A stretch of DNA of 64,000 nt from an uncultured Eubacterium sp. GTDB lineage: Bacteria; Bacillota; Clostridia; Lachnospirales; Lachnospiraceae. This document shows, one piece after another, positions 1 through 64,000 of this stretch (the stretch's first letter is position 1; the number at the start of each line of letters is the position of its first letter). The position numbers were made by a program, and so were the translations under genes. The stretch lies in NCBI GenBank assembly GCA_945946665.1, contig CAMEWO010000003.1, forward strand, positions 62,001 to 126,000, written 5' to 3'. Below the pieces are notes generated by a model. The model ran no database searches. It was not told where the DNA came from and saw only the letters and a list, made by a program, of their open reading frames with translations.

Positions 1-561
1 ACCGGAACTAACGAGTTCAGAAAGCTTGTTGAAGAGATTGCCATGCTTGAGGGCTTTGAGGCAATGGGAGATCTGGAACTTAAGGATGTTGAGATTGAGA
101 CTCCAATTGAAAAATGTATGACTCCTATGGTAGCAGGCAGAAAGCTTGCAATTGTACCAATATTAAGAGCTGGTCTTGGAATGGTTTCTGGAATTCTTGC
201 CCTTGTGCCAACTGCTAAGGTTGGACATATTGGTATGTACAGGGATGAAGAGACACATGAGCCTCATGAATATTACTGTAAGCTTCCTAATCCTATTGAG
301 GAGCGTCTTATTATAGTAACTGACCCAATGCTGGCTACAGGCGGCTCTGCTGTGGATGCCATCAACCAGATTAAGAAGCATGGTGGAAAGAAGATTAAAT
401 TCATGTGTATTATCGCAGCGCCAGAAGGCCTTGAGAAGCTTCATAAAGCTCATCCTGATGTTCAGATATATGTTGGACATCTGGACAGGGAACTTAATGA
501 GAATGCTTATATCTGCCCTGGACTTGGTGATGCGGGAGACAGAATTTTCGGAACGAAATAA
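1..561 (+). CDS. upp: Uracil phosphoribosyltransferase, 5'-truncated by window start
   Basis: Frame 1 is open from base 1 ([21 protein letters not shown]...); contains [20 protein letters not shown] and [14 protein letters not shown] motifs typical of Upp. Confidence 0.95.
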
Positions 562-606
562 GCTATACTTAAGGTTATGACCCCTTGAATACAGGAGGAT
601 TTGTGC

Positions 607-2013
607 ATGCAGAAGTCAGATGTGATAATTATTGGAGCAGGTCCTGGTGGAATATTTGCGGCCTATGAACTTCTAAAGATAAATAAAGATATTTCAATAA
701 CTGTGTTTGAAGCAGGACATAGTCTTGATAAAAGAAAGTGCCCTATAGATGGTGATAAGATTAAAAGCTGTATACATTGTCAGAGCTGTTCAATTATGAG
801 CGGCTTTGGCGGTGCAGGGGCATTTTCTGATGGAAAGTATAACATAACTAATGATTTTGGCGGAACCCTCTACGAGTATATAGGTAAAAAAGAAGCAATT
901 GACCTTATGAAATACGTTGATGAGATTAATATGAGTCATGGTGGTGAGGGGACAAAGCTGTATTCTACAGCAGGGACAGATATTAAAAAGGTCTGCCTGC
1001 AGAATAAGTTAAAGCTTCTGGATGCTTCAGTACGCCACCTGGGAACAGATATTAATTATGTGGTTCTTAAGAATATCTATAATGAGCTTAAAGATAAGGT
1101 AGATTTTCATTTTGATGAAGCTGCCCTTACTATTGAGAGCAGGGGTGAGGGATTTGTCATCAACACTAAGAATGATTCATATACCTGCGACAAATGTATT
1201 GTTTCAGTGGGGCGTGTTGGAAGTAAGTGGATGGAGCGGGTTTGCAAAGAACTGGATATTCCTACGAAATCCAACAGAGTCGATATCGGTGTAAGGGTTG
1301 AGCTTCCTGCGGTTATATTTTCTCATCTTACAGATGAACTTTACGAGAGTAAAATTGTCTACAGAACACACCAGTTTGAGGATAATGTACGGACCTTCTG
1401 TATGAATCCACATGGTATTGTGGTTACTGAGAATACCAACGGAATACTTACAGTTAACGGACATAGCTATGAATCTGCAGACAAGCAGACAGATAACACC
1501 AATTTTGCCCTTCTGGTGGCAAAACATTTTTCGGAGCCATTTAAAGACAGCAACGGATATGGTGAAAGTATTGCGAGACTTTCCAATATGCTTGGTGGTG
1601 GTGTAATTGTACAGAGATTCGGCGATTTAGTCAGAGGAAGACGAAGTAACGAAAAAAGAATTGCAGAGGGAATGGTAACGCCTACACTGTCTGCTACACC
1701 GGGTGATTTAAGCCTTGTTCTTCCGAAGAGAATTCTTGATGGAATTATTGAGATGATTTATGCTTTGGACAAGATTGCTCCGGGAACAGCTAATGATGAC
1801 ACTCTGCTTTATGGAGTGGAGGTTAAGTTCTACAACATGGAGGTAGAACTTAATAACAATCTGGAAAGCAGGTATAAGGGACTGTATATTATTGGAGACG
1901 GAAGTGGCGTGACTCATTCTCTGTCACATGCTTCTGCCAGTGGCGTATACGTTGCCAGGGACATTCTTGGTGAACGTGATGGAGATGGAATTTTGACAGA
2001 ATGTTTAAGGTGA
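607..2013 (+). CDS. FAD-dependent oxidoreductase
   Basis: N-terminal dinucleotide-binding motif DVIIIGAGPGGIFAAYEL; C-terminal GLYIIGDGSGVTHSLSHASASG; AGGAGG Shine-Dalgarno just upstream of ATG 607. Confidence 0.85.
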   Translation: MQKSDVIIIGAGPGGIFAAYELLKINKDISITVFEAGHSLDKRKCPIDGDKIKSCIHCQSCSIMSGFGGAGAFSDGKYNITNDFGGTLYEYIGKKEAIDLMKYVDEINMSHGGEGTKLYSTAGTDIKKVCLQNKLKLLDASVRHLGTDINYVVLKNIYNELKDKVDFHFDEAALTIESRGEGFVINTKNDSYTCDKCIVSVGRVGSKWMERVCKELDIPTKSNRVDIGVRVELPAVIFSHLTDELYESKIVYRTHQFEDNVRTFCMNPHGIVVTENTNGILTVNGHSYESADKQTDNTNFALLVAKHFSEPFKDSNGYGESIARLSNMLGGGVIVQRFGDLVRGRRSNEKRIAEGMVTPTLSATPGDLSLVLPKRILDGIIEMIYALDKIAPGTANDDTLLYGVEVKFYNMEVELNNNLESRYKGLYIIGDGSGVTHSLSHASASGVYVARDILGERDGDGILTECLR

Positions 2014-2046
2014 ATTTTCGTAATGTAACAGACGGGGGTGTGGTAT

Positions 2047-3045
2047 ATGAGTGATGTAGTGCATACAAAAGGACCATTTATCGACCTTCATGCCCATCTT
2101 GACGGTTCAATAACAGCTGATATTGCAAGAAAGCTGGCTGATGTGCAGAATATAGATATTCCCTGGGATGACACCCAGCTTGTGGATATGTTGTCTGTGC
2201 CGGAATCCTGTGAAAGCCTGAATGATTTCCTTAAGTGTTTTGAGTTTCCGCTTACACTTTTACAGACAAAGCGGGGAATAAGTGAGGCTGTATACCTTGT
2301 GTTAGAAAGTATGGAGAAAGCAGGTACTGTATATGCCGAAATAAGATTTGCACCGGCACTTCATACAAGAGAGGGACTTACGCAGGAAGAAGTTATTGAG
2401 GCTGCCCTTGAAGGGCTTAACAGAGCACATATTTTCTCTAATCTTATTCTCTGCTGTATGAGAGGTCAGGGGAATGAGGATGATAACAGACTGACGGTTG
2501 AACTTGCAAGAAAGTTTCTTGTAAGGAACAGGGGCGTGGTTGCTGTTGACCTTGCGGGAGCGGAAGCCCTGTATCCTACAGATAGTTACAGACAGCTTTT
2601 TGCTATGGTTAAGGAATATGGTATACCATTTACAATACATGCAGGAGAGGCGGCAGGACCTGAGAGTGTTAAAGCAGCAATTGAAATGGGAACTGTAAGA
2701 ATCGGACATGGCGTGAGAGCTGTATATGATAACAACATTCTTAATTTAATTAAGGAGAAGGGTATAGTTCTGGAGATGTGTCCTACAAGTAACAGGCAGA
2801 CAAGGGCTGTGGAAGATATGAGTAAATATCCTCTGGTTAAGTACCTTGATATGGGCATTAAAGTTACTGTTAACACAGATGACTGCGCCATAGAAAGGAC
2901 GGATATATCCAGGGAATTTGAATATATAAGGTCTGCTTGTGGCATTACCAGACAACAGGAGGATACGCTGTATTATAATGCTGTTGATGGTGCATTTACA
3001 GATGAGGAAACTAAAAATAAACTTAGAAAACTAATATTGCAATAA
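2047..3045 (+). CDS. add: Adenosine deaminase
   Basis: IDLHAHLDGSI, TIHAGEAAG, RIGHGVRA, CPTSN and VNTDD motifs of the adenosine/AMP deaminase family. Confidence 0.92.
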   Translation: MSDVVHTKGPFIDLHAHLDGSITADIARKLADVQNIDIPWDDTQLVDMLSVPESCESLNDFLKCFEFPLTLLQTKRGISEAVYLVLESMEKAGTVYAEIRFAPALHTREGLTQEEVIEAALEGLNRAHIFSNLILCCMRGQGNEDDNRLTVELARKFLVRNRGVVAVDLAGAEALYPTDSYRQLFAMVKEYGIPFTIHAGEAAGPESVKAAIEMGTVRIGHGVRAVYDNNILNLIKEKGIVLEMCPTSNRQTRAVEDMSKYPLVKYLDMGIKVTVNTDDCAIERTDISREFEYIRSACGITRQQEDTLYYNAVDGAFTDEETKNKLRKLILQ

Positions 3046-3085
3046 AGGATTTATTGTGATATTATATCACAAGAGTGAGGCGTGA

Positions 3086-3138
3086 GCCGCACGAAGGGGT
3101 ACACCACCGCGGGTGTAGTTCTTTCGTGCGGCTTTTTT
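3086..3138 (+). terminator. Rho-independent terminator after add
   Basis: GCCGCACGAA (3086-3095) pairs with TTCGTGCGGC (3123-3132) with further internal pairing (ACACC/GGTGT), followed by TTTTTT. Confidence 0.8.
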
Positions 3139-3141
3139 GTT

Positions 3142-3280
3142 GCAAAAACCCGGCGAGTGAAGAATGTGCTTGCACATTTCTTCATTTGCCGGGTGCAAGA
3201 ACAGCGAGAAGCTTTGCTTTGAGCTGTTCGCTTGCGGAATCAAGTAGGGGCAGCCTACTGGATTTGCAAAAACCTGACGA
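3142..3280 (+). repeat. Three consecutive hairpins in the thi operon leader
   Basis: ACCCGGCGAGTGAAGAAATGTGC-like arm with GCACATTTCTTCATTTGCCGGGT; GCAAGAACAGC/GCTGTTCGCTTGC; AATCAAGTAGG/CCTACTGGATT. TTGCAAAAACC[CT]G[GA]CGAGTGAA occurs directly repeated at both ends of the block. Confidence 0.65.
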
Positions 3281-3297
3281 GTGAAAGGAGTAAAAAA

Positions 3298-4281
3298 ATG
3301 ATTACAGTATGTGGAGAGAAAGTTGATATTGAAGAAATCGGACTTGGAGAATATCTGGATTCTAATGGTTATAACAGACAGACAATAGCTGTGGAGTGTA
3401 ATGAAGAAATGGTTTCAAGAAATGAATATGATAATTTCATTATTCATAGTGGAGATGTTGTAGAGATTGTAAGCTTTATGGGAGGAGGAGAAAATATGTG
3501 CAAAAACCCAGACTTATCAGATAAATTTGTGCTTGGAGGAAAAGAGTTTGATTCCAGATTTATTCTAGGCTCTGGCAAGTATTCACTGGATCTGATAAAA
3601 GCGGCTGTAAATAATGCTGGAGCACAGATTATTACTCTGGCGGTAAGAAGAACTAACACTAAGGATAAAGAAAACATTCTTGATTATATCCCTGAGGGAG
3701 TAACGCTGCTTCCTAATACATCTGGGGCGAGAAATGCAGAGGAGGCAGTAAGAATTGCCAGAATGGCAAGAGAATTGGGCTGCGGGGATTTTGTTAAAAT
3801 TGAGATTATGAAAGACAGCAAATACCTTCTTCCTGATAATGTTGAAACTGTGAGAGCAACCGAAATTCTTGCAAAAGAAGGATTTGTAGTGCTTCCGTAT
3901 ATGTACCCTGATTTGTATACTGCAAGAGATCTGGTTAATGCGGGGGCAGCAGCAGTTATGCCATTAGCATCACCAATAGGTTCTAATAAAGGACTTGCCA
4001 CAAAGGATTTCATACAGATACTAATTGACGAAATAGATCTTCCTGTTATTGTTGACGCAGGTATCGGAAGACCATCCCAGGCATGTGAAGCCATGGAGAT
4101 GGGAGCAGCAGCAGTTATGTCAAATACTGCAATAGCTACAGCCAGGGATATACCAGCTATGGCAAGTGCCTTTAAATATGCTATAGAAGCTGGAAGAAAA
4201 GCATATCTTGCTGGTCTGGGAAGAGTGCTGGAACGTGGCGCATCTGCGTCAGACCCGCTGACAGGATTTATAAGAGATTAA
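3298..4281 (+). CDS. thiG: ThiS-ThiG fusion (sulfur carrier + thiazole synthase); in-frame internal ThiG start at 3496
   Basis: Residues 1-65 are ThiS-like, ending [11 protein letters not shown]; no stop before the ThiG portion ([14 protein letters not shown]..., [41 protein letters not shown]). Confidence 0.9.
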
Positions 4282-4359
4282 AATATAATATTATTATTGA
4301 TTTGTGCCAGAGATACATTTGCATATGGCTATGAGGTAATTCAGAAGGAGAAATATATT

Positions 4360-5613
4360 ATGGAAAATCAGTTTTTTGTTGATTCAGATAAATTAAGCCC
4401 ACAGGCTCTGGAGAAGAAGCACAGACTGGAAAATGATAAAAACAGCAGGACAGATCATATGGCTTATATGGATGGAATGGAGCAGATAAGTCCTGATATC
4501 AGAAATAAGGTAATAAGTGCCATGAATGAATATGATTATGGCAAGTATACAGCTACAGATGTTTTAAGAGCTTTAGAGAAGGATACATGTTCAGTTGAAG
4601 ATTTTAAAGCATTGCTGTCACCAGCTGCAGAACCTTTTCTTGAAAAAATGGCAGAGAAAGCAAAGTATGAGACAAGTAAACATTTTGGTAATACAGTGTA
4701 CCTGTTTACTCCTCTCTATATTGCTAATTACTGTGAGAATTACTGCGTATACTGTGGATTTAACTGCTATAACCAGATAAACCGGAAAAAGCTGAATTAT
4801 GAAGAGATTGAACATGAGATGAAGGTTATAGCTGATTCAGGAATTGAGGAAATTCTCATGCTTACAGGTGAAAGCCGTAAGGTGAGTGATGTAGAATATA
4901 TAGGCGAAGCGTGTAAGCTGGCAAGCAGATATTTTAAGAATGTTGGACTGGAAATATATCCCCTTAATTCTGATGAATACAAGTATCTTCATGAATGTGG
5001 GGCAGATTATGTAACGGTTTTCCAGGAGACATATGATTCTGATAAATACGAGACACTTCATCTCATGGGACATAAGAGAGTGTTTCCATACCGTTTTGAA
5101 GCCCAGGAAAGGGCATTGATGGGTGGCATGAGAGGTGTGGGATTTTCTGCACTATTAGGACTTGCTGACTTTAGAAAAGATGCTTTTGCAAGTGCACTTC
5201 ACGTATATTATCTTCAGCGAAAATATCCATATGCAGAGTATTCGCTGTCATGTCCAAGGCTTCGCCCCATAATTAACAACGACAGGATTAATCCTTTGGA
5301 TGTAGGTGAGAGACAGTTGTGTCAGGTTTTATGTGCATACAGGATTTTTCTGCCATATGTGGGTATTACAGTTTCCTCCCGTGAACAGAAACATTTCAGG
5401 GATGGTATTGTAAAAATTGCCGCTACTAAAGTATCAGCCGGTGTGTCAACTGGAATTGGAGACCATGAAAGCAAATATACAGGTAAGGATAATGGTAATA
5501 CTGGTGATGAGCAGTTTGAGATATCTGATGGCAGAAGCTTTGACCAGATGTATGCCGATATGACAGATGAGGGTATGCAGCCAGTCTTAAATGATTATGT
5601 ATATGTGGGCTGA
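4360..5613 (+). CDS. thiH: 2-iminoacetate synthase ThiH (radical SAM)
   Basis: CENYCVYCGFNCYN radical SAM CxxxCxxC motif; LTGESRK, SCPRLRP; adjacent to thiSG. Confidence 0.92.
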   Translation: MENQFFVDSDKLSPQALEKKHRLENDKNSRTDHMAYMDGMEQISPDIRNKVISAMNEYDYGKYTATDVLRALEKDTCSVEDFKALLSPAAEPFLEKMAEKAKYETSKHFGNTVYLFTPLYIANYCENYCVYCGFNCYNQINRKKLNYEEIEHEMKVIADSGIEEILMLTGESRKVSDVEYIGEACKLASRYFKNVGLEIYPLNSDEYKYLHECGADYVTVFQETYDSDKYETLHLMGHKRVFPYRFEAQERALMGGMRGVGFSALLGLADFRKDAFASALHVYYLQRKYPYAEYSLSCPRLRPIINNDRINPLDVGERQLCQVLCAYRIFLPYVGITVSSREQKHFRDGIVKIAATKVSAGVSTGIGDHESKYTGKDNGNTGDEQFEISDGRSFDQMYADMTDEGMQPVLNDYVYVG

Positions 5614-5732
5614 TAATCATTATTAATTCTTAATAACAAATCTATGTGCCTTTTTCCTATTTTAATTTCTCCAGTGATATCCTATGCAACGTAAGATAGT
5701 AGATAATTCTTACAGGAAGGAGATTATAGAAT

Positions 5733-5789
5733 ATGGGTACAGTAATACAATACATACTCTATCTTATGCTTGATGGTATTTTAAGCTAA
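5733..5789 (+). CDS. Putative 18-aa small hydrophobic protein (MGTVIQYILYLMLDGILS)
   Basis: ATG preceded by AGGAAGGAG at suitable spacing, in-frame TAA at 5787-5789, followed by its own terminator. Confidence 0.4.
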   Translation: MGTVIQYILYLMLDGILS

Positions 5790-5833
5790 GGTTCTGTTTA
5801 AAGGTATTATGACATTATTATAACATTATTATT

Positions 5834-5868
5834 CCGAGTGCAGCCGGTTTTCTGGCTGCACTTTTTAT
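5834..5868 (+). terminator. Rho-independent terminator
   Basis: AGTGCAGCC-ggttttct-GGCTGCACT followed by TTTT. Confidence 0.8.
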
Positions 5869-5909
5869 GTAGTGCACCTGGCTGTACATTTTTTACATTG
5901 AAATCTTTA

Positions 5910-6001
5910 TACAATCTTAATACTGACAAAGCCTTATTTATACGTCCTTTATATCAATTAAGATAGAATAAAGACGATAAAAAGGAACTGTTAAGATTGT
6001 A
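5910..6001 (+). promoter_or_regulatory. Nested inverted repeat / structured leader upstream of ktrB
   Basis: Outer arms TACAATCTTAA (5910-5920) / TTAAGATTGTA (5991-6001); inner arms TTTATACGTCCTTTAT (5937-5952) / ATAAAGACGATAAA (5968-5981). Confidence 0.5.
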
Positions 6002-6013
6002 CAGGTGTTATAT

Positions 6014-7354
6014 ATGTTTAGAAATAAAAAACAGGAACAGAGACATATCACTTCATTTCAGATTATTATTCTTGGTTTTTTGTCAATTGTTATTGTGGGT
6101 ACCATCTTGTTAATGCTCCCATTTGCTACCAGAGAGGGCAAGGGGGCATCTTTTATTGATGCTTTATTTACCGCTACCTCTGCTGTGTGTGTTACAGGAC
6201 TTGTGGTTCATGACACAGCTACATACTGGTCTGTATTTGGACAGGGGGTAATCCTTCTGCTTATACAGATTGGAGGTATGGGCATTGTGACTGTGGCTGT
6301 AGCGATGGCCTCCATATCTGGAAGAAAGATTGGTCTGATGCAGAGAAGTACCATGCAGGAGGCTATTTCTGCCCATCATATTGGAGGAATTGTGAGATTA
6401 ACCAAATTCATATTAAAGACCACGGTGATTATTGAATTTGTGGGGGCAGTATTTCTTATGCCTGTATTCTATAAAGAATTTGGTCCAGTTAAGGGAATGT
6501 GGTATTCTCTTTTCCACTCCATTTCGGCATTCTGTAATGCAGGCTTTGATCTTATTGGCGTTAAGGAGCAGTTTTCTTCTCTTACATCATATTCCTCAGG
6601 AACGATGCTTAATATTACAGTTATTGCGTTGATTGTTATAGGAGGTATCGGATTCTTAACATGGGAAGATATTAAGAATAATAAATGGCATTTTAAGAAG
6701 TACAGAATGCAGAGCAAGGTAATTTTGTCTGTATCAGTTATACTTATTATTTTTCCAGCAATATACTTTTTCTTTGGTGAGTTTAATAATCTGCCATTAA
6801 AGGATAGAATATGGTGTTCACTGTTTCAGGCTGTTACACCCCGAACTGCCGGGTTTAACACAGCAGATTTAACAGTATTAAGCCAGACAGGGCAGATGCT
6901 GATTATTATGTTAATGCTTATTGGAGGCTCGCCGGGTTCCACAGCGGGAGGTATGAAGACCACTACAATAGCGGTGTTATTTTCAACAGCCTGTTCTGTT
7001 TTCAGGAAGGAAGAATATACACATTTCTTTAATAGGCGTATTCCAGAAGGTACTGTTAAGAACGCAGCTACTATTTTTTTAATGTATATTGTTTTATTTG
7101 TTGGAGGGGGCATGGTTATTAGCAGGGTTGAGAATCTGCCTATACTGGTATCTTTGTTTGAAACGGCATCAGCCATAGGTACTGTGGGACTTACACTTGG
7201 TATTACACCATCCCTTGGACTGGTTTCTCATTTAATACTAATATGCCTTATGTTTTTTGGAAGAGTTGGAGGACTGACGTTGATATTTGCAACAATGAAC
7301 AGCAGGGCAAAGAATGGAGCTAAATATCCACAGGAAAAAATAACAGTTGGTTAA
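6014..7354 (+). CDS. ktrB: TrkH/KtrB-family potassium uptake membrane subunit
   Basis: FTATSAVCVTGL, FHSISAFCNAGFDL, TPRTAGFN and IGGSPGSTAGGMKTTT selectivity-filter repeats. Confidence 0.92.
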   Translation: MFRNKKQEQRHITSFQIIILGFLSIVIVGTILLMLPFATREGKGASFIDALFTATSAVCVTGLVVHDTATYWSVFGQGVILLLIQIGGMGIVTVAVAMASISGRKIGLMQRSTMQEAISAHHIGGIVRLTKFILKTTVIIEFVGAVFLMPVFYKEFGPVKGMWYSLFHSISAFCNAGFDLIGVKEQFSSLTSYSSGTMLNITVIALIVIGGIGFLTWEDIKNNKWHFKKYRMQSKVILSVSVILIIFPAIYFFFGEFNNLPLKDRIWCSLFQAVTPRTAGFNTADLTVLSQTGQMLIIMLMLIGGSPGSTAGGMKTTTIAVLFSTACSVFRKEEYTHFFNRRIPEGTVKNAATIFLMYIVLFVGGGMVISRVENLPILVSLFETASAIGTVGLTLGITPSLGLVSHLILICLMFFGRVGGLTLIFATMNSRAKNGAKYPQEKITVG

Positions 7355-7365
7355 TGGAGGAGTGT

Positions 7366-8013
7366 ATGAAATCTGTATTATTAATTGGTCTTGGAAGATT
7401 TGGACGTCATATTGCGTTGAAACTAAATGAAATGAACCATCAGGTAATGGCTGTAGATATTAACGAGGACAGAGTTAATGCTGTGCTGCCATACACAACT
7501 AATGCCCAGATTGGTGATGCTACACGGGAGGATTTCCTTGAGTCGCTGGGAGTTAATAATTTTGATGTGTGTATTGTGGCAATAGGAGATGATTTTCAGA
7601 GTTCTCTTGAGACAACATCACTTCTTAAAGAGCTGGGAGCAAAATATGTTGTTTCAAGGGCTGCAAGAGATGTGCATGCTAAATTCCTGTTAAGGAATGG
7701 TGCTGATGAAATTGTGTATCCAGAAAAGCAACTTGCCGCCTGGACTGCGATAAGATATACAGCGGATCATATTCTTGATTATATTGAGCTGGATAATGAG
7801 CATGCAATATTTGAAATAACAACACCTGAGAATTGGGTTGGTAAGACTGTAGGAGAAGTGGATGTACGTAACAAGCATGGAATAAATATTATGGCAATTA
7901 AGCATAATGGAGAGATGCAGCTTAATATATCATCTCAGACATGTTTTGTTAAAGGGGATTCTATTATGGTTCTTGGAAATACTAAAGACATGCAGAGGTG
8001 TTTTCATATATAA
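7366..8013 (+). CDS. ktrA: KtrA/TrkA-family potassium channel gating subunit (RCK)
   Basis: SVLLIGLGRFGRHIALKLNEMNHQVMAVDINEDRV; overlaps the ktrB operon end; GGAGG before ATG 7366. Confidence 0.92.
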   Translation: MKSVLLIGLGRFGRHIALKLNEMNHQVMAVDINEDRVNAVLPYTTNAQIGDATREDFLESLGVNNFDVCIVAIGDDFQSSLETTSLLKELGAKYVVSRAARDVHAKFLLRNGADEIVYPEKQLAAWTAIRYTADHILDYIELDNEHAIFEITTPENWVGKTVGEVDVRNKHGINIMAIKHNGEMQLNISSQTCFVKGDSIMVLGNTKDMQRCFHI

Positions 8014-8067
8014 TTTTTAATATGATTTTGACTAACTGGCTGTACTAGTATATAATGAAAATATAGC

Positions 8068-8083
8068 ACTTAATCGTTTTCGT
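8068..8083. promoter_or_regulatory. LacI-family operator candidate (ACTTAATCGTTTTCGT)
   Basis: Exact reverse complement of 13606-13621. Confidence 0.7.
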
Positions 8084-8113
8084 AAATAAACTCAGATTGG
8101 AGAAAAGTATAGT

Positions 8114-9310
8114 ATGTTAGTTGATAAGGCTAAGGATAACCTTGTTAATGGTGTTCTCCCATTCTGGATGAACCTTATGGATAAGGAATACGGCGGCTTC
8201 TATGGAGCAGTGGATTATGATCTTAAGGTTGATAAGAAGGGTGAAAAGGGGACTATTCTGGTTAGCAGAATAATGTGGCTGTTTTCCAGAGCACATATTC
8301 AGCTTGGCGATATACAATATCTTGAAACAGCACGGCATGCCTATGAGTATTTCCATCGGAACTGTTATGATAAGGAATATGGTGGACTGTACTGGTCTAC
8401 TAATTATGATGGAACACCATGTGATGTGGTTAAACATACGTATACCATGTCTTATGGCATATATGGTCTTGTGGCATACTATGAGGCAAGTGGTAATCAT
8501 GATATTCTTGATGAAGCATATGAACTGTACCATTTTATTGAGGAAAGGTGTACAGATTCAGACGGATATCTGGAAGAATTTGACAGGTTCTTTAATGTGA
8601 AGGACAATGAAAAGGTATCAGATGCTCTTGCTCCAAGAGGATTCTATGCTGACAGGACGATGAATACGCTTCTTCACCTGCTTGAGGCATACACAGAACT
8701 GTTCAGGGTTGATAATGACCCAGCCGTGAAGAACAGTGTGATTAAGCTTCTGGATTTATTTGTTAATAAAGTGTACTGCCCTGATAAGAGAAGACTGGAG
8801 GTGTTCTTTGATAAGGAATATAACAGTCTTGTGGATACACAGTCCTATGGACATGATATTGAGAGTGCATGGTTAATTGATTATGCGGTAGCTGTTCTTA
8901 AGAGTAAAGGGGCGGATGGAGATAAATCTGTCTCTGAACTTTTTGAACAAATCGGACATATGAACGATGATTTAAGAGACAGCGTATATAACAGGGCATT
9001 GAAAGACAATCGTATGACTCAAGATAATGTAGAGGGTGTGGATAATAACACAAGAGTATGGTGGGTTCACGCAGAGGCAGTTAATGGTTTCTCTAAAGGA
9101 TTTACAGAACAGCCGGATCATCCTGAATACATGGATGCAGCCATGGGTATATTGGATTATATCGAGAAGCATTTTATTGATTCCAGAAGTGGAGAGTGGT
9201 ATAACGAATTGGATGGGAAGAGTGATTTGCCTAAGCATAAAGAACTGGCTGGTCCATGGAAGTGTCCATATCACAATGGAAGAATGTGGCTTGAACTTAT
9301 GAATCTGTAG
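8114..9310 (+). CDS. AGE-family epimerase, probable cellobiose 2-epimerase
   Basis: YGGFYGAVDYD, SYGHDIESAWLI, WWVHAEAVNGF, GPWKCPYHNGRMWLEL; linked to GH94/GH1 by a shared operator. Confidence 0.82.
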   Translation: MLVDKAKDNLVNGVLPFWMNLMDKEYGGFYGAVDYDLKVDKKGEKGTILVSRIMWLFSRAHIQLGDIQYLETARHAYEYFHRNCYDKEYGGLYWSTNYDGTPCDVVKHTYTMSYGIYGLVAYYEASGNHDILDEAYELYHFIEERCTDSDGYLEEFDRFFNVKDNEKVSDALAPRGFYADRTMNTLLHLLEAYTELFRVDNDPAVKNSVIKLLDLFVNKVYCPDKRRLEVFFDKEYNSLVDTQSYGHDIESAWLIDYAVAVLKSKGADGDKSVSELFEQIGHMNDDLRDSVYNRALKDNRMTQDNVEGVDNNTRVWWVHAEAVNGFSKGFTEQPDHPEYMDAAMGILDYIEKHFIDSRSGEWYNELDGKSDLPKHKELAGPWKCPYHNGRMWLELMNL

Positions 9311-9363
9311 TTGGCAGCAGATGTTGTGTATTATAAGAACGGAAAGATACAAGGGTACACAAA

Positions 9364-9401
9364 TCAGAGCTCTTATCATGCTTGCATGATAAGAGCTCTG
9401 A
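9364..9401. terminator. Bidirectional terminator between convergent genes
   Basis: 18-bp perfect stem TCAGAGCTCTTATCATGC-TT-GCATGATAAGAGCTCTGA followed by T tract. Confidence 0.85.
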
Positions 9402-9471
9402 CCTTTTTACCTTTGTATTATCTTCTCTGGAAAAACACAACCATAGTATGCAACTGTGGTATGAAATTATG

Positions 9472-10836
9472 TCAGCTTTCTATAAGGCTTTTAAACCAGT
9501 AAGCAGAATCCTTTGGTATTCTTTCCTGGGTTTCAAAATCAACGTATACAAGCCCGAATCGTGGGTCGAATCCACTGTGCCATTCAAAGTTGTCCATGAA
9601 AGACCAGTGGAAATATCCTAGAATAGGAACACCGCTTTTATATGCTTTTTCAAGATTGTTAATATATCTTGCGAGGAAGTCAATTCTTCCCGGGTCATGA
9701 ATCTTTCCGTCCAGGCTTACAACATCATTACATGCAAGACCGTTCTCAGTGATAATGATTGGAAGGTTGTACCTCTCATATAAGAATCTTATACCATAAT
9801 CCATAACTTCCGGTGTTACAGGCCAGCCAAGAGATGTTCTTGGAAATCCTGTTTTTCTTGGAACAACACCATCTTTGGAAACCTGGTGACCATTATACAC
9901 GTTAACTCCAAGAAAATCTACAGGCTGACATATAATGTTAATGTCCGATTCTTTAACAAAATCAAGCTCCTCATAGGAAGAGAATGGCTGTAATTCAGGT
10001 GCACTCTTGAAATAACCGGATTTGATGTCAGGATATCTGCCAAGACACGCCATGTCGCAGAAAATATGGTGGCTGAAAGTCCAGTTTTTTCCTTCGGCCA
10101 TAAATGTAGCATTTTTTGCTGCATCTATATCTTCTTTTGACTCTGTCTTGGGGTAGCACAGGTTTCCTGTACTTGAAAATCCTGTAATTACATCTGCTGA
10201 TACACTTCTGATGCGTTCTACGGCAAGGCCGTGAGCCAGGGCCAGATTGTGAATAACATTCAACACATCCTTGGCGTTAAGCTTATGTCCTGGTGCATGT
10301 AATCCAAGCCAGTATCCAAGACCGGAAATTATCTGTGGTTCGTTAATTGTTGCAATGCATTTTACTTTGCCTGAGAAATGCCTGCATATGAATTCTGCAT
10401 AATCTGCAAAGTGATAGGCAGTTTCTCTGTTAAGCCAGCCGCCTTTCTGCTCCAGTGCATCGGGAAGATCCCAGTGATAGAGAGTAATGTAAGGCTCAAT
10501 GCCATATTCTGTACAGCAATCTACAATATTATTGTAGAACTCCAGACCTTTTTCGTTGTAGGAATGGGTGCTGTCGCATATTCCCTCTGGAAATATTCTT
10601 GGCCATGATATGGAAAACCGGTAAGCCTTGATTCCTAGCTCATGCATCAGTTTAATGTCATCTCTGAAACGGTGATAGTGGTCACAGGCTGTGTTACCAT
10701 TTTCGTTGTTAGCTGTATTGCCAGGAACGTTGGAAAAGGTGTCCCATATTGACAATCCTTTTCCATCTTCCTTATATGCTCCTTCTATCTGATATGCACT
10801 GGTGGCTGTACCCCATATGAAATTTTTATCAAACAT
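9472..10836 (-). CDS. GH1 beta-glucosidase / 6-phospho-beta-glucosidase-type enzyme
   Basis: FIWGTATSAYQIEGAYKEDGKGLSIWDTF; TINEPQ acid/base; IIITENGLA nucleophile; HWSFMDNFEW. Confidence 0.93.
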   Translation of the reverse strand: MFDKNFIWGTATSAYQIEGAYKEDGKGLSIWDTFSNVPGNTANNENGNTACDHYHRFRDDIKLMHELGIKAYRFSISWPRIFPEGICDSTHSYNEKGLEFYNNIVDCCTEYGIEPYITLYHWDLPDALEQKGGWLNRETAYHFADYAEFICRHFSGKVKCIATINEPQIISGLGYWLGLHAPGHKLNAKDVLNVIHNLALAHGLAVERIRSVSADVITGFSSTGNLCYPKTESKEDIDAAKNATFMAEGKNWTFSHHIFCDMACLGRYPDIKSGYFKSAPELQPFSSYEELDFVKESDINIICQPVDFLGVNVYNGHQVSKDGVVPRKTGFPRTSLGWPVTPEVMDYGIRFLYERYNLPIIITENGLACNDVVSLDGKIHDPGRIDFLARYINNLEKAYKSGVPILGYFHWSFMDNFEWHSGFDPRFGLVYVDFETQERIPKDSAYWFKSLIES

Positions 10837-10856
10837 TATTTCACCTGCCTTGATAA

Positions 10857-13313
10857 TTATATTTTCGCAACTACATTTACTTCTTTAATATTCTCATCGT
10901 AAGGAATGATATTGCCTTCAATGACATTGCCATTAACAAGCAGTGATGACACACGTCTGTGACTGCCAGAATTTTCAATGGTAATGTTATATGTGGCACC
11001 CCGGAACTTTCTTACGATATTTACTTTATCCATATCGTCAGAGAGACATGGGTCAACTACCAGACCATCAAAGTCAGCACGTACACCTAAAATGTACTGT
11101 GAAATACTTGTGAATGTCCAGGCAGCCGTTCCTGTAAGCCAGCTGTTCTTGGCCTCTCCATGGCGGACTGCATCTTTACCGGCAATCATCTGGGAATATA
11201 CGTATGGTTCAGTTCTGTGGATTTCACTTATTTCCTCAAGGTATGCAGGACAAATCTTCTTGTATGTGGACATTGCCCTGTTGCCATCTCCAACAACTGT
11301 TTCTGCTATAGAAATCCATGGGTTGTTGTGACAGAATATACCGGCATTCTCCTTGTATCCTGGTGGATATGATGAAACCTCGCCAAGCTCAAGATGATAT
11401 GACTTATATGCAGGCTGGAGAATCATAATACCATACTTGGTATCAAGAATCTTCTCCACAGAATCCATTGCTTTCTGTGCAAGACCTTCTTTAACGCCAA
11501 TTCCTGCCATAACACAGAATCCCTGTGGTTCAATATAAATCTGTCCTTCGTCACATTCCTTAGAACCAACTTTGTTGCTGTTAGAATCATATGCTCTTAA
11601 GAACCATTCTCCATCCCAGCCTGAATCAAGAACTGCCTGATACATCTGGTCTACAAGGTCATTAACCTGTTTTTCTTCCTCGGTAAGACCAAGAATATGG
11701 CAGATCTGTGCATATTCCTTACCATATTTGACATACATTCCTGCAATAAATACTGACTCAGCAACAGGGCCTTCAGATGGACCCGTTGTCTGGAAAGATT
11801 CACCGGGAACAGATGAGAAACAGTTAAGGTTGAGACAGTCATTCCAGTCAGCTCTTCCAATAAGCGGAAGTTTGTGAGGACCCAGATGGGTGGTTGTATA
11901 ATTAAATGAACGCCTTAAATGTTCCATAAGCGGTTTTGCTTTTGAGGTGTCACAGTCAAAGGCAACCTGCTCATCAAGAATGCTGTAGTCATTAGTTTCT
12001 TTGAGATAAGCTGCTGTTCCGGCGATGAGCCACAGAGGATCATCGTTAAAGCCTGAACCAATATCAGAATTACCCTGTTTGGTAAGAGGCTGGTACTGGT
12101 GGTAAGCACTTCCGTCTTCAAACTGTGTTGCTGCAATATCAAGAATTCTCTGTCTTGCAGAATCTGGAATAAGATGAACAAAACCAAGAAGATCTTGACA
12201 TGAATCTCTGAATCCCATTCCACGGCCTGTTCCTGATTCATAGTAGGAAGCAGAACGTGACATGTTAAATGTAACCATACACTGGTACTGGTTCCATATA
12301 TTGACCATACGGTTAAGCTTCTCATCCTTGGAATCAACTGTGTAAGAAGAGAGAAGATTGTTCCAGTAGTCCTTAAGCTTAGCAAGTGCAACATCGAATT
12401 TAGCTTCTGTATCATAACGTGATATAAGTGCTAAAGCTGGATTCTTATTAATGATTCCGAAGGATTCCCATTTGTCTTCGTATGAATTTTCAATATAAGC
12501 AATAGTATAGATTAATGATTTTTCTTCGCCAGGTTTAAGTGTTATATCCACCTTAAATGACCCGATTGGAGACCATCCGCTGGCTACAGAATTGTATGCT
12601 GTACCTTCCTTAACTGCCTTAGGCATAGCAGGGCTTCCGTAGGTGCCAATAAAGCTTTCTCTGCTTGAATCAAAACCGGAAACAGTACTGTTTACTGAAT
12701 GGACAGCGTAATGATTACGGCGTTCACGGTATTCGGTTTTATGGTAGATTGCTGAGTAAGAAGAATCATCAGTTGACTTGTTAACTGCGATTTCAACTTC
12801 GCCGGTGCTGAAATTTCTCTGGAAATTATTGCAGTCATCTACTGCGTTCCAGAGGCAGAATTCAATATACGAGTACACTGAAATAGTTTTCTCTGTATCA
12901 CCTGTGTTTCTGACAGTAAGCTTGTTAAGTTCACAGTTGTCACCAATTGGAACAAGATATGTCGATGTAGCTTCAATGTCATTTTTAGAAGAAGATATGA
13001 CTGTGTATCCAAGACCATGTCTGCAGGTGTAGTTGTCTACAGGTGTCTGGGTTGGCTGCCATCCTGGATTCCATACAGTGTCGTTGTCTTTAATATAGAT
13101 ATAATGTCCATTATTATCTAATGGTGAGTTGTTGTAACGGTATCTTGTTAATCTTAAAAGCTTTGCATCCTTATAAAAACAGTAACCGCCACCAGTATTG
13201 CTCTTAAGGCTGAAGAAATTCTCACATCCAAGATAGTTAATCCATGGAAGAGGAGTTTCAGGGGTTGTGATGACATACTCTTTAGCAGCATCATCGAAAT
13301 GACCAAAATTCAT
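10857..13313 (-). CDS. GH94 glycoside phosphorylase, probable cellobiose phosphorylase
   Basis: [82 protein letters not shown]. Confidence 0.92.
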
Positions 13314-13407
13314 ATTATCCCTCCAACTTACATATTATTATTTAATATAGACGACTTATAATTGACCAGACACATTATAATATACCAATAAGACATCTGA
13401 TTAATTC

Positions 13408-13424
13408 ACAGAAAACGATTAAGT
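13408..13424. promoter_or_regulatory. LacI-family operator candidate upstream of GH94
   Basis: GAAAACGATTAAGT (13411-13424) shared with the other two sites. Confidence 0.65.
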
Positions 13425-13605
13425 ATATAAATGCTAATGACTATATATAGAATAGTATATTTTAAGGATAAAATTAAATCAATGAAATGTTTAATGAAAA
13501 ACATATTTTAGTAAAAATGCACAAAAGAAAAAGAAAAATATAGTTAAAATGGGTAAAATTATAAAATGACTTGCATTTTTACAAATGATGATGTATATTA
13601 AAGCT

Positions 13606-13621
13606 ACGAAAACGATTAAGT
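13606..13621. promoter_or_regulatory. LacI-family operator candidate upstream of the lacI-type gene
   Basis: ACGAAAACGATTAAGT; identical to the reverse complement of 8068-8083. Confidence 0.7.
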
Positions 13622-13641
13622 GAAGCGAAAGGGATGATGCC

Positions 13642-14637
13642 ATGGTTTCTATGAAAGACGTTGCTGCAAAATGTGGAGTGTCAGTTGCCACTGTCAGCAA
13701 GGCTCTTAATGGCCATAGTGATATCAGTGAGGAGACAAGGGAACGAGTCAGAAGGGTAGCTGATGAACTGGGATATCACCCTAATTCGATTGCCAGAGCA
13801 TTAAAGACCAACAGATCTTATAACATTGGCGTGTTAATGAATGATGGTTTTGCCCATGAATACTACGCAGAGGTTCTTGAGAGCTTCAAGAATGAGGCAG
13901 AATCGAAAGGATATGACATAACATTTATTAATAGACATAATAAAAAGATGTCAATTCTGGAGTACTGCATCTACAGAAGATTCGACGGAGTGCTTTTGGC
14001 GTGTGGAGAGAATTTCAATGATCCAGAAATTTTCGAATTGGTTAACGGTAAGATACCGGTTGTGACCATTGATTTCATTTTTAATGGAAGAACAGCGGTC
14101 AAATCTAATAATGTGAGGGGGATGAGTGAGTTAGTAAGATATGCTTACAGCAAGGGACACAGAAGGATAGCCTACATATATGGTAATCCTGATTCAGAAG
14201 TTACCAGGGAGAGGCTTGCTTCCTTCTATAAGACAATGGAGGATTGCGGACTGGATGTTCCTTCGGAATATGTTAAACCGTCTGTTTATCTTGATTCAGA
14301 AAGGGCGGAGAAACTTACATATGAATTGCTTAAGATAAAAGTTCCACCAACGTGTATTTTATATCCAGATGATTTGTCTGTGGTGGGCGGAAGGAATGCA
14401 GTTAAGTCTTTAAAGTTAAAGACGCCAAAGGATGTCTCTGTGGCGGGGTATGATGGAACTAAATTTTCCCAGATGCTCAGTCCTAAGATTACAACCGTAA
14501 GGCAGAATACCAATGAAGTTGGAAAGCGTGCTGCGGATGAACTTATTAATGCTATTGAGAAACCGAAGACAGCAATTGTTAAGACGATAGTTGTTGACGG
14601 CGAATTGATTGAGGGAGAGACAATCAGGAAACTGTAA
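13642..14637 (+). CDS. LacI-family transcriptional regulator
   Basis: SMKDVAAKCGVSVATVSKALNGHSDISEETRERV helix-turn-helix. Confidence 0.93.
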   Translation: MVSMKDVAAKCGVSVATVSKALNGHSDISEETRERVRRVADELGYHPNSIARALKTNRSYNIGVLMNDGFAHEYYAEVLESFKNEAESKGYDITFINRHNKKMSILEYCIYRRFDGVLLACGENFNDPEIFELVNGKIPVVTIDFIFNGRTAVKSNNVRGMSELVRYAYSKGHRRIAYIYGNPDSEVTRERLASFYKTMEDCGLDVPSEYVKPSVYLDSERAEKLTYELLKIKVPPTCILYPDDLSVVGGRNAVKSLKLKTPKDVSVAGYDGTKFSQMLSPKITTVRQNTNEVGKRAADELINAIEKPKTAIVKTIVVDGELIEGETIRKL

Positions 14638-14697
14638 ATTATTAATTGTGATTATTGTAGTAAATATATAACTACAAAAAAATGGGAGGTATTTTTT

Positions 14698-16053
14698 ATG
14701 AAGAAAAGGTTTTTAAGTCTGTTACTGTGTACAGTAATGACAACATTAGCTCTTACCGGATGTGGCGGTTCTAAGTCGGCAAAGGTTGAGACAGACCCTA
14801 GCAAGCAGGGTAAGGTACTTAATATTTATTGCTGGAATACAGAATTCCAGGATAGATTTGAGTATTTCAAGAAGTCAGGTAAATTACCTTCAGATGTAAA
14901 GGTTAATTTTGTTATTACTCCTAATGAGAATAACGCTTACCAGAATGCTTTGGATGCTGCGTTATTAAAGCAGAATGAAGCAGCTGCTGATGACAAGATT
15001 GATATGTTCCTCATTGAGGCTGACTATGCATTAAAGTATGTTAATTCAGATTACACACTTAATGTAAAGGATATCGGCCTTACAGATAAGGATCTTTCAG
15101 ACATGTATCAGTACACAAAGGATATCGCTTCAACATCTAAGGGCGAGCTTAAGGCAGTTACATGGCAGGCTACTCCAGGACTCTTTGCTTACAGACGTTC
15201 AATCGCTAAGGATGTTCTTGGAACAGATGATCCAGATAAGGTTCAGGAAGCTCTTTCAACATGGGATAAGTTTAACAGCGTTGCTGAGAAGGCAAATGCA
15301 AAGGGTTATAAGATGCTTTCAGGTTATGATGATGCATACAGAGTGTTCTCTAACAATGTAAGCAAACCATGGGTTGACAAGAACAATAAGATTCAGATTG
15401 ATGATAACCTTATGAAGTGGGTTGAGCAGACAAAGACATACACAGAAAAGGGATACAACAACAAGTCTTCATTATGGGATTCAACATGGGCAGCAGACCA
15501 GGGTCCTAAGGGCAAGGTATTCGGCTTCTTCTATTCAACATGGGGTATTAACTTCACACTGTTAGGAAACTCACTTGCTACACCTGTTAAAGAAGGTGGT
15601 AAGGAAGAAGTTGGTAATGGTATCTATGGTGACTACGCAGTATGTGAAGGACCACAGAGCTACTACTGGGGTGGTACATGGCTTTGTGCAGCAGCTGGTA
15701 CAGACAATGCAAATCTTGTAAAAGATATTATGCAGACACTTTGCTGCAACAAGGATACGATGGTTCAGATTACTAAGGATACACAGGATTACACAAACTC
15801 TGTATCAGGTATGGAATCACTTGCTAACAGTGACTTCAAGTCAGCATTCCTCGGTGGACAGAACCACATTAAGTTATTCGCTAAGTCAGCTCCAAAGATC
15901 AGCATGAAGAATATATCTCCATATGATCAGGGTCTTAACGAAGAGTTCCAGAAAGCAATGAAGGACTACTTCGATGGTAAGGTTGATAAAGATAAGGCAT
16001 TGGATAACTTCTACAAAGCAGCAATTGAGAAATATCCTAACCTTAGCAAGTAA
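14698..16053 (+). CDS. Sugar ABC transporter substrate-binding lipoprotein
   Basis: Lipobox LALTGCGGSK; followed by two permeases. Confidence 0.88.
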   Translation: MKKRFLSLLLCTVMTTLALTGCGGSKSAKVETDPSKQGKVLNIYCWNTEFQDRFEYFKKSGKLPSDVKVNFVITPNENNAYQNALDAALLKQNEAAADDKIDMFLIEADYALKYVNSDYTLNVKDIGLTDKDLSDMYQYTKDIASTSKGELKAVTWQATPGLFAYRRSIAKDVLGTDDPDKVQEALSTWDKFNSVAEKANAKGYKMLSGYDDAYRVFSNNVSKPWVDKNNKIQIDDNLMKWVEQTKTYTEKGYNNKSSLWDSTWAADQGPKGKVFGFFYSTWGINFTLLGNSLATPVKEGGKEEVGNGIYGDYAVCEGPQSYYWGGTWLCAAAGTDNANLVKDIMQTLCCNKDTMVQITKDTQDYTNSVSGMESLANSDFKSAFLGGQNHIKLFAKSAPKISMKNISPYDQGLNEEFQKAMKDYFDGKVDKDKALDNFYKAAIEKYPNLSK

Positions 16054-16077
16054 CGTTAATTAGTTGCTGGAAAAATA

Positions 16078-16114
16078 AGGGCATAGTCTTTAATATCTGG
16101 CTATGCCCTTTTTA
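16078..16114 (+). terminator. Intercistronic terminator/attenuator between SBP and permease
   Basis: AGGGCATAG...CTATGCCCT followed by TTTTT. Confidence 0.75.
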
Positions 16115-16136
16115 TTTGGCAGGAATGGAGATATGT

Positions 16137-17087
16137 ATGAAGAAAAATAAGAAAAAATTAGTTAGTTATGCCAAGTGGGGATACATATTTCTCATACCTT
16201 TCTTTGCGGTGTATATAGTATTTTCACTTATACCTCTGATTTCAACATTCTATAATAGCTTTTTTGAAAATTACATGAATGGTTTAATGCAGGTTGGACC
16301 TAATTTTGTAGGATTAGAGAATTATAGAAAAATATTGTTCGAAAGTGAACTTCTGGTATACCTTAAGAATACTGTTATTATATGGCTTATGGGATTTATC
16401 CCTCAGATTTTATTTTCGCTTCTTTTAGCATCATGGTTTACAGATTTAAGACTAAGGTTAAAATGTACCGGTTTCTTTAAAACTGTTATGTACATGCCAA
16501 ACCTGATAATGGCTTCTGCATTCTCAATGCTGTTCTATGCAATATTTGCAGATCAGGGACCGGTTAATTCAATTCTTAACAACCTTGGATTCCCAACATA
16601 CAGATTCCTTGCAGAGGTGGCTGGAGCAAGAGGTCTTATTGCTTTAATGAATTTTCTTATGTGGTTTGGTAATACAACTATTATCCTGATGGCAGCTATC
16701 ATGGGAATAGATCCTTCTTTATTTGAAGCAGCCAGAATTGACGGAGCTAACTCAAGACAAATATTTGCAAAGATTACACTACCTCTGATTAAACCAATTC
16801 TTGCATACACACTTGTTACATCTTTAATAGGTGGTATCCAGATGTTTGATGTTCCTCAGATCCTTACAAATGGTAATGGTAATCCTGACAGAACAAGCAT
16901 GACAGTTATCATGTTCCTTAATAAACATCTTTACAGTAAGAATTATGGTATGGCAGGTGCGTTATCTGTAATTCTGTTTATTATAACAGCAGTGCTTAGT
17001 GTATTTGTATTTAAATATATTATCGGTGATATGGAGAAATCCGGAGTCAAGATGAAGAAGAAAAAGAAGGAGGCGAAGGCAGTATGA
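16137..17087 (+). CDS. Sugar ABC transporter permease (MalF-like)
   Basis: EAARIDGANSRQIFAKITLPLIKP EAA loop; multiple TM segments. Confidence 0.9.
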   Translation: MKKNKKKLVSYAKWGYIFLIPFFAVYIVFSLIPLISTFYNSFFENYMNGLMQVGPNFVGLENYRKILFESELLVYLKNTVIIWLMGFIPQILFSLLLASWFTDLRLRLKCTGFFKTVMYMPNLIMASAFSMLFYAIFADQGPVNSILNNLGFPTYRFLAEVAGARGLIALMNFLMWFGNTTIILMAAIMGIDPSLFEAARIDGANSRQIFAKITLPLIKPILAYTLVTSLIGGIQMFDVPQILTNGNGNPDRTSMTVIMFLNKHLYSKNYGMAGALSVILFIITAVLSVFVFKYIIGDMEKSGVKMKKKKKEAKAV

Positions 17088-17977
17088 GTAAATCAAAAAC
17101 TGGAAATGCAGCAAGTGTTTCAAAGGATGGAACACATGACAAGATAGTTTTGAATACCCAGAGATTTTTCTGCTACCTTGTATTGATTCTGCTTACATTG
17201 CTGTGTTTGTTTTCTTTCTATGTTCTTGTAATTAATACAACAAGATCACATCCGGATATTCAGAAGGGATTCTCATTCCTTCCAGGAAAGTCATTTATTG
17301 CTAATGTAAAGTCTTTACTAGGTAATGAACAGCTTCCTGTTCTTTCCGGTATGATGAACAGCCTTATTGTTTCAACATGTTCAGCTTTGCTGTGTGTATA
17401 TTTTTCAGCTATGACAGCGTATGCAATTCATGCTTATGAATTCAAACTGAGAAAATTTGCTTTCACATTCATTCTTCTTATAATGATGGTTCCAACACAG
17501 GTGTCAGCATTAGGATTTGTTAAGCTGATGGGTGATATGGGATTGATGAATTCATTTATTCCACTTATTTTACCATCAATTGCATCTCCAATTGTATTCT
17601 TCTTTATCAAGCAGTACATGGACAGCGTTTTACCTATGGAACTTATTGAAGCAGCAAGAATAGACGGAGCACATGAATTTAGAATATTTAACCAGATTGT
17701 ACTTCCGCTGATGAAACCAGCATTGGCAGTACAGATGATTTTTACATTCGTTTCATCTTGGAATAATTACTTTGTCCCTCAGTTACTTATTAACAAGGCA
17801 AGTAAAAAAACCCTCCCACTGCTTATTGCCCAGTTAAGAAGTGCAGATTTCTTAAAGTTCGACATGGGACAGGTGTACATGATGATTGCATTTGCAATCC
17901 TTCCAGTTGTAGTTGTTTACATTTGCTTGTCTAAATTCATCGTCAGAGGCGTTACTCTTGGCGGTGTTAAGGGTTAA
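17084..17977 (+). CDS. Sugar ABC transporter permease (MalG-like)
   Basis: EAARIDGAHEFRIFNQIVLPLMKPALA EAA loop; 4-bp overlap with the previous gene. Confidence 0.9.
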   Translation: MSKSKTGNAASVSKDGTHDKIVLNTQRFFCYLVLILLTLLCLFSFYVLVINTTRSHPDIQKGFSFLPGKSFIANVKSLLGNEQLPVLSGMMNSLIVSTCSALLCVYFSAMTAYAIHAYEFKLRKFAFTFILLIMMVPTQVSALGFVKLMGDMGLMNSFIPLILPSIASPIVFFFIKQYMDSVLPMELIEAARIDGAHEFRIFNQIVLPLMKPALAVQMIFTFVSSWNNYFVPQLLINKASKKTLPLLIAQLRSADFLKFDMGQVYMMIAFAILPVVVVYICLSKFIVRGVTLGGVKG

Positions 17978-17995
17978 AACAATCTTCTGGATGAA

Positions 17996-18033
17996 GGATA
18001 ACCTCAGGCGAAAGCCTGGGGTTATCTTTGTTT
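17996..18033 (+). terminator. Rho-independent terminator
   Basis: GATAACCTCAGGC-GAAA-GCCTGGGGTTATC then TTTGTTT. Confidence 0.8.
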
Positions 18034-18180
18034 ATACAGATTTATGTTTGCATGAAAGTTTATTTGCGATTAATCTTGTTATTGAAAAAGATTTTTTAAA
18101 TGTGTAAGATATCTAAAAATGTATTAAAGTGTATTTCAGGATTGGATTGTCTATACGACTTTAAGGAATGGAGAGAGAAA

Positions 18181-18633
18181 ATGAGATTTGTAATTCAGAG
18201 AGTAAATAATGCAAAGGTAACAGTAGATGGCAATGTTACAGGAAGTATAGGAAAAGGACTTTTGATTTTTTTTGGAGCAGGTCAGAATGACACAGAGGAA
18301 ATGCTTCAGAAGTTTAAAGAAAAGATTGTGAAGTTGAGAATATTTGCTGATAAAGATGGAAAAACAAATCTTTCTGTGAAAGATGTAGATGGAGAAGTAC
18401 TTATTGTTAGCCAGTTCACTTTGTATGCTGACTGCCGGAATGGAAACAGACCAAGTTTTGCCAAGGCGTGTGAACCGGTTATGGCTGAAAGGATGTATGA
18501 GAATCTGATCGAATTGTTTAAGAAAGAGGTAAAAAACGTTGAGACAGGGATTTTCGGAGCGGACATGAAAGTGCAGCTTGAAAATGACGGCCCTTTTACA
18601 ATCTGCCTGGACAGCGATGATTTTGGATTTTAA
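18181..18633 (+). CDS. dtd: D-aminoacyl-tRNA deacylase
   Basis: [17 protein letters not shown]...[22 protein letters not shown]...[23 protein letters not shown]. Confidence 0.95.
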
Positions 18634-18769
18634 TAATATTGAAGCTCCAGTTTTTCTTACAATTAAAAAATGCGTTAATAAAGGAATATAATGTATCTGA
18701 ATGGCCATACTTATATGTGAAGGTTTAATATATGCCATTATAAAATAATGGTAAAAATGAGAGGTGGCT

Positions 18770-19285
18770 ATGAAGTACAGAAAATTCAGAATAGAATTAG
18801 TTATTGGCATGATAGTGGTTGCTTTGCTTGGCTGGTTATTACACTATGTCTATCATTGGACTGGAAATGCCTTTCTTGTGGGACTTTTCGTACCAGTGAA
18901 CGAGTCTGTATGGGAGCATATGAAGCTGGTATACGTTCCTATGCTGATTCTTTCAGTGGTGATGATGACAAGATGGGGCGAGGAACTTCCGCCTGTAACT
19001 CCAGCATGTCTTACAGGAACATTTGTGGGAACCTGGCTTATTCCAATCTTATTTTACACTTACAGGGGAATTGTTGGAAGAGGTTTTCCTGTTGCAGACA
19101 TGGCTACATTTTTTGTGAGCCTGATAATTACATTTTTTTTTATTCTCCATATGGTAAAAAGATGTATGGATGATTCATTAATGATAACAAGGATTGCGGC
19201 TGGAGTGCTTATAATTATCCAGGGCGTGCTGTTTTTATGGTTCACATACAACCCTCCGGGAATAGGACTTTTTGCAGCACCATAA
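18770..19285 (+). CDS. Small multi-TM protein (DUF6512-like)
   Basis: Hydrophobic segments with FVPVNESVWEHMKLVYVPM; GAGAGGTGG Shine-Dalgarno. Confidence 0.6.
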   Translation: MKYRKFRIELVIGMIVVALLGWLLHYVYHWTGNAFLVGLFVPVNESVWEHMKLVYVPMLILSVVMMTRWGEELPPVTPACLTGTFVGTWLIPILFYTYRGIVGRGFPVADMATFFVSLIITFFFILHMVKRCMDDSLMITRIAAGVLIIIQGVLFLWFTYNPPGIGLFAAP

Positions 19286-19360
19286 CTTAATAATACGCTT
19301 TATTTCAGTCCGGTTTTCTGCTATAATCCTGCATAGAAAATTGGATTGGAGGCGTGAAAA

Positions 19361-20527
19361 TTGAAACCATTAAGTGATAAATCATCCAGCTTTACAGATT
19401 CTGTAATCAGAAGGATGACAAGAGTATCTTTACAATATAATGCTGTTAATCTGTCTCAGGGATTCCCTGATTTTGATCCTCCTAAGGAAATAACTGACAG
19501 GCTTGCAGAGGTGGCGGCAACAGGCCCTCATCAGTATGCGCTGACCTGGGGAGCTAAAAACTTTAGGGATGCCCTGGCAAAGAAGCATAAGCATTTTTCA
19601 GGAATGGATATTGACCCTGAATCTGAAATAGTTGTAACCTGTGGAAGTACGGAAGCTATGATGGCGTCCATGATGTCGGTATGTAATCCTGGAGATAAGG
19701 TGGTTATTTTTTCACCATTTTATGAGAACTACGGTGCAGACACTATTTTGTCAGGTGCACAGCCGGTATATGTTCCCCTTAATCCTCCGGAATTCACATT
19801 TGATGCAGATGTGCTGGAGGCTGCAATTAAGCAGGAAGGGGTTAAGGCTCTTATTCTGTGTAATCCTTCAAATCCATGTGGAAAAGTATTTACAAGAGAT
19901 GAACTTGTAATTATTGCAGACCTTGCAAAGAAATATGACATATATGTTATTACTGACGAAGTGTATGAGCATATTCTTTATAAACCTAATAAACATACGT
20001 ATATTTCAACGCTGCCTGGAATGAGGGAGAGGACTATAATATGTAATTCTCTTTCGAAAACCTATTCCATAACGGGATGGAGACTTGGGTATGTAATTGC
20101 TTCTCCTGTAATTGTGGACAGGGTTAAGAAAGTTCATGATTTCCTTACTGTGGGAGCAGCAGCACCTCTAATGGAAGCTGCGGTCACAGGACTTAATTTT
20201 GGTGATGAGTATTATGAAGAATTGCAGAGACACTACACACATATGAAAGAAGTGTTTACAGGCGGACTTAAGGATATCGGACTTAATTTTTCAGACCCAC
20301 AGGGTGCATATTATGTTATGGTTGATATCAGTGAGTTTGGATATGATGATGACGTTGTTTTCTGTGAGGAGCTTGCAAGAAAAGTAGGCGTAGGGGCAGT
20401 TCCAGGCTCAAGTTTCTTTAAAGAAGATGTCCATAACTATATCCGTTTCCATTTTGCTAAACAGGATGAAACTCTTTATAAAGCTCTTGATAGATTATCT
20501 GATATAAGAGCTAAGATGAAAAGATAG
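19361..20527 (+). CDS. PLP-dependent class I/II aminotransferase (TTG start)
   Basis: VNLSQGFPDFDPP, CNPSNPCGK, TDEVYEHILY, SLSKTYSITGWRLGY (PLP lysine). Confidence 0.92.
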   Translation: MKPLSDKSSSFTDSVIRRMTRVSLQYNAVNLSQGFPDFDPPKEITDRLAEVAATGPHQYALTWGAKNFRDALAKKHKHFSGMDIDPESEIVVTCGSTEAMMASMMSVCNPGDKVVIFSPFYENYGADTILSGAQPVYVPLNPPEFTFDADVLEAAIKQEGVKALILCNPSNPCGKVFTRDELVIIADLAKKYDIYVITDEVYEHILYKPNKHTYISTLPGMRERTIICNSLSKTYSITGWRLGYVIASPVIVDRVKKVHDFLTVGAAAPLMEAAVTGLNFGDEYYEELQRHYTHMKEVFTGGLKDIGLNFSDPQGAYYVMVDISEFGYDDDVVFCEELARKVGVGAVPGSSFFKEDVHNYIRFHFAKQDETLYKALDRLSDIRAKMKR

Positions 20528-20550
20528 AAAATATTAAGTGACCAAGACAA

Positions 20551-20583
20551 TTTTACATTGATTTTACAAACTTTTTACTCCTT
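20551..20583 (+). promoter_or_regulatory. Pho-box-like array of three 11-bp repeats
   Basis: TTTTACATTGA-TTTTACAAACT-TTTTACTCCTT at 20551, 20562 and 20573, upstream of pstB. Confidence 0.65.
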
Positions 20584-20656
20584 TGCGATATTTGAAGATT
20601 TAACATATGTGTATTATATGAATGAATCAAGAATATCACAAAGGAGATTTTCTTTT

Positions 20657-21421
20657 ATGAAGAATATGTTTGAAATCGAAAATCTTAACCTGTTCTATGG
20701 GCAGCATCACGCATTAAAGGATGTTACCATGAACATTCCGGCCAATAAAATTGTTGCATTTATCGGACCTAGTGGATGTGGTAAATCAACTTTCCTGCGA
20801 TGCTTAAACAGGATGAATGATCTTGTCGAAGGCTGTAAGATTACAGGAAACGTGAAAATGGCTGGCAAGGATGGGATGGAAGATATCTATGGAAATGTAG
20901 ATGTTAATTTGTTAAGAAAAAAGGTTGGCATGGTATTTCAGCAGCCTAATCCTTTTCCAATGAGCATATATGATAATATTGCATATGGACCAAGAACTCA
21001 TGGAATACATAATAAGAGCCAGCTGGATGCCATTGTTGAAAAATCTCTTAAACAGGCTGCTATATGGGATGAGGTAAAGGACAGACTTAAAAAATCTGCA
21101 CTTGGTATGTCAGGTGGACAGCAGCAGAGATTGTGCATTGCAAGAGCACTGGCAGTTGAACCGGAAGTAATTCTTATGGATGAACCAACGTCGGCTCTTG
21201 ATCCTATATCCACTTCCAAAATTGAAGACCTTGCAGTAGAGTTGAGAGAGCGTTATACTATAGTAATGGTTACTCATAATATGCAGCAGGCTACAAGAAT
21301 TTCTGATTACACAGCCTTTTTCCTTCTGGGAGAAATGGTTGAGTATGATAAGACAGAGACACTGTTCTCAATTCCTAAGGATAAGAGAACAGAGGACTAT
21401 ATTACAGGACGTTTTGGTTGA
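20657..21421 (+). CDS. pstB: Phosphate ABC transporter ATP-binding protein
   Basis: [49 protein letters not shown]-type signature, [10 protein letters not shown]. Confidence 0.95.
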
Positions 21422-21436
21422 GAAATGAGGTATATT

Positions 21437-22084
21437 ATGAGAAATAGATTTGACAGACAGCTTTGCCAGTTGAATGATGAACTGATTGAGATGGGAGAAT
21501 TGATTGAGAAGGCAATAGAGGATACCATCAAGGCGCTGGTTTCACAGGATGTTGAGCTTGCCAATACTGTTATTAATATGGATGATGAAATTGATGCTAA
21601 GGAGAAGGAGATTGAAAATCTCTGCCTTAAACTGCTTCTTCAACAGCAGCCTGTTGCAAAGGATTTGAGACTTATCTCATCTGCCCTTAAGATGATTACC
21701 GATATGGAAAGAATCGGAGATCATGCAACAGATATTTCTGAAATTACAATTGAACTGTCCAGCCAGAAATATATTAAGAAGCTGGAGCATATCCAGCAGA
21801 TGTCAAAAGAGACAATGGTAATGCTGGTACAGAGCATAGAGGCATTTGTTAATAAGGATATTGACAAAGCCCGCAGTGTAATTGAACAGGATGATATAGT
21901 TGATAATCTGTTTATTACAGTTAAGCGCGAACTTATTGGAATGATTCATGAGAATGTGGACGCAGGAGAGCAGGCCACGGACTTGTTAATGGTGGCAAAG
22001 TATCTGGAAAGAATTGGAGACCATGCTACTAATATATCTGAATGGGTTATTTTTTCAATTACAGGAAGCCATGATGGAAAATAG
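21437..22084 (+). CDS. phoU: Phosphate signalling protein PhoU
   Basis: RNRFDRQLCQLNDELIEMG; two IERIGDHATD/N repeats. Confidence 0.93.
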   Translation: MRNRFDRQLCQLNDELIEMGELIEKAIEDTIKALVSQDVELANTVINMDDEIDAKEKEIENLCLKLLLQQQPVAKDLRLISSALKMITDMERIGDHATDISEITIELSSQKYIKKLEHIQQMSKETMVMLVQSIEAFVNKDIDKARSVIEQDDIVDNLFITVKRELIGMIHENVDAGEQATDLLMVAKYLERIGDHATNISEWVIFSITGSHDGK

Positions 22085-22110
22085 AATTTATCTGCGGAAT
22101 GGGGAATATT

Positions 22111-22794
22111 ATGTCACATATATATGTAGTCGAGGATGATAAGAATATAAGTGAAATAGAAAGCTATGCCCTTAAGAATGCAGGGCATAATGTGGTGGAA
22201 TGCAGTAATGGAAAGGAATTTCACAAGGCTGTACAGGACAGGATTCCGGACCTTATATTGCTTGATATTATGCTGCCTGACGAGGATGGTCTGGAAATAC
22301 TGACCAAGCTGCGTTCATCACCTGAAACCAGAAGGGTTCCAGTTATTATGGTAACTGCCAAATCATCTGAGATTGATAAAGTTAAAGGCCTTGATATGGG
22401 AGCTGATGATTATCTTACCAAACCATTCGGCGTTATGGAGCTTATCTCAAGAGTTAAAGCCTTACTTAGAAGATCAGGGGGTATGGAAGAAGAAAAATTC
22501 ATTAAAGTTGGTGAACTGTTTATTGACGATGAAAAGCATGCTGTTTATGTATCGGACAAGAATGTGGAACTGACATATAAGGAATATGAATTGTTAAAAT
22601 ACCTTGCCTATAATAAGGGGATTGTGCTTACAAGAGACAATCTTATGGACAAAATATGGAGCACAGATTACGAAGGAGAATCAAGAACTCTTGATGTTCA
22701 CATTAAGACATTAAGACAGAAGCTTGGGGTTGCTGGTTCATATATCCGAACGGTAAGAAATGTGGGGTACTATCTGGATGAAGAAAAGGATTAA
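22111..22794 (+). CDS. OmpR/PhoB-family response regulator
   Basis: VVEDDKN, LLDIMLPDEDGLEIL, KPFGVMEL; C-terminal winged helix RTLDVHIKTLRQKLG. Confidence 0.93.
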   Translation: MSHIYVVEDDKNISEIESYALKNAGHNVVECSNGKEFHKAVQDRIPDLILLDIMLPDEDGLEILTKLRSSPETRRVPVIMVTAKSSEIDKVKGLDMGADDYLTKPFGVMELISRVKALLRRSGGMEEEKFIKVGELFIDDEKHAVYVSDKNVELTYKEYELLKYLAYNKGIVLTRDNLMDKIWSTDYEGESRTLDVHIKTLRQKLGVAGSYIRTVRNVGYYLDEEKD

Positions 22795-24166
22795 TCTGTA
22801 TTTTGTGATTCTGACAATGGCAGCAATCTTTGCTGTTGTGGCTATTCTGACTCCTGTATTTTATTCTATTCTTAAGAAGGAAGTTTTTTCCCATCTTAAA
22901 AGTTATGCAGAGCTTATGGTTGATTCTGATATATGGGGAATTGAATCTGAGCCATATAAAGTACAGGATTTTATAAAAAAAGACAGTAATTTCCGTGTTA
23001 CGCTGATAGGAAGTGATGGACAGGCGTTGCTTGACACATATACGGATGTTAATTCCATGGATAATCACAGCGAACGGCCGGAGATTTCCATGGCTTTTTC
23101 TGCAGGAGAGGGCAGGGATGTAAGAAAATCATCTACCATGGGTAAAGATGTGCTGTATTATGCAGTTCTTCTTGATAATGGGTGTGTGTTAAGAGTATCA
23201 AAGGAACAGGGAAGCATTACGGGGCTGTTGTTAACCTCATTTCCAGAGGTACTGTGTCTGTGTATTGTGCTGTTCCTTGTGTGTGTTTTGTTATCGCAGC
23301 TGCTTACAAAAAGCATTGTGGAACCAATTGAACAACTGGGAAATAATCTTGATTCGGCAGATTCAATTAATGTATATAAGGAACTGGTGCCATTTGTGAA
23401 TACAATCAGGCGCCAGCATGAGGATATCCTTAAAAATGCTACTATGAGGCAGGAATTCACCGCTAATGTGTCACATGAATTAAAAACGCCTCTTACATCT
23501 ATTTCCGGTTATTCTGAACTAATAGAAAGCGGAATGGCAACAGACCAGGATGTGACAAGGTTTGCAGGTGAAATACACAAGAATTCCAAGAGGCTTCTCA
23601 CTCTGATAAATGATATTATCAGGCTTTCAGAATTAGACAGTACATCAGAGGATGAGAATTATGAAGATATAGACCTGTATGATATAGCAGAGACGTGCGT
23701 TGATATGCTGAAAATCAATGCAGAGAATAATGATGTAACAATTAATCTGAGCGGTTCTCATCAGACAGTACACGCAAACCGGCAGATGATGGAGGAACTG
23801 GTATATAATCTTTGTGATAACGCTATACGGTATAATAAGGCTGATGGAAAAGTTGACGTCAAAGTTGACAGAGAGACAATACATGATAGGAAGGAAGACC
23901 AGCCAGGTCAGGAAATATCTTATGATGCAGTGGTTCTTGAGGTGAGAGATACAGGAATTGGAATATCCAAGGAACATCAGGACAGGATATTTGAGCGGTT
24001 TTACAGGGTGGATAAAAGCAGGTCAAAGCTCACAGGAGGTACAGGACTGGGGCTTGCAATTGTTAAACATATTGTTGCAAAACACCCTTCTGCCCATATT
24101 GATCTGGATAGCACATTGGGGGAAGGCACAGATATCAGGGTTGTTTTTAAAGAAAACATTCCTTGA
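22778..24166 (+). CDS. PhoR-like sensor histidine kinase
   Basis: FTANVSHELKTPLTSISGYSELI; HATPase motifs DTGIGI, GTGLGLAIVKHI; overlaps the regulator gene. Confidence 0.92.
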   Translation: MKKRINLYFVILTMAAIFAVVAILTPVFYSILKKEVFSHLKSYAELMVDSDIWGIESEPYKVQDFIKKDSNFRVTLIGSDGQALLDTYTDVNSMDNHSERPEISMAFSAGEGRDVRKSSTMGKDVLYYAVLLDNGCVLRVSKEQGSITGLLLTSFPEVLCLCIVLFLVCVLLSQLLTKSIVEPIEQLGNNLDSADSINVYKELVPFVNTIRRQHEDILKNATMRQEFTANVSHELKTPLTSISGYSELIESGMATDQDVTRFAGEIHKNSKRLLTLINDIIRLSELDSTSEDENYEDIDLYDIAETCVDMLKINAENNDVTINLSGSHQTVHANRQMMEELVYNLCDNAIRYNKADGKVDVKVDRETIHDRKEDQPGQEISYDAVVLEVRDTGIGISKEHQDRIFERFYRVDKSRSKLTGGTGLGLAIVKHIVAKHPSAHIDLDSTLGEGTDIRVVFKENIP

Positions 24167-24192
24167 CATTTTGGCATTACAATGATAAAGTA

Positions 24193-24345
24193 ATTGAAGT
24201 TCTTTGAGGGAGTAATCGGCACAGATTTTGACTGTGTGGTATTATCGACATAATGGTTTCTGTTTTTTTATGCAGATTCCCGGTTTTACTTTAAATGGTG
24301 AGACTCATGGACAGTGCGGCTGCACTGTCCGTGGGTCTTTTTTTA
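24193..24345 (+). ncRNA. yybP-ykoY (Mn2+) riboswitch candidate with terminator
   Basis: GAGGGAGTAATCGGC and TTATCGACATAATGG resemble conserved yybP-ykoY loops; terminator AGACTCATGGACAGTGC-GGCT-GCACTGTCCGTGGGTCT-TTTTT (24301-24343); followed by mntP. Confidence 0.7.
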
Positions 24346-24406
24346 GGTTTATCTGCCGGAAGGGAACAAAAGAATAAAAAGGCTTTTTAAGCAGAATGGA
24401 GAATTT

Positions 24407-24961
24407 ATGGGATTTTGGGAATTGTTTATTCTTGCAGTAGGATTATCTATGGATGCTTTTGCTGTTTCAGTCTGCAAGGGATTGTCACTTGGAAAGATTA
24501 AAGCAAAGCATATGTGTCTTGCAGGTATATGGTTTGGAGGATTTCAGGCATTGATGCCTCTTGTTGGATATTTTCTTGGAAGCTTTTTTGCTGATGTAAT
24601 TACAAAATATTCACACTGGATTGCATTTGCTCTTCTTGAATTTCTTGGAGCTAAGATGATTAAGGAATCATTTGAGAGTGAAGAACTGGATGACAATATG
24701 GGATGGAAGACAATGCTTGTTCTGGCTGTTGCCACAAGTATTGATGCCAGTGCTGTAGGTGTCACATTTGCCTTTCTTGATGTAAACATTCTTTTTGCAG
24801 TCATTTTGATTGGTGTGACAACATTTGCATTTTCAGCAGCAGGAGTAAAGATTGGAAGTGTATTTGGAGAGAAATACAAATCAAAGGCGGAAATTGCGGG
24901 AGGAATTATTCTTATTCTCATCGGACTGAAAATTCTTCTGGATGGATTAGGGATAATCTGA
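24407..24961 (+). CDS. mntP: Manganese efflux pump MntP
   Basis: LFILAVGLSMDAFAVSVCKGLSLGKIK; TSIDASAVGVTFAFL. Confidence 0.93.
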   Translation: MGFWELFILAVGLSMDAFAVSVCKGLSLGKIKAKHMCLAGIWFGGFQALMPLVGYFLGSFFADVITKYSHWIAFALLEFLGAKMIKESFESEELDDNMGWKTMLVLAVATSIDASAVGVTFAFLDVNILFAVILIGVTTFAFSAAGVKIGSVFGEKYKSKAEIAGGIILILIGLKILLDGLGII

Positions 24962-25077
24962 CATATGCAATCTGGACAGACAGGGGAAAAGGGTTAGTTA
25001 AGATAAGTTGTCTTTTTTGTAATAATTTGGTATACTTTAGTTAATAATTTTTCGTGATTTGTTAACATGGAGGCTTA

Positions 25078-28000
25078 ATGGGACTTACTAATTATTTTAT
25101 GGTTGTTGCCAAGATTGCTGGTGTAGCATTGCCTATACTGTCCATTATTATTATATTGAATAAAGAACAAAACAGCGTTTCATCTAATCTTATGCTGGCT
25201 AACATGGGATGTCTTGTGTACAACTGCTGCTTTGGTCTTATAATGCGTTCATCAAACCTTACAGAAGCATATTCCATACTTCGGGTAATGTACTTTGGAA
25301 ATATTATGATGATATTTTTCTTTGCAAGGTTTTTGGTATATTATTTCCATGTTAAGGGGGTTAAGGGATTTTATTTTGCGTGGTTTGTAATAGAGCTTGT
25401 TGGACTTGTATTTATATGGATGGATAGCACGTCATTTCTTATATACAATAATGTGCAGATTCATTTTTATAAGAATGCCCATTTTGCATATCTGACATTC
25501 GATTATGGTATATATTATGCATTTAAGTTGATTCTGGGCTTGTATGTATATATACGGCAGTTTTTCATGACTGTCCACTATATGAAGAAATATCATGTAG
25601 AGTCAGAGAGACGTACAGTAAGGTATCTTTTGATGTGTCAGGTAATTATTATTGTTGCCCAGATTACATTTGCCATATTTAAGTTTGATTATAATATTGT
25701 GCCAGTGAGTTCTTCTATTGCCATGTTTGTGGTAATAATGAGCCTGCTTAAGAATTCCTTTTATTCTGTTTCGGATATGGGGCAGGGCAGACTGTTCGAA
25801 TATGTTAATGATGCAGTCATTATGGTGAATGGTGCTTATGAATTCCAGTCCTGCAATGGACTTGCCCGGGAACTTTTTCCAGAATTAAACTCTTTATCAA
25901 GAAATGATGTGTTAAGTGAGGAGATTCTTAATATTATCTCATCAGACAAATATGAGGTTTTAATTAAGGGCAGACACTACAAAATTGAAAAATCAGAATG
26001 TTTTGACGGACCGGAGGTAATCGGTCATGTTATTAATTTTTCAGATAATGAAGAGCGTCACAAACTGTTAGAGGAATTAAAGCTTGCCAAAGAAAAAGCA
26101 GAGATTGCCAATGATGCTAAGTCTGCATTTGTAGCCAATATGTCACATGAGATAAGGACTCCTATGAATGCTATAGTGGGCATGACAGAGATACTTCTTA
26201 GATACCAGCATTCTGAACAGGAACAGGGATATCTTATGAATATCAAGAATTCTGGTGCAGCGCTTCTTGCTATAATTAATGATATTCTTGATATATCAAA
26301 GATTGAATCTGGCAAGATGAAGCTGGCAGAAGAGGTATACGAGCCACTATCAGTTCTTAATGATCTTGGACTTATATTCTTAAACAGAATAGCAGAAAAG
26401 GATGTGGAATTGATATACGAAATCACCCCGGAACTTCCTGAGAAGCTTGTGGGTGATTCCATGAAGATACGGCAGGTAATTATTAATATTGTCAATAATG
26501 CCATTAAATACACTGATTCAGGATATGTACGTGTTAAGCTTGAGGTGAATAGTATAGAAGGGGATAATATTGAACTTTTGATGTCTGTGAAGGATACTGG
26601 GCAGGGTATCAAGAGTGAAGATATGACAAGAATATTTAACTCTTTTTCACGTATAGATACTAAGAAAAACAGGTACAAAGAAGGAACTGGTCTTGGTCTT
26701 TCCATTGCGAAAGAACTCCTTGAACTCATGGGAGGAGGAATATCTGCTAAAAGTGAGTATGGTGTTGGAAGTGAGTTTATATTCACATTCCGGCAGAAAA
26801 TTGCAGATGTGACCCCAGCAGCATCTGTCCACAATACAGAGGGCAGGAAGCTGACTGCCAGTGCATGTTTGAATGATACCCGTCTCTTGGGAAGCCTTAT
26901 TAAGCTTACCAAGGAATATGACTTAAGCTACATAGGATATGAGTCATTAAAGCATGGTATGAGAAAGGCAGATTATATCTTTACTGATGTGGCTTCATAT
27001 AACACAAATAAAAAAGAGATGCTTTCACTGATTAATGAAGGTGGAAGGCTGTGTGTTCTTCAGAACCCTATGCGTGACAATGTGGTGGATTCTGATGTGT
27101 ATGTAATTGATAAGCCGTTGTACAGCCTTAATTTCTGTAGAATACTTAATAACGAAGATAAAAAGAATAATGTTGTCATACATGATTATGCCAATTTTAT
27201 TGCTCCTGATGCCAAGATTCTTGTTGTGGATGATATGGAGATGAACCTGAAGGTGGCTGTGGGTGTACTTGGACCTCTTCAGATGAACATTGATACGGCA
27301 GACAGTGGGCAGAAAGCATTGGAACTGATTTCCAAGACTCATTATGATATTGTGTTCATGGATCATATGATGCCTGTAATGGATGGTATTGAGACTGTCC
27401 AGTTAATAAGACAGATGGATGATCCTTATTATAAGAAAGTCCCAATAATTGCATTTTCGGCAAATGTTGGACAGGACGCAGTAAAGTCCTTTACGGATGC
27501 TGGTATGAATGATTTCGTTGCAAAGCCTATTGAACTTAAGGATATATTTGCAAAGATACTCAGGTGGCTTCCGAAGGAACTTATCGTCAAGGAGCAGAGC
27601 AAGGAATATGCTGATACGCTAAGAAAAAACATGGATATCACTGTTCCTGACATAGAGGGGCTGAATGTGATAGAAGGCATTAAGAATTCCGGAGGAGAGG
27701 AATTGTATATAAGTCTTCTGGGGGATTTTTATAAATTAATAGATATAAAATCAATTAAAATTGAAAAGTGTCTTGCAGATAATCTAATTCGAGATTACAC
27801 TATAGAGGTACATGGGTTAAAAAACACAGCCAGAATGATAGGGGCTATGGAGTTGTCGGATGAATTCTATAGAATGGAACAGTTGGGAAACAAAGGAGAT
27901 ATAGAAACTATTAAGGAAGAAACACCTGCATTGCTTGAACATTTTAGGAGCTATAAAGCTATTCTGGAGCCCTTCGGTAAGGCTAATGACCAGGAGAAGC

Positions 28001-28224
28001 GTAAAGCTGGTAACCAGGAGATAATTGGTCTTTTAGAACAGCTTCAGCAGGCAATGGATGGATTTGATCTTGATGCTGCAGATGAAATTATGAAGCAGCT
28101 TGATATGATTAGAATCCCTGAGGCTGTTATGGATGATTATGATAATTTAAGAGCTTATGTTGCTGATGTGGCAATGGAGGAAGTAATGTCATTGGCAAGA
28201 GATATGATAAGGAGGTTAGCATGA
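25078..28224 (+). CDS. Hybrid sensor histidine kinase/response regulator: N-terminal 7TM, HisKA, HATPase, REC, Hpt
   Basis: [53 protein letters not shown]; Hpt-like [13 protein letters not shown]. Confidence 0.9.
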
Positions 28225-28976
28225 ATAATATACTTTTGATTTCAGAGGTACAGGGGTATCTTGCTATAACAACACAGGAAAAGCTTCAAAGTTTTGATTT
28301 TAAGGTTATTTCAACAAAGAATGATGCCAGCGAGATTGATAATATAAAGGATCAGTTATGTGCTATTGTTGTATATTGCAGCGAGAATTTGGTAAATGAC
28401 AGGCAGTTCCTTATATATCTTAAGGATAAGGCGCTGGAAGATGATGTTATGGTGTTTGCTGTAGGTAATTCCGCTGAATTAAAGGCTGTTGAGGAAGTTA
28501 TTCCAAAGCAGTATGTTAAGAGCATGCAGCGTCCTATCAATGTTAATGAACTGGCGGAAGCGATTAATACACATATTGAAGTAGTAGGAACAGCTATTAA
28601 GAAAAAAATTCTTGTGGTGGATGATTCTGGAGCGATGCTCCGTAATGTCAAGGCATGGCTTGGACAGAAGTATCAGGTAATACCAGCTAACTCAGGAGCC
28701 ATGGCAATTAAATATCTTGCCATGAACAGACCTGACCTGATTCTTTTGGACTATGAGATGCCAATATGTGATGGTAAACAGGTTCTGGAGATGATAAGAA
28801 GCGAGAAGGACTTTGCAGATATTCCGGTTATTTTCCTTACAAGTAAGGGTGATAAGGAAAGTGTCATGAATGTAATGGCTTTGAAACCGGAGGGGTATCT
28901 TCTTAAAACTATGGAGCCATATCAGATTGTAAAGGCTGTCAATGAATTCTTTGAAAAGAGAAAGGCACAGGAGTAA
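28221..28976 (+). CDS. Response regulator with degenerate plus intact REC domains
   Basis: Second half [10 protein letters not shown]...[17 protein letters not shown]...FLTSKGD; 4-bp overlap with the kinase. Confidence 0.85.
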
Positions 28977-29593
28977 ATTCTGTGAGTTTCCTTTAATGGA
29001 AACAGCGTGGTATGGTGGCTCTGCCTGACTAGCAGTATATTTCAGCAACTGCCCGAATGGTGGTAACTTAGGCTATACCACTTAAATAGAAACAGGTCAC
29101 GACGAAGAGAATCTAAGCGTTGCGGCATATATGAATTACACTCGCTTATTTCAGCAACTGCATGAATTATGGCTACTCAGGCTGCACACTTATATAAAAA
29201 AGTCACTACGAAGAGAATCTAAGTTTTGTAACGTATATGAATTACACTCGCTTATTTCACCAATGGGTCAAAACTCAGCCCTACGGGCTTCAAACAGTTG
29301 CCCCATTGCTGGCGAAGTGTAATCCATACACGCTACAAAGCTAAGATTTCTTCTAATGTGACTTTTTTATATAAGTGTGCAGCCTGAGTAGCCATAATTC
29401 ATGCAGTTGCTGAAATAAGCGAGTGTAATTCATATACGCCTCAGCGCTAAGATTTCTTCTAAATGTGACATGTTTCTATTTAAGTGGTACAACCTAAGCT
29501 GCCACCATTTGGGTAGTTGCTGAAATATACCACTAGTCAGGCAGAGCCACCGTACCACGCTGTTTTTATTTTCAGGGAGCTGACAGAATTTAC
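28973..29593. repeat. 621-bp imperfect palindrome (long inverted repeat) with internal ~106-109-bp tandem repeats
   Basis: Ends GTAAATTCTGT (28973-28983)/ACAGAATTTAC (29583-29593); 79-bp perfect inverted arms 29128-29206 / 29358-29436; central AGCCC-TAC-GGGCT at 29277-29289. Confidence 0.93.
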
Positions 29594-29632
29594 TTTGTGG
29601 AGAGGGTGGCTGATAATATTTAAGTATAATTA

Positions 29633-31664
29633 TTATGAAAAACGATTAATGATGTCAACAATCTCATTTGCGTTTTCTGTGTTTTTGTTTACAATGACTG
29701 ACATAGATTCAGCAGTCTCAGATGTAAGATTTGCTTTGTCAATAATATCTTGAATATTAACATTGTCATCAGATGGCATATGGGACACATTCTGTATCTG
29801 AGAATGGATATTCTGTACAGTACTTGAAAATATCTTTGATGCTTCTGATATATTTGCAATAATTTCCTGGATATCCTTAATTGAACTATAGTAATCTTCT
29901 GTAGCATTGGATAGTTCTGTAAACTGGTTTTGAACATCGTTTTGTAAGAATAAAATAATCTGGTCAAAACATGCTTTGACATTAGCAATATTGGTTCGTG
30001 TTTCGGTACAGATATTCTGAATCTGTGTAGCTGTCTCGGATGAACTTGTAGCAAGATTGCCTATCTCCGAAGCAACAACGGCAAATCCTTTTCCTGCTTC
30101 ACCTGCTCTGGCAGCTTCGATAGAAGCGTTGAGAGAAAGAAGGTTGGTCTGGCTTGTTATGTCAAGTATCTGGGATGCCATTTCATCAATTTTCATTAGT
30201 GATTGTAATTCATTGATTGCCTGTTCAATGGATTTCTGATTCTGGGCAATCTGTTTGTTGGTATTTTCTAATGTTGATGTTGCAAGATGCTGCATCTGTT
30301 CTATTTTTGAAAGTAATTGAGTACTGTGTTCATTACCATCAGCGATTTTTTCTTCAACATTTGAGACAACGTCTGTCATTATGGTTATCTCTCTGGCCAC
30401 CTCAAGCACTGTAGTGTCTATTTCCTCAGCCCTCTTTGCATATGTAGTGGTTGATGTGGAGTTGTCATTAATACAGCTGATTAATAGATTGGAAGAATCT
30501 TGCATGGCAGAGGCAGTTTTATTAAGAGAATCTGAACAGCTTGATAGAGTATTAACAATATCATGCATTGTGTCATATAGCGAATTTAATGAAGTGGCTA
30601 TTTTACCAATCTCATTGGTTCTGCCAATCCATGGTGTCAATTTATCGTGTTTGTTAAGATTGAGTTTGCTGAGATTGACAATGGACTCCCTGACATACTT
30701 TAATGGTTTCATGCTTATGTATACCATAATAAATGCCAATATACTTATTACAAGAACAAAAAATGCACATATTATGGCAAGAATAAGCATATTCTTGTTT
30801 GCCATTGCATATATATTACTCTCGCTGTCATATGAAACAACAGCCCATCCGTGTTCTTCAATTGCCTGATAGCTGGCAATATACTTCTTGGAATTCACAG
30901 AATACTTTAATTCTCCAGATTGATTACCTGATTTAATCTGTTCCGAAACATTCAGAAGCATATCGTCTTTGATTTCAGTTGCAATCAGGGAACGGTCATC
31001 TGCTGTGATGTACATAGCATCCTGCACATTAATCATATAATATTTTGAGGTGCTTTCATTATCAAGAAACCTATTCAAAATCTGCTCAAGATCTTCGACA
31101 AATGGTCCACCGCCAACATATCCTACTATTGTGCTGCCGTTAGTATCAAAAACAGGACAGTACATGGACAGAATAAGCTTGCCGGAAGCTGGTGAAATAA
31201 TTATTCCGGCATTATATAGTCCGCTTCTTGAAGTAATTTCATTCTGCAGAGCTTTTAAACTGTCGCCTTTTCTTGTGGTCATACCTACTGCGCTAGGAGT
31301 AGAATGGACGATAACATGGGAGTTCCACTCGCCTACATATATTCCTTCCCAATTTTCCAAATCGGAAAAGTAGTTATTTGTATATTCCTGCGCATAGGCA
31401 AGTTTTTGTATTAGATGGATCTTTTAAAGCATCTCTTATTACAGGAGTTTTGCTGTATGCTGTGAGAATAGATTCCTGTCGTGCAATATATTCTTGAATC
31501 ATTCTGGCCTGGGATTGAAGATTGTCCTGCACATGTTTACGTTCAGAATTATTTATAAGTGTTTTTAATATTCCGTTGGCTGTTATGTATAACATGGACA
31601 TGCACAGGACGACGATACACATAATTCCAAGTGCAATTTTTTTGCTTAATTTCCAATTTTTCAT
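29633..31664 (-). pseudogene. Methyl-accepting chemotaxis protein interrupted by a +1 frameshift
   Basis: N-terminal part (31664-31374) and C-terminal part (31360-29633) lie in different frames. Removing one base in the T5 run 31403-31407 joins ...SNTK to [30 protein letters not shown]. Signalling tip motif [34 protein letters not shown]. Confidence 0.8.
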
Positions 31665-31775
31665 ACTATGATTCCCTCCACCCACATTTTTGTTAATTAT
31701 ATATTCTGACCAGTAGTCAATTTTGTGGATATTCATGTTGACATGTAGGAAAATACAGTGTATTATCTCTACTGC

Positions 31776-31796
31776 ATATACCTGTATGGGGTATAT
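31776..31796. promoter_or_regulatory. CsoR-type operator candidate
   Basis: ATATACC-TGTATGG-GGTATAT palindrome directly upstream of the CsoR-family gene. Confidence 0.6.
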
Positions 31797-31816
31797 GTTT
31801 CTAAAGGAGAAAAAAT

Positions 31817-32119
31817 ATGGATAATACAAATTGTACATGTGGGAAGACTAAAAAGAGGACGGAGAAGGAATATAAGGATCTGATGAACAGACTGAGCAGA
31901 ATTGAAGGGCAAGTAAGAGGAGTTAAGAATATGCTGGAAAATGATGCATATTGTCCTGATATTCTTATTCAGGTATCAGCGATTAACTCGGCTCTCAACA
32001 GTTTTAATAAAGTGCTTATAGCAAATCATATAAGAGAGTGTGTGGTTAACGACCTTCATGAGGGCAAAGATGAGACAGCAGAGGAATTGATTACGGTATG
32101 CCATAAGATTATGAAGTGA
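31817..32119 (+). CDS. csoR: CsoR-family metal-sensing repressor
   Basis: DLMNRLSRIEGQVRGVKNMLENDAYCPDILIQVSAINSALNS...HIRECV. Confidence 0.9.
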   Translation: MDNTNCTCGKTKKRTEKEYKDLMNRLSRIEGQVRGVKNMLENDAYCPDILIQVSAINSALNSFNKVLIANHIRECVVNDLHEGKDETAEELITVCHKIMK

Positions 32120-32216
32120 TTGAAGAATATTGATTTGCATGTAAATTGATTCAGGTATTATATGGTGACAGTCTGCCATACAGAATTGAGAAAGAGGATT
32201 AATACAGAGGATTTAT

Positions 32217-34889
32217 ATGGAAAAATATAGAGTGACTGGAATGAGCTGTGCGGCATGCAGTGCCAGGGTGGAAAAGGCTGTATCGAAGGTGGAGGGAGTT
32301 ACTTCATGTTCTGTAAGTCTTCTCACTAATTCAATGGGCGTGGAAGGCAGTGCAAAGGAAGAGGATATTATCAGCGCAGTGAAGAAGGCTGGATATGGAG
32401 CGTCAAAAGAAAATAATATATCACACAATAATGAATCGTACAGTGGTAGACTGGATGGCGGTGAAACATATAGCAGGGATGGGTCATTTAATTCTGATAA
32501 TGAGGATTATCTAAAGGATAAGGAAACTCCCGCCTTAAAGAAGCGGTTAATTGCATCTTTCGGATTTCTTATTGTTCTTATGTATATTTCCATGGGGCAT
32601 ATGATGTGGAACTGGCCCCTTCCACAGATTCTTTATAATAACCATATTGCAATGGGACTTATACAGATGCTTCTTACTATTGCAATTATGGTAATTAACC
32701 AGAGATTCTTTATAAGTGGATTTAAGGGACTAATTAATGGAGCACCAAATATGGATACCCTTGTTGCACTTGGAAGCACAGCAGCGTTTGTATACAGTAC
32801 ATGGGTGCTTTTTGCAATGACAGATGCTGCAACAAGAGGAGATGTGGCTCAAGTTGAACATTTAATGCATGAGTTTTATTTTGAATCAGCAGCAATGATT
32901 CTAACTCTTATCACGCTGGGCAAGATGCTTGAGGCAAGAGCTAAGGGAAAGACAACAGATGCACTTAAAGGTCTTATTAAGCTGGCACCTAAAACTGCAA
33001 CACTGGTAAAAGACGGAAAAGAGTCAGTAGTAGCAGTATCCCAGGTAAAAACTGGTGATACATTCGTGGTAAAGCCGGGGGAGAGTATTCCTGTAGATGG
33101 AGTGGTTGTTAAGGGCAGCAGTGCTGTGAATGAATCTGCTCTTACTGGTGAAAGTATTCCAGTGGACAAGCAGGAAGGAGATTCGGTATCTGCTGCAACT
33201 ATAAACCAGTCGGGACATCTTGTGTGTACTGCCACACGAGTGGGACAGGACACAACCCTTTCTGTTATTATAAGGATGGTGAGCGATGCGGCGGCTACAA
33301 AAGCACCTGTGGCAAAGGTTGCTGACAGAGTATCGGGAGTATTTGTGCCGGCAGTTATAGTAATTGCAGTTATTACAACTATTGTCTGGATGATAGCAGG
33401 TCAAAGCATCGGGTATGCCCTGGCAAGGGGAATATCTGTACTGGTTATAAGCTGCCCATGTGCTTTGGGGCTTGCAACTCCTGTTGCTATTATGGTTGGT
33501 AATGGCATGGGGGCAAAGCATGGAATAATGTTTAAGACTGCGGCTTCTCTGGAAATGGCAGGGAAGGTTCAGATTGCAGTGATGGATAAAACAGGAACTA
33601 TAACCAGAGGGGAACCAGAGGTTACAGATGTATTCTGCTGTGAGGAAGTTAAGAAAAATGAACTGCTTAGATTCGCCTTTGAATTGGAGAAAATGAGTGA
33701 ACATCCTCTTGGCAAGGCTGTTGTAAAATATGTCAGCGGTCTGGAATTAGAAATGGATAATTACAGTAATGATAAGGGTGATATTTCTGATAAAAACAGG
33801 GATGAGGTTACCGGCTTCCGTGTTCTTCCTGGTAATGGTCTTTCTGGAATGTATCGTGGTAAGAAGCTGGTTGGTGGAAGTTTAAAATATGTATCAAATC
33901 AGGTAGATGTTGATTACAGGACGAAAACAATATATGATGAATATGCCTGTCAGGGAAAAACACCAGTTTTATTTGCCTATGATGATAAAATACTTGGAGT
34001 GATTGCAATAGCAGATGTAATAAAGGAGGAGAGTCCGGAAGCTGTAAGGCAGTTGAAAAATATGGGAATTGCAGTGGTAATGCTGACAGGAGACAATGAA
34101 CGGACTGCCAGGGCAATGGGAAAACAGGCAGGGGTTGATTATGTTGTGGCAGAGGTCCTTCCTGATGAGAAGGAAAAGGTAATAAAGAAACTTCAGACAC
34201 TTGGAAAGGTTGCCATGATTGGAGATGGAATAAATGATGCTCCGGCTTTGACAAGAGCAGATACATCCATAGCAATTGGAGCAGGAACAGATATAGCAAT
34301 AGATGCGGCTGATGTGGTTCTTGTAAAGAGCAGGCTTACAGATGTTCCTGCAGCTATAAGGCTCAGCCGTGCTACTCTTACTAATATTCATGAGAATCTG
34401 TTCTGGGCATTTTTCTATAACATTATCGGAATACCACTGGCAGCAGGTGTGTGGATTTCTTTGACGGGATGGTCTCTTAACCCTATGTTTGGTGCGGCTG
34501 CCATGAGTTTATCCAGCTTCTGTGTAGTTAGTAATGCCCTTCGTCTTAATCTGTTTAAGATGAATGATTCAGGGAAAGATAAAGCTGTCAGGAAACAGGT
34601 TGTGATTCCTGAAGGGTTTATTGATATTAAAAAAGAAGTTCAAAAAGAAAATTTTAGAGATGAAAGAAGGACGAAAAATATGGAAAAGACAATGAAAATT
34701 GAAGGAATGATGTGTGGACACTGTGAGAACACAGTTAAAAAGGCGCTTGAAGCTCTGGAACAGGTCAGCGGGGCAGAGGTTAGCCATAAAGATGGAACGG
34801 CTGTTGTGAAGCTTACAGGTGAGATTAGTGATGATGTGCTGAGAAAAGCTGTTGAAGATAAAGATTATAAGGTTACTTCTATTCAGTAA
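32217..34889 (+). CDS. copA: Copper-translocating P1B-type ATPase with N- and C-terminal HMA domains
   Basis: N-terminal GMSCAACSARVEKA; VISCPCALGLATP; DKTGTIT; C-terminal GMMCGHCENTVKKAL. Confidence 0.93.
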   Translation: MEKYRVTGMSCAACSARVEKAVSKVEGVTSCSVSLLTNSMGVEGSAKEEDIISAVKKAGYGASKENNISHNNESYSGRLDGGETYSRDGSFNSDNEDYLKDKETPALKKRLIASFGFLIVLMYISMGHMMWNWPLPQILYNNHIAMGLIQMLLTIAIMVINQRFFISGFKGLINGAPNMDTLVALGSTAAFVYSTWVLFAMTDAATRGDVAQVEHLMHEFYFESAAMILTLITLGKMLEARAKGKTTDALKGLIKLAPKTATLVKDGKESVVAVSQVKTGDTFVVKPGESIPVDGVVVKGSSAVNESALTGESIPVDKQEGDSVSAATINQSGHLVCTATRVGQDTTLSVIIRMVSDAAATKAPVAKVADRVSGVFVPAVIVIAVITTIVWMIAGQSIGYALARGISVLVISCPCALGLATPVAIMVGNGMGAKHGIMFKTAASLEMAGKVQIAVMDKTGTITRGEPEVTDVFCCEEVKKNELLRFAFELEKMSEHPLGKAVVKYVSGLELEMDNYSNDKGDISDKNRDEVTGFRVLPGNGLSGMYRGKKLVGGSLKYVSNQVDVDYRTKTIYDEYACQGKTPVLFAYDDKILGVIAIADVIKEESPEAVRQLKNMGIAVVMLTGDNERTARAMGKQAGVDYVVAEVLPDEKEKVIKKLQTLGKVAMIGDGINDAPALTRADTSIAIGAGTDIAIDAADVVLVKSRLTDVPAAIRLSRATLTNIHENLFWAFFYNIIGIPLAAGVWISLTGWSLNPMFGAAAMSLSSFCVVSNALRLNLFKMNDSGKDKAVRKQVVIPEGFIDIKKEVQKENFRDERRTKNMEKTMKIEGMMCGHCENTVKKALEALEQVSGAEVSHKDGTAVVKLTGEISDDVLRKAVEDKDYKVTSIQ

Positions 34890-34906
34890 TATACAGGGGT
34901 GAAGAT

Positions 34907-36277
34907 ATGCGTAATAATGATAAAACACAACAGATTTTCCGGGATGCACCTGTGCCTAAAGCGGTGCTGTATAATGCTGTTCCTTCCATAGTAAGTATGC
35001 TGATGGTTCTTGTATACAATCTGGCAGATACATTTTTTATTGGACAGACGAAGAATCCACTGATGGTGGCAGCGGTATCAGTTTCAACACCTGTGTTCCT
35101 GCTTTTTATGGCAATTGGAATGCTGTTTGGTATTGGCGGTACATCTCTCATAAGCCGTATGCTTGGAGAGGGAAAGAAGGAGACGGCAAAGCATATATCT
35201 TCCTTCTGTTTCTGGACTGGACTTGTTATAGGAATTGTGTCAATGGTGGCGGTTATGGTGTTTGCAGAGCCTATATGCCGTGGAATTGGTGCAAGCAATG
35301 ATACAATAGGATATGCATCTGAATATTTAAGGATTGTGGCTCTTGGAATTCCCTTCCTTATTCTTGGAAATATGCTGAGCAATATTATCCGTGCTGAGGG
35401 ACAGGCAACAATTGCAATGATGGGAATGATTGTTGGTAACCTGGTAAATATTTTATTAGACCCTGTAATGATTCTTGGATTTGGATGGAATGTTGCAGGT
35501 GCAGCCATTGCAACAGTGCTTGGAAATGTATTCGCTGCACTTATTTATGTATGTCATCTTATGTCCAGAAAGACTATGCTGTCTATTAACCCACGTTTGT
35601 ACAGTGCCAGGGGACATATTGCATCAGGCGTGCTTGCTATTGGAATACCGGCTTCTTTAAATAGTATCCTTATGAGTGTTTCTAATATTGTTATCAACTC
35701 TTTTATGGCAAAACATGGAGACCTGGCTCTGGCAGGACTTGGAGTAGCCATGAAGGTCAACATGATTGCAGTAATGCTGCTTATCGGTGTAGGAACAGGA
35801 ATTCAGCCGCTGCTGGGTTATTGTTATGGTGCCGGTAATATTAAGAGATATAATTCAGTTCTTAAGTTTTCACTTGGCTTTGCATTCTGCCTGAGTATGA
35901 TAATGTCGGCTATATGTTACCTTTGGGCAGCTCCCCTGGCAAGAGCCTTTCTTGATAACGATGAGGCATTTTCTTATGCTTTCTCATTTTCAAGGATACT
36001 GATTGCTTCAGGACCTATTCTGGGATTGCTGTTTGTATTTATGAATGCAATCCAGTCAATGGGGGCAGCTATACCTGCGCTTATTCTGTCTGTGAGCAGA
36101 CAGGGAATTATATACATACCTATTTTGCTTATTATTAGTGCTGTTAACAATACTCCGGCTAATCTGGCAATGACACAGCCTTTAACGGACTATTGTGCAG
36201 TTGTTCTGGCGTTTGTATTGTTTATGGTGGCACATCATAAATATTTTAAGAAAAAACTTGAAAATCAGACAGACTGA
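34907..36277 (+). CDS. MATE-family efflux transporter
   Basis: YNLADTFFIGQTKNPLMVAAVSVSTPVFLL; repeated 12-TM architecture. Confidence 0.9.
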   Translation: MRNNDKTQQIFRDAPVPKAVLYNAVPSIVSMLMVLVYNLADTFFIGQTKNPLMVAAVSVSTPVFLLFMAIGMLFGIGGTSLISRMLGEGKKETAKHISSFCFWTGLVIGIVSMVAVMVFAEPICRGIGASNDTIGYASEYLRIVALGIPFLILGNMLSNIIRAEGQATIAMMGMIVGNLVNILLDPVMILGFGWNVAGAAIATVLGNVFAALIYVCHLMSRKTMLSINPRLYSARGHIASGVLAIGIPASLNSILMSVSNIVINSFMAKHGDLALAGLGVAMKVNMIAVMLLIGVGTGIQPLLGYCYGAGNIKRYNSVLKFSLGFAFCLSMIMSAICYLWAAPLARAFLDNDEAFSYAFSFSRILIASGPILGLLFVFMNAIQSMGAAIPALILSVSRQGIIYIPILLIISAVNNTPANLAMTQPLTDYCAVVLAFVLFMVAHHKYFKKKLENQTD

Positions 36278-36441
36278 ACCTACATCTTTATACTTTTTTT
36301 AGACATTTGTAATATTAAACCTCTTTTTATTTTTTAGAAAAAATGTTAATATTTGAGAACTTGAGCAGGAACCTGGCTCTTGGTTTCGTGGATGCAAAGC
36401 ATACGCGGAATGGGAATAAAATGAAAAAGGAGAGATTGCAC

Positions 36442-38571
36442 ATGTCTAGAATATTCAAGAATCTTGTGCCATACTGGAAATCCTGTGTAGTAATTGTACT
36501 GCTGCTATTTTTGCAGGCATATTGTGACCTGTCTTTACCAGCATACACTTCAGATATTATTGATACAGGAATCCAGAATGGCGGTGTGCTCCATGTGTGT
36601 CCAGAAGCAATTACAGCAAAGGAATTTGAGAATGCTATGCTTTTGATGACGGACTCTGAAAAAGAAACATGGAGGTCTATATATCAACAGGATGGCGATA
36701 TTTATACTTTGAAGGAAAAGAGTAACAAAAAACTTTCAGAGTATGATGAAATCTTTCAGCTTCCACTTATTATTATTAACCAGATGAGTGAAGAGGATGT
36801 TAACCAGATGGCAGCTGCTGTTTCTATGGGAATGATGCCTCAGTCTGCCATAGATGAAATCAGAAACCAGGCATCTGAAAAAATTGATGAAGTGGGAAGT
36901 ACTCTTGTAAAATCCATGGGAATTTCATATGCAAAGAAGCAGGATGCTGCAGCCGGACTGGATATGGATTCAATCCAGACAAGGTATCTGTGGATATCTG
37001 GCGGTAAGATGGTTGTTATGGCACTTATTATGGCAATAACCACAATTCTTGTAGGACTTGTTGCTTCCCGTGTTGCTGCTGGAGTGGGACGTGATCTTCG
37101 TAAGAGTATATACACAAAGGTATTGGGCTTTTCCAATGCAGAGATGGATAAGTTTTCTACCGCATCCCTTATAACAAGAACAACTAATGATATACAACAG
37201 ATTCAGATGGTTACGGTCATGCTTTTAAGAGTTGTGGCATATGCGCCTATTATTGGCGTGGGAGGAGTTATCAGAGTGTATAAGACCGGTGCAGGAATGG
37301 GCTGGATTATTGCTCTGGCATTAGTGGTTATAATGGGTTTTGTTGGACTTCTTATGGCTATTGCCATGCCTAAATTCAAAGCAATGCAGAAACTGGTTGA
37401 TAATGTGAACCTTGTATCAAGGGAAATTCTTACTGGTATTTCTGTTATCCGTGCTTTTGGACGTGAGAAGAAGGAAGAAGAGAGATTCGATAAAGCCAAC
37501 AAAGAGTTAACTGGAACCATGCTGTTTACTAACAGGGTTATGACATTTATGATGCCTGTAATGACATTTATCATGTATGGTATCAACATACTTATTATCT
37601 GGGTTTCAGCCCGAAAGATTGATGAAGGCACACTTCAGGTAGGTGCAATGACAGCATTCATCACTTACTCTATGCAGATTGTAATGTCATTTCTTATGAT
37701 TACAATGATGTCAATCATGCTGCCAAGAGCAGGTGTGGCTGCCAACAGAATTCAGGAAGTCCTTAATGAAGAAAGCTCCATAAAAGATCCTTCTAATCCG
37801 AAAGCAATAGGAGAGTGTAAGGGTGTTGTAAGATTTAACCATGTGCATTTCAAATATAATAATGCAGAGGCGGGTGTCCTTGAGGATATTGATTTCGTGG
37901 CTGAGCCGGGTAAGACTACAGCAATTGTAGGAAGTACAGGATGTGGTAAGTCCACACTTGTAAATCTTGTTCCAAGACTGTATGACGTTACAGAAGGTTC
38001 AATAGAGGTAGACGGAGTAGATATCAGGGAACTGTCAATGTCTGATTTAAGGAAGCAGATAGGATATGTTCCTCAGAAGGGAGTGCTGTTCTCAGGAACA
38101 ATAGCCAGCAACCTAAGATTTGGCCGTGAAGATGCAACAGATAATGATATTGAAGAAGCTGCCCAGATTGCCCAGGCAACAGAATTTATTGAAGAAAAGA
38201 GAGAGAAGTATAGCAGTCATATTGCCCAGGGCGGTACAAATGTTTCCGGTGGCCAGAAGCAGAGACTTTCTATAGCAAGGGCTATTGCAAAGAATCCAAG
38301 GATTTATATATTTGATGATAGTTTTTCTGCGTTGGATTTAAAGACTGATGCAGCATTAAGAAAGGCATTGGCATCTAAAGTTTCCGACGCTACAGTTATT
38401 ATTGTGGCACAGAGAATCAGCACAGTTATGAATGCTGACCAGATTATTGTAATGGAAGAAGGCCGCATTGCAGGGAAGGGAACTCATGAGGAACTTATGA
38501 GGGACTGCGATGTTTACAGACAGATTGCTAAATCTCAGCTGTCAGCTAAAGAATTAGGAGAGGGGGCATAG
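36442..38571 (+). CDS. ABC exporter half-transporter (permease + ATPase), subunit 1
   Basis: IVGSTGCGKSTLVNL Walker A, NVSGGQKQRLSIARAI signature, Walker B IYIFDDSFSALD. Confidence 0.92.
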   Translation: MSRIFKNLVPYWKSCVVIVLLLFLQAYCDLSLPAYTSDIIDTGIQNGGVLHVCPEAITAKEFENAMLLMTDSEKETWRSIYQQDGDIYTLKEKSNKKLSEYDEIFQLPLIIINQMSEEDVNQMAAAVSMGMMPQSAIDEIRNQASEKIDEVGSTLVKSMGISYAKKQDAAAGLDMDSIQTRYLWISGGKMVVMALIMAITTILVGLVASRVAAGVGRDLRKSIYTKVLGFSNAEMDKFSTASLITRTTNDIQQIQMVTVMLLRVVAYAPIIGVGGVIRVYKTGAGMGWIIALALVVIMGFVGLLMAIAMPKFKAMQKLVDNVNLVSREILTGISVIRAFGREKKEEERFDKANKELTGTMLFTNRVMTFMMPVMTFIMYGINILIIWVSARKIDEGTLQVGAMTAFITYSMQIVMSFLMITMMSIMLPRAGVAANRIQEVLNEESSIKDPSNPKAIGECKGVVRFNHVHFKYNNAEAGVLEDIDFVAEPGKTTAIVGSTGCGKSTLVNLVPRLYDVTEGSIEVDGVDIRELSMSDLRKQIGYVPQKGVLFSGTIASNLRFGREDATDNDIEEAAQIAQATEFIEEKREKYSSHIAQGGTNVSGGQKQRLSIARAIAKNPRIYIFDDSFSALDLKTDAALRKALASKVSDATVIIVAQRISTVMNADQIIVMEEGRIAGKGTHEELMRDCDVYRQIAKSQLSAKELGEGA

Positions 38572-38705
38572 TATGAAAAATAAGCTCGATAGCTTATTTT
38601 TCATACTGCTATTTGCTTAAGAGCGAAAGCAAATAGCTGATATGGCAGATGAAAAACTGCATTTGCAGATTTTTCATCGCCTCTTCGCGATAAATCGCTC
38701 AGAAA
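38570..38705 (+). repeat. Tandem hairpins in the spacer between two ABC subunits
   Basis: AGTATGAAAAATAAGCT-cgat-AGCTTATTTTTCATACT (17-bp perfect, 38570-38607); GCTATTTGCTT/AAGCAAATAGC; GATGAAAAACTGCA/TGCAGATTTTTCATC; GCGA-taaa-TCGC. Confidence 0.7.
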
Positions 38706-38717
38706 TGAGGATTAGTT

Positions 38718-40565
38718 ATGGAAGAACGTAAAATGACACATAAGCCTCCTATGAGAAGAGGACCGGGACATGGCGGACCTGGTATGCCTGCTGAGAAAGC
38801 GAAGGATTTCAAGGGCTCAATAAGTAAGCTTATGGCATACATTGGGAAATATAAGATTGCGGTATTTGCTGTTATGATATTTGCAGCAATATCCACTGTA
38901 TTTAATGTAATCGGACCGAAGATTCTTGGTAAGGCCACAACTTCATTGTCAGAAGGTTTGATGAATAAAATTAATGGCACTGGCGGAATGGATTTTGGCT
39001 ACATTGGTAAAATACTGATGATTGTGCTTATTTTCTATGTTATAAGTATTATATTTAATTTCTGTCAGGGATGGATTATGACAGGAGTAACCCAGAAAGT
39101 CTGCTACAGGCTTAGAAGAGAGATAACAGAGAAAATCAACAGAATGCCTCTCAAATATTTTGAGAGCAGAACCTATGGAGAGGTTCTTTCGAGAATTACT
39201 AATGATGTGGATACTTTAGGACAGGGACTTAACCAGAGTATAACAACTATTATTACTTCATTTGCAACACTTGTTGGTGTTTTTATAATGATGTTAAGTA
39301 TATCACCTCTTATGACCCTGATTGCCCTTGTAATTCTGCCTATATCTGCATTTCTTGTTTCATTTGTAGTAAAGAAATCACAGAAGTTTTTCGTTACACA
39401 GCAGGAGTACTTAGGACATATTAATGGACAGGTGGAAGAGACATATGGTGGACATCTGGTAGTAAAATCTTTTGATAAAGAAAAGGACCTTATTAAGCAG
39501 TTCAATGAAACTAATGATGTTCTGTACAAATCAGCATGGAAATCCCAGTTTTTCTCAGGTATGATGCAGCCTGTAATGATGTTTGTAGGAAATCTGGGGT
39601 ATGTATCGGTGGCAATTTCAGGAGGATTCCTTGCTATCAGTGGAAGAATCACCATTGGTGATATACAGGCATTTATACAGTATGTTAAGAACTTTACACA
39701 GCCTATAACACAGGTTGCCCAGGTAATTAACCAGGTTCAGTCAATGGCGGCTGCATCAGAGAGAGTATTTGAATTACTGAATGAGGAAGAAGAGGACCAG
39801 ATTGTAAAGGACCCTGTAAGCACAGATGGAATTAAAGGCGCTGTAGAATTCTCCCATGTCAGGTTTGGATATAAGAAGGATCAGCCAGTTATTAAGAATT
39901 TTTCAGCCAGCGTTCTTCCTGGACAGAAGGTGGCTATTGTAGGCCCTACAGGTGCTGGAAAAACTACTATGGTAAAACTTCTTATGCGTTTCTATGATGT
40001 GGATGATGGTGCAATTCTTCTTGATGGACACAACATTAAGGATTTTAACCGGAGAGAGTTAAGAGACGCATTTGGAATGGTTCTTCAGGATACATGGCTT
40101 TTCAAAGATACTATTATGGAGAATATAAGATATGGCCGTCTGGATGCTACAGATGAAGAGGTAATAGCGGCTGCTAAGGCTGCCCATGCTGACCATTTTA
40201 TTACTACCCTTCCAGGTGGCTATAATATGGAACTGAATGAGGATGCAAGCAATGTATCACAGGGTCAGAAACAGCTTCTTACAATTGCCAGGGCAATACT
40301 TGCCAACAATCCGGTACTTATTCTTGATGAGGCAACCTCGTCAATTGATACAAGAACAGAGCAGCAGATTCAGAAGGCTATGGATAACCTTATGAAGGGT
40401 AGAACCAGTTTTATCATAGCCCACAGACTTTCAACCATCAAGGATGCAGATATGATTCTTGTTATGAAGGATGGAGATATTGTTGAGCAGGGAACACATG
40501 ACCAGCTCCTTGAAAAGGGCGGTTTCTATGCTGACCTGTACAATTCGCAGTTTGAAAATGCCTGA
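38718..40565 (+). CDS. ABC exporter half-transporter, subunit 2
   Basis: VGPTGAGKTTMVKLL, NVSQGQKQLLTIARAI, LILDEATSSIDTRTE. Confidence 0.92.
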   Translation: MEERKMTHKPPMRRGPGHGGPGMPAEKAKDFKGSISKLMAYIGKYKIAVFAVMIFAAISTVFNVIGPKILGKATTSLSEGLMNKINGTGGMDFGYIGKILMIVLIFYVISIIFNFCQGWIMTGVTQKVCYRLRREITEKINRMPLKYFESRTYGEVLSRITNDVDTLGQGLNQSITTIITSFATLVGVFIMMLSISPLMTLIALVILPISAFLVSFVVKKSQKFFVTQQEYLGHINGQVEETYGGHLVVKSFDKEKDLIKQFNETNDVLYKSAWKSQFFSGMMQPVMMFVGNLGYVSVAISGGFLAISGRITIGDIQAFIQYVKNFTQPITQVAQVINQVQSMAAASERVFELLNEEEEDQIVKDPVSTDGIKGAVEFSHVRFGYKKDQPVIKNFSASVLPGQKVAIVGPTGAGKTTMVKLLMRFYDVDDGAILLDGHNIKDFNRRELRDAFGMVLQDTWLFKDTIMENIRYGRLDATDEEVIAAAKAAHADHFITTLPGGYNMELNEDASNVSQGQKQLLTIARAILANNPVLILDEATSSIDTRTEQQIQKAMDNLMKGRTSFIIAHRLSTIKDADMILVMKDGDIVEQGTHDQLLEKGGFYADLYNSQFENA

Positions 40566-41432
40566 TTATATTCCCTGATAATCAAAGAATTCTTTTGCCA
40601 GCTGTGACAGCTCACGGCCTTTAAGGGTTATGAATGAGCGTTTTGTTTTGAATCTGTCCTTTTCAATAGACAGAACTTTCATATCCATACGCTGCTGATA
40701 ATCCTTCTTTCCGAAAGGAACGATGGCAACATAATTATAATTGGAAGCCCATTCAATGGCTGTATGACGGATTGAAGTTATACACCGGATGTCGGCTTCC
40801 TTTTTTATATCCTTAAATGCATTCTGTATATTCTCAACGCAGCCTGTAGGTACTGCAAGGGAATATCCTTCAAGATCTTCAATGGTTATGCCGGTGTGGC
40901 CAGCCAGAGGATGATTCCTGGATACAACAGCCATCAGGTATTCTGTTTCATATGGGTAAATATCAAAATCCTCCATGTTCTTTACCTTTGATCTTATTAG
41001 ACCAATTTCAGAAAGACCCATACGTACATTATCTGCCACATCCTCAGATAATACCTCATATATGTTATAGTTTACTTTAGGGTGGTCTTCCACAAATTTG
41101 TCAAAAAGCTCTCTCATAAGAGAATCAGGATTGCTTGGGGGAAGGGATATGCTGAGAGTTCCAGTCAGTCCGCTTATATAATCGTTGATTTCTTTTTTTG
41201 CAGAATCTTCCATTGACACTATGATTTTTGCCTTCTGATAGAATATCTCTCCGGCAGCAGTCAGTGTGACGGCTCTTGAACCCCTGTTTAAAAGTCTGGT
41301 TCCCATGTTCTTTTCCAGATTCTTTAACTGGTTTGATAAGGCTGGCTGTGCAACCATAAGCTTCTGTGAAGCTGCAAGGATATTGCCACATTCAACTATG
41401 GCGATAAAATTTCTGTATGTATCTGTAGTCAT
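40566..41432 (-). CDS. LysR-family transcriptional regulator
   Basis: YRNFIAIVECGNILAASQKLMVAQPALSNQLKNLEKNMGTRLLNR helix-turn-helix. Confidence 0.92.
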   Translation of the reverse strand: MTTDTYRNFIAIVECGNILAASQKLMVAQPALSNQLKNLEKNMGTRLLNRGSRAVTLTAAGEIFYQKAKIIVSMEDSAKKEINDYISGLTGTLSISLPPSNPDSLMRELFDKFVEDHPKVNYNIYEVLSEDVADNVRMGLSEIGLIRSKVKNMEDFDIYPYETEYLMAVVSRNHPLAGHTGITIEDLEGYSLAVPTGCVENIQNAFKDIKKEADIRCITSIRHTAIEWASNYNYVAIVPFGKKDYQQRMDMKVLSIEKDRFKTKRSFITLKGRELSQLAKEFFDYQGI

Positions 41433-41473
41433 ATGTCCTCCAATCCTGACATATAATAAAAATGTTATATCTT

Positions 41474-41490
41474 ATATCATAAAATGATAT
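41474..41490. promoter_or_regulatory. Palindrome ATATCATaaaATGATAT, candidate LysR site
   Basis: 7-bp perfect arms in the divergent lysR/eamA intergenic region; T-N11-A pattern. Confidence 0.45.
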
Positions 41491-41560
41491 TTGAATTATA
41501 TGTCATCTCCTAATATAATGCAATATAGAAAGCGGAAAGGCTTAAGAGAGGATATATGAG

Positions 41561-42442
41561 ATGGGAATTAGTTTAAAAGACAGGACAAAGGGCATATTAT
41601 GCATGATATCAGCTGCATTTTTCTTTGCTTTAATGGGACTGTTTGTAAAGCTGGCAGGGGACGTGCCATCAATGGAAAAGAGTTTTTTCAGGAATATAGT
41701 GGCATTTACTATTGCTTTGACAGCTGCCATAAAGAGTCATAAGAGATATCACTGCAATGCCGGGGACTGGGGATATCTGATGGTTCGTTCTGTATGTGGT
41801 ACGATTGGAATATTTGCCAATTTTTATGCTATTGACCATCTTGTACTTGCGGATGCTTCCATGCTGAACAAGCTTTCACCATTCTTTGCTGTTATAATGT
41901 CTTATCTGATTTTGAAAGAAAGGTGCACTCCTGTTCAGTTTGGGGCGGTATTTATTGCATTTGTGGGAGCTTTGTTTATAATAAAACCTACAGGCAGTAT
42001 TAACAGTTTTCCTGCGGTTGTTGGTGCCATAGGAGGACTGGGAGCAGGTATTGCATATACAATGGTAAGGGCGTTAGGAAAACGTGGCGTGCCGGGAGAA
42101 TTTATTATTATGGTTTTCTCTGCATTTTCATGTATTGCCAGTATTCCATTTGTTATAGCAGATTTCAAGCCACTTACCCTGTATCAGTTTGTGATTCTTC
42201 TGTGTGCTGGTTTTGCTGCGGCAGGAGGACAGTTCTCAATTACAAGGGCTTATATGTATGCTCCGGCAAAACAGATTTCGGTATATGATTATACTCAGAT
42301 TATATTTTCTACTTTGATGGGATTCATATTCTTAAACCAGGTGCCGGATGTATACAGCATTATAGGATACGTGGTAATATGTTCAATGGCTGTGGGTATG
42401 TTTTTATATAATAAGAATAAAGATGAACATGGTGAAAGCTGA
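41561..42442 (+). CDS. EamA/DMT-family transporter
   Basis: Two EamA-like 5-TM repeats: GILCMISAAFFFALMGLFVKLAGD...; LIIKPTGS; TRAYMYAPAKQISVYDYTQIIFS. Confidence 0.88.
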   Translation: MGISLKDRTKGILCMISAAFFFALMGLFVKLAGDVPSMEKSFFRNIVAFTIALTAAIKSHKRYHCNAGDWGYLMVRSVCGTIGIFANFYAIDHLVLADASMLNKLSPFFAVIMSYLILKERCTPVQFGAVFIAFVGALFIIKPTGSINSFPAVVGAIGGLGAGIAYTMVRALGKRGVPGEFIIMVFSAFSCIASIPFVIADFKPLTLYQFVILLCAGFAAAGGQFSITRAYMYAPAKQISVYDYTQIIFSTLMGFIFLNQVPDVYSIIGYVVICSMAVGMFLYNKNKDEHGES

Positions 42443-42519
42443 CAGAAAAAACTTAAGGTTCAGGAAATACATTGTGTAGAATGGCGGGAGTTGCACAGCA
42501 ACGGAGCAATTCGTGTATC

Positions 42520-42560
42520 ATATGAGGGGCAAAATACCTTTTGACCCTCATATTATTTTA
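42520..42560 (+). terminator. Terminator after eamA-like gene
   Basis: ATATGAGGGGCAAAA-TACC-TTTTGACCCTCATAT followed by TATTTTATT. Confidence 0.6.
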
Positions 42561-42611
42561 TTATATAATGTAATGAGATTTTGTTTTCATGGGGGATTGT
42601 GATTTTTACCT

Positions 42612-42947
42612 ATGAAACTTTGGGTGAAGGGGCATGTGCTCATGTTAAAGAATAATGGTTTTTATCTTAGGGAAGTGGCTGGAATGTCATGGCTGCTCAT
42701 GAGAGGGGATTATCCAGCCTGTCAGAATGACAGTACTGCAGATGATTTGAAGAATGGGGAGTACGTAAGACCTGTGAGGCTTAATTCAACAGGGGCGTAC
42801 ATATGGAAACAGCTTGATGAGAAAAGGGAAAAAGAAGAAATTGCATGTAATATGGTAAAGGATTTCGGAATATCCTATAACGAGGCACTTACAGATGTGG
42901 ACGTTTTTATAAATGGGTTAATAAGTAATAATATCATGAGGAGTTAG
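42612..42947 (+). CDS. PqqD-like protein (start may be 42642)
   Basis: GFYLREVAGMSWLL...RLNSTGAYIWKQLDEKREKEEIACNMVKDFGISYNEALTDVDVFINGLISNNIM matches the PqqD fold pattern. Confidence 0.75.
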   Translation: MKLWVKGHVLMLKNNGFYLREVAGMSWLLMRGDYPACQNDSTADDLKNGEYVRPVRLNSTGAYIWKQLDEKREKEEIACNMVKDFGISYNEALTDVDVFINGLISNNIMRS

Positions 42948-42949
42948 TA

Positions 42950-45178
42950 ATGAGAGCGTTTATTATAGGGGGATATAATAAAGTAACAGCTGCTATTATC
43001 CAGAAATTAAGCAAGGAAGGACATGATATATATGTCTTAACAAGCAGCAAATCTGATGTTGGCGTATTCCAGAATGTATATGAGCATTACGTATTTTCAT
43101 ATGATAATGACTGTATTAAGGAAGTTTTTGAAAGTGTTAATCCGGATGTAACTATCTTTTCCGGAGCCTTCGATTCTAATTATGTATGGAGCAATGGATA
43201 TTCAGAGGTGGTTAATTTTGGCAATGGCCTGTTCAACTGTCTCAATGCCTTTGCTTTTCTTGGTCACGGCAGGTTTATTTACCTGTCTTCAAGTGAAGTT
43301 AAATTCATGACAAGAACTGAATACAAGGAAATAATTAATGCCCAGAGAGACACATATTCAGAGGGATTCTTTAAGCATGCTGATATATACAAGGCTGTGG
43401 CATTAAAAAATGGTGAGGCTTCCTGCACTAATGTAAGGCAGAACTGCAATTCTGATGTTATTACACTAAGGGTGGATAATCTGTGTTATGAGCCGGAAAA
43501 CCCTGCGGACCCTGTACTTAAAACAGATATGTGTGCAAGAATGCTGGTTGAGGCATATTCTGAAAAGAAGACAACAATTTCAGGAAAGTATTATTCGCCA
43601 ATATACATCAATGACTTTATTGAGGCGTTATATAACATAATTAACAAGTCTTCATTCCGCAATCCAATATACAGACTGGGCTGTGATGTGACAATAACCC
43701 AGGATGAGCTGTCTGATAAGGTGTGTGAAACGATGGAAGCCTTGGACGACAGCGTTCTGATTGCCAGGGATTACAATGTTAAAGAGGATTTTATGAATGA
43801 TGTACCTGTTACTGATGTATCTGAAGAAGTAAATGTGGTTGTCTTCAAAGACGCATCCAAGTGTGCAGATATAATGATTAATGCATTTAATCAGGATATT
43901 AATAAATTCATTGAGGTTGAAAAGAAAAAGAAAAACAGAAAAACAGAAATTTGGAATAATATCAAAAGGCTTGCTGCTGCAGCTTTGCCATTTGTTGAAA
44001 ATCTGGTATTATTCATTCCCTTCTTCATGCTGAATAACAGAGTAACGGGAAGCGCTTATTTTGCCAAGCTTGATCCATATCTTATATATGTGGAGATATT
44101 TGCTTTAGTATATGGACAGCAGCAGGCAGCCTTTTCAGCCGTGTTGTCTATTGCAGGATATCTGTTCAGACAGACCTATTCAAGAACTGGTTTTGATGTA
44201 ATGCTGGATTATAACACCTATGTATGGATGGCACAGCTTGTTATCCTTGGACTTTCTGTGGGATATTTAAGGGATAAGATACGGACAATACAGGAAGATA
44301 AGAAGGATGAGTCTGTGTATCTTGCCAGCCGACTTAAGGATATTGAAGATATTAATATGATCAATACCAAGCTAAAGGATGAACTCCAGACGCAGGTTAT
44401 TAACCAGACAGACAGTCTGGGAAAAATATTTGAGATTACAGCTGAATTGGACAGAGATGCTCCAGAGGAAGTATTCTTCCATGCAGCAGAGGTTGTGTCA
44501 GAACTTATGGATTGTAAAGATGTAGCAATTTACAATGTTTCAAACAGGAGCTTCGCCCGTCTGATGTCAGCTACATCACCTAAAGCCAGGTCTCTTGGAA
44601 ACTCTATTGAGTATACCAAATATACAGATATGTATGAGTCATTGATGAAGGGGGAGGTTTATGTAAACAAGAAGCTTACTAAGAATTACCCTCTTATGGC
44701 TGTTGCCATTGTGGAAAATGATGAGTTGAACTCAATTATCATGCTGTGGGATATTGCATGGGAAAAGATGAACATGGCACAGACTAACAGGTTCAGGGTA
44801 ATCAGCTTTATGATTCAGAATGCGGTGCTTAGGTCTGACAGATACATCGAGATGCTGGAGAATGAACGGTACATAGAGGGAACAAGAATACTTGATGCAG
44901 ATGCATTCAGGACGTTGCTGGATGCCTTCATTAACGCGCGAAACAAAGGTCTTGCATACTGTACTCTAATTAAGATAATACTCCCTGATAAGGATTTGAT
45001 AAAGGCTAATGACACTCTTGTGAAACTTGTCAGGAATTCAGATTACATAGGAAGCAACAATGATGGTAATGCTTATCTGCTTCTTGCTAATACCAACTCA
45101 CAGGATGCCGTGTACGTTGAAAAACGTATTGCAGATGCCGGATTTGAGTATGAAATGCTGGAAAGGCTGGAAAGGTAG
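42950..45178 (+). CDS. PelD-like protein: N-terminal NAD-epimerase-like domain, TM bundle, GAF, degenerate GGDEF
   Basis: Rossmann-like N-terminus MRAFIIGGYNKVTAAII; TM block LPFVENLVLFIPFFMLNN...; GAF-like region; C-terminus LVRNSDYIGSNNDGNAYLLL (RxxD plus degenerate GGDEF). Confidence 0.75.
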   Translation: MRAFIIGGYNKVTAAIIQKLSKEGHDIYVLTSSKSDVGVFQNVYEHYVFSYDNDCIKEVFESVNPDVTIFSGAFDSNYVWSNGYSEVVNFGNGLFNCLNAFAFLGHGRFIYLSSSEVKFMTRTEYKEIINAQRDTYSEGFFKHADIYKAVALKNGEASCTNVRQNCNSDVITLRVDNLCYEPENPADPVLKTDMCARMLVEAYSEKKTTISGKYYSPIYINDFIEALYNIINKSSFRNPIYRLGCDVTITQDELSDKVCETMEALDDSVLIARDYNVKEDFMNDVPVTDVSEEVNVVVFKDASKCADIMINAFNQDINKFIEVEKKKKNRKTEIWNNIKRLAAAALPFVENLVLFIPFFMLNNRVTGSAYFAKLDPYLIYVEIFALVYGQQQAAFSAVLSIAGYLFRQTYSRTGFDVMLDYNTYVWMAQLVILGLSVGYLRDKIRTIQEDKKDESVYLASRLKDIEDINMINTKLKDELQTQVINQTDSLGKIFEITAELDRDAPEEVFFHAAEVVSELMDCKDVAIYNVSNRSFARLMSATSPKARSLGNSIEYTKYTDMYESLMKGEVYVNKKLTKNYPLMAVAIVENDELNSIIMLWDIAWEKMNMAQTNRFRVISFMIQNAVLRSDRYIEMLENERYIEGTRILDADAFRTLLDAFINARNKGLAYCTLIKIILPDKDLIKANDTLVKLVRNSDYIGSNNDGNAYLLLANTNSQDAVYVEKRIADAGFEYEMLERLER

Positions 45179-45185
45179 GTAGCCT

Positions 45186-45998
45186 ATGAGTGAAGATGTA
45201 ATAATATTACTGCTGATTATTCTGGCTATTCCTGTTACCATTATTGTATATTACGCACTGGCCTTTTTTTTCAGAAAGCTTTTCTTCAGAAAACCTGTAG
45301 ATTTGTCAGACGTTGTATTCAGCAAGGATAGAATTGAGCAGATTGAGAAAAGCGATATGGAGCAGGAAAGGAGTATCGTTGCAGTCCAGGAGGCGGTAGC
45401 TGTCAGTGATTATCATAACCAGAGAGAGCTTATGATGAATATTATCCGTAAGGATATTAAGAAATCACTGGGTTCCATAACCTATGCACTTAACAGTGAG
45501 GATAGTGAAACATCACATTATGCAGCAGCAGCGTTAAGAGATGAGCTTGGAGAGTTCCGTAACAGCACCCACAAGCTGTACCAGACAATTAAGGATAGTA
45601 AACCCCTTGATCTGGATGCCTGTAATGAACTTGTAAATCTTATATATGACACAATCAGCCAGGATGTATTCAGGCAGTCTGAACAGAAAAGTTATGTATG
45701 GATGATGGAGGAAGTATTTACCAGGATGTATGAATATGATCCTAAAACCTTGCAGGACCATTATTACGAATGGATTGTATGTTTCCTTATGTCAATAGGA
45801 TTTCCTGAAGATGCTTATAAATGGTGTGAAAGAGCTGAAAAGGAAATCGGCGACAGGCTTTCCTCTTACAAATGTTATTTAAGATACTACTATGGAATGG
45901 ATGATGGAGAGAATTTCGTCAAAACCATGAATGAATTGAAAAAGTCTGATATTAAAATTGATCAGGATACGCTGGAGATTTTCAGGCTTTTTAGCTAA
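45186..45998 (+). CDS. PelE-like protein (N-terminal TM, helical repeat region)
   Basis: Single strong N-terminal TM then helical sequence; position between pelD-like and pelF genes. Confidence 0.55.
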   Translation: MSEDVIILLLIILAIPVTIIVYYALAFFFRKLFFRKPVDLSDVVFSKDRIEQIEKSDMEQERSIVAVQEAVAVSDYHNQRELMMNIIRKDIKKSLGSITYALNSEDSETSHYAAAALRDELGEFRNSTHKLYQTIKDSKPLDLDACNELVNLIYDTISQDVFRQSEQKSYVWMMEEVFTRMYEYDPKTLQDHYYEWIVCFLMSIGFPEDAYKWCERAEKEIGDRLSSYKCYLRYYYGMDDGENFVKTMNELKKSDIKIDQDTLEIFRLFS

Positions 45999-46022
45999 AA
46001 ATGCGCAGGGAAGGGAAATCTG

Positions 46023-48356
46023 ATGATGGATTTATCCAATACCCTTTGGTCAGTTCTGATTCTGGCACTGTACTCATTACTGGTTTTATGTGTGCCAGCA
46101 GCTGTACTTGGGAAAAAGCTGTCAAACAGAAGATTATGCGAAAGATTTCTGATATATGTTGTTTTTGGTAATTTCTATATTATTAATATTGTTTTTATAC
46201 TACAGCTGATACATATATCAAATATAGTTACATTAATTGCAGCGTACTTGTGTCCGATACTGTTTGTCATAATTAGACCACGCAGAAAAGAATTAAGGGA
46301 GATGCTTCTTCGGGGTGGACAGAATATAAGCAGGCTGCTCCGGGGAACACTGGGAGTTAAGACATTTATTAAGCAGACCTGGAACAGATTTATATGTTTT
46401 CTGATTCGTCAGGTTAAAAAATTGTCAGTGATTAACAACAGGGAAAATCTTGAAGGAATACTGTTGCTTTTACTGATTGTGCTGATAGGGTATATGTATG
46501 GCTCTAACAGTATAAAGAATTATGGATATCTGGCATCAGATGTGGCTGTTCATAATTACTGGATTAATGCCATGTCAGATAATAATATATTTGTTGCAGG
46601 TGTGTATCCACATGGTTTTCACTGTGTGATTTATTTTCTTCATGCAGTATTCAGGATTGATACGTCAGTGCTCTTAAGACTGTTTGCAATGACTAATGTA
46701 ATTTATGTGCATATGGTTTTATTTGCATTTATTAAATATTTAACTAAATCAAGATATGCAGCTTATGGGGCATTGGTTATATATGTGGCAGTCAATTTTA
46801 TGAACAGTGGATGTTACAGCAGATTCTCTGCCAATCTTCCCCAGGAATTTGGATTTTTGTTTCTGTTTCCAACACTTTACTTTCTGTTTGAATATATGAA
46901 ACATGAGAGAACAAAAGGAAAAAAGGACAGGGAATATAAGAGAAGAAAATATTTTGAATTGACGGGGGCAGCATGCAGCTTCTCACTATCTATTGCTGTG
47001 CATTTTTATGGAGCCATGATTGTGGGAATATTCTGTGTTGCCATAGTTTTTGCGTACTGGATGAGATTTTTCAGACCATCTTATTTTTTAAGGCTCATGG
47101 CTGCATTGATTGCAGGAGTTGTTATTGCCGCACTTCCAATGGGAGTATCTATTGCACAGGGCAATCATTTTCAGGGGTCAATCGGTTGGGGACTTAATGT
47201 AATTAAGGGCAACAGCAGTCAGACAACAGATGAACAGACTAAAAGCTCTACCTTTGATGAGGATTTAAAAAATGCAGGATTGTCTGTTGCAGATATAGGT
47301 GGAACAGTTATTGTTACACCAGACGAGGATGCCAAGACTGATACAAAAGAAATCACGTCTGCCGGTGAGAGGCTGCTTAGTGTGGCAGGCAGGATTTTTA
47401 ACAGGCTGAGTATTATGTATCAGGGATTTGTGTCTACTATCAGCAAGTCTGTGGTTTATTTCAAGGCAGAGATGTGGGCAGATGCTATGATTATTCTTGT
47501 AGCATTCATATCTGTTGCAGGAACAGTCATGGCTGTTATTGATAGAAAAGACTATGATTCAGATATTGGAAACCAGTATGTGACTATTTCCCTTGGTGTA
47601 TTATTTACAGGGCTGATATTAATTTCTTCATTTGTTAAGCTCCCATCAATTATGGATGTAAACAGATGCAGGATATATTTTATGTATTCCTTTACAATTC
47701 TTATAGGAATTGCATTGGATTTTCTTCCTGCTATTGTGACAAGATTTATTAAGAAGAGATGGATATATAATATTGCTTCCCTTGTTATATCTTTTACAGT
47801 TGGCTTGGTTCTGTTTTCAGAATATGGCGTAAGACCAGCAGCCATGAACTCACGGCTTAATATTCTCCAGACTAATGGTGCGGTGTATTGTATGTACAGC
47901 ATAAAGAACCAGAGCAAAGACAATAACTGGACTATTGTTTCTCCAACAGATGAATTAAGAATGCTGGACGGGGAAGGGTATCATTATGAGCTTTCAGATT
48001 TTGCAAGGAAACAGAAAAGGACGTCAAAGTTTACAATTCCAACTAAATATATATATTTCTTCATTGAGAAAAAACCGCTGGATTATACAGTAACAGGGCA
48101 GTACAGCGGCCAGGAGATTTCGAAAGAAGGGGCATCACAGCCATATGCAGATTATTATTCAGGAAATAATATGTATAAAGGAGATGCCAGATACATACTT
48201 ATGAGTAAAATGTATTACTGGGCACAGAGATATCAGGAAATCTACCCTGAAGACTTTACAGTGTATTATGAGGACGATGAGTTTGTGTGCTATAAACTAG
48301 TCCAGAATACATCATTTTTAAATAATCTGGTTGTTGATTATGGATATAACAATTAG
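46023..48356 (+). CDS. Large polytopic membrane protein, possibly GT-C-like
   Basis: 777 aa with many TM segments; early loop motif SDVAVHNYWINAM; inside the Pel-like operon. Confidence 0.5.
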   Translation: MMDLSNTLWSVLILALYSLLVLCVPAAVLGKKLSNRRLCERFLIYVVFGNFYIINIVFILQLIHISNIVTLIAAYLCPILFVIIRPRRKELREMLLRGGQNISRLLRGTLGVKTFIKQTWNRFICFLIRQVKKLSVINNRENLEGILLLLLIVLIGYMYGSNSIKNYGYLASDVAVHNYWINAMSDNNIFVAGVYPHGFHCVIYFLHAVFRIDTSVLLRLFAMTNVIYVHMVLFAFIKYLTKSRYAAYGALVIYVAVNFMNSGCYSRFSANLPQEFGFLFLFPTLYFLFEYMKHERTKGKKDREYKRRKYFELTGAACSFSLSIAVHFYGAMIVGIFCVAIVFAYWMRFFRPSYFLRLMAALIAGVVIAALPMGVSIAQGNHFQGSIGWGLNVIKGNSSQTTDEQTKSSTFDEDLKNAGLSVADIGGTVIVTPDEDAKTDTKEITSAGERLLSVAGRIFNRLSIMYQGFVSTISKSVVYFKAEMWADAMIILVAFISVAGTVMAVIDRKDYDSDIGNQYVTISLGVLFTGLILISSFVKLPSIMDVNRCRIYFMYSFTILIGIALDFLPAIVTRFIKKRWIYNIASLVISFTVGLVLFSEYGVRPAAMNSRLNILQTNGAVYCMYSIKNQSKDNNWTIVSPTDELRMLDGEGYHYELSDFARKQKRTSKFTIPTKYIYFFIEKKPLDYTVTGQYSGQEISKEGASQPYADYYSGNNMYKGDARYILMSKMYYWAQRYQEIYPEDFTVYYEDDEFVCYKLVQNTSFLNNLVVDYGYNN

Positions 48357-48403
48357 CGGGCCTGACATATTATGTGGATTTGAATGGCAGAAATGAGGGT
48401 AAT

Positions 48404-50218
48404 ATGGAATCGAAGATGATAACTAAACGCATATTCTTAACCATAAGTGTCATTATGTTTCTAGTGCTTTTCCTGTTCCAGTTTACTGGAATTGTGAGAA
48501 GAAAATATAATGATTATGAGAGTAACAGCTACAAGGAAGCTACGGCCACAAGCCTTACGAAATCTGATGAATTTCAGGTACTTACTAATGAGACAGACGT
48601 TATTTTAAGTACTAACAAATACATTGTATATATTGGTGATATAAGTGACAGATATGGAAACACAGTTTACCAGTGGTGCAGGCTTTCAAAGAAGAACCTT
48701 ATGGTATATTCTGACATAACCCAGTATCATGTAAGTGGATGGAACAAACCGGAGATGGTAATAGTTGATTCAAATTACATGGATTACGATACACAGATGG
48801 ATTACCTGGAAGAAATATCTGATATGGGTGTCAACGTTACATTGTGTACTCTGCCTGAATACGATATTACCCGTAAGAATAAGCGCCTTATGGAATACTG
48901 TGGTATATCAAACTGGGCAAGAAAGATTACTGCTTCAGGAATCAGAGTTTTTGAGGATTTTCTTCTTGGTGGAGAAATCTGGTTTACACCAGAAAATGAC
49001 CCGGAAGGAGTGTACAACAACTTAAACCCGGTAGTTCCATGGTATACAACTACCACAGGAACCAAAACATATATGGCGGCAGAGCTGTCAGATGAGTATG
49101 AGAACATTGATAATGAGGACCAGCCTTCCCTTATATGGCGAAAGCGCTGCAAAGACTCATATGTATTCTGCATTAATGGTGATTTTATAAGCGATATTTC
49201 AGGAATTGGAATATTAAGTGCTATTCTGTATGAATCAAAGGATTATGATATATATCCTGTGGTAGATGCGCAGACATTTGTAGTTGCCAATTTTCCATAC
49301 TTCTCCAGCGAGAATGACAATGCCATCCAGAAGTTTTATGGTAAGAATACATCTGGTTTTACTGAAAATGTAGTATGGCCGGATTTATCCAACCTTTCAA
49401 CAAAGCTTCAGGCAAAGATGACATTTATGGCTGCACCGCAGCTTAATTATTCAGACAGGAAACTTCCGTCTGTTAATGAACTGGATTATTTCTTCAGACT
49501 TATAAGAGAGCAGAAGGGTGAGGTAGGACTTACAAGTTCTAAGGCAACAGTTGATATTCTTGCAGATAAGCTGGAAGCTGATAAGGGATTTTACAGAAAT
49601 TATGTAGGCGGCTATGATTTCTTAAGCATCAGGCTTAAAAAAGATGAACTTCAGGGAATGAAGGATATTAACAATGATATTCTTAAGGACGTCAAGACAT
49701 ATGTTACAGGTTCAGATGAATATGTGGGCAGCAATCTTTTCTCATATTATGATGACGATAAGCTGTTGGTTGAGTCTCCTGTAAGTGCAGAAAAATACAA
49801 TTTCTCAGAGGATTTTAAGTTGAGATGCATTAATACTTCATTGGCATATACAAATATAGATATGGATGTCTGGGACATATATTTCCCAACTGATGAAGAA
49901 AAGCTGTGGAACAAATATATTAAAAATGTTTCTTCTTCAGTTGAAAATCTCTTAAAAGGCAGCAAAAAACTGACCCAGTGTACAGTTTCTGAACTGGATA
50001 AGAGAGTTCGGGAGATGTTGAGTCTTAATTACAGTTACAGAATGGATAATTCTTCTCTTGTGGTAGATATAGAGGGAAAACAGGAAATTTCAAGGTTCTT
50101 GTATAGAAGCCATAAGGATGAGATTGAATCTGTTGTTGGAGGCACATTTACCAAGGTAGAAGATGGCGCATACATAATAACCGCCACAGAGAAGAGGATT
50201 GAGATTAATTTCAAGTAA
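48404..50218 (+). CDS. Membrane-anchored PelA-like / DUF2194-like protein
   Basis: N-terminal TM anchor, then extracytoplasmic domain with INGDFISDISGIGIL; located immediately before pelF. Confidence 0.5.
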   Translation: MESKMITKRIFLTISVIMFLVLFLFQFTGIVRRKYNDYESNSYKEATATSLTKSDEFQVLTNETDVILSTNKYIVYIGDISDRYGNTVYQWCRLSKKNLMVYSDITQYHVSGWNKPEMVIVDSNYMDYDTQMDYLEEISDMGVNVTLCTLPEYDITRKNKRLMEYCGISNWARKITASGIRVFEDFLLGGEIWFTPENDPEGVYNNLNPVVPWYTTTTGTKTYMAAELSDEYENIDNEDQPSLIWRKRCKDSYVFCINGDFISDISGIGILSAILYESKDYDIYPVVDAQTFVVANFPYFSSENDNAIQKFYGKNTSGFTENVVWPDLSNLSTKLQAKMTFMAAPQLNYSDRKLPSVNELDYFFRLIREQKGEVGLTSSKATVDILADKLEADKGFYRNYVGGYDFLSIRLKKDELQGMKDINNDILKDVKTYVTGSDEYVGSNLFSYYDDDKLLVESPVSAEKYNFSEDFKLRCINTSLAYTNIDMDVWDIYFPTDEEKLWNKYIKNVSSSVENLLKGSKKLTQCTVSELDKRVREMLSLNYSYRMDNSSLVVDIEGKQEISRFLYRSHKDEIESVVGGTFTKVEDGAYIITATEKRIEINFK

Positions 50219-50238
50219 AAGAAAGGCATAGGTTTGCT

Positions 50239-51666
50239 ATGAAGATATGTTTAGTGGCAGAGGGATGCTATCCATATGTAATTGGTGGTGTTTCAGGCTG
50301 GATTAACAACCTTATAACTTCATTTCCAGAGTATGAATTCATTATGCTGGCTATTATATCTGACAGGTCAGTCAGTGGCAAGTTCAAATATACTCTTCCT
50401 GAGAACCTGACAGAGGTTCATGAAGTATATCTTAATGATAAAGAGTATGTTACCAGAAAAAGCAAGAAATATAATAAAGCCCGTCTTTCCAATGAGAATC
50501 TGAAGGCTCTGGAGTCATTGCTGATAGGAAGGGATACTGACTGGGAACGCCTTACAAAACTGTTCCAGAGTCATAAGATTTCACTGGATCAGCTTCTGAT
50601 GGGACCGGACTTCCTGGAAGCATCTATGAGAAATTATGAGTTAAAGCATGGTGAAATTGTTTTCTCTGATTTCCTCTGGACTATGAGGTCTATGTACCTT
50701 CCATTATTCCTTTCAATGCAGTCGGATATTCCAAGAGCAGATATATACCACTGTGTTGCCACTGGTTATTCAGGAATAATGGGTGGCATGGCTAAGATTC
50801 TATATCCTGAGAGCAGGTTGATTATATCAGAACATGGTATCTATACAAGAGAGCGTGAGGAAGAGATAATTAAATCGGACTGGATACAGAGCATATACAA
50901 GAATATCTGGATTGACCAGTTTAAGAAAATGTCTCTTCTTGCCTATGACAAGGCGGATGTTGTTACTTCGCTGTACGCAAGGGCAAGGGAGTTACAGATT
51001 GAGCTGGGTTGTAAGGAAGCAAAGACAATAATTACCCCTAATGGAATTGACCCTGCCAGATTCGCAAATATACCGCAGAAAGACCCTGATGACCAGTATA
51101 TTAATGTGGGGGCTGTTCTTCGTGTTACACCAATTAAAGATGTAAAGACCATGATTATGGCATTTGGATATGCCAAGGTAATAGAGCCAAAACTGAAACT
51201 GTGGATTATGGGTCCTACAGATGAGGACCCTGATTATGCCAAGGAGTGTTTTACTCTGGTGGATGACATGAAGATTAAAGATGTTGTGTTCACTGGAAGA
51301 ATCAACACCAGCGAGTACATTGGCAAGATGGATTTTACGATTCTTACAAGTATAAGTGAAGGCCAGCCTCTTACCATACTTGAAGGATATGGGGCCAAGA
51401 AACCTGTAATTGCTACTGATGTTGGTAACTGCAGGGGACTTATATATGGTGAGGGGGATAATTTCGGTCAGGCAGGAATACTTACCCACATTATGAATGT
51501 GGAGGAGATAAAGGATGCCATTGTATATCTGGCACAGCATCCTGATGTGTGCAGACAGTATGGCGAGAATGGATATAATCGTTTTATGAGCAAATACACC
51601 ATTCAGGATATGAAGAATACCTACGCAGATATATATAAAAAATTATCCACAGTAAAGGAGAGATAG
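50239..51666 (+). CDS. pelF: GT4 glycosyltransferase PelF
   Basis: MKICLVAEGCYPYVIGGVSGWINNLI; ISEHGIYTREREEEI; ITPNGIDPARFA; TSISEGQPLTILEGYGAKKPVIATDVGNCRGLI. Confidence 0.9.
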   Translation: MKICLVAEGCYPYVIGGVSGWINNLITSFPEYEFIMLAIISDRSVSGKFKYTLPENLTEVHEVYLNDKEYVTRKSKKYNKARLSNENLKALESLLIGRDTDWERLTKLFQSHKISLDQLLMGPDFLEASMRNYELKHGEIVFSDFLWTMRSMYLPLFLSMQSDIPRADIYHCVATGYSGIMGGMAKILYPESRLIISEHGIYTREREEEIIKSDWIQSIYKNIWIDQFKKMSLLAYDKADVVTSLYARARELQIELGCKEAKTIITPNGIDPARFANIPQKDPDDQYINVGAVLRVTPIKDVKTMIMAFGYAKVIEPKLKLWIMGPTDEDPDYAKECFTLVDDMKIKDVVFTGRINTSEYIGKMDFTILTSISEGQPLTILEGYGAKKPVIATDVGNCRGLIYGEGDNFGQAGILTHIMNVEEIKDAIVYLAQHPDVCRQYGENGYNRFMSKYTIQDMKNTYADIYKKLSTVKER

Positions 51667-51670
51667 GGCA

Positions 51671-53179
51671 ATGGCTGGAATTGGAATTAAGTTAAACAGG
51701 TTCTTTGGTAAAAGCTCTGTTTCATCATACGTTGCAGGAGCAGGATACAGCGTAATTACAACTGTTGCACCAATGATAGTGGTTATTGGTGATATTATGC
51801 TTATGAGATGGGCCCTTGGATATACAGATGGAACCACATATAATAACAGAGAACTGTTTCAGGTTACAATTCTTTACATATTCATGTTTACATTGCTGGC
51901 ATCATCGCCATTTAACGCGGTGTTGTCTAAATATGTATCAGATGAGATATATAAAGAGCAGTACAGCAACATTATGGCGGCTTTCAGAGTGGGTATTGTT
52001 CTTAATATGGTTCTGAACTGTGTTCTTATTATCCCATTTACACTTCATGAGTACTATGTAGGACATGTGGACATTATCTACATTCTTGCTTCCATAGTCT
52101 GCTTTATTGCACTGTCACTGACATTCTATACAGTGCTTTACCTTTCGCTGTGTAAGGATTATGGAAAAATATCACAGTTTTATGTTATAGGAATGGCAGT
52201 GGCGTTCTTTTTATCACTTTTCCTTGTCAGGATTATTGGAATGGAGATAACCCTTGCAATGATTATTTCCCTGGCTGTGGGATTTATAGTAATATCTTCT
52301 CTTTCCTATGCCCTGTTACGACATTACTTTAGTAATAACAGCAGAAAATATCTGGATGTTTTGAGGTATATGTTCAGATTCTGGAAGCTGGTGCTTGCCA
52401 ATACATTCTATACACTGGGATTATTCATCCATAACTTTGTATTCTGGAATTCGGGACTTAGGAATGTGGTGGTAAACAGCTTTGTATGTGCGGAATCCTA
52501 TGATTTTGCCACATGTCTTGGTATGTTTACTAACCTGTCAGCAAGTATACTGTTCGTATCACTGATTGAGATGCATTTTAACCAGAGGTACAAGGATTTT
52601 TCCCAGTCAATTATTGGTGGAAGACTGATAGATATTAAGAAAACCAAGGCCAGAATGTTCAGAATGCTTACAGAGATGCTTATGACAATGGTTCGTATAC
52701 AGTTTATTGTATCAACTGTTATTTTTCTTGTATGTATAATTGTACTACAGAGACTGGGATTTTCAGGAATGATTATACAGCTTTATCCTTGTCTTGCTGC
52801 AGGATATTTCATGGTGTATATAATGTATGCAGTGTTCATGTTCCTGTACTATTTCAATGATCTGGACGGAGCGTTGATGACATCACTTATATTCTGTCTG
52901 GTTACACTGGCAGGAAGTATTGTCAGCATGAAGCTGGATGTTATCTGGTATGGACTGGGACTTGTGATAGGTTCATTTCTTGCATGGACATACGGATATT
53001 TCAGGCTGAAATATATTGAGAACACCTTACATATACATATTTTCTGTAATGGTAATATTCTTGCCAAGGTTAAGGGCAAAAGACCATCCGGAGAGGTGTA
53101 CCATGGGGTTGTTGTAGAGGATAGCCGGGGGTATGAGAAGGCAAAGAATGTAAAGATTAAAAAGCAGAAAAGAAGATAA
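51671..53179 (+). CDS. pelG: Exopolysaccharide transporter PelG
   Basis: MAGIGIKLNRFFGKSSVSSYVAGAGYSVITTVAPMIVVIG; polytopic; directly after pelF. Confidence 0.9.
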   Translation: MAGIGIKLNRFFGKSSVSSYVAGAGYSVITTVAPMIVVIGDIMLMRWALGYTDGTTYNNRELFQVTILYIFMFTLLASSPFNAVLSKYVSDEIYKEQYSNIMAAFRVGIVLNMVLNCVLIIPFTLHEYYVGHVDIIYILASIVCFIALSLTFYTVLYLSLCKDYGKISQFYVIGMAVAFFLSLFLVRIIGMEITLAMIISLAVGFIVISSLSYALLRHYFSNNSRKYLDVLRYMFRFWKLVLANTFYTLGLFIHNFVFWNSGLRNVVVNSFVCAESYDFATCLGMFTNLSASILFVSLIEMHFNQRYKDFSQSIIGGRLIDIKKTKARMFRMLTEMLMTMVRIQFIVSTVIFLVCIIVLQRLGFSGMIIQLYPCLAAGYFMVYIMYAVFMFLYYFNDLDGALMTSLIFCLVTLAGSIVSMKLDVIWYGLGLVIGSFLAWTYGYFRLKYIENTLHIHIFCNGNILAKVKGKRPSGEVYHGVVVEDSRGYEKAKNVKIKKQKRR

Positions 53180-53200
53180 ATCCAGAAAGTGAGGAAAGCT

Positions 53201-53581
53201 ATGATGCCGTTAGTATTAAGGATGATTATGGTTGTTGCAGGATGTTTATTTCTGATACTTAATTTCGTTACATATGTAAAGAAAAATCTTACTGAAAAAT
53301 TTACATGGATGTGGACATTTTTTTGCGTTGTAATGATTCTGTCAGGTATTGTTCCGGGGTTAAACAACTGGAGCTTCCAGTTTAATTCCTGGGGTTATAT
53401 GGCATTGTGTATTATCCTGGTTCTTATAGTTCAGTTTATATTTATAATAACTAAGGAGATTGCCAATCTGAAGAAAAGAAACAAGGAGCTTGCTATGCAT
53501 GTTTCCCTGCTTAACCAGGAAAATGAGCGTATTCTTGCACAGCTGGAGAAACTTACAGGAAAGACAAAGGCGGAACTTTAA
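53201..53581 (+). CDS. Small membrane protein with 3 TM and C-terminal coiled coil (DUF2304-like)
   Basis: Three hydrophobic segments then KEIANLKKRNKELAMHVSLLNQENERILAQLEKL. Confidence 0.6.
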   Translation: MMPLVLRMIMVVAGCLFLILNFVTYVKKNLTEKFTWMWTFFCVVMILSGIVPGLNNWSFQFNSWGYMALCIILVLIVQFIFIITKEIANLKKRNKELAMHVSLLNQENERILAQLEKLTGKTKAEL

Positions 53582-53592
53582 AGGAATTGCCC

Positions 53593-54807
53593 ATGAAGAA
53601 AAAAATATTGTTTGTAATCAACACCCTGGGAAGAGCCGGAGCAGAAAATGCCCTGATAGCACTGCTTAACAGTCTTGATCAGACCAAAGTTCAGATATAT
53701 CTGTATGTGTGTCTTGACCAGGGGGAATTAATAGATGATATCCCTAAGCATGTTACAGTGTTGAATAACAGATTCTGTAATACGTCGGTATTGTCGGGAA
53801 ATGGAAAACGAAAACTTGTTAAGCATCTGTTCTGTAAAATATTTAAACATGGAGCTGTTGTTAAAAATATTCCATATATTGTGTCTAATGCCTTTGAATC
53901 AGTAAAAAGCGGCAGGGGACTTAATATGGAAAAGCTGTTGTGGAGTACCGTGGCAGATTCCTGTGACAGATTTGATATTCATTTTGACCTGGCGGTTTCC
54001 TACATTGAGGGAGCCTCTGCTTACTATGTAGACAGGTATGTTAATGCAGAAAGAAAGGCTGCTTTCATACATATTGACTATACCTCTGCGGGATATACAA
54101 GAAAACTGGACAGAAACTGTTTTACCCGGTTCGACAGGATATTTACAGTTTCAGGAGAAGTGAAAGATGCATTTTTGACAGTGTATCCTGAGTGCAGTGA
54201 CAGAGTGAAGGTTTTTCACAATATAATTAATATTGAAGGAATAAAAAGAAAAGCTCTTGAAGAAAAGGGGCTTGAGCCAGAGATTACTGCTTCTGATGGA
54301 ATAAAGCTTCTTACGGTATGCAGACTAACACCACAGAAATCTCTTGAGGTTTCTGTAGGGGCGATGAAGCTTCTTGTGGACAGAGGAGTGGAAGCTGTCT
54401 GGTACTGCCTTGGAGATGGCCCGGAAAGAGGAAAACTGGAAAAAGAAGTGGAAGAGATGGGATTAAAGGATAGATTTGTATTCTTAGGAGCAAAAAACAA
54501 TCCTTATCCATATTATAAGAAATCGGACATATATGTTCATGCCACCAGATTTGAGGGCAAGAGTATTGCTATACAGGAAGCACAGATATTAGGCTGCCCG
54601 GTTATTGCTTCAGACTGTTCGGGAAACAGAGAACAGGTTGTTGATGGTGTGGATGGCTATCTATGTGAATTCAGTAAAGAGGGTATTGCTTCAGCCATAA
54701 TGAAGATGCTGGACAATAAACAGCATTGGGATGAGTATACCTTAAGGGCCAGAGAAAAAGTACATAATGATGACAGGGAACTTAATTATCTGTATGAATT
54801 ATTGTAG
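53593..54807 (+). CDS. GT4-type glycosyltransferase
   Basis: ILFVINTLGRAGAENALIALLNSL; LTVCRLTPQKSLEV; EGKSIAIQEAQILGCPVIASDCSGNREQV. Confidence 0.9.
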   Translation: MKKKILFVINTLGRAGAENALIALLNSLDQTKVQIYLYVCLDQGELIDDIPKHVTVLNNRFCNTSVLSGNGKRKLVKHLFCKIFKHGAVVKNIPYIVSNAFESVKSGRGLNMEKLLWSTVADSCDRFDIHFDLAVSYIEGASAYYVDRYVNAERKAAFIHIDYTSAGYTRKLDRNCFTRFDRIFTVSGEVKDAFLTVYPECSDRVKVFHNIINIEGIKRKALEEKGLEPEITASDGIKLLTVCRLTPQKSLEVSVGAMKLLVDRGVEAVWYCLGDGPERGKLEKEVEEMGLKDRFVFLGAKNNPYPYYKKSDIYVHATRFEGKSIAIQEAQILGCPVIASDCSGNREQVVDGVDGYLCEFSKEGIASAIMKMLDNKQHWDEYTLRAREKVHNDDRELNYLYELL

Positions 54808-54834
54808 ATAAATTATTTGAGGGGAGGAGTCCAT

Positions 54835-55602
54835 ATGCAGAAGGAGGTTCTGATAATAATACCTGCATATAATGAGGAACAGAATATTGACAAGGTACTT
54901 GATAACCTGACTACACCGGAGATTTCGTCAGTGTGTGATATCCTTGTTATGAATGATGCTTCCTCTGATAATACTAACTGGAAAGCAAAGAAGAGACATA
55001 TAGCAGTTGTTACTCATGTTTTTAATCTGGGATACGGTGGCGCATTACAGCTTGGCTATAAATACGCAATAAGATACCGGTATAAGTATGTTATCCAGAT
55101 GGATGCAGATGGACAGCATGATGCATGTAATGTGCTTAATATATATAACACATTAAAAACCAAAGTAAATGGCTCTTATCCTGACATTGTGCTGGGTTCA
55201 AGATATCTTCCGGGAAGCGCACCTTATCCGGTTTCATTTATGAAGAATATCGCTTATAAAATGTTCCGCTTTATTATCAAGGCGACCACCGGGAAGACCA
55301 TTATGGACCCTACAACAGGATTGCAGGGCCTGAGCTGGAGAGCCATGGTATATTATTCAAAGTTTGGTAATTTTGATGACAGATATCCTGATGCCAACAT
55401 GATTACAGGTATGATTCTTAAGGGATATAATGTAGTGGAAATTCCAGGGGTTATGCATGTAAGAACTGCTGGAAAGAGCATGCATTCAGGATTAAAGCCT
55501 ATTGGGTATATGTTTCATATGTTTTTAAGTATTCTTGGAATACTTATCCGTCAGAACAAAGAGAAAAACGAGCCAAAAGCAGTGGAGAAAAATAATGTAT
55601 AA
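54835..55602 (+). CDS. GT2 glycosyltransferase
   Basis: VLIIIPAYNEEQNIDKVLDNL; VIQMDADGQHD; DPTTGLQGLSWRA. Confidence 0.9.
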   Translation: MQKEVLIIIPAYNEEQNIDKVLDNLTTPEISSVCDILVMNDASSDNTNWKAKKRHIAVVTHVFNLGYGGALQLGYKYAIRYRYKYVIQMDADGQHDACNVLNIYNTLKTKVNGSYPDIVLGSRYLPGSAPYPVSFMKNIAYKMFRFIIKATTGKTIMDPTTGLQGLSWRAMVYYSKFGNFDDRYPDANMITGMILKGYNVVEIPGVMHVRTAGKSMHSGLKPIGYMFHMFLSILGILIRQNKEKNEPKAVEKNNV

Positions 55603-56764
55603 TGTTACTTGTGAGAATATAGAAACACCTTCAAGAGGGTGGTACAGCATATTTCCATTTATATTATCCAGGACTGTGGATTATGGGGAATTAAGGTGGA
55701 GCCTTAAGGATGATGAGAATCTGGTACTTGCCCGTGTTGATATTAATGAATTTAAGGAAACTCCTATAAGTGAGGAAGCACTTGTTAACCTCCAGAAAAT
55801 GTTTGACTTTTTCAGGCAGTATAATAAGGAGATAATTCTCCGGTTTGTGTATGATACAGACGGAAATGGATTAATGAATGAGCCCCAGTCAATCAGTATA
55901 ATTAAGAACCATATGGAGCAGCTTGGACCTGTAATCAGAAAGAATGCAGGACAGATACTAACACTTCAGGGGCTGTTTTTCGGAAGCTGGGGAGAGATGC
56001 ACACATCAAGATATTCCAACAGGGATGACATATGTGACCTGGCTGTGTGTTTATTTGAGGCTACAGATGGAAGCGTAAACATGGCTTTAAGAAAACCTCA
56101 GCATATCAGGGAGTTTATAGACAAACTGGATATGATGCTTTACAGGAGAAAAGAGGAGCTGGTAAGGCGTATTGGATTGTATGATGATGCCATGCTTTCC
56201 TCTGACACAGACATGGGTACCTTCTCTATAGGAGATTCTTCCCAGAATATAGAGTTTTTTAAAGAATTGTCATGTTTTAATCTTATAGGGGGAGAGACAG
56301 TTGCTGATAATCCTATAAATGATGGGATTAATGCTGTCAATGGACTGAGAGAAAGATGTGTTACATATCTTAACAGCCAGTATGATATGGCTGTTATTGA
56401 AAAATGGAAAAAACAGACCATTCCGGAAAGGATTCCAGGCAGCAAAAGAGCCAGGGAGATATCAGTATATGATTATGTTACGAAATATATGGGATACCGG
56501 CTTGAACTTGAGACAGTGAAATCACAGACCTTTGGCAAAAATGTTTTTATTCACATAAAGAATACAGGGCTTGCGCCATTTTATGGTCCGGTAAAGCTTA
56601 TCATTAATGATGATGCAGAATCAGAAAAATCTGGACTGGTTATTAAACCAGGCCAGACGGAGATTTTTACATTCAACAAAAGTCAGGTTCCAAAGAACTT
56701 TACTCTTTCCTGTGTCCGAATATCAGATGGTAAACAGATTGGTATATACAACGTAGCGCAGTAG
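55595..56764 (+). CDS. DUF4832/DUF4874-like (glycoside-hydrolase-like) protein, no signal peptide
   Basis: PSRGWYSIFPF...LVLARVDINEFKETPIS...IILRFVYDTDG...LQGLFFGSWGEMHTSRY; 8-bp overlap with the GT2 gene. Confidence 0.6.
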   Translation: MYNVTCENIETPSRGWYSIFPFILSRTVDYGELRWSLKDDENLVLARVDINEFKETPISEEALVNLQKMFDFFRQYNKEIILRFVYDTDGNGLMNEPQSISIIKNHMEQLGPVIRKNAGQILTLQGLFFGSWGEMHTSRYSNRDDICDLAVCLFEATDGSVNMALRKPQHIREFIDKLDMMLYRRKEELVRRIGLYDDAMLSSDTDMGTFSIGDSSQNIEFFKELSCFNLIGGETVADNPINDGINAVNGLRERCVTYLNSQYDMAVIEKWKKQTIPERIPGSKRAREISVYDYVTKYMGYRLELETVKSQTFGKNVFIHIKNTGLAPFYGPVKLIINDDAESEKSGLVIKPGQTEIFTFNKSQVPKNFTLSCVRISDGKQIGIYNVAQ

Positions 56765-56766
56765 TA

Positions 56767-58206
56767 TTATTGTAAAGCCAGACTGCCAAGACAGTATCCG
56801 TTACCTTCAAGATCAAGATTATTGGCAAGCTTAATGGTTTCACCAGTAGCAGCATCAGTGATTTTAATATAGAATGTTAACGTCCCATTTTCCGGAACAG
56901 AAGCAGGAACCGAAAGGTTTACGCTGGAAGTCTGTCCGGGATACCATGTTCTTACACAGGTCTGGTCGGATACATCTACAACATCATAAGTTGAATTCCC
57001 TTCTGAATCTGTGGATTCAACGGTTACATACACATTGAAGTTTCTATAAGCAGGGGCAAAGCCTACATTGTCAATTGATAATTGCAGTGACGCTGTGTTT
57101 TTGTAGGATTTGCAGGCAATAGATGCACTTCGCAATACATATCTGTAACCTAAATGAGTGCTGATGAAGTGTCTTGCAGTTGAACCATAAAAGGCATCGT
57201 TGCCGGTATATATCTGTCGGCTCCATTTGTTCATAACACTTAAATCATGGTCTTTATTAAGATATGACACATGCATTGAGGCCAGGTCAACTGCGGCGTT
57301 ATCAATGTCGTTGTAAGGGTTGTCAAGAACAGCTTCACCTCCATTAGGAACCATCAGGCAAAGAGTATTCTGGTATTGTATCTCCTGTGCACGGCTGCCT
57401 TTGGATTTGTAATTGTCACTGGTAAACTGCATATCAGAAGAACCATAAGTTCCTACATCAATTGATGAACCCAGCATTCCGTCATTGTATAATCCGATTC
57501 TGAAATTACCGGAATTCCCTTTTACGGTGCTTTTTACATCTGGAAGAGAAGCAGTTCCCAGTATTGTTCTAAGATGCTGTGGAGTTCTTACTGAAAGATA
57601 TATTCTTCTGTCAATGATACTGTTAAGATAATTTGCAAGCTCAGTCATATGTTCTTCATCCATATAATGTGAACTGTGCATCTCCGCAAAATCCCCAACA
57701 AATATACCCTGCATAATATATACAGATGATACATGACTGTTAATAATGGCAGCCACCTGTGACATGTGGGTTTTGATTGTCTCGAATTCTGAAGGCTCTG
57801 TTTCCATTGCCTTTCCATCCCAGTCATATAAGAAACGTACTATAAGGTTATGTCCCTCATTCTCCCAGAGATTCAGTGTATGGTCAAGCTGGGCAAGGGC
57901 ATTTGCTGTCAATGGACTATTGTTGAAATTCTTGAGATTGATTTCAAGAAGAATCATCCTTGTATTAGTGCTGTTTGAAAGATATTTGGATGTGGTGCTG
58001 TCAAACTGGTCTGGTGAGCCATCTGTAAGGGAATAGCCATACATGCTGTACCATCCACAGTAGGGATTACCAAGTTCATCAGTAGATTCGCTGTATTCGA
58101 AGCTGTCAGCTACTGTCACAACTCCGGAATTGTATATATCAACTCCTGTTACAGCGACAGGAATAAGTACTATAATGCTTAATATTGTGGCAATTATTTT
58201 TTCCAT
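56767..58206 (-). CDS. Secreted DUF4832/DUF4874-like paralog
   Basis: N-terminal signal/TM segment; YCGWYSMYGYSL...MILLEINLKNFNNSPLT...LIVRFLYDWDG...MQGIFVGDFAEMHSSHY aligns with the previous protein. Confidence 0.65.
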   Translation of the reverse strand: MEKIIATILSIIVLIPVAVTGVDIYNSGVVTVADSFEYSESTDELGNPYCGWYSMYGYSLTDGSPDQFDSTTSKYLSNSTNTRMILLEINLKNFNNSPLTANALAQLDHTLNLWENEGHNLIVRFLYDWDGKAMETEPSEFETIKTHMSQVAAIINSHVSSVYIMQGIFVGDFAEMHSSHYMDEEHMTELANYLNSIIDRRIYLSVRTPQHLRTILGTASLPDVKSTVKGNSGNFRIGLYNDGMLGSSIDVGTYGSSDMQFTSDNYKSKGSRAQEIQYQNTLCLMVPNGGEAVLDNPYNDIDNAAVDLASMHVSYLNKDHDLSVMNKWSRQIYTGNDAFYGSTARHFISTHLGYRYVLRSASIACKSYKNTASLQLSIDNVGFAPAYRNFNVYVTVESTDSEGNSTYDVVDVSDQTCVRTWYPGQTSSVNLSVPASVPENGTLTFYIKITDAATGETIKLANNLDLEGNGYCLGSLALQ

Positions 58207-58304
58207 TTATATAAACCTTTCTAAGATATTTTGTTATTATAGCATTAAAATCTAATAAATGCTATAATGCTGTTATAATTATTAATTTTTTGAGGAGAAC
58301 AGCC

Positions 58305-59867
58305 GTGAATGAAAAAAGCCGTATGGAGTATTCTGCGCATAATACTACGGTAGGACTAATATCAAGAATTACTGCTATTCTTTGTGGTTATATTGTAAGA
58401 ATAGTATTTACCCATGTCCTGTCAGAAACATATGTAGGAATCAATGGACTGTTTACCAATATTCTCAGTATTCTGTCTCTGTCAGAGATGGGGATTGAGT
58501 CAGCCATATCCTATGCTCTCTATAAGCCTATTGCCGAGAATGACCAGGGGCAGCAGAGAGCAATAATACAGCTGTACAAAAAGCTTTATTGTTATGTTGC
58601 CGGATTTGTAATGGCAGCGGGAATTATGGTAATACCTTTTCTTAATATTATTATTAAGAATAAAGGAGATATAGATGACCTTACTTATATTTACATACTT
58701 TATCTCGTGAATTCTGCTGTATCATATCTTCTTATATACAAGAAAACATTGATTGATGCACACCAGCAGAAATATGTGGGCGTGATGGTTAAGGCTGTAT
58801 CATGGGTTATCCAGGATATAGTCCAGATTGTTGTGCTCCTTACCACCAGGAATTTTATTCTGTACCTGTACATATATATTATAACCACAGTTTTGTCCAA
58901 TATATACATTTCCAGAAAAGCAGAGAAGATGTATCCCTTCATTAAAGAGAAGGCTGATGAACCTGTTGAGGCTGAGACAAAAAAGAGTATTGTAAAGAAT
59001 ATAAAAGCCATGTTCATGCATCAGTTTGGAAATGTGGTGGTAAATAATACCGACAATCTGCTTATATCTTTCTTTGTAGGTATTGTGGAAGTAGGATGCT
59101 ATTCCAATTATTATCTTGTAATTGGGTCAATCAAGCAGGTGCTTAATGAGGCTGTAGATGGAATATCAGCTAGTGTGGGAAATCTCGGAGTGACATCTGA
59201 TACAGAGCATATTAAAAAGGTATATAAGGCTGCACTGTTCTTTAACCATTGGGTGTTTGGATTGTGCTCTGTATGTATATTTGAGCTTATTAGTCCATTT
59301 GTAGAGTTAAGCTTTGGAAAACAGTTTGTATTCCATTATTCAATAGTATTTATTCTTTGCCTTAATTTTTATATTCAGGGCATTGAGAAGGCAAGCAATA
59401 TATTCCATAACTCTCTGGGACTGTTCTGGTTTGACAGATACAAATCCCTTATTGAGGCGGTGCTGAATCTGGCTATTTCCATTGTGCTGGCTCCACGTCT
59501 TGGAATTTTCGGTATTTTCCTGGGCACAACAATCAGCACAGTTTTAACAACATTGTGGGTAGAGCCTTATATCATTTATAAATATGAGTTCAAAGAAAAT
59601 GTTGTAAGACACCTGCTTCTTATGGGGGTGTATATTCTACAGACTGCACTTGTATGGTGGGCTTCCAATAAAGCAGCCATATATATGGTTGGCGTATTTG
59701 GTGTGACAACACAAATTGGAATAATGGCTGTGAAGCTTGTGACAGTTATTGTGGTTGCAGATGCTATATATCTGGCTGCCAACATTAAGAATAAGAGCTT
59801 CCATTATCTTCTTGACAAGTTTATAAGGCTTGTAAGAGAAAGGATTAAAAGAAAGCATGAAGAATAG
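58305..59867 (+). CDS. Polysaccharide flippase (Wzx/MATE-like), GTG start
   Basis: EYSAHNTTVGLISRITAILCGYIVRIVFTHVLSETYVGINGLFTNILSILSLSEMGIESAI. Confidence 0.88.
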   Translation: MNEKSRMEYSAHNTTVGLISRITAILCGYIVRIVFTHVLSETYVGINGLFTNILSILSLSEMGIESAISYALYKPIAENDQGQQRAIIQLYKKLYCYVAGFVMAAGIMVIPFLNIIIKNKGDIDDLTYIYILYLVNSAVSYLLIYKKTLIDAHQQKYVGVMVKAVSWVIQDIVQIVVLLTTRNFILYLYIYIITTVLSNIYISRKAEKMYPFIKEKADEPVEAETKKSIVKNIKAMFMHQFGNVVVNNTDNLLISFFVGIVEVGCYSNYYLVIGSIKQVLNEAVDGISASVGNLGVTSDTEHIKKVYKAALFFNHWVFGLCSVCIFELISPFVELSFGKQFVFHYSIVFILCLNFYIQGIEKASNIFHNSLGLFWFDRYKSLIEAVLNLAISIVLAPRLGIFGIFLGTTISTVLTTLWVEPYIIYKYEFKENVVRHLLLMGVYILQTALVWWASNKAAIYMVGVFGVTTQIGIMAVKLVTVIVVADAIYLAANIKNKSFHYLLDKFIRLVRERIKRKHEE

Positions 59868-61101
59868 ATATTTGGAAAAAACGGACATTCTTTTAATGCG
59901 TATTCTTGCATGTGGTTTGTCACAGGATAATGCTGTGGAAAAGCACAGCTTTGGGGATAGCCTGGATATGGATTATGACAGGCTGATTGACAGGGCAAAA
60001 CACCACAAGGTAGAGGCACTTATCTCAGATGTAATACTGGGTAATCCGGAGATTTTTAATGGTTTGTCAGACAACCAGAGAAGTGTCATGGAGAGTTGTG
60101 TAAGCAATGCCTTATTCAATGGAAGCAGATTGTTATATTATACAAGGGAATATCTTTCCTGGCTTAATAGAGAGAATGTCAGGGCAGCAGTCTTAAAGGG
60201 CTGGGCTGTGGCTGGATGTTACAGAGTGCCGGAAATCCGTAAATCAGGCGATATTGATATTATTGTTAAAGAAGATGATTACAGCAGGGCAGTTGAAGTA
60301 TTTACAGAGAAAGGATTTATTCCGGTAGAGGAACAGCATTCTAATCATCATCTTGAGCTTAAAGGGCCTGATGGGATTGTTGTGGAGTTACATAATACCC
60401 TGGCGGAGCATTTTGACAGCGACAGGGTAAATGAATGTGTAAGGAAATATGGACAGCAGCTTGTAACTAACAGGGAAGAATATGAATATAATGGGTATAT
60501 AATACCGAGAGGAACTCCGGAGTACAATGGGTTAAGCCTTATAGTTCATATGCTGCAGCACTACTTAAGGGCCGGTTTTGGCTTGAAGCTGTTATGTGAT
60601 TGGACAGTGTTTATTAATAATGGAATTGATGAAAAACAGTATTTAAGGTTTGCTGATATGGCAGCAGACCTTGGAATATATGGATTTGTGGATATGATAA
60701 ACCATGTTTGTGGGAAATATCTTGGACTTAATACCGACAAAATTCCCTTGATTTTTAATAATAGTAATATATATGATAACAGCTGGGATGAGGATGGACT
60801 GGAGGAATTCATGGCGGATATTATGGAAAGCGGTGAATTTGGGCATGAGGATAATAACAGGATGGTTGCTGTTAATGGGACAGGACCATGGGCTTACATC
60901 AAGGAGTTCCATCACCAGATGAGAGTCAATAATCCTGATTCCTCACGATTTGTGATAATATGGCCCTTGCTATGGTTAAAGACACTGATTATTTTCCTGA
61001 AGAATAACAGAAATGTGAGAAAAACCAGTACCATGAATATTATTAAAAATGCGGGAAACAGAGGGAAAATCATTAAAAGTATGAACCTTTTTAAAAGATA
61101 G
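59857..61101 (+). CDS. Nucleotidyltransferase family protein (PF14907-type)
   Basis: VRAAVLKGWAVAGCYRVPEIRKSGDIDIIVKEDDYSRAVEVFTEKGF; VVELHNTL. Confidence 0.82.
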   Translation: MKNRYLEKTDILLMRILACGLSQDNAVEKHSFGDSLDMDYDRLIDRAKHHKVEALISDVILGNPEIFNGLSDNQRSVMESCVSNALFNGSRLLYYTREYLSWLNRENVRAAVLKGWAVAGCYRVPEIRKSGDIDIIVKEDDYSRAVEVFTEKGFIPVEEQHSNHHLELKGPDGIVVELHNTLAEHFDSDRVNECVRKYGQQLVTNREEYEYNGYIIPRGTPEYNGLSLIVHMLQHYLRAGFGLKLLCDWTVFINNGIDEKQYLRFADMAADLGIYGFVDMINHVCGKYLGLNTDKIPLIFNNSNIYDNSWDEDGLEEFMADIMESGEFGHEDNNRMVAVNGTGPWAYIKEFHHQMRVNNPDSSRFVIIWPLLWLKTLIIFLKNNRNVRKTSTMNIIKNAGNRGKIIKSMNLFKR

Positions 61102-61140
61102 TTTCCTTACGGAAAAACTATCTGGAATGGAGAAAGAATC

Positions 61141-61578
61141 GTGGAAAATAATTTAGAGGAGCAGCTGGAAAAGAATATTGTAAGGATAAAGCCTTCCGGA
61201 TACAGTATGTATCCCGTTATTGTACCGGGAAGGGATTATGTCTATATTGACAAAGCTGATTTCAGTTCCCTGAAAAAAGGTGATGTGGTACTTTACCGTG
61301 ACAGTGGCAAGGGCTCTATATATGTTCTTCACCGGATTTGTAAAATAACAGTTGACGGAATCTACACTGTGGGGGATAATCAGAGCAAAATGGAAGGTCC
61401 ATTTACAAAGGAGCAGGTAATTGGCAGAATGGTTGCAATGGACAGAAATGGAAAGCATATTGAGGCAGAGAACATATTATACAGGTCAGCTGCTGGAATA
61501 TGGCTTGCCATGAGAGGTATAAGGAGACCAGTCAGCCTTTTGGTTCACAAGGTTAAATCTGTGTTTAAAAAACATTGA
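61141..61578 (+). CDS. S24/S26-family (signal peptidase-like) protein, GTG start
   Basis: GYSMYPVIVPGRDYVYI (Ser), KKGDVVLYR, VLHRI, YTVGDNQ motifs; His rather than Lys at the general-base position. Confidence 0.82.
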   Translation: MENNLEEQLEKNIVRIKPSGYSMYPVIVPGRDYVYIDKADFSSLKKGDVVLYRDSGKGSIYVLHRICKITVDGIYTVGDNQSKMEGPFTKEQVIGRMVAMDRNGKHIEAENILYRSAAGIWLAMRGIRRPVSLLVHKVKSVFKKH

Positions 61579-61611
61579 GTATATGGCATTACATGACTGC
61601 CGGGTGAAGAA

Positions 61612-63339
61612 ATGAGAAGAGAATTTTTTAAGAAATATCACAATGCTATTAATTACTTTGTAGGCTTGGTGGCTATACTGTGCGCTATACTTGGTATGGG
61701 CATATTGTATAATCTTGCTTCAGGGAAAGGCCATACAATAGAAAAAACCATGCTTAATAACTCATGGATTGTGGAATTTGATAATAAAGTATATTCAGAT
61801 GTAGCTTTGGATGAATTTTCCCTTGACAGGCTGATAAATCGTGGAGAGAAGGTTGTGCTAAGAGGGTATCTTCCAGGTGAGTGGGATTATTATTCCCCAA
61901 CAATTATTACAGAAACAAGGAACTGTGCAATATCAGTCTATATCAATGGAGATTTAAAGTACAGTTATGGTGAGGATATTTTAGAGAGAAGGGGACTTCT
62001 GGGGAGCGGCAATCATTTTATTCCTCTTGATAATAATGATAAGGGCGGTTTCATAAGAATTGAACTTACGGCGGGAGATTTCTCAGGATTTTCTTCAATT
62101 GGAAATGTTACTCTTGCAGAGTACAGGGATGCTTTTTCGGAATATATAGATGACAATCTGCTTTTTCTTGTTATAGGAAGTTTCTTCATTTTACTGGGCA
62201 TATTCCTTGTGCTTATTGGTGGGATATTCATTTTTATTAAGCTGGATGCACATGGCCTGTTTTGTCTTGGTATTCTTGCATTTTGCGTAGGAGGGTGGAC
62301 TACATCATATCACAGGCTTGCGGTAATATATGGCGGTTCAATGTCAGAATCTACCAGAATGGAATACCTGTGTCTTATGGCTGGCTGTGTGGCACTGTTT
62401 ATGTTTTTCCGTGAGTCAGTCATGAGCATGAAGAATAATTCTGCCTTAAAAATAGCATACAGAATACTTCTGTGGACTGAGATTCTGTCATTTTCAGTGA
62501 TTCTTGTCCTTGATATGACTTCAGTAATGCATATGCCTTCATTTTTATTATTCATTCAGTTATGCATGTGTGTTGAAGCAGTTTATATACTTTCTTTGAT
62601 GATAGTACTTATCAGACATGGAAGGAAGGATGGAAAAATAATATTAATAGCATTCAGTATATTTGTTGCATGTGTTGGCATTGATGCCCTTAGCTATGCT
62701 GCCAGTGTATATTGGGGGATTAACACCTATTCTGATGGAAGACTGGCTTCTCTGGGAACAGTGATTCTGGTGGCATTTCTTATATGTCATTTTACCTTAA
62801 GCATTTTTACAAAATACAAGGATAACCATGAAAAAGAAGTATTATATAAGCTGGCATATTCGGACGAACTGACAAAGCTGTATAACAGACGGTATTGTGA
62901 GAGGATAATGGATGAGCTTACTGAGAAACAGCAGCATTATACTATCTTCAGCTTTGACCTTAATAACCTTAAGAAGATTAATGACAGCATGGGACACCAG
63001 TATGGAGATGCACTGATTTCAGGCTTTGCCAATATCCTTAAAGATACATTTTCAGAAGATGCGGTTGTGGGAAGAATGGGTGGAGATGAATTCATTGTTC
63101 TTCTTGATGATAAGAATATTCACAGCCACGACCATAGTAAAGATATTAAGAAATATCAAGAAATACTTGAAAGATATAACCGGCAGGAGGAGAATTTCCA
63201 GTTTTCTGCATCATTTGGATATGCGGATATGGAGGAAATCCAGCCTGTTGACGGAGTGGTTGATTCAAGAAAGGTGTATGCCCTGGCGGATAACAGAATG
63301 TATGAGATGAAAAGCAAGAATAAGGATGCCAGGCATTAA
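61612..63339 (+). CDS. Membrane diguanylate cyclase (sensor + 7TM + GGDEF)
   Basis: TM bundle; YSDELTKLYNRRYCERIM; FDLNNLKKINDSMGHQYGD; GRMGGDEFIVLL. Confidence 0.92.
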   Translation: MRREFFKKYHNAINYFVGLVAILCAILGMGILYNLASGKGHTIEKTMLNNSWIVEFDNKVYSDVALDEFSLDRLINRGEKVVLRGYLPGEWDYYSPTIITETRNCAISVYINGDLKYSYGEDILERRGLLGSGNHFIPLDNNDKGGFIRIELTAGDFSGFSSIGNVTLAEYRDAFSEYIDDNLLFLVIGSFFILLGIFLVLIGGIFIFIKLDAHGLFCLGILAFCVGGWTTSYHRLAVIYGGSMSESTRMEYLCLMAGCVALFMFFRESVMSMKNNSALKIAYRILLWTEILSFSVILVLDMTSVMHMPSFLLFIQLCMCVEAVYILSLMIVLIRHGRKDGKIILIAFSIFVACVGIDALSYAASVYWGINTYSDGRLASLGTVILVAFLICHFTLSIFTKYKDNHEKEVLYKLAYSDELTKLYNRRYCERIMDELTEKQQHYTIFSFDLNNLKKINDSMGHQYGDALISGFANILKDTFSEDAVVGRMGGDEFIVLLDDKNIHSHDHSKDIKKYQEILERYNRQEENFQFSASFGYADMEEIQPVDGVVDSRKVYALADNRMYEMKSKNKDARH

Positions 63340-63363
63340 ACAACAACGGAGAAGAGGATGACT

Positions 63364-64000
63364 ATGAATAAAAATAAAAAGAACGGGGGAAGGGGATTAC
63401 TTTCCCTTCTTCTTATTTTAGTAATATTTGTGGCAGGAATTGTGGCTGTGGGTTTCTATATGAATGGAGGTTTACAGCATAAGTCCTTCGTGGATGGTGA
63501 ACTGGAAATCCATTATATTGACATCGGACAGGGAGACTGTACCTTGGTGAAATGTGGTGAACATGCCATGCTTATAGATGCAGGTGAGAACGACAAGGGT
63601 ACACAGATTCAGGATTACCTGAACAGCCAGAATGTCAAAAAACTTGATTATATAATTGGAACTCATCCTCACAGTGACCACATAGGAGGCATGGATGTAA
63701 TTATATATAAGTTTGACTGTGATGTAGTAATGATGCCGGATGTTGAAAGTGATACCAAAACTTACAGAGATGTAGTAAATGCAATGAAAGCTAAGAATTA
63801 CACCAATACGGTGCCGGTGCCGGGACAGCAGTACAGTCTGGGAGATGCAACATTTACAATACTGGCACCTTCAAGACAGTATGATAATATGAATGACAAT
63901 TCCATTGCATTGGTTCTTACATATGGTGACAGGAAATTCCTGTTTACGGGAGATGGGGAAGAAGATGCGGAAAAAGATATTGTAAATACAGGAATTAATA
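63364..64000 (+). CDS. ComEC/Rec2-like MBL-fold hydrolase, truncated by window end
   Basis: N-terminal TM; LEIHYIDIGQGDCTLVKCGEHAMLIDAGE; GTHPHSDHIGGMD; FTGDGEEDAEKD. Confidence 0.88.
   Translation, partial: MNKNKKNGGRGLLSLLLILVIFVAGIVAVGFYMNGGLQHKSFVDGELEIHYIDIGQGDCTLVKCGEHAMLIDAGENDKGTQIQDYLNSQNVKKLDYIIGTHPHSDHIGGMDVIIYKFDCDVVMMPDVESDTKTYRDVVNAMKAKNYTNTVPVPGQQYSLGDATFTILAPSRQYDNMNDNSIALVLTYGDRKFLFTGDGEEDAEKDIVNTGIN

Follow-up and report, generated by a model that had tools for sequence, protein, structure and literature searches.

The exopolysaccharide gene cluster described here is a variant form of Gram-positive Pel that is conserved throughout a lineage. It lies in a stretch of DNA of 64,000 nucleotides (the window, which throughout means that whole stretch) from a 2.45 Mb genome, and the nearest matches of its PelG protein, at 61%, are found in Lachnospira MAGs. 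Four of the extra genes around the pel homologues, encoding a GT-C membrane transferase, a polyprenyl-phosphate-sugar-synthase-like GT2, a DUF2304 protein and a GT4, form a conserved set that is present or absent in a nearly all-or-none manner across pel loci, and the deacetylase site of PelA is lost in all 101 of the PelA homologues from loci that carry this set. Both points are new here, while Gram-positive Pel loci, SDR-type PelD and the DUF4832 hydrolase had already been published. The cluster is suggested to make a Pel that carries branches instead of a positive charge. Production of Pel in Pseudomonas aeruginosa and Bacillus cereus needs de-N-acetylation, which is the source of the positive charge of the polymer.

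Layout of the cluster

Eleven plus-strand genes follow one another between 42612 and 56764 with spacings of -8 to 24 bp, in the order PqqD, PelD, PelE, a 777-aa membrane protein, DUF2194, PelF, PelG, DUF2304, GT4, GT2 and DUF4874/DUF4832. Homologues of pelD, E, A, F and G are contained in 42950-53179 and the extra genes surround them. Beyond 56764 there is a gene for a secreted DUF4832 protein, followed by genes for a PF01943 flippase, a PF14907 protein, an S26-like protein and a membrane diguanylate cyclase, all on the plus strand. The cluster as a whole is not one operon, since the gene for the secreted DUF4832 protein runs on the minus strand. The features are as follows.

42541..42569, plus strand: sigma-70-like promoter TTGACC-17-TATAAT, 42 bp before PqqD (consensus match only, 11/12)
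42612..42947, plus strand: PqqD-like (RRE-type) protein (PF05402, 44.7 bits, cut-off 23.4)
42950..45178, plus strand: PelD, with SDR/epimerase-like N-terminus, TM, GAF-like domain, degenerate GGDEF domain and I-site RNSD
45186..45998, plus strand: helical protein in the PelE position (no Pfam family over cut-off)
46023..48356, plus strand: 777-aa membrane glycosyltransferase of GT-C fold by fold prediction, predicted GacL-like role
48374..50218, plus strand: PelA_DA homologue (DUF2194), pseudo-deacetylase with catalytic residues lost (PF09960, 82 bits)
50239..51666, plus strand: PelF glycosyltransferase of family GT4 (NF038011, 351 bits, cut-off 100; PF11997, 253 bits)
51671..53179, plus strand: PelG exporter (PF16933, 442.5 bits over the full length, cut-off 29)
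53189..53581, plus strand: small DUF2304 membrane protein, GacJ-like (PF10066, 39.8 bits, cut-off 25.5)
53587..54807, plus strand: GT4 glycosyltransferase (PF00534, 97 bits)
54817..55602, plus strand: GT2 of the polyprenyl-phosphate-sugar synthase class, putative GacI-like role (NCBIfam and PDB matches)
55595..56764, plus strand: DUF4874+DUF4832 glycosidase-like protein without signal peptide, the cytosolic copy (PF16173, 158 bits; PF16116, 112 bits)
56767..58206, minus strand: DUF4874+DUF4832 glycosidase-like protein with an N-terminal hydrophobic segment, secreted and SIR_1591-like (PF16116, 179 bits)
58290..59867, plus strand: Wzx-type flippase, putative GacK-like role (PF01943, 31.5 bits, 3 bits over the cut-off of 28.2)
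59857..61101, plus strand: PF14907 nucleotidyltransferase-like protein (109 bits)
61141..61578, plus strand: S26 signal-peptidase-like protein (TIGR02228, 45.1 bits, just under the cut-off of 51.9)
61612..63339, plus strand: 7TMR-DISM membrane diguanylate cyclase (PF00990, 102 bits; PF07695, 34.5 bits)

Every gene named in a first-pass annotation of this DNA is present at about the coordinates given there, but the list lacked the DUF2304 gene (53189-53581), which is a key component. A search for a c-di-GMP riboswitch at the locus found none. A sub-threshold match to the Clostridiales-1 RNA is seen at 42339-42520.

The Pel core

The locus had been called Pel-like, and this holds, as PelF (domains DUF3492+GT4) and PelG both exceed curated cut-offs and keep their assignments in HMM searches. 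PelB and PelC had been described as absent, and a domain search of the locus ORFs likewise detects neither. The N-terminal part of PelD is related to SDR proteins (PF01370, E 1e-7; the SDR part of the profile against epimerases, E 4e-38), and the SDR-TM-GAF-GGDEF layout has been described for clostridial PelD (Whitfield et al. 2020, PMC7112168). The C-terminal domain profile finds only weak diguanylate cyclase matches in the PDB (E 0.011), and the assignment therefore rests on architecture, position and the I-site. The degenerate GGDEF domain carries RNSD at the right spacing, a predicted c-di-GMP site, and the RxxD motif is retained in 93/93 module loci and 29/29 other loci among the 122 PelD proteins that cover it, which supports the earlier suggestion of c-di-GMP-type regulation. 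The putative PelE lies between PelD and PelA, and a profile built from it picks up the same gene downstream of PelD both where the module is present and where it is missing.

The extra genes are a conserved set

The distribution of the extra genes was followed in pel loci sampled from 299 family, 390 class and 399 phylum genomes together with 80 named loci near the PelG of the window, and the ORFs of these loci were searched with profiles grown from the window proteins. The counts of co-occurrence cover 93 distinct loci that extend for at least 7.5 kb to both sides. The GT-C and GT2 genes occur together in 76 of them and are both missing from 13, with four loci that have GT-C only and none that has GT2 only; GT2 and DUF2304 occur together in 71, GT2 alone in five, DUF2304 alone in none and neither in 17. 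The named loci were chosen for their closeness to the window, so these frequencies are overstated, but the all-or-none pattern is unaffected. The flippase is confined to GT-C loci (48/80), and its absence nearby in the remaining 32/80 counts against the proposed side-chain pathway. In the even family sample PelG is present in 53 of 299 genomes and the GT-C protein in 32, 29 of which also have PelG; of the three that do not, one has a pel locus broken in pelF and two are assemblies that are 74-77% complete.

CotH, VTC and DUF4956, a published set of pel accessory genes, occur almost only where the module is lacking (27/28, 25/26 and 24/25, respectively). A Stealth-type gene is seen exclusively together with the module, in 38 loci; it is absent from the window. 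Cultured carriers of this type of cluster include Coprococcus catus (L155/L037) and Blautia luti (L119). In the PelG tree the module loci form one clade (SH-aLRT 100), apart from one fragmentary locus that falls inside it, and the link between the module and the dead esterase therefore amounts to one event kept in all descendants and not to many independent ones, which counts against the proposed pathway. The composite nature of the system, proposed in the first-pass annotation, is supported by the conservation of the extra genes next to pelFG in many relatives.

The PelA homologue has lost its deacetylase site

In Bacillus cereus PelADA the catalytic residues are D262 as the base, D263 and an HxxxH pair that bind Zn, and R458 and H488 (PMC13254593). 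The catalytic Asp, the Zn ligands and the His are all replaced in 101/101 PelA proteins from module loci, including that of the window. Typically the Asp pair is changed to A or V followed by N, the first His to S and the last His to D, and the position of the second His is occupied by varied residues. The deacetylase residues are kept in 33 of 40 proteins from loci without the module, and five of the seven that lack an intact set are duplicates with a further DUF2194 gene next to them; in L064, L065 and L068 the altered protein adjoins an intact copy, and L066 and L082 also have two copies. L165 and L175 are true exceptions in which the motif is partly lost without the module (the L175 contig is incomplete), so deacetylase loss is possible in its absence.

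The protein nevertheless remains a recognisable member of its family. A profile of ten intact relatives matches the crystal structure 9ZAU with the sites aligned (E 3.5e-109), and an hhalign comparison of the module-type proteins with the intact relatives spans 510 columns (99.8%, E 4e-30). A single-sequence search with the window protein against solved structures gave no match, and the strong match to 9ZAU is obtained only via a mixed or canonical profile. The AlphaFold2 model of the window protein has a pLDDT of 91.3 and its best Foldseek match is the Agd3 deacetylase (6NWZ, E 2e-11, TM 0.50). The dead protein is retained, and its fold and many non-catalytic residues are strongly conserved. 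The PelA-like protein of the first-pass annotation is thus homologous to PelA but, with its catalytic residues gone, cannot be counted as a working PelA. B. cereus PelADA binds carbohydrate through its N-terminal domain and is predicted to contact PelG (PMC13254593). By analogy, and because the dead esterase keeps its fold and its TM anchor, it probably serves as a guide for the polymer.

A predicted side-chain module

The four protein types of the GacIJKL systems, a GT2, a DUF2304 protein, a flippase and a GT-C enzyme, are all represented in the window, as judged from family matches and, for the last, a predicted fold. The 777-aa protein belongs to no Pfam family and its sequence profile finds no credible relative with a solved structure, hence the use of fold prediction. 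Its AlphaFold2 model (pLDDT 86.9) has as its top ten Foldseek matches only GT-C enzymes (yeast/human OST/STT3, DPY19, AftA; E 1.5e-5 to 4e-4), although TM-scores of 0.31-0.43 to any one structure count against the side-chain reading. D173, H177 and E275 are invariant in 38 relatives of 23-46% identity, and D173 is a candidate for the acidic outer-loop residue that GT-C transferases of this kind conserve, with the side of the membrane as predicted. The position of the gene shifts within the cluster and is most commonly between pelE and pelA.

The best PDB match of the GT2 protein is dolichol-P-mannose synthase 5MLZ (E 4e-9), followed by ArnC and GtrB. Its best curated match in NCBIfam is mycobacterial PpgS, a polyprenyl-phospho-GalNAc synthase, but at 69.6 bits this is far under the family cut-off of 370, which counts against the side-chain reading, and the sugar cannot be read from it. 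The neighbouring GT4 protein possibly extends the lipid-linked side chain.

The DUF4832 proteins and the PqqD group

SIR_1591 is a DUF4832 protein encoded beside pel and is a glycoside hydrolase active on Pel-dependent aggregates (PMC12345266). Glu175 and Glu291 (numbered as in the secreted copy), the putative catalytic residues, do not vary within any of the three classes, canonical (17 sequences), cytosolic (85) or secreted (61).

The membrane cyclase has an intact GGDEF motif and no I-site, and 7TMR-DISM-GGDEF cyclases are rarely linked to other pel loci (9/93). Across loci PqqD and PF14907 are found together in 35, PF14907 alone in two and PqqD alone in 24; both are single-copy in this genome and located at the window locus. 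Of the components of a RiPP or lasso peptide system, the PqqD leader-binding protein is present, but the locus ORFs contain no precursor peptide, B2 protease or macrocyclase domain. A small protein with the leader YxKPxV...EGVYAASG is encoded near the locus in 14 relatives, 12 of which have PqqD and PF14907. A search for a precursor peptide with such a leader found none in the window, and at least three ORFs with this leader lie elsewhere in the genome (L187, L188, L191). The RiPP-style genes noted in the first-pass annotation are present, but their reading as accessory genes of the exopolysaccharide is not supported; most simply, PqqD, PF14907 and S26 are probably a separate set for processing leader peptides in trans, located here by chance.

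Proposed pathway and alternatives

Gene content, co-conservation and the loss of catalytic residues are direct observations, as are the folds in their predicted form; from these we infer the reactions, their order, the identity of the sugars and the guide role of the esterase. It is proposed that PelD, gated by c-di-GMP, together with PelE, PelF and PelG would make and export an unbranched GalNAc-type backbone which, unlike that of other Pel systems, would not be de-N-acetylated. The membrane-anchored dead PelA would probably bind the emerging chain and present it to the 777-aa GT-C enzyme. The GT2 would load a sugar onto undecaprenyl phosphate in the cytosol with the help of DUF2304, GT4 may extend this lipid-linked sugar and the Wzx-type protein would flip it. 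Outside the cell the GT-C enzyme would move the sugar onto the backbone, as GacI/J/K/L do for the group A carbohydrate, and the polymer would be trimmed by the DUF4832 glycosidases. It is somewhat probable that the product has such a GalNAc-type backbone, no longer de-N-acetylated and branched extracellularly, with the dead esterase as the likely guide. The 'modified Pel-related polymer' of the first-pass annotation is suggested to be narrowed in this way to side-chain glycosylation and lost de-N-acetylation.

Alternatively, the backbone itself could have changed, with PelF using a sugar without an N-acetyl group, the deacetylase having decayed as a consequence and the extra transferases making a heteropolymer unrelated to Pel. 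A dead PelA would then need no function as a guide, and Roseburia loci are already suspected of making another polymer (PMC7112168). It is nonetheless rather unlikely. Roughly 75 positions of PelF are at least 95% conserved in both module and other loci and the group-specific changes number just five, all mild, which together with the unaltered glutamates of the DUF4832 hydrolases argues for the same backbone; the retention of the dead PelA, with its fold and many non-catalytic residues strongly conserved, also counts against this reading. Since synthesis and trimming are apparently unchanged, de-N-acetylation is lost and a side-chain set is present, branching of Pel is the favoured reading, ahead of a change in its backbone.

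The GT-C superfamily includes both ligases and side-chain transferases, and the top structural matches of the 777-aa protein include OST. The enzyme might instead be a ligase that anchors the Pel chain to a lipid or to the wall, giving a cell-bound capsule and not side chains. However, a GT2/DUF2304 pair for polyprenyl-monophosphate-sugar is what side-chain transferases use and no LCP-type domain was found among the locus ORFs, which makes a ligase very improbable. Two adjoining pathways, pel and an unrelated GT-C/GT2/DUF2304/flippase module serving a wall polymer, lipoteichoic acid or the like, would fit with the streptococcal module proteins acting on other polymers and with the variable position of the GT-C gene. 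Such a coincidence of neighbours is unlikely, as canonical pel loci lack the set, members of the GT-C family hardly occur outside pel loci and the GT-C gene mostly stands between pelE and pelA.

Implications

The branched Pel reading can be extended to a tentative scenario, possible though short of probable, in which one lineage of Lachnospiraceae came to make a branched neutral Pel by dropping de-N-acetylation, keeping a PelG-docked guide and gaining a lipid-phosphate-sugar side-chain machine. To our knowledge this would be the first synthase-dependent biofilm polysaccharide to be decorated by such a machine. A literature search, subscription papers and supplementary figures aside, did not find the side-chain or dead-deacetylase mechanism proposed. 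If correct, Pel chemistry would have been swapped rather than fixed in a large group of gut bacteria, and the product of Roseburia-type pel loci would become testable gene by gene. The natural pseudo-esterase would also allow the binding role of PelA to be separated from its chemistry.

Comparison with known systems

Gram-positive pelDEADAFG loci are known from B. cereus ATCC 10987 and Streptococcus intermedius (PMC7112168, PMC12345266, PMC13254593). The polymer expected of this class is alpha-1,4-GalNAc from which part of the N-acetyl groups has been removed. The window shares with them an I-site PelD, PelE, a PelA-DA homologue, PelF, PelG, their order and the absence of PelB and PelC, and its SDR-type PelD and DUF4832 hydrolase are as in clostridia and streptococci. 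It differs in that the catalytic and Zn-binding residues of PelA are missing, CotH, VTC and DUF4956 are absent, and GT-C, GT2, DUF2304, GT4 and a flippase are added, along with an additional DUF4832 protein of the cytosolic type.

The pel loci of Roseburia are described in the available part of the relevant paper as sitting within larger capsule- or teichoic-like clusters, with their polymer and function left open (PMC7112168). On that description they have in common with the window that pel is embedded among extra polysaccharide genes in a member of the Lachnospiraceae, and the window is most likely a cluster of the same kind. The available text states neither a side-chain mechanism nor a loss of deacetylase residues (PMC7112168).

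In group A Streptococcus the GT2 GacI acts with GacJ to produce undecaprenyl-phosphate GlcNAc. This lipid-sugar is believed to be flipped by the Wzx-type GacK, and GacL (GT-C) adds GlcNAc to the rhamnan outside the cell; EpaI/J and WpsA/B belong to related systems (PMC8327497, PMC8035078). The DUF2304 domain is 'typical of GacJ-like proteins' (PMC8327497). The window encodes one protein of each type, likened to GacI/J/K/L by family, fold and published description, and its backbone would be exported by PelG, whereas the GacI/J/K/L, EpaI/J and WpsA/B systems use an ABC transporter.

Leader-type proteins and candidate substrates

Close to PF14907, some Lachnospiraceae pel loci encode a family of proteins of about 140 aa (L-numbers denote other sequence stretches). 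Its members share the conserved leader KxYxxPxVxxNxExxEGVYAASG followed by a Cys/His-containing remainder, and the one member searched had no Pfam match.

Leader-type proteins of about 140 aa
L036:17708-18187
L097:20663-21088
L122:19051-19545
L129:19612-20031
L143:20052-20501

The genome of the window carries lasso-leader-like small ORFs outside its pel locus, each with an N-terminal YEKPV... motif, which in two of the three is followed by VYMASG; an ABC transporter adjoins one of them.

Lasso-leader-like small ORFs
L187:1462-1902, minus strand
L188:1492-1818, plus strand
L191:1297-1566, minus strand

Since the sole genomic copies of PqqD and PF14907 both lie within the pel locus, these small ORFs may be their substrates in trans. 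Upstream of PqqD, the inverted repeat ATATGAGGG...CCCTCATAT (window:42519-42553) overlaps the -35 region and may serve as an operator or as the terminator of the upstream EamA gene.

Variation among pel loci

A Stealth-type phosphotransferase gene (PF11380/PF17101), possibly for phosphosugar decoration, occurs at L124:20553-21452 and 37 further pel loci with the side-chain module and at none of those without the module. At another module locus a GT2 and a polysaccharide pyruvyl transferase domain are fused in one ORF (L034:1524-3665, minus strand), with a related ORF cluster at 21 other module loci.

Three loci without the module carry a degenerate second PelA beside the intact one.

Second, degenerate PelA copies
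L064:6218-8101
L065:6209-8101
L068:11901-13817

The module-type locus L192:5722-13558 ends abruptly within pelF and is apparently decaying; its genome is 99% complete and lacks PelG.

The glycosidase-like DUF4832 protein at window:55595-56764 has no signal peptide. Most module loci keep such a protein behind GT2, and its glutamates are intact. If it acts as a Pel-type hydrolase, its cytosolic location would be unusual.
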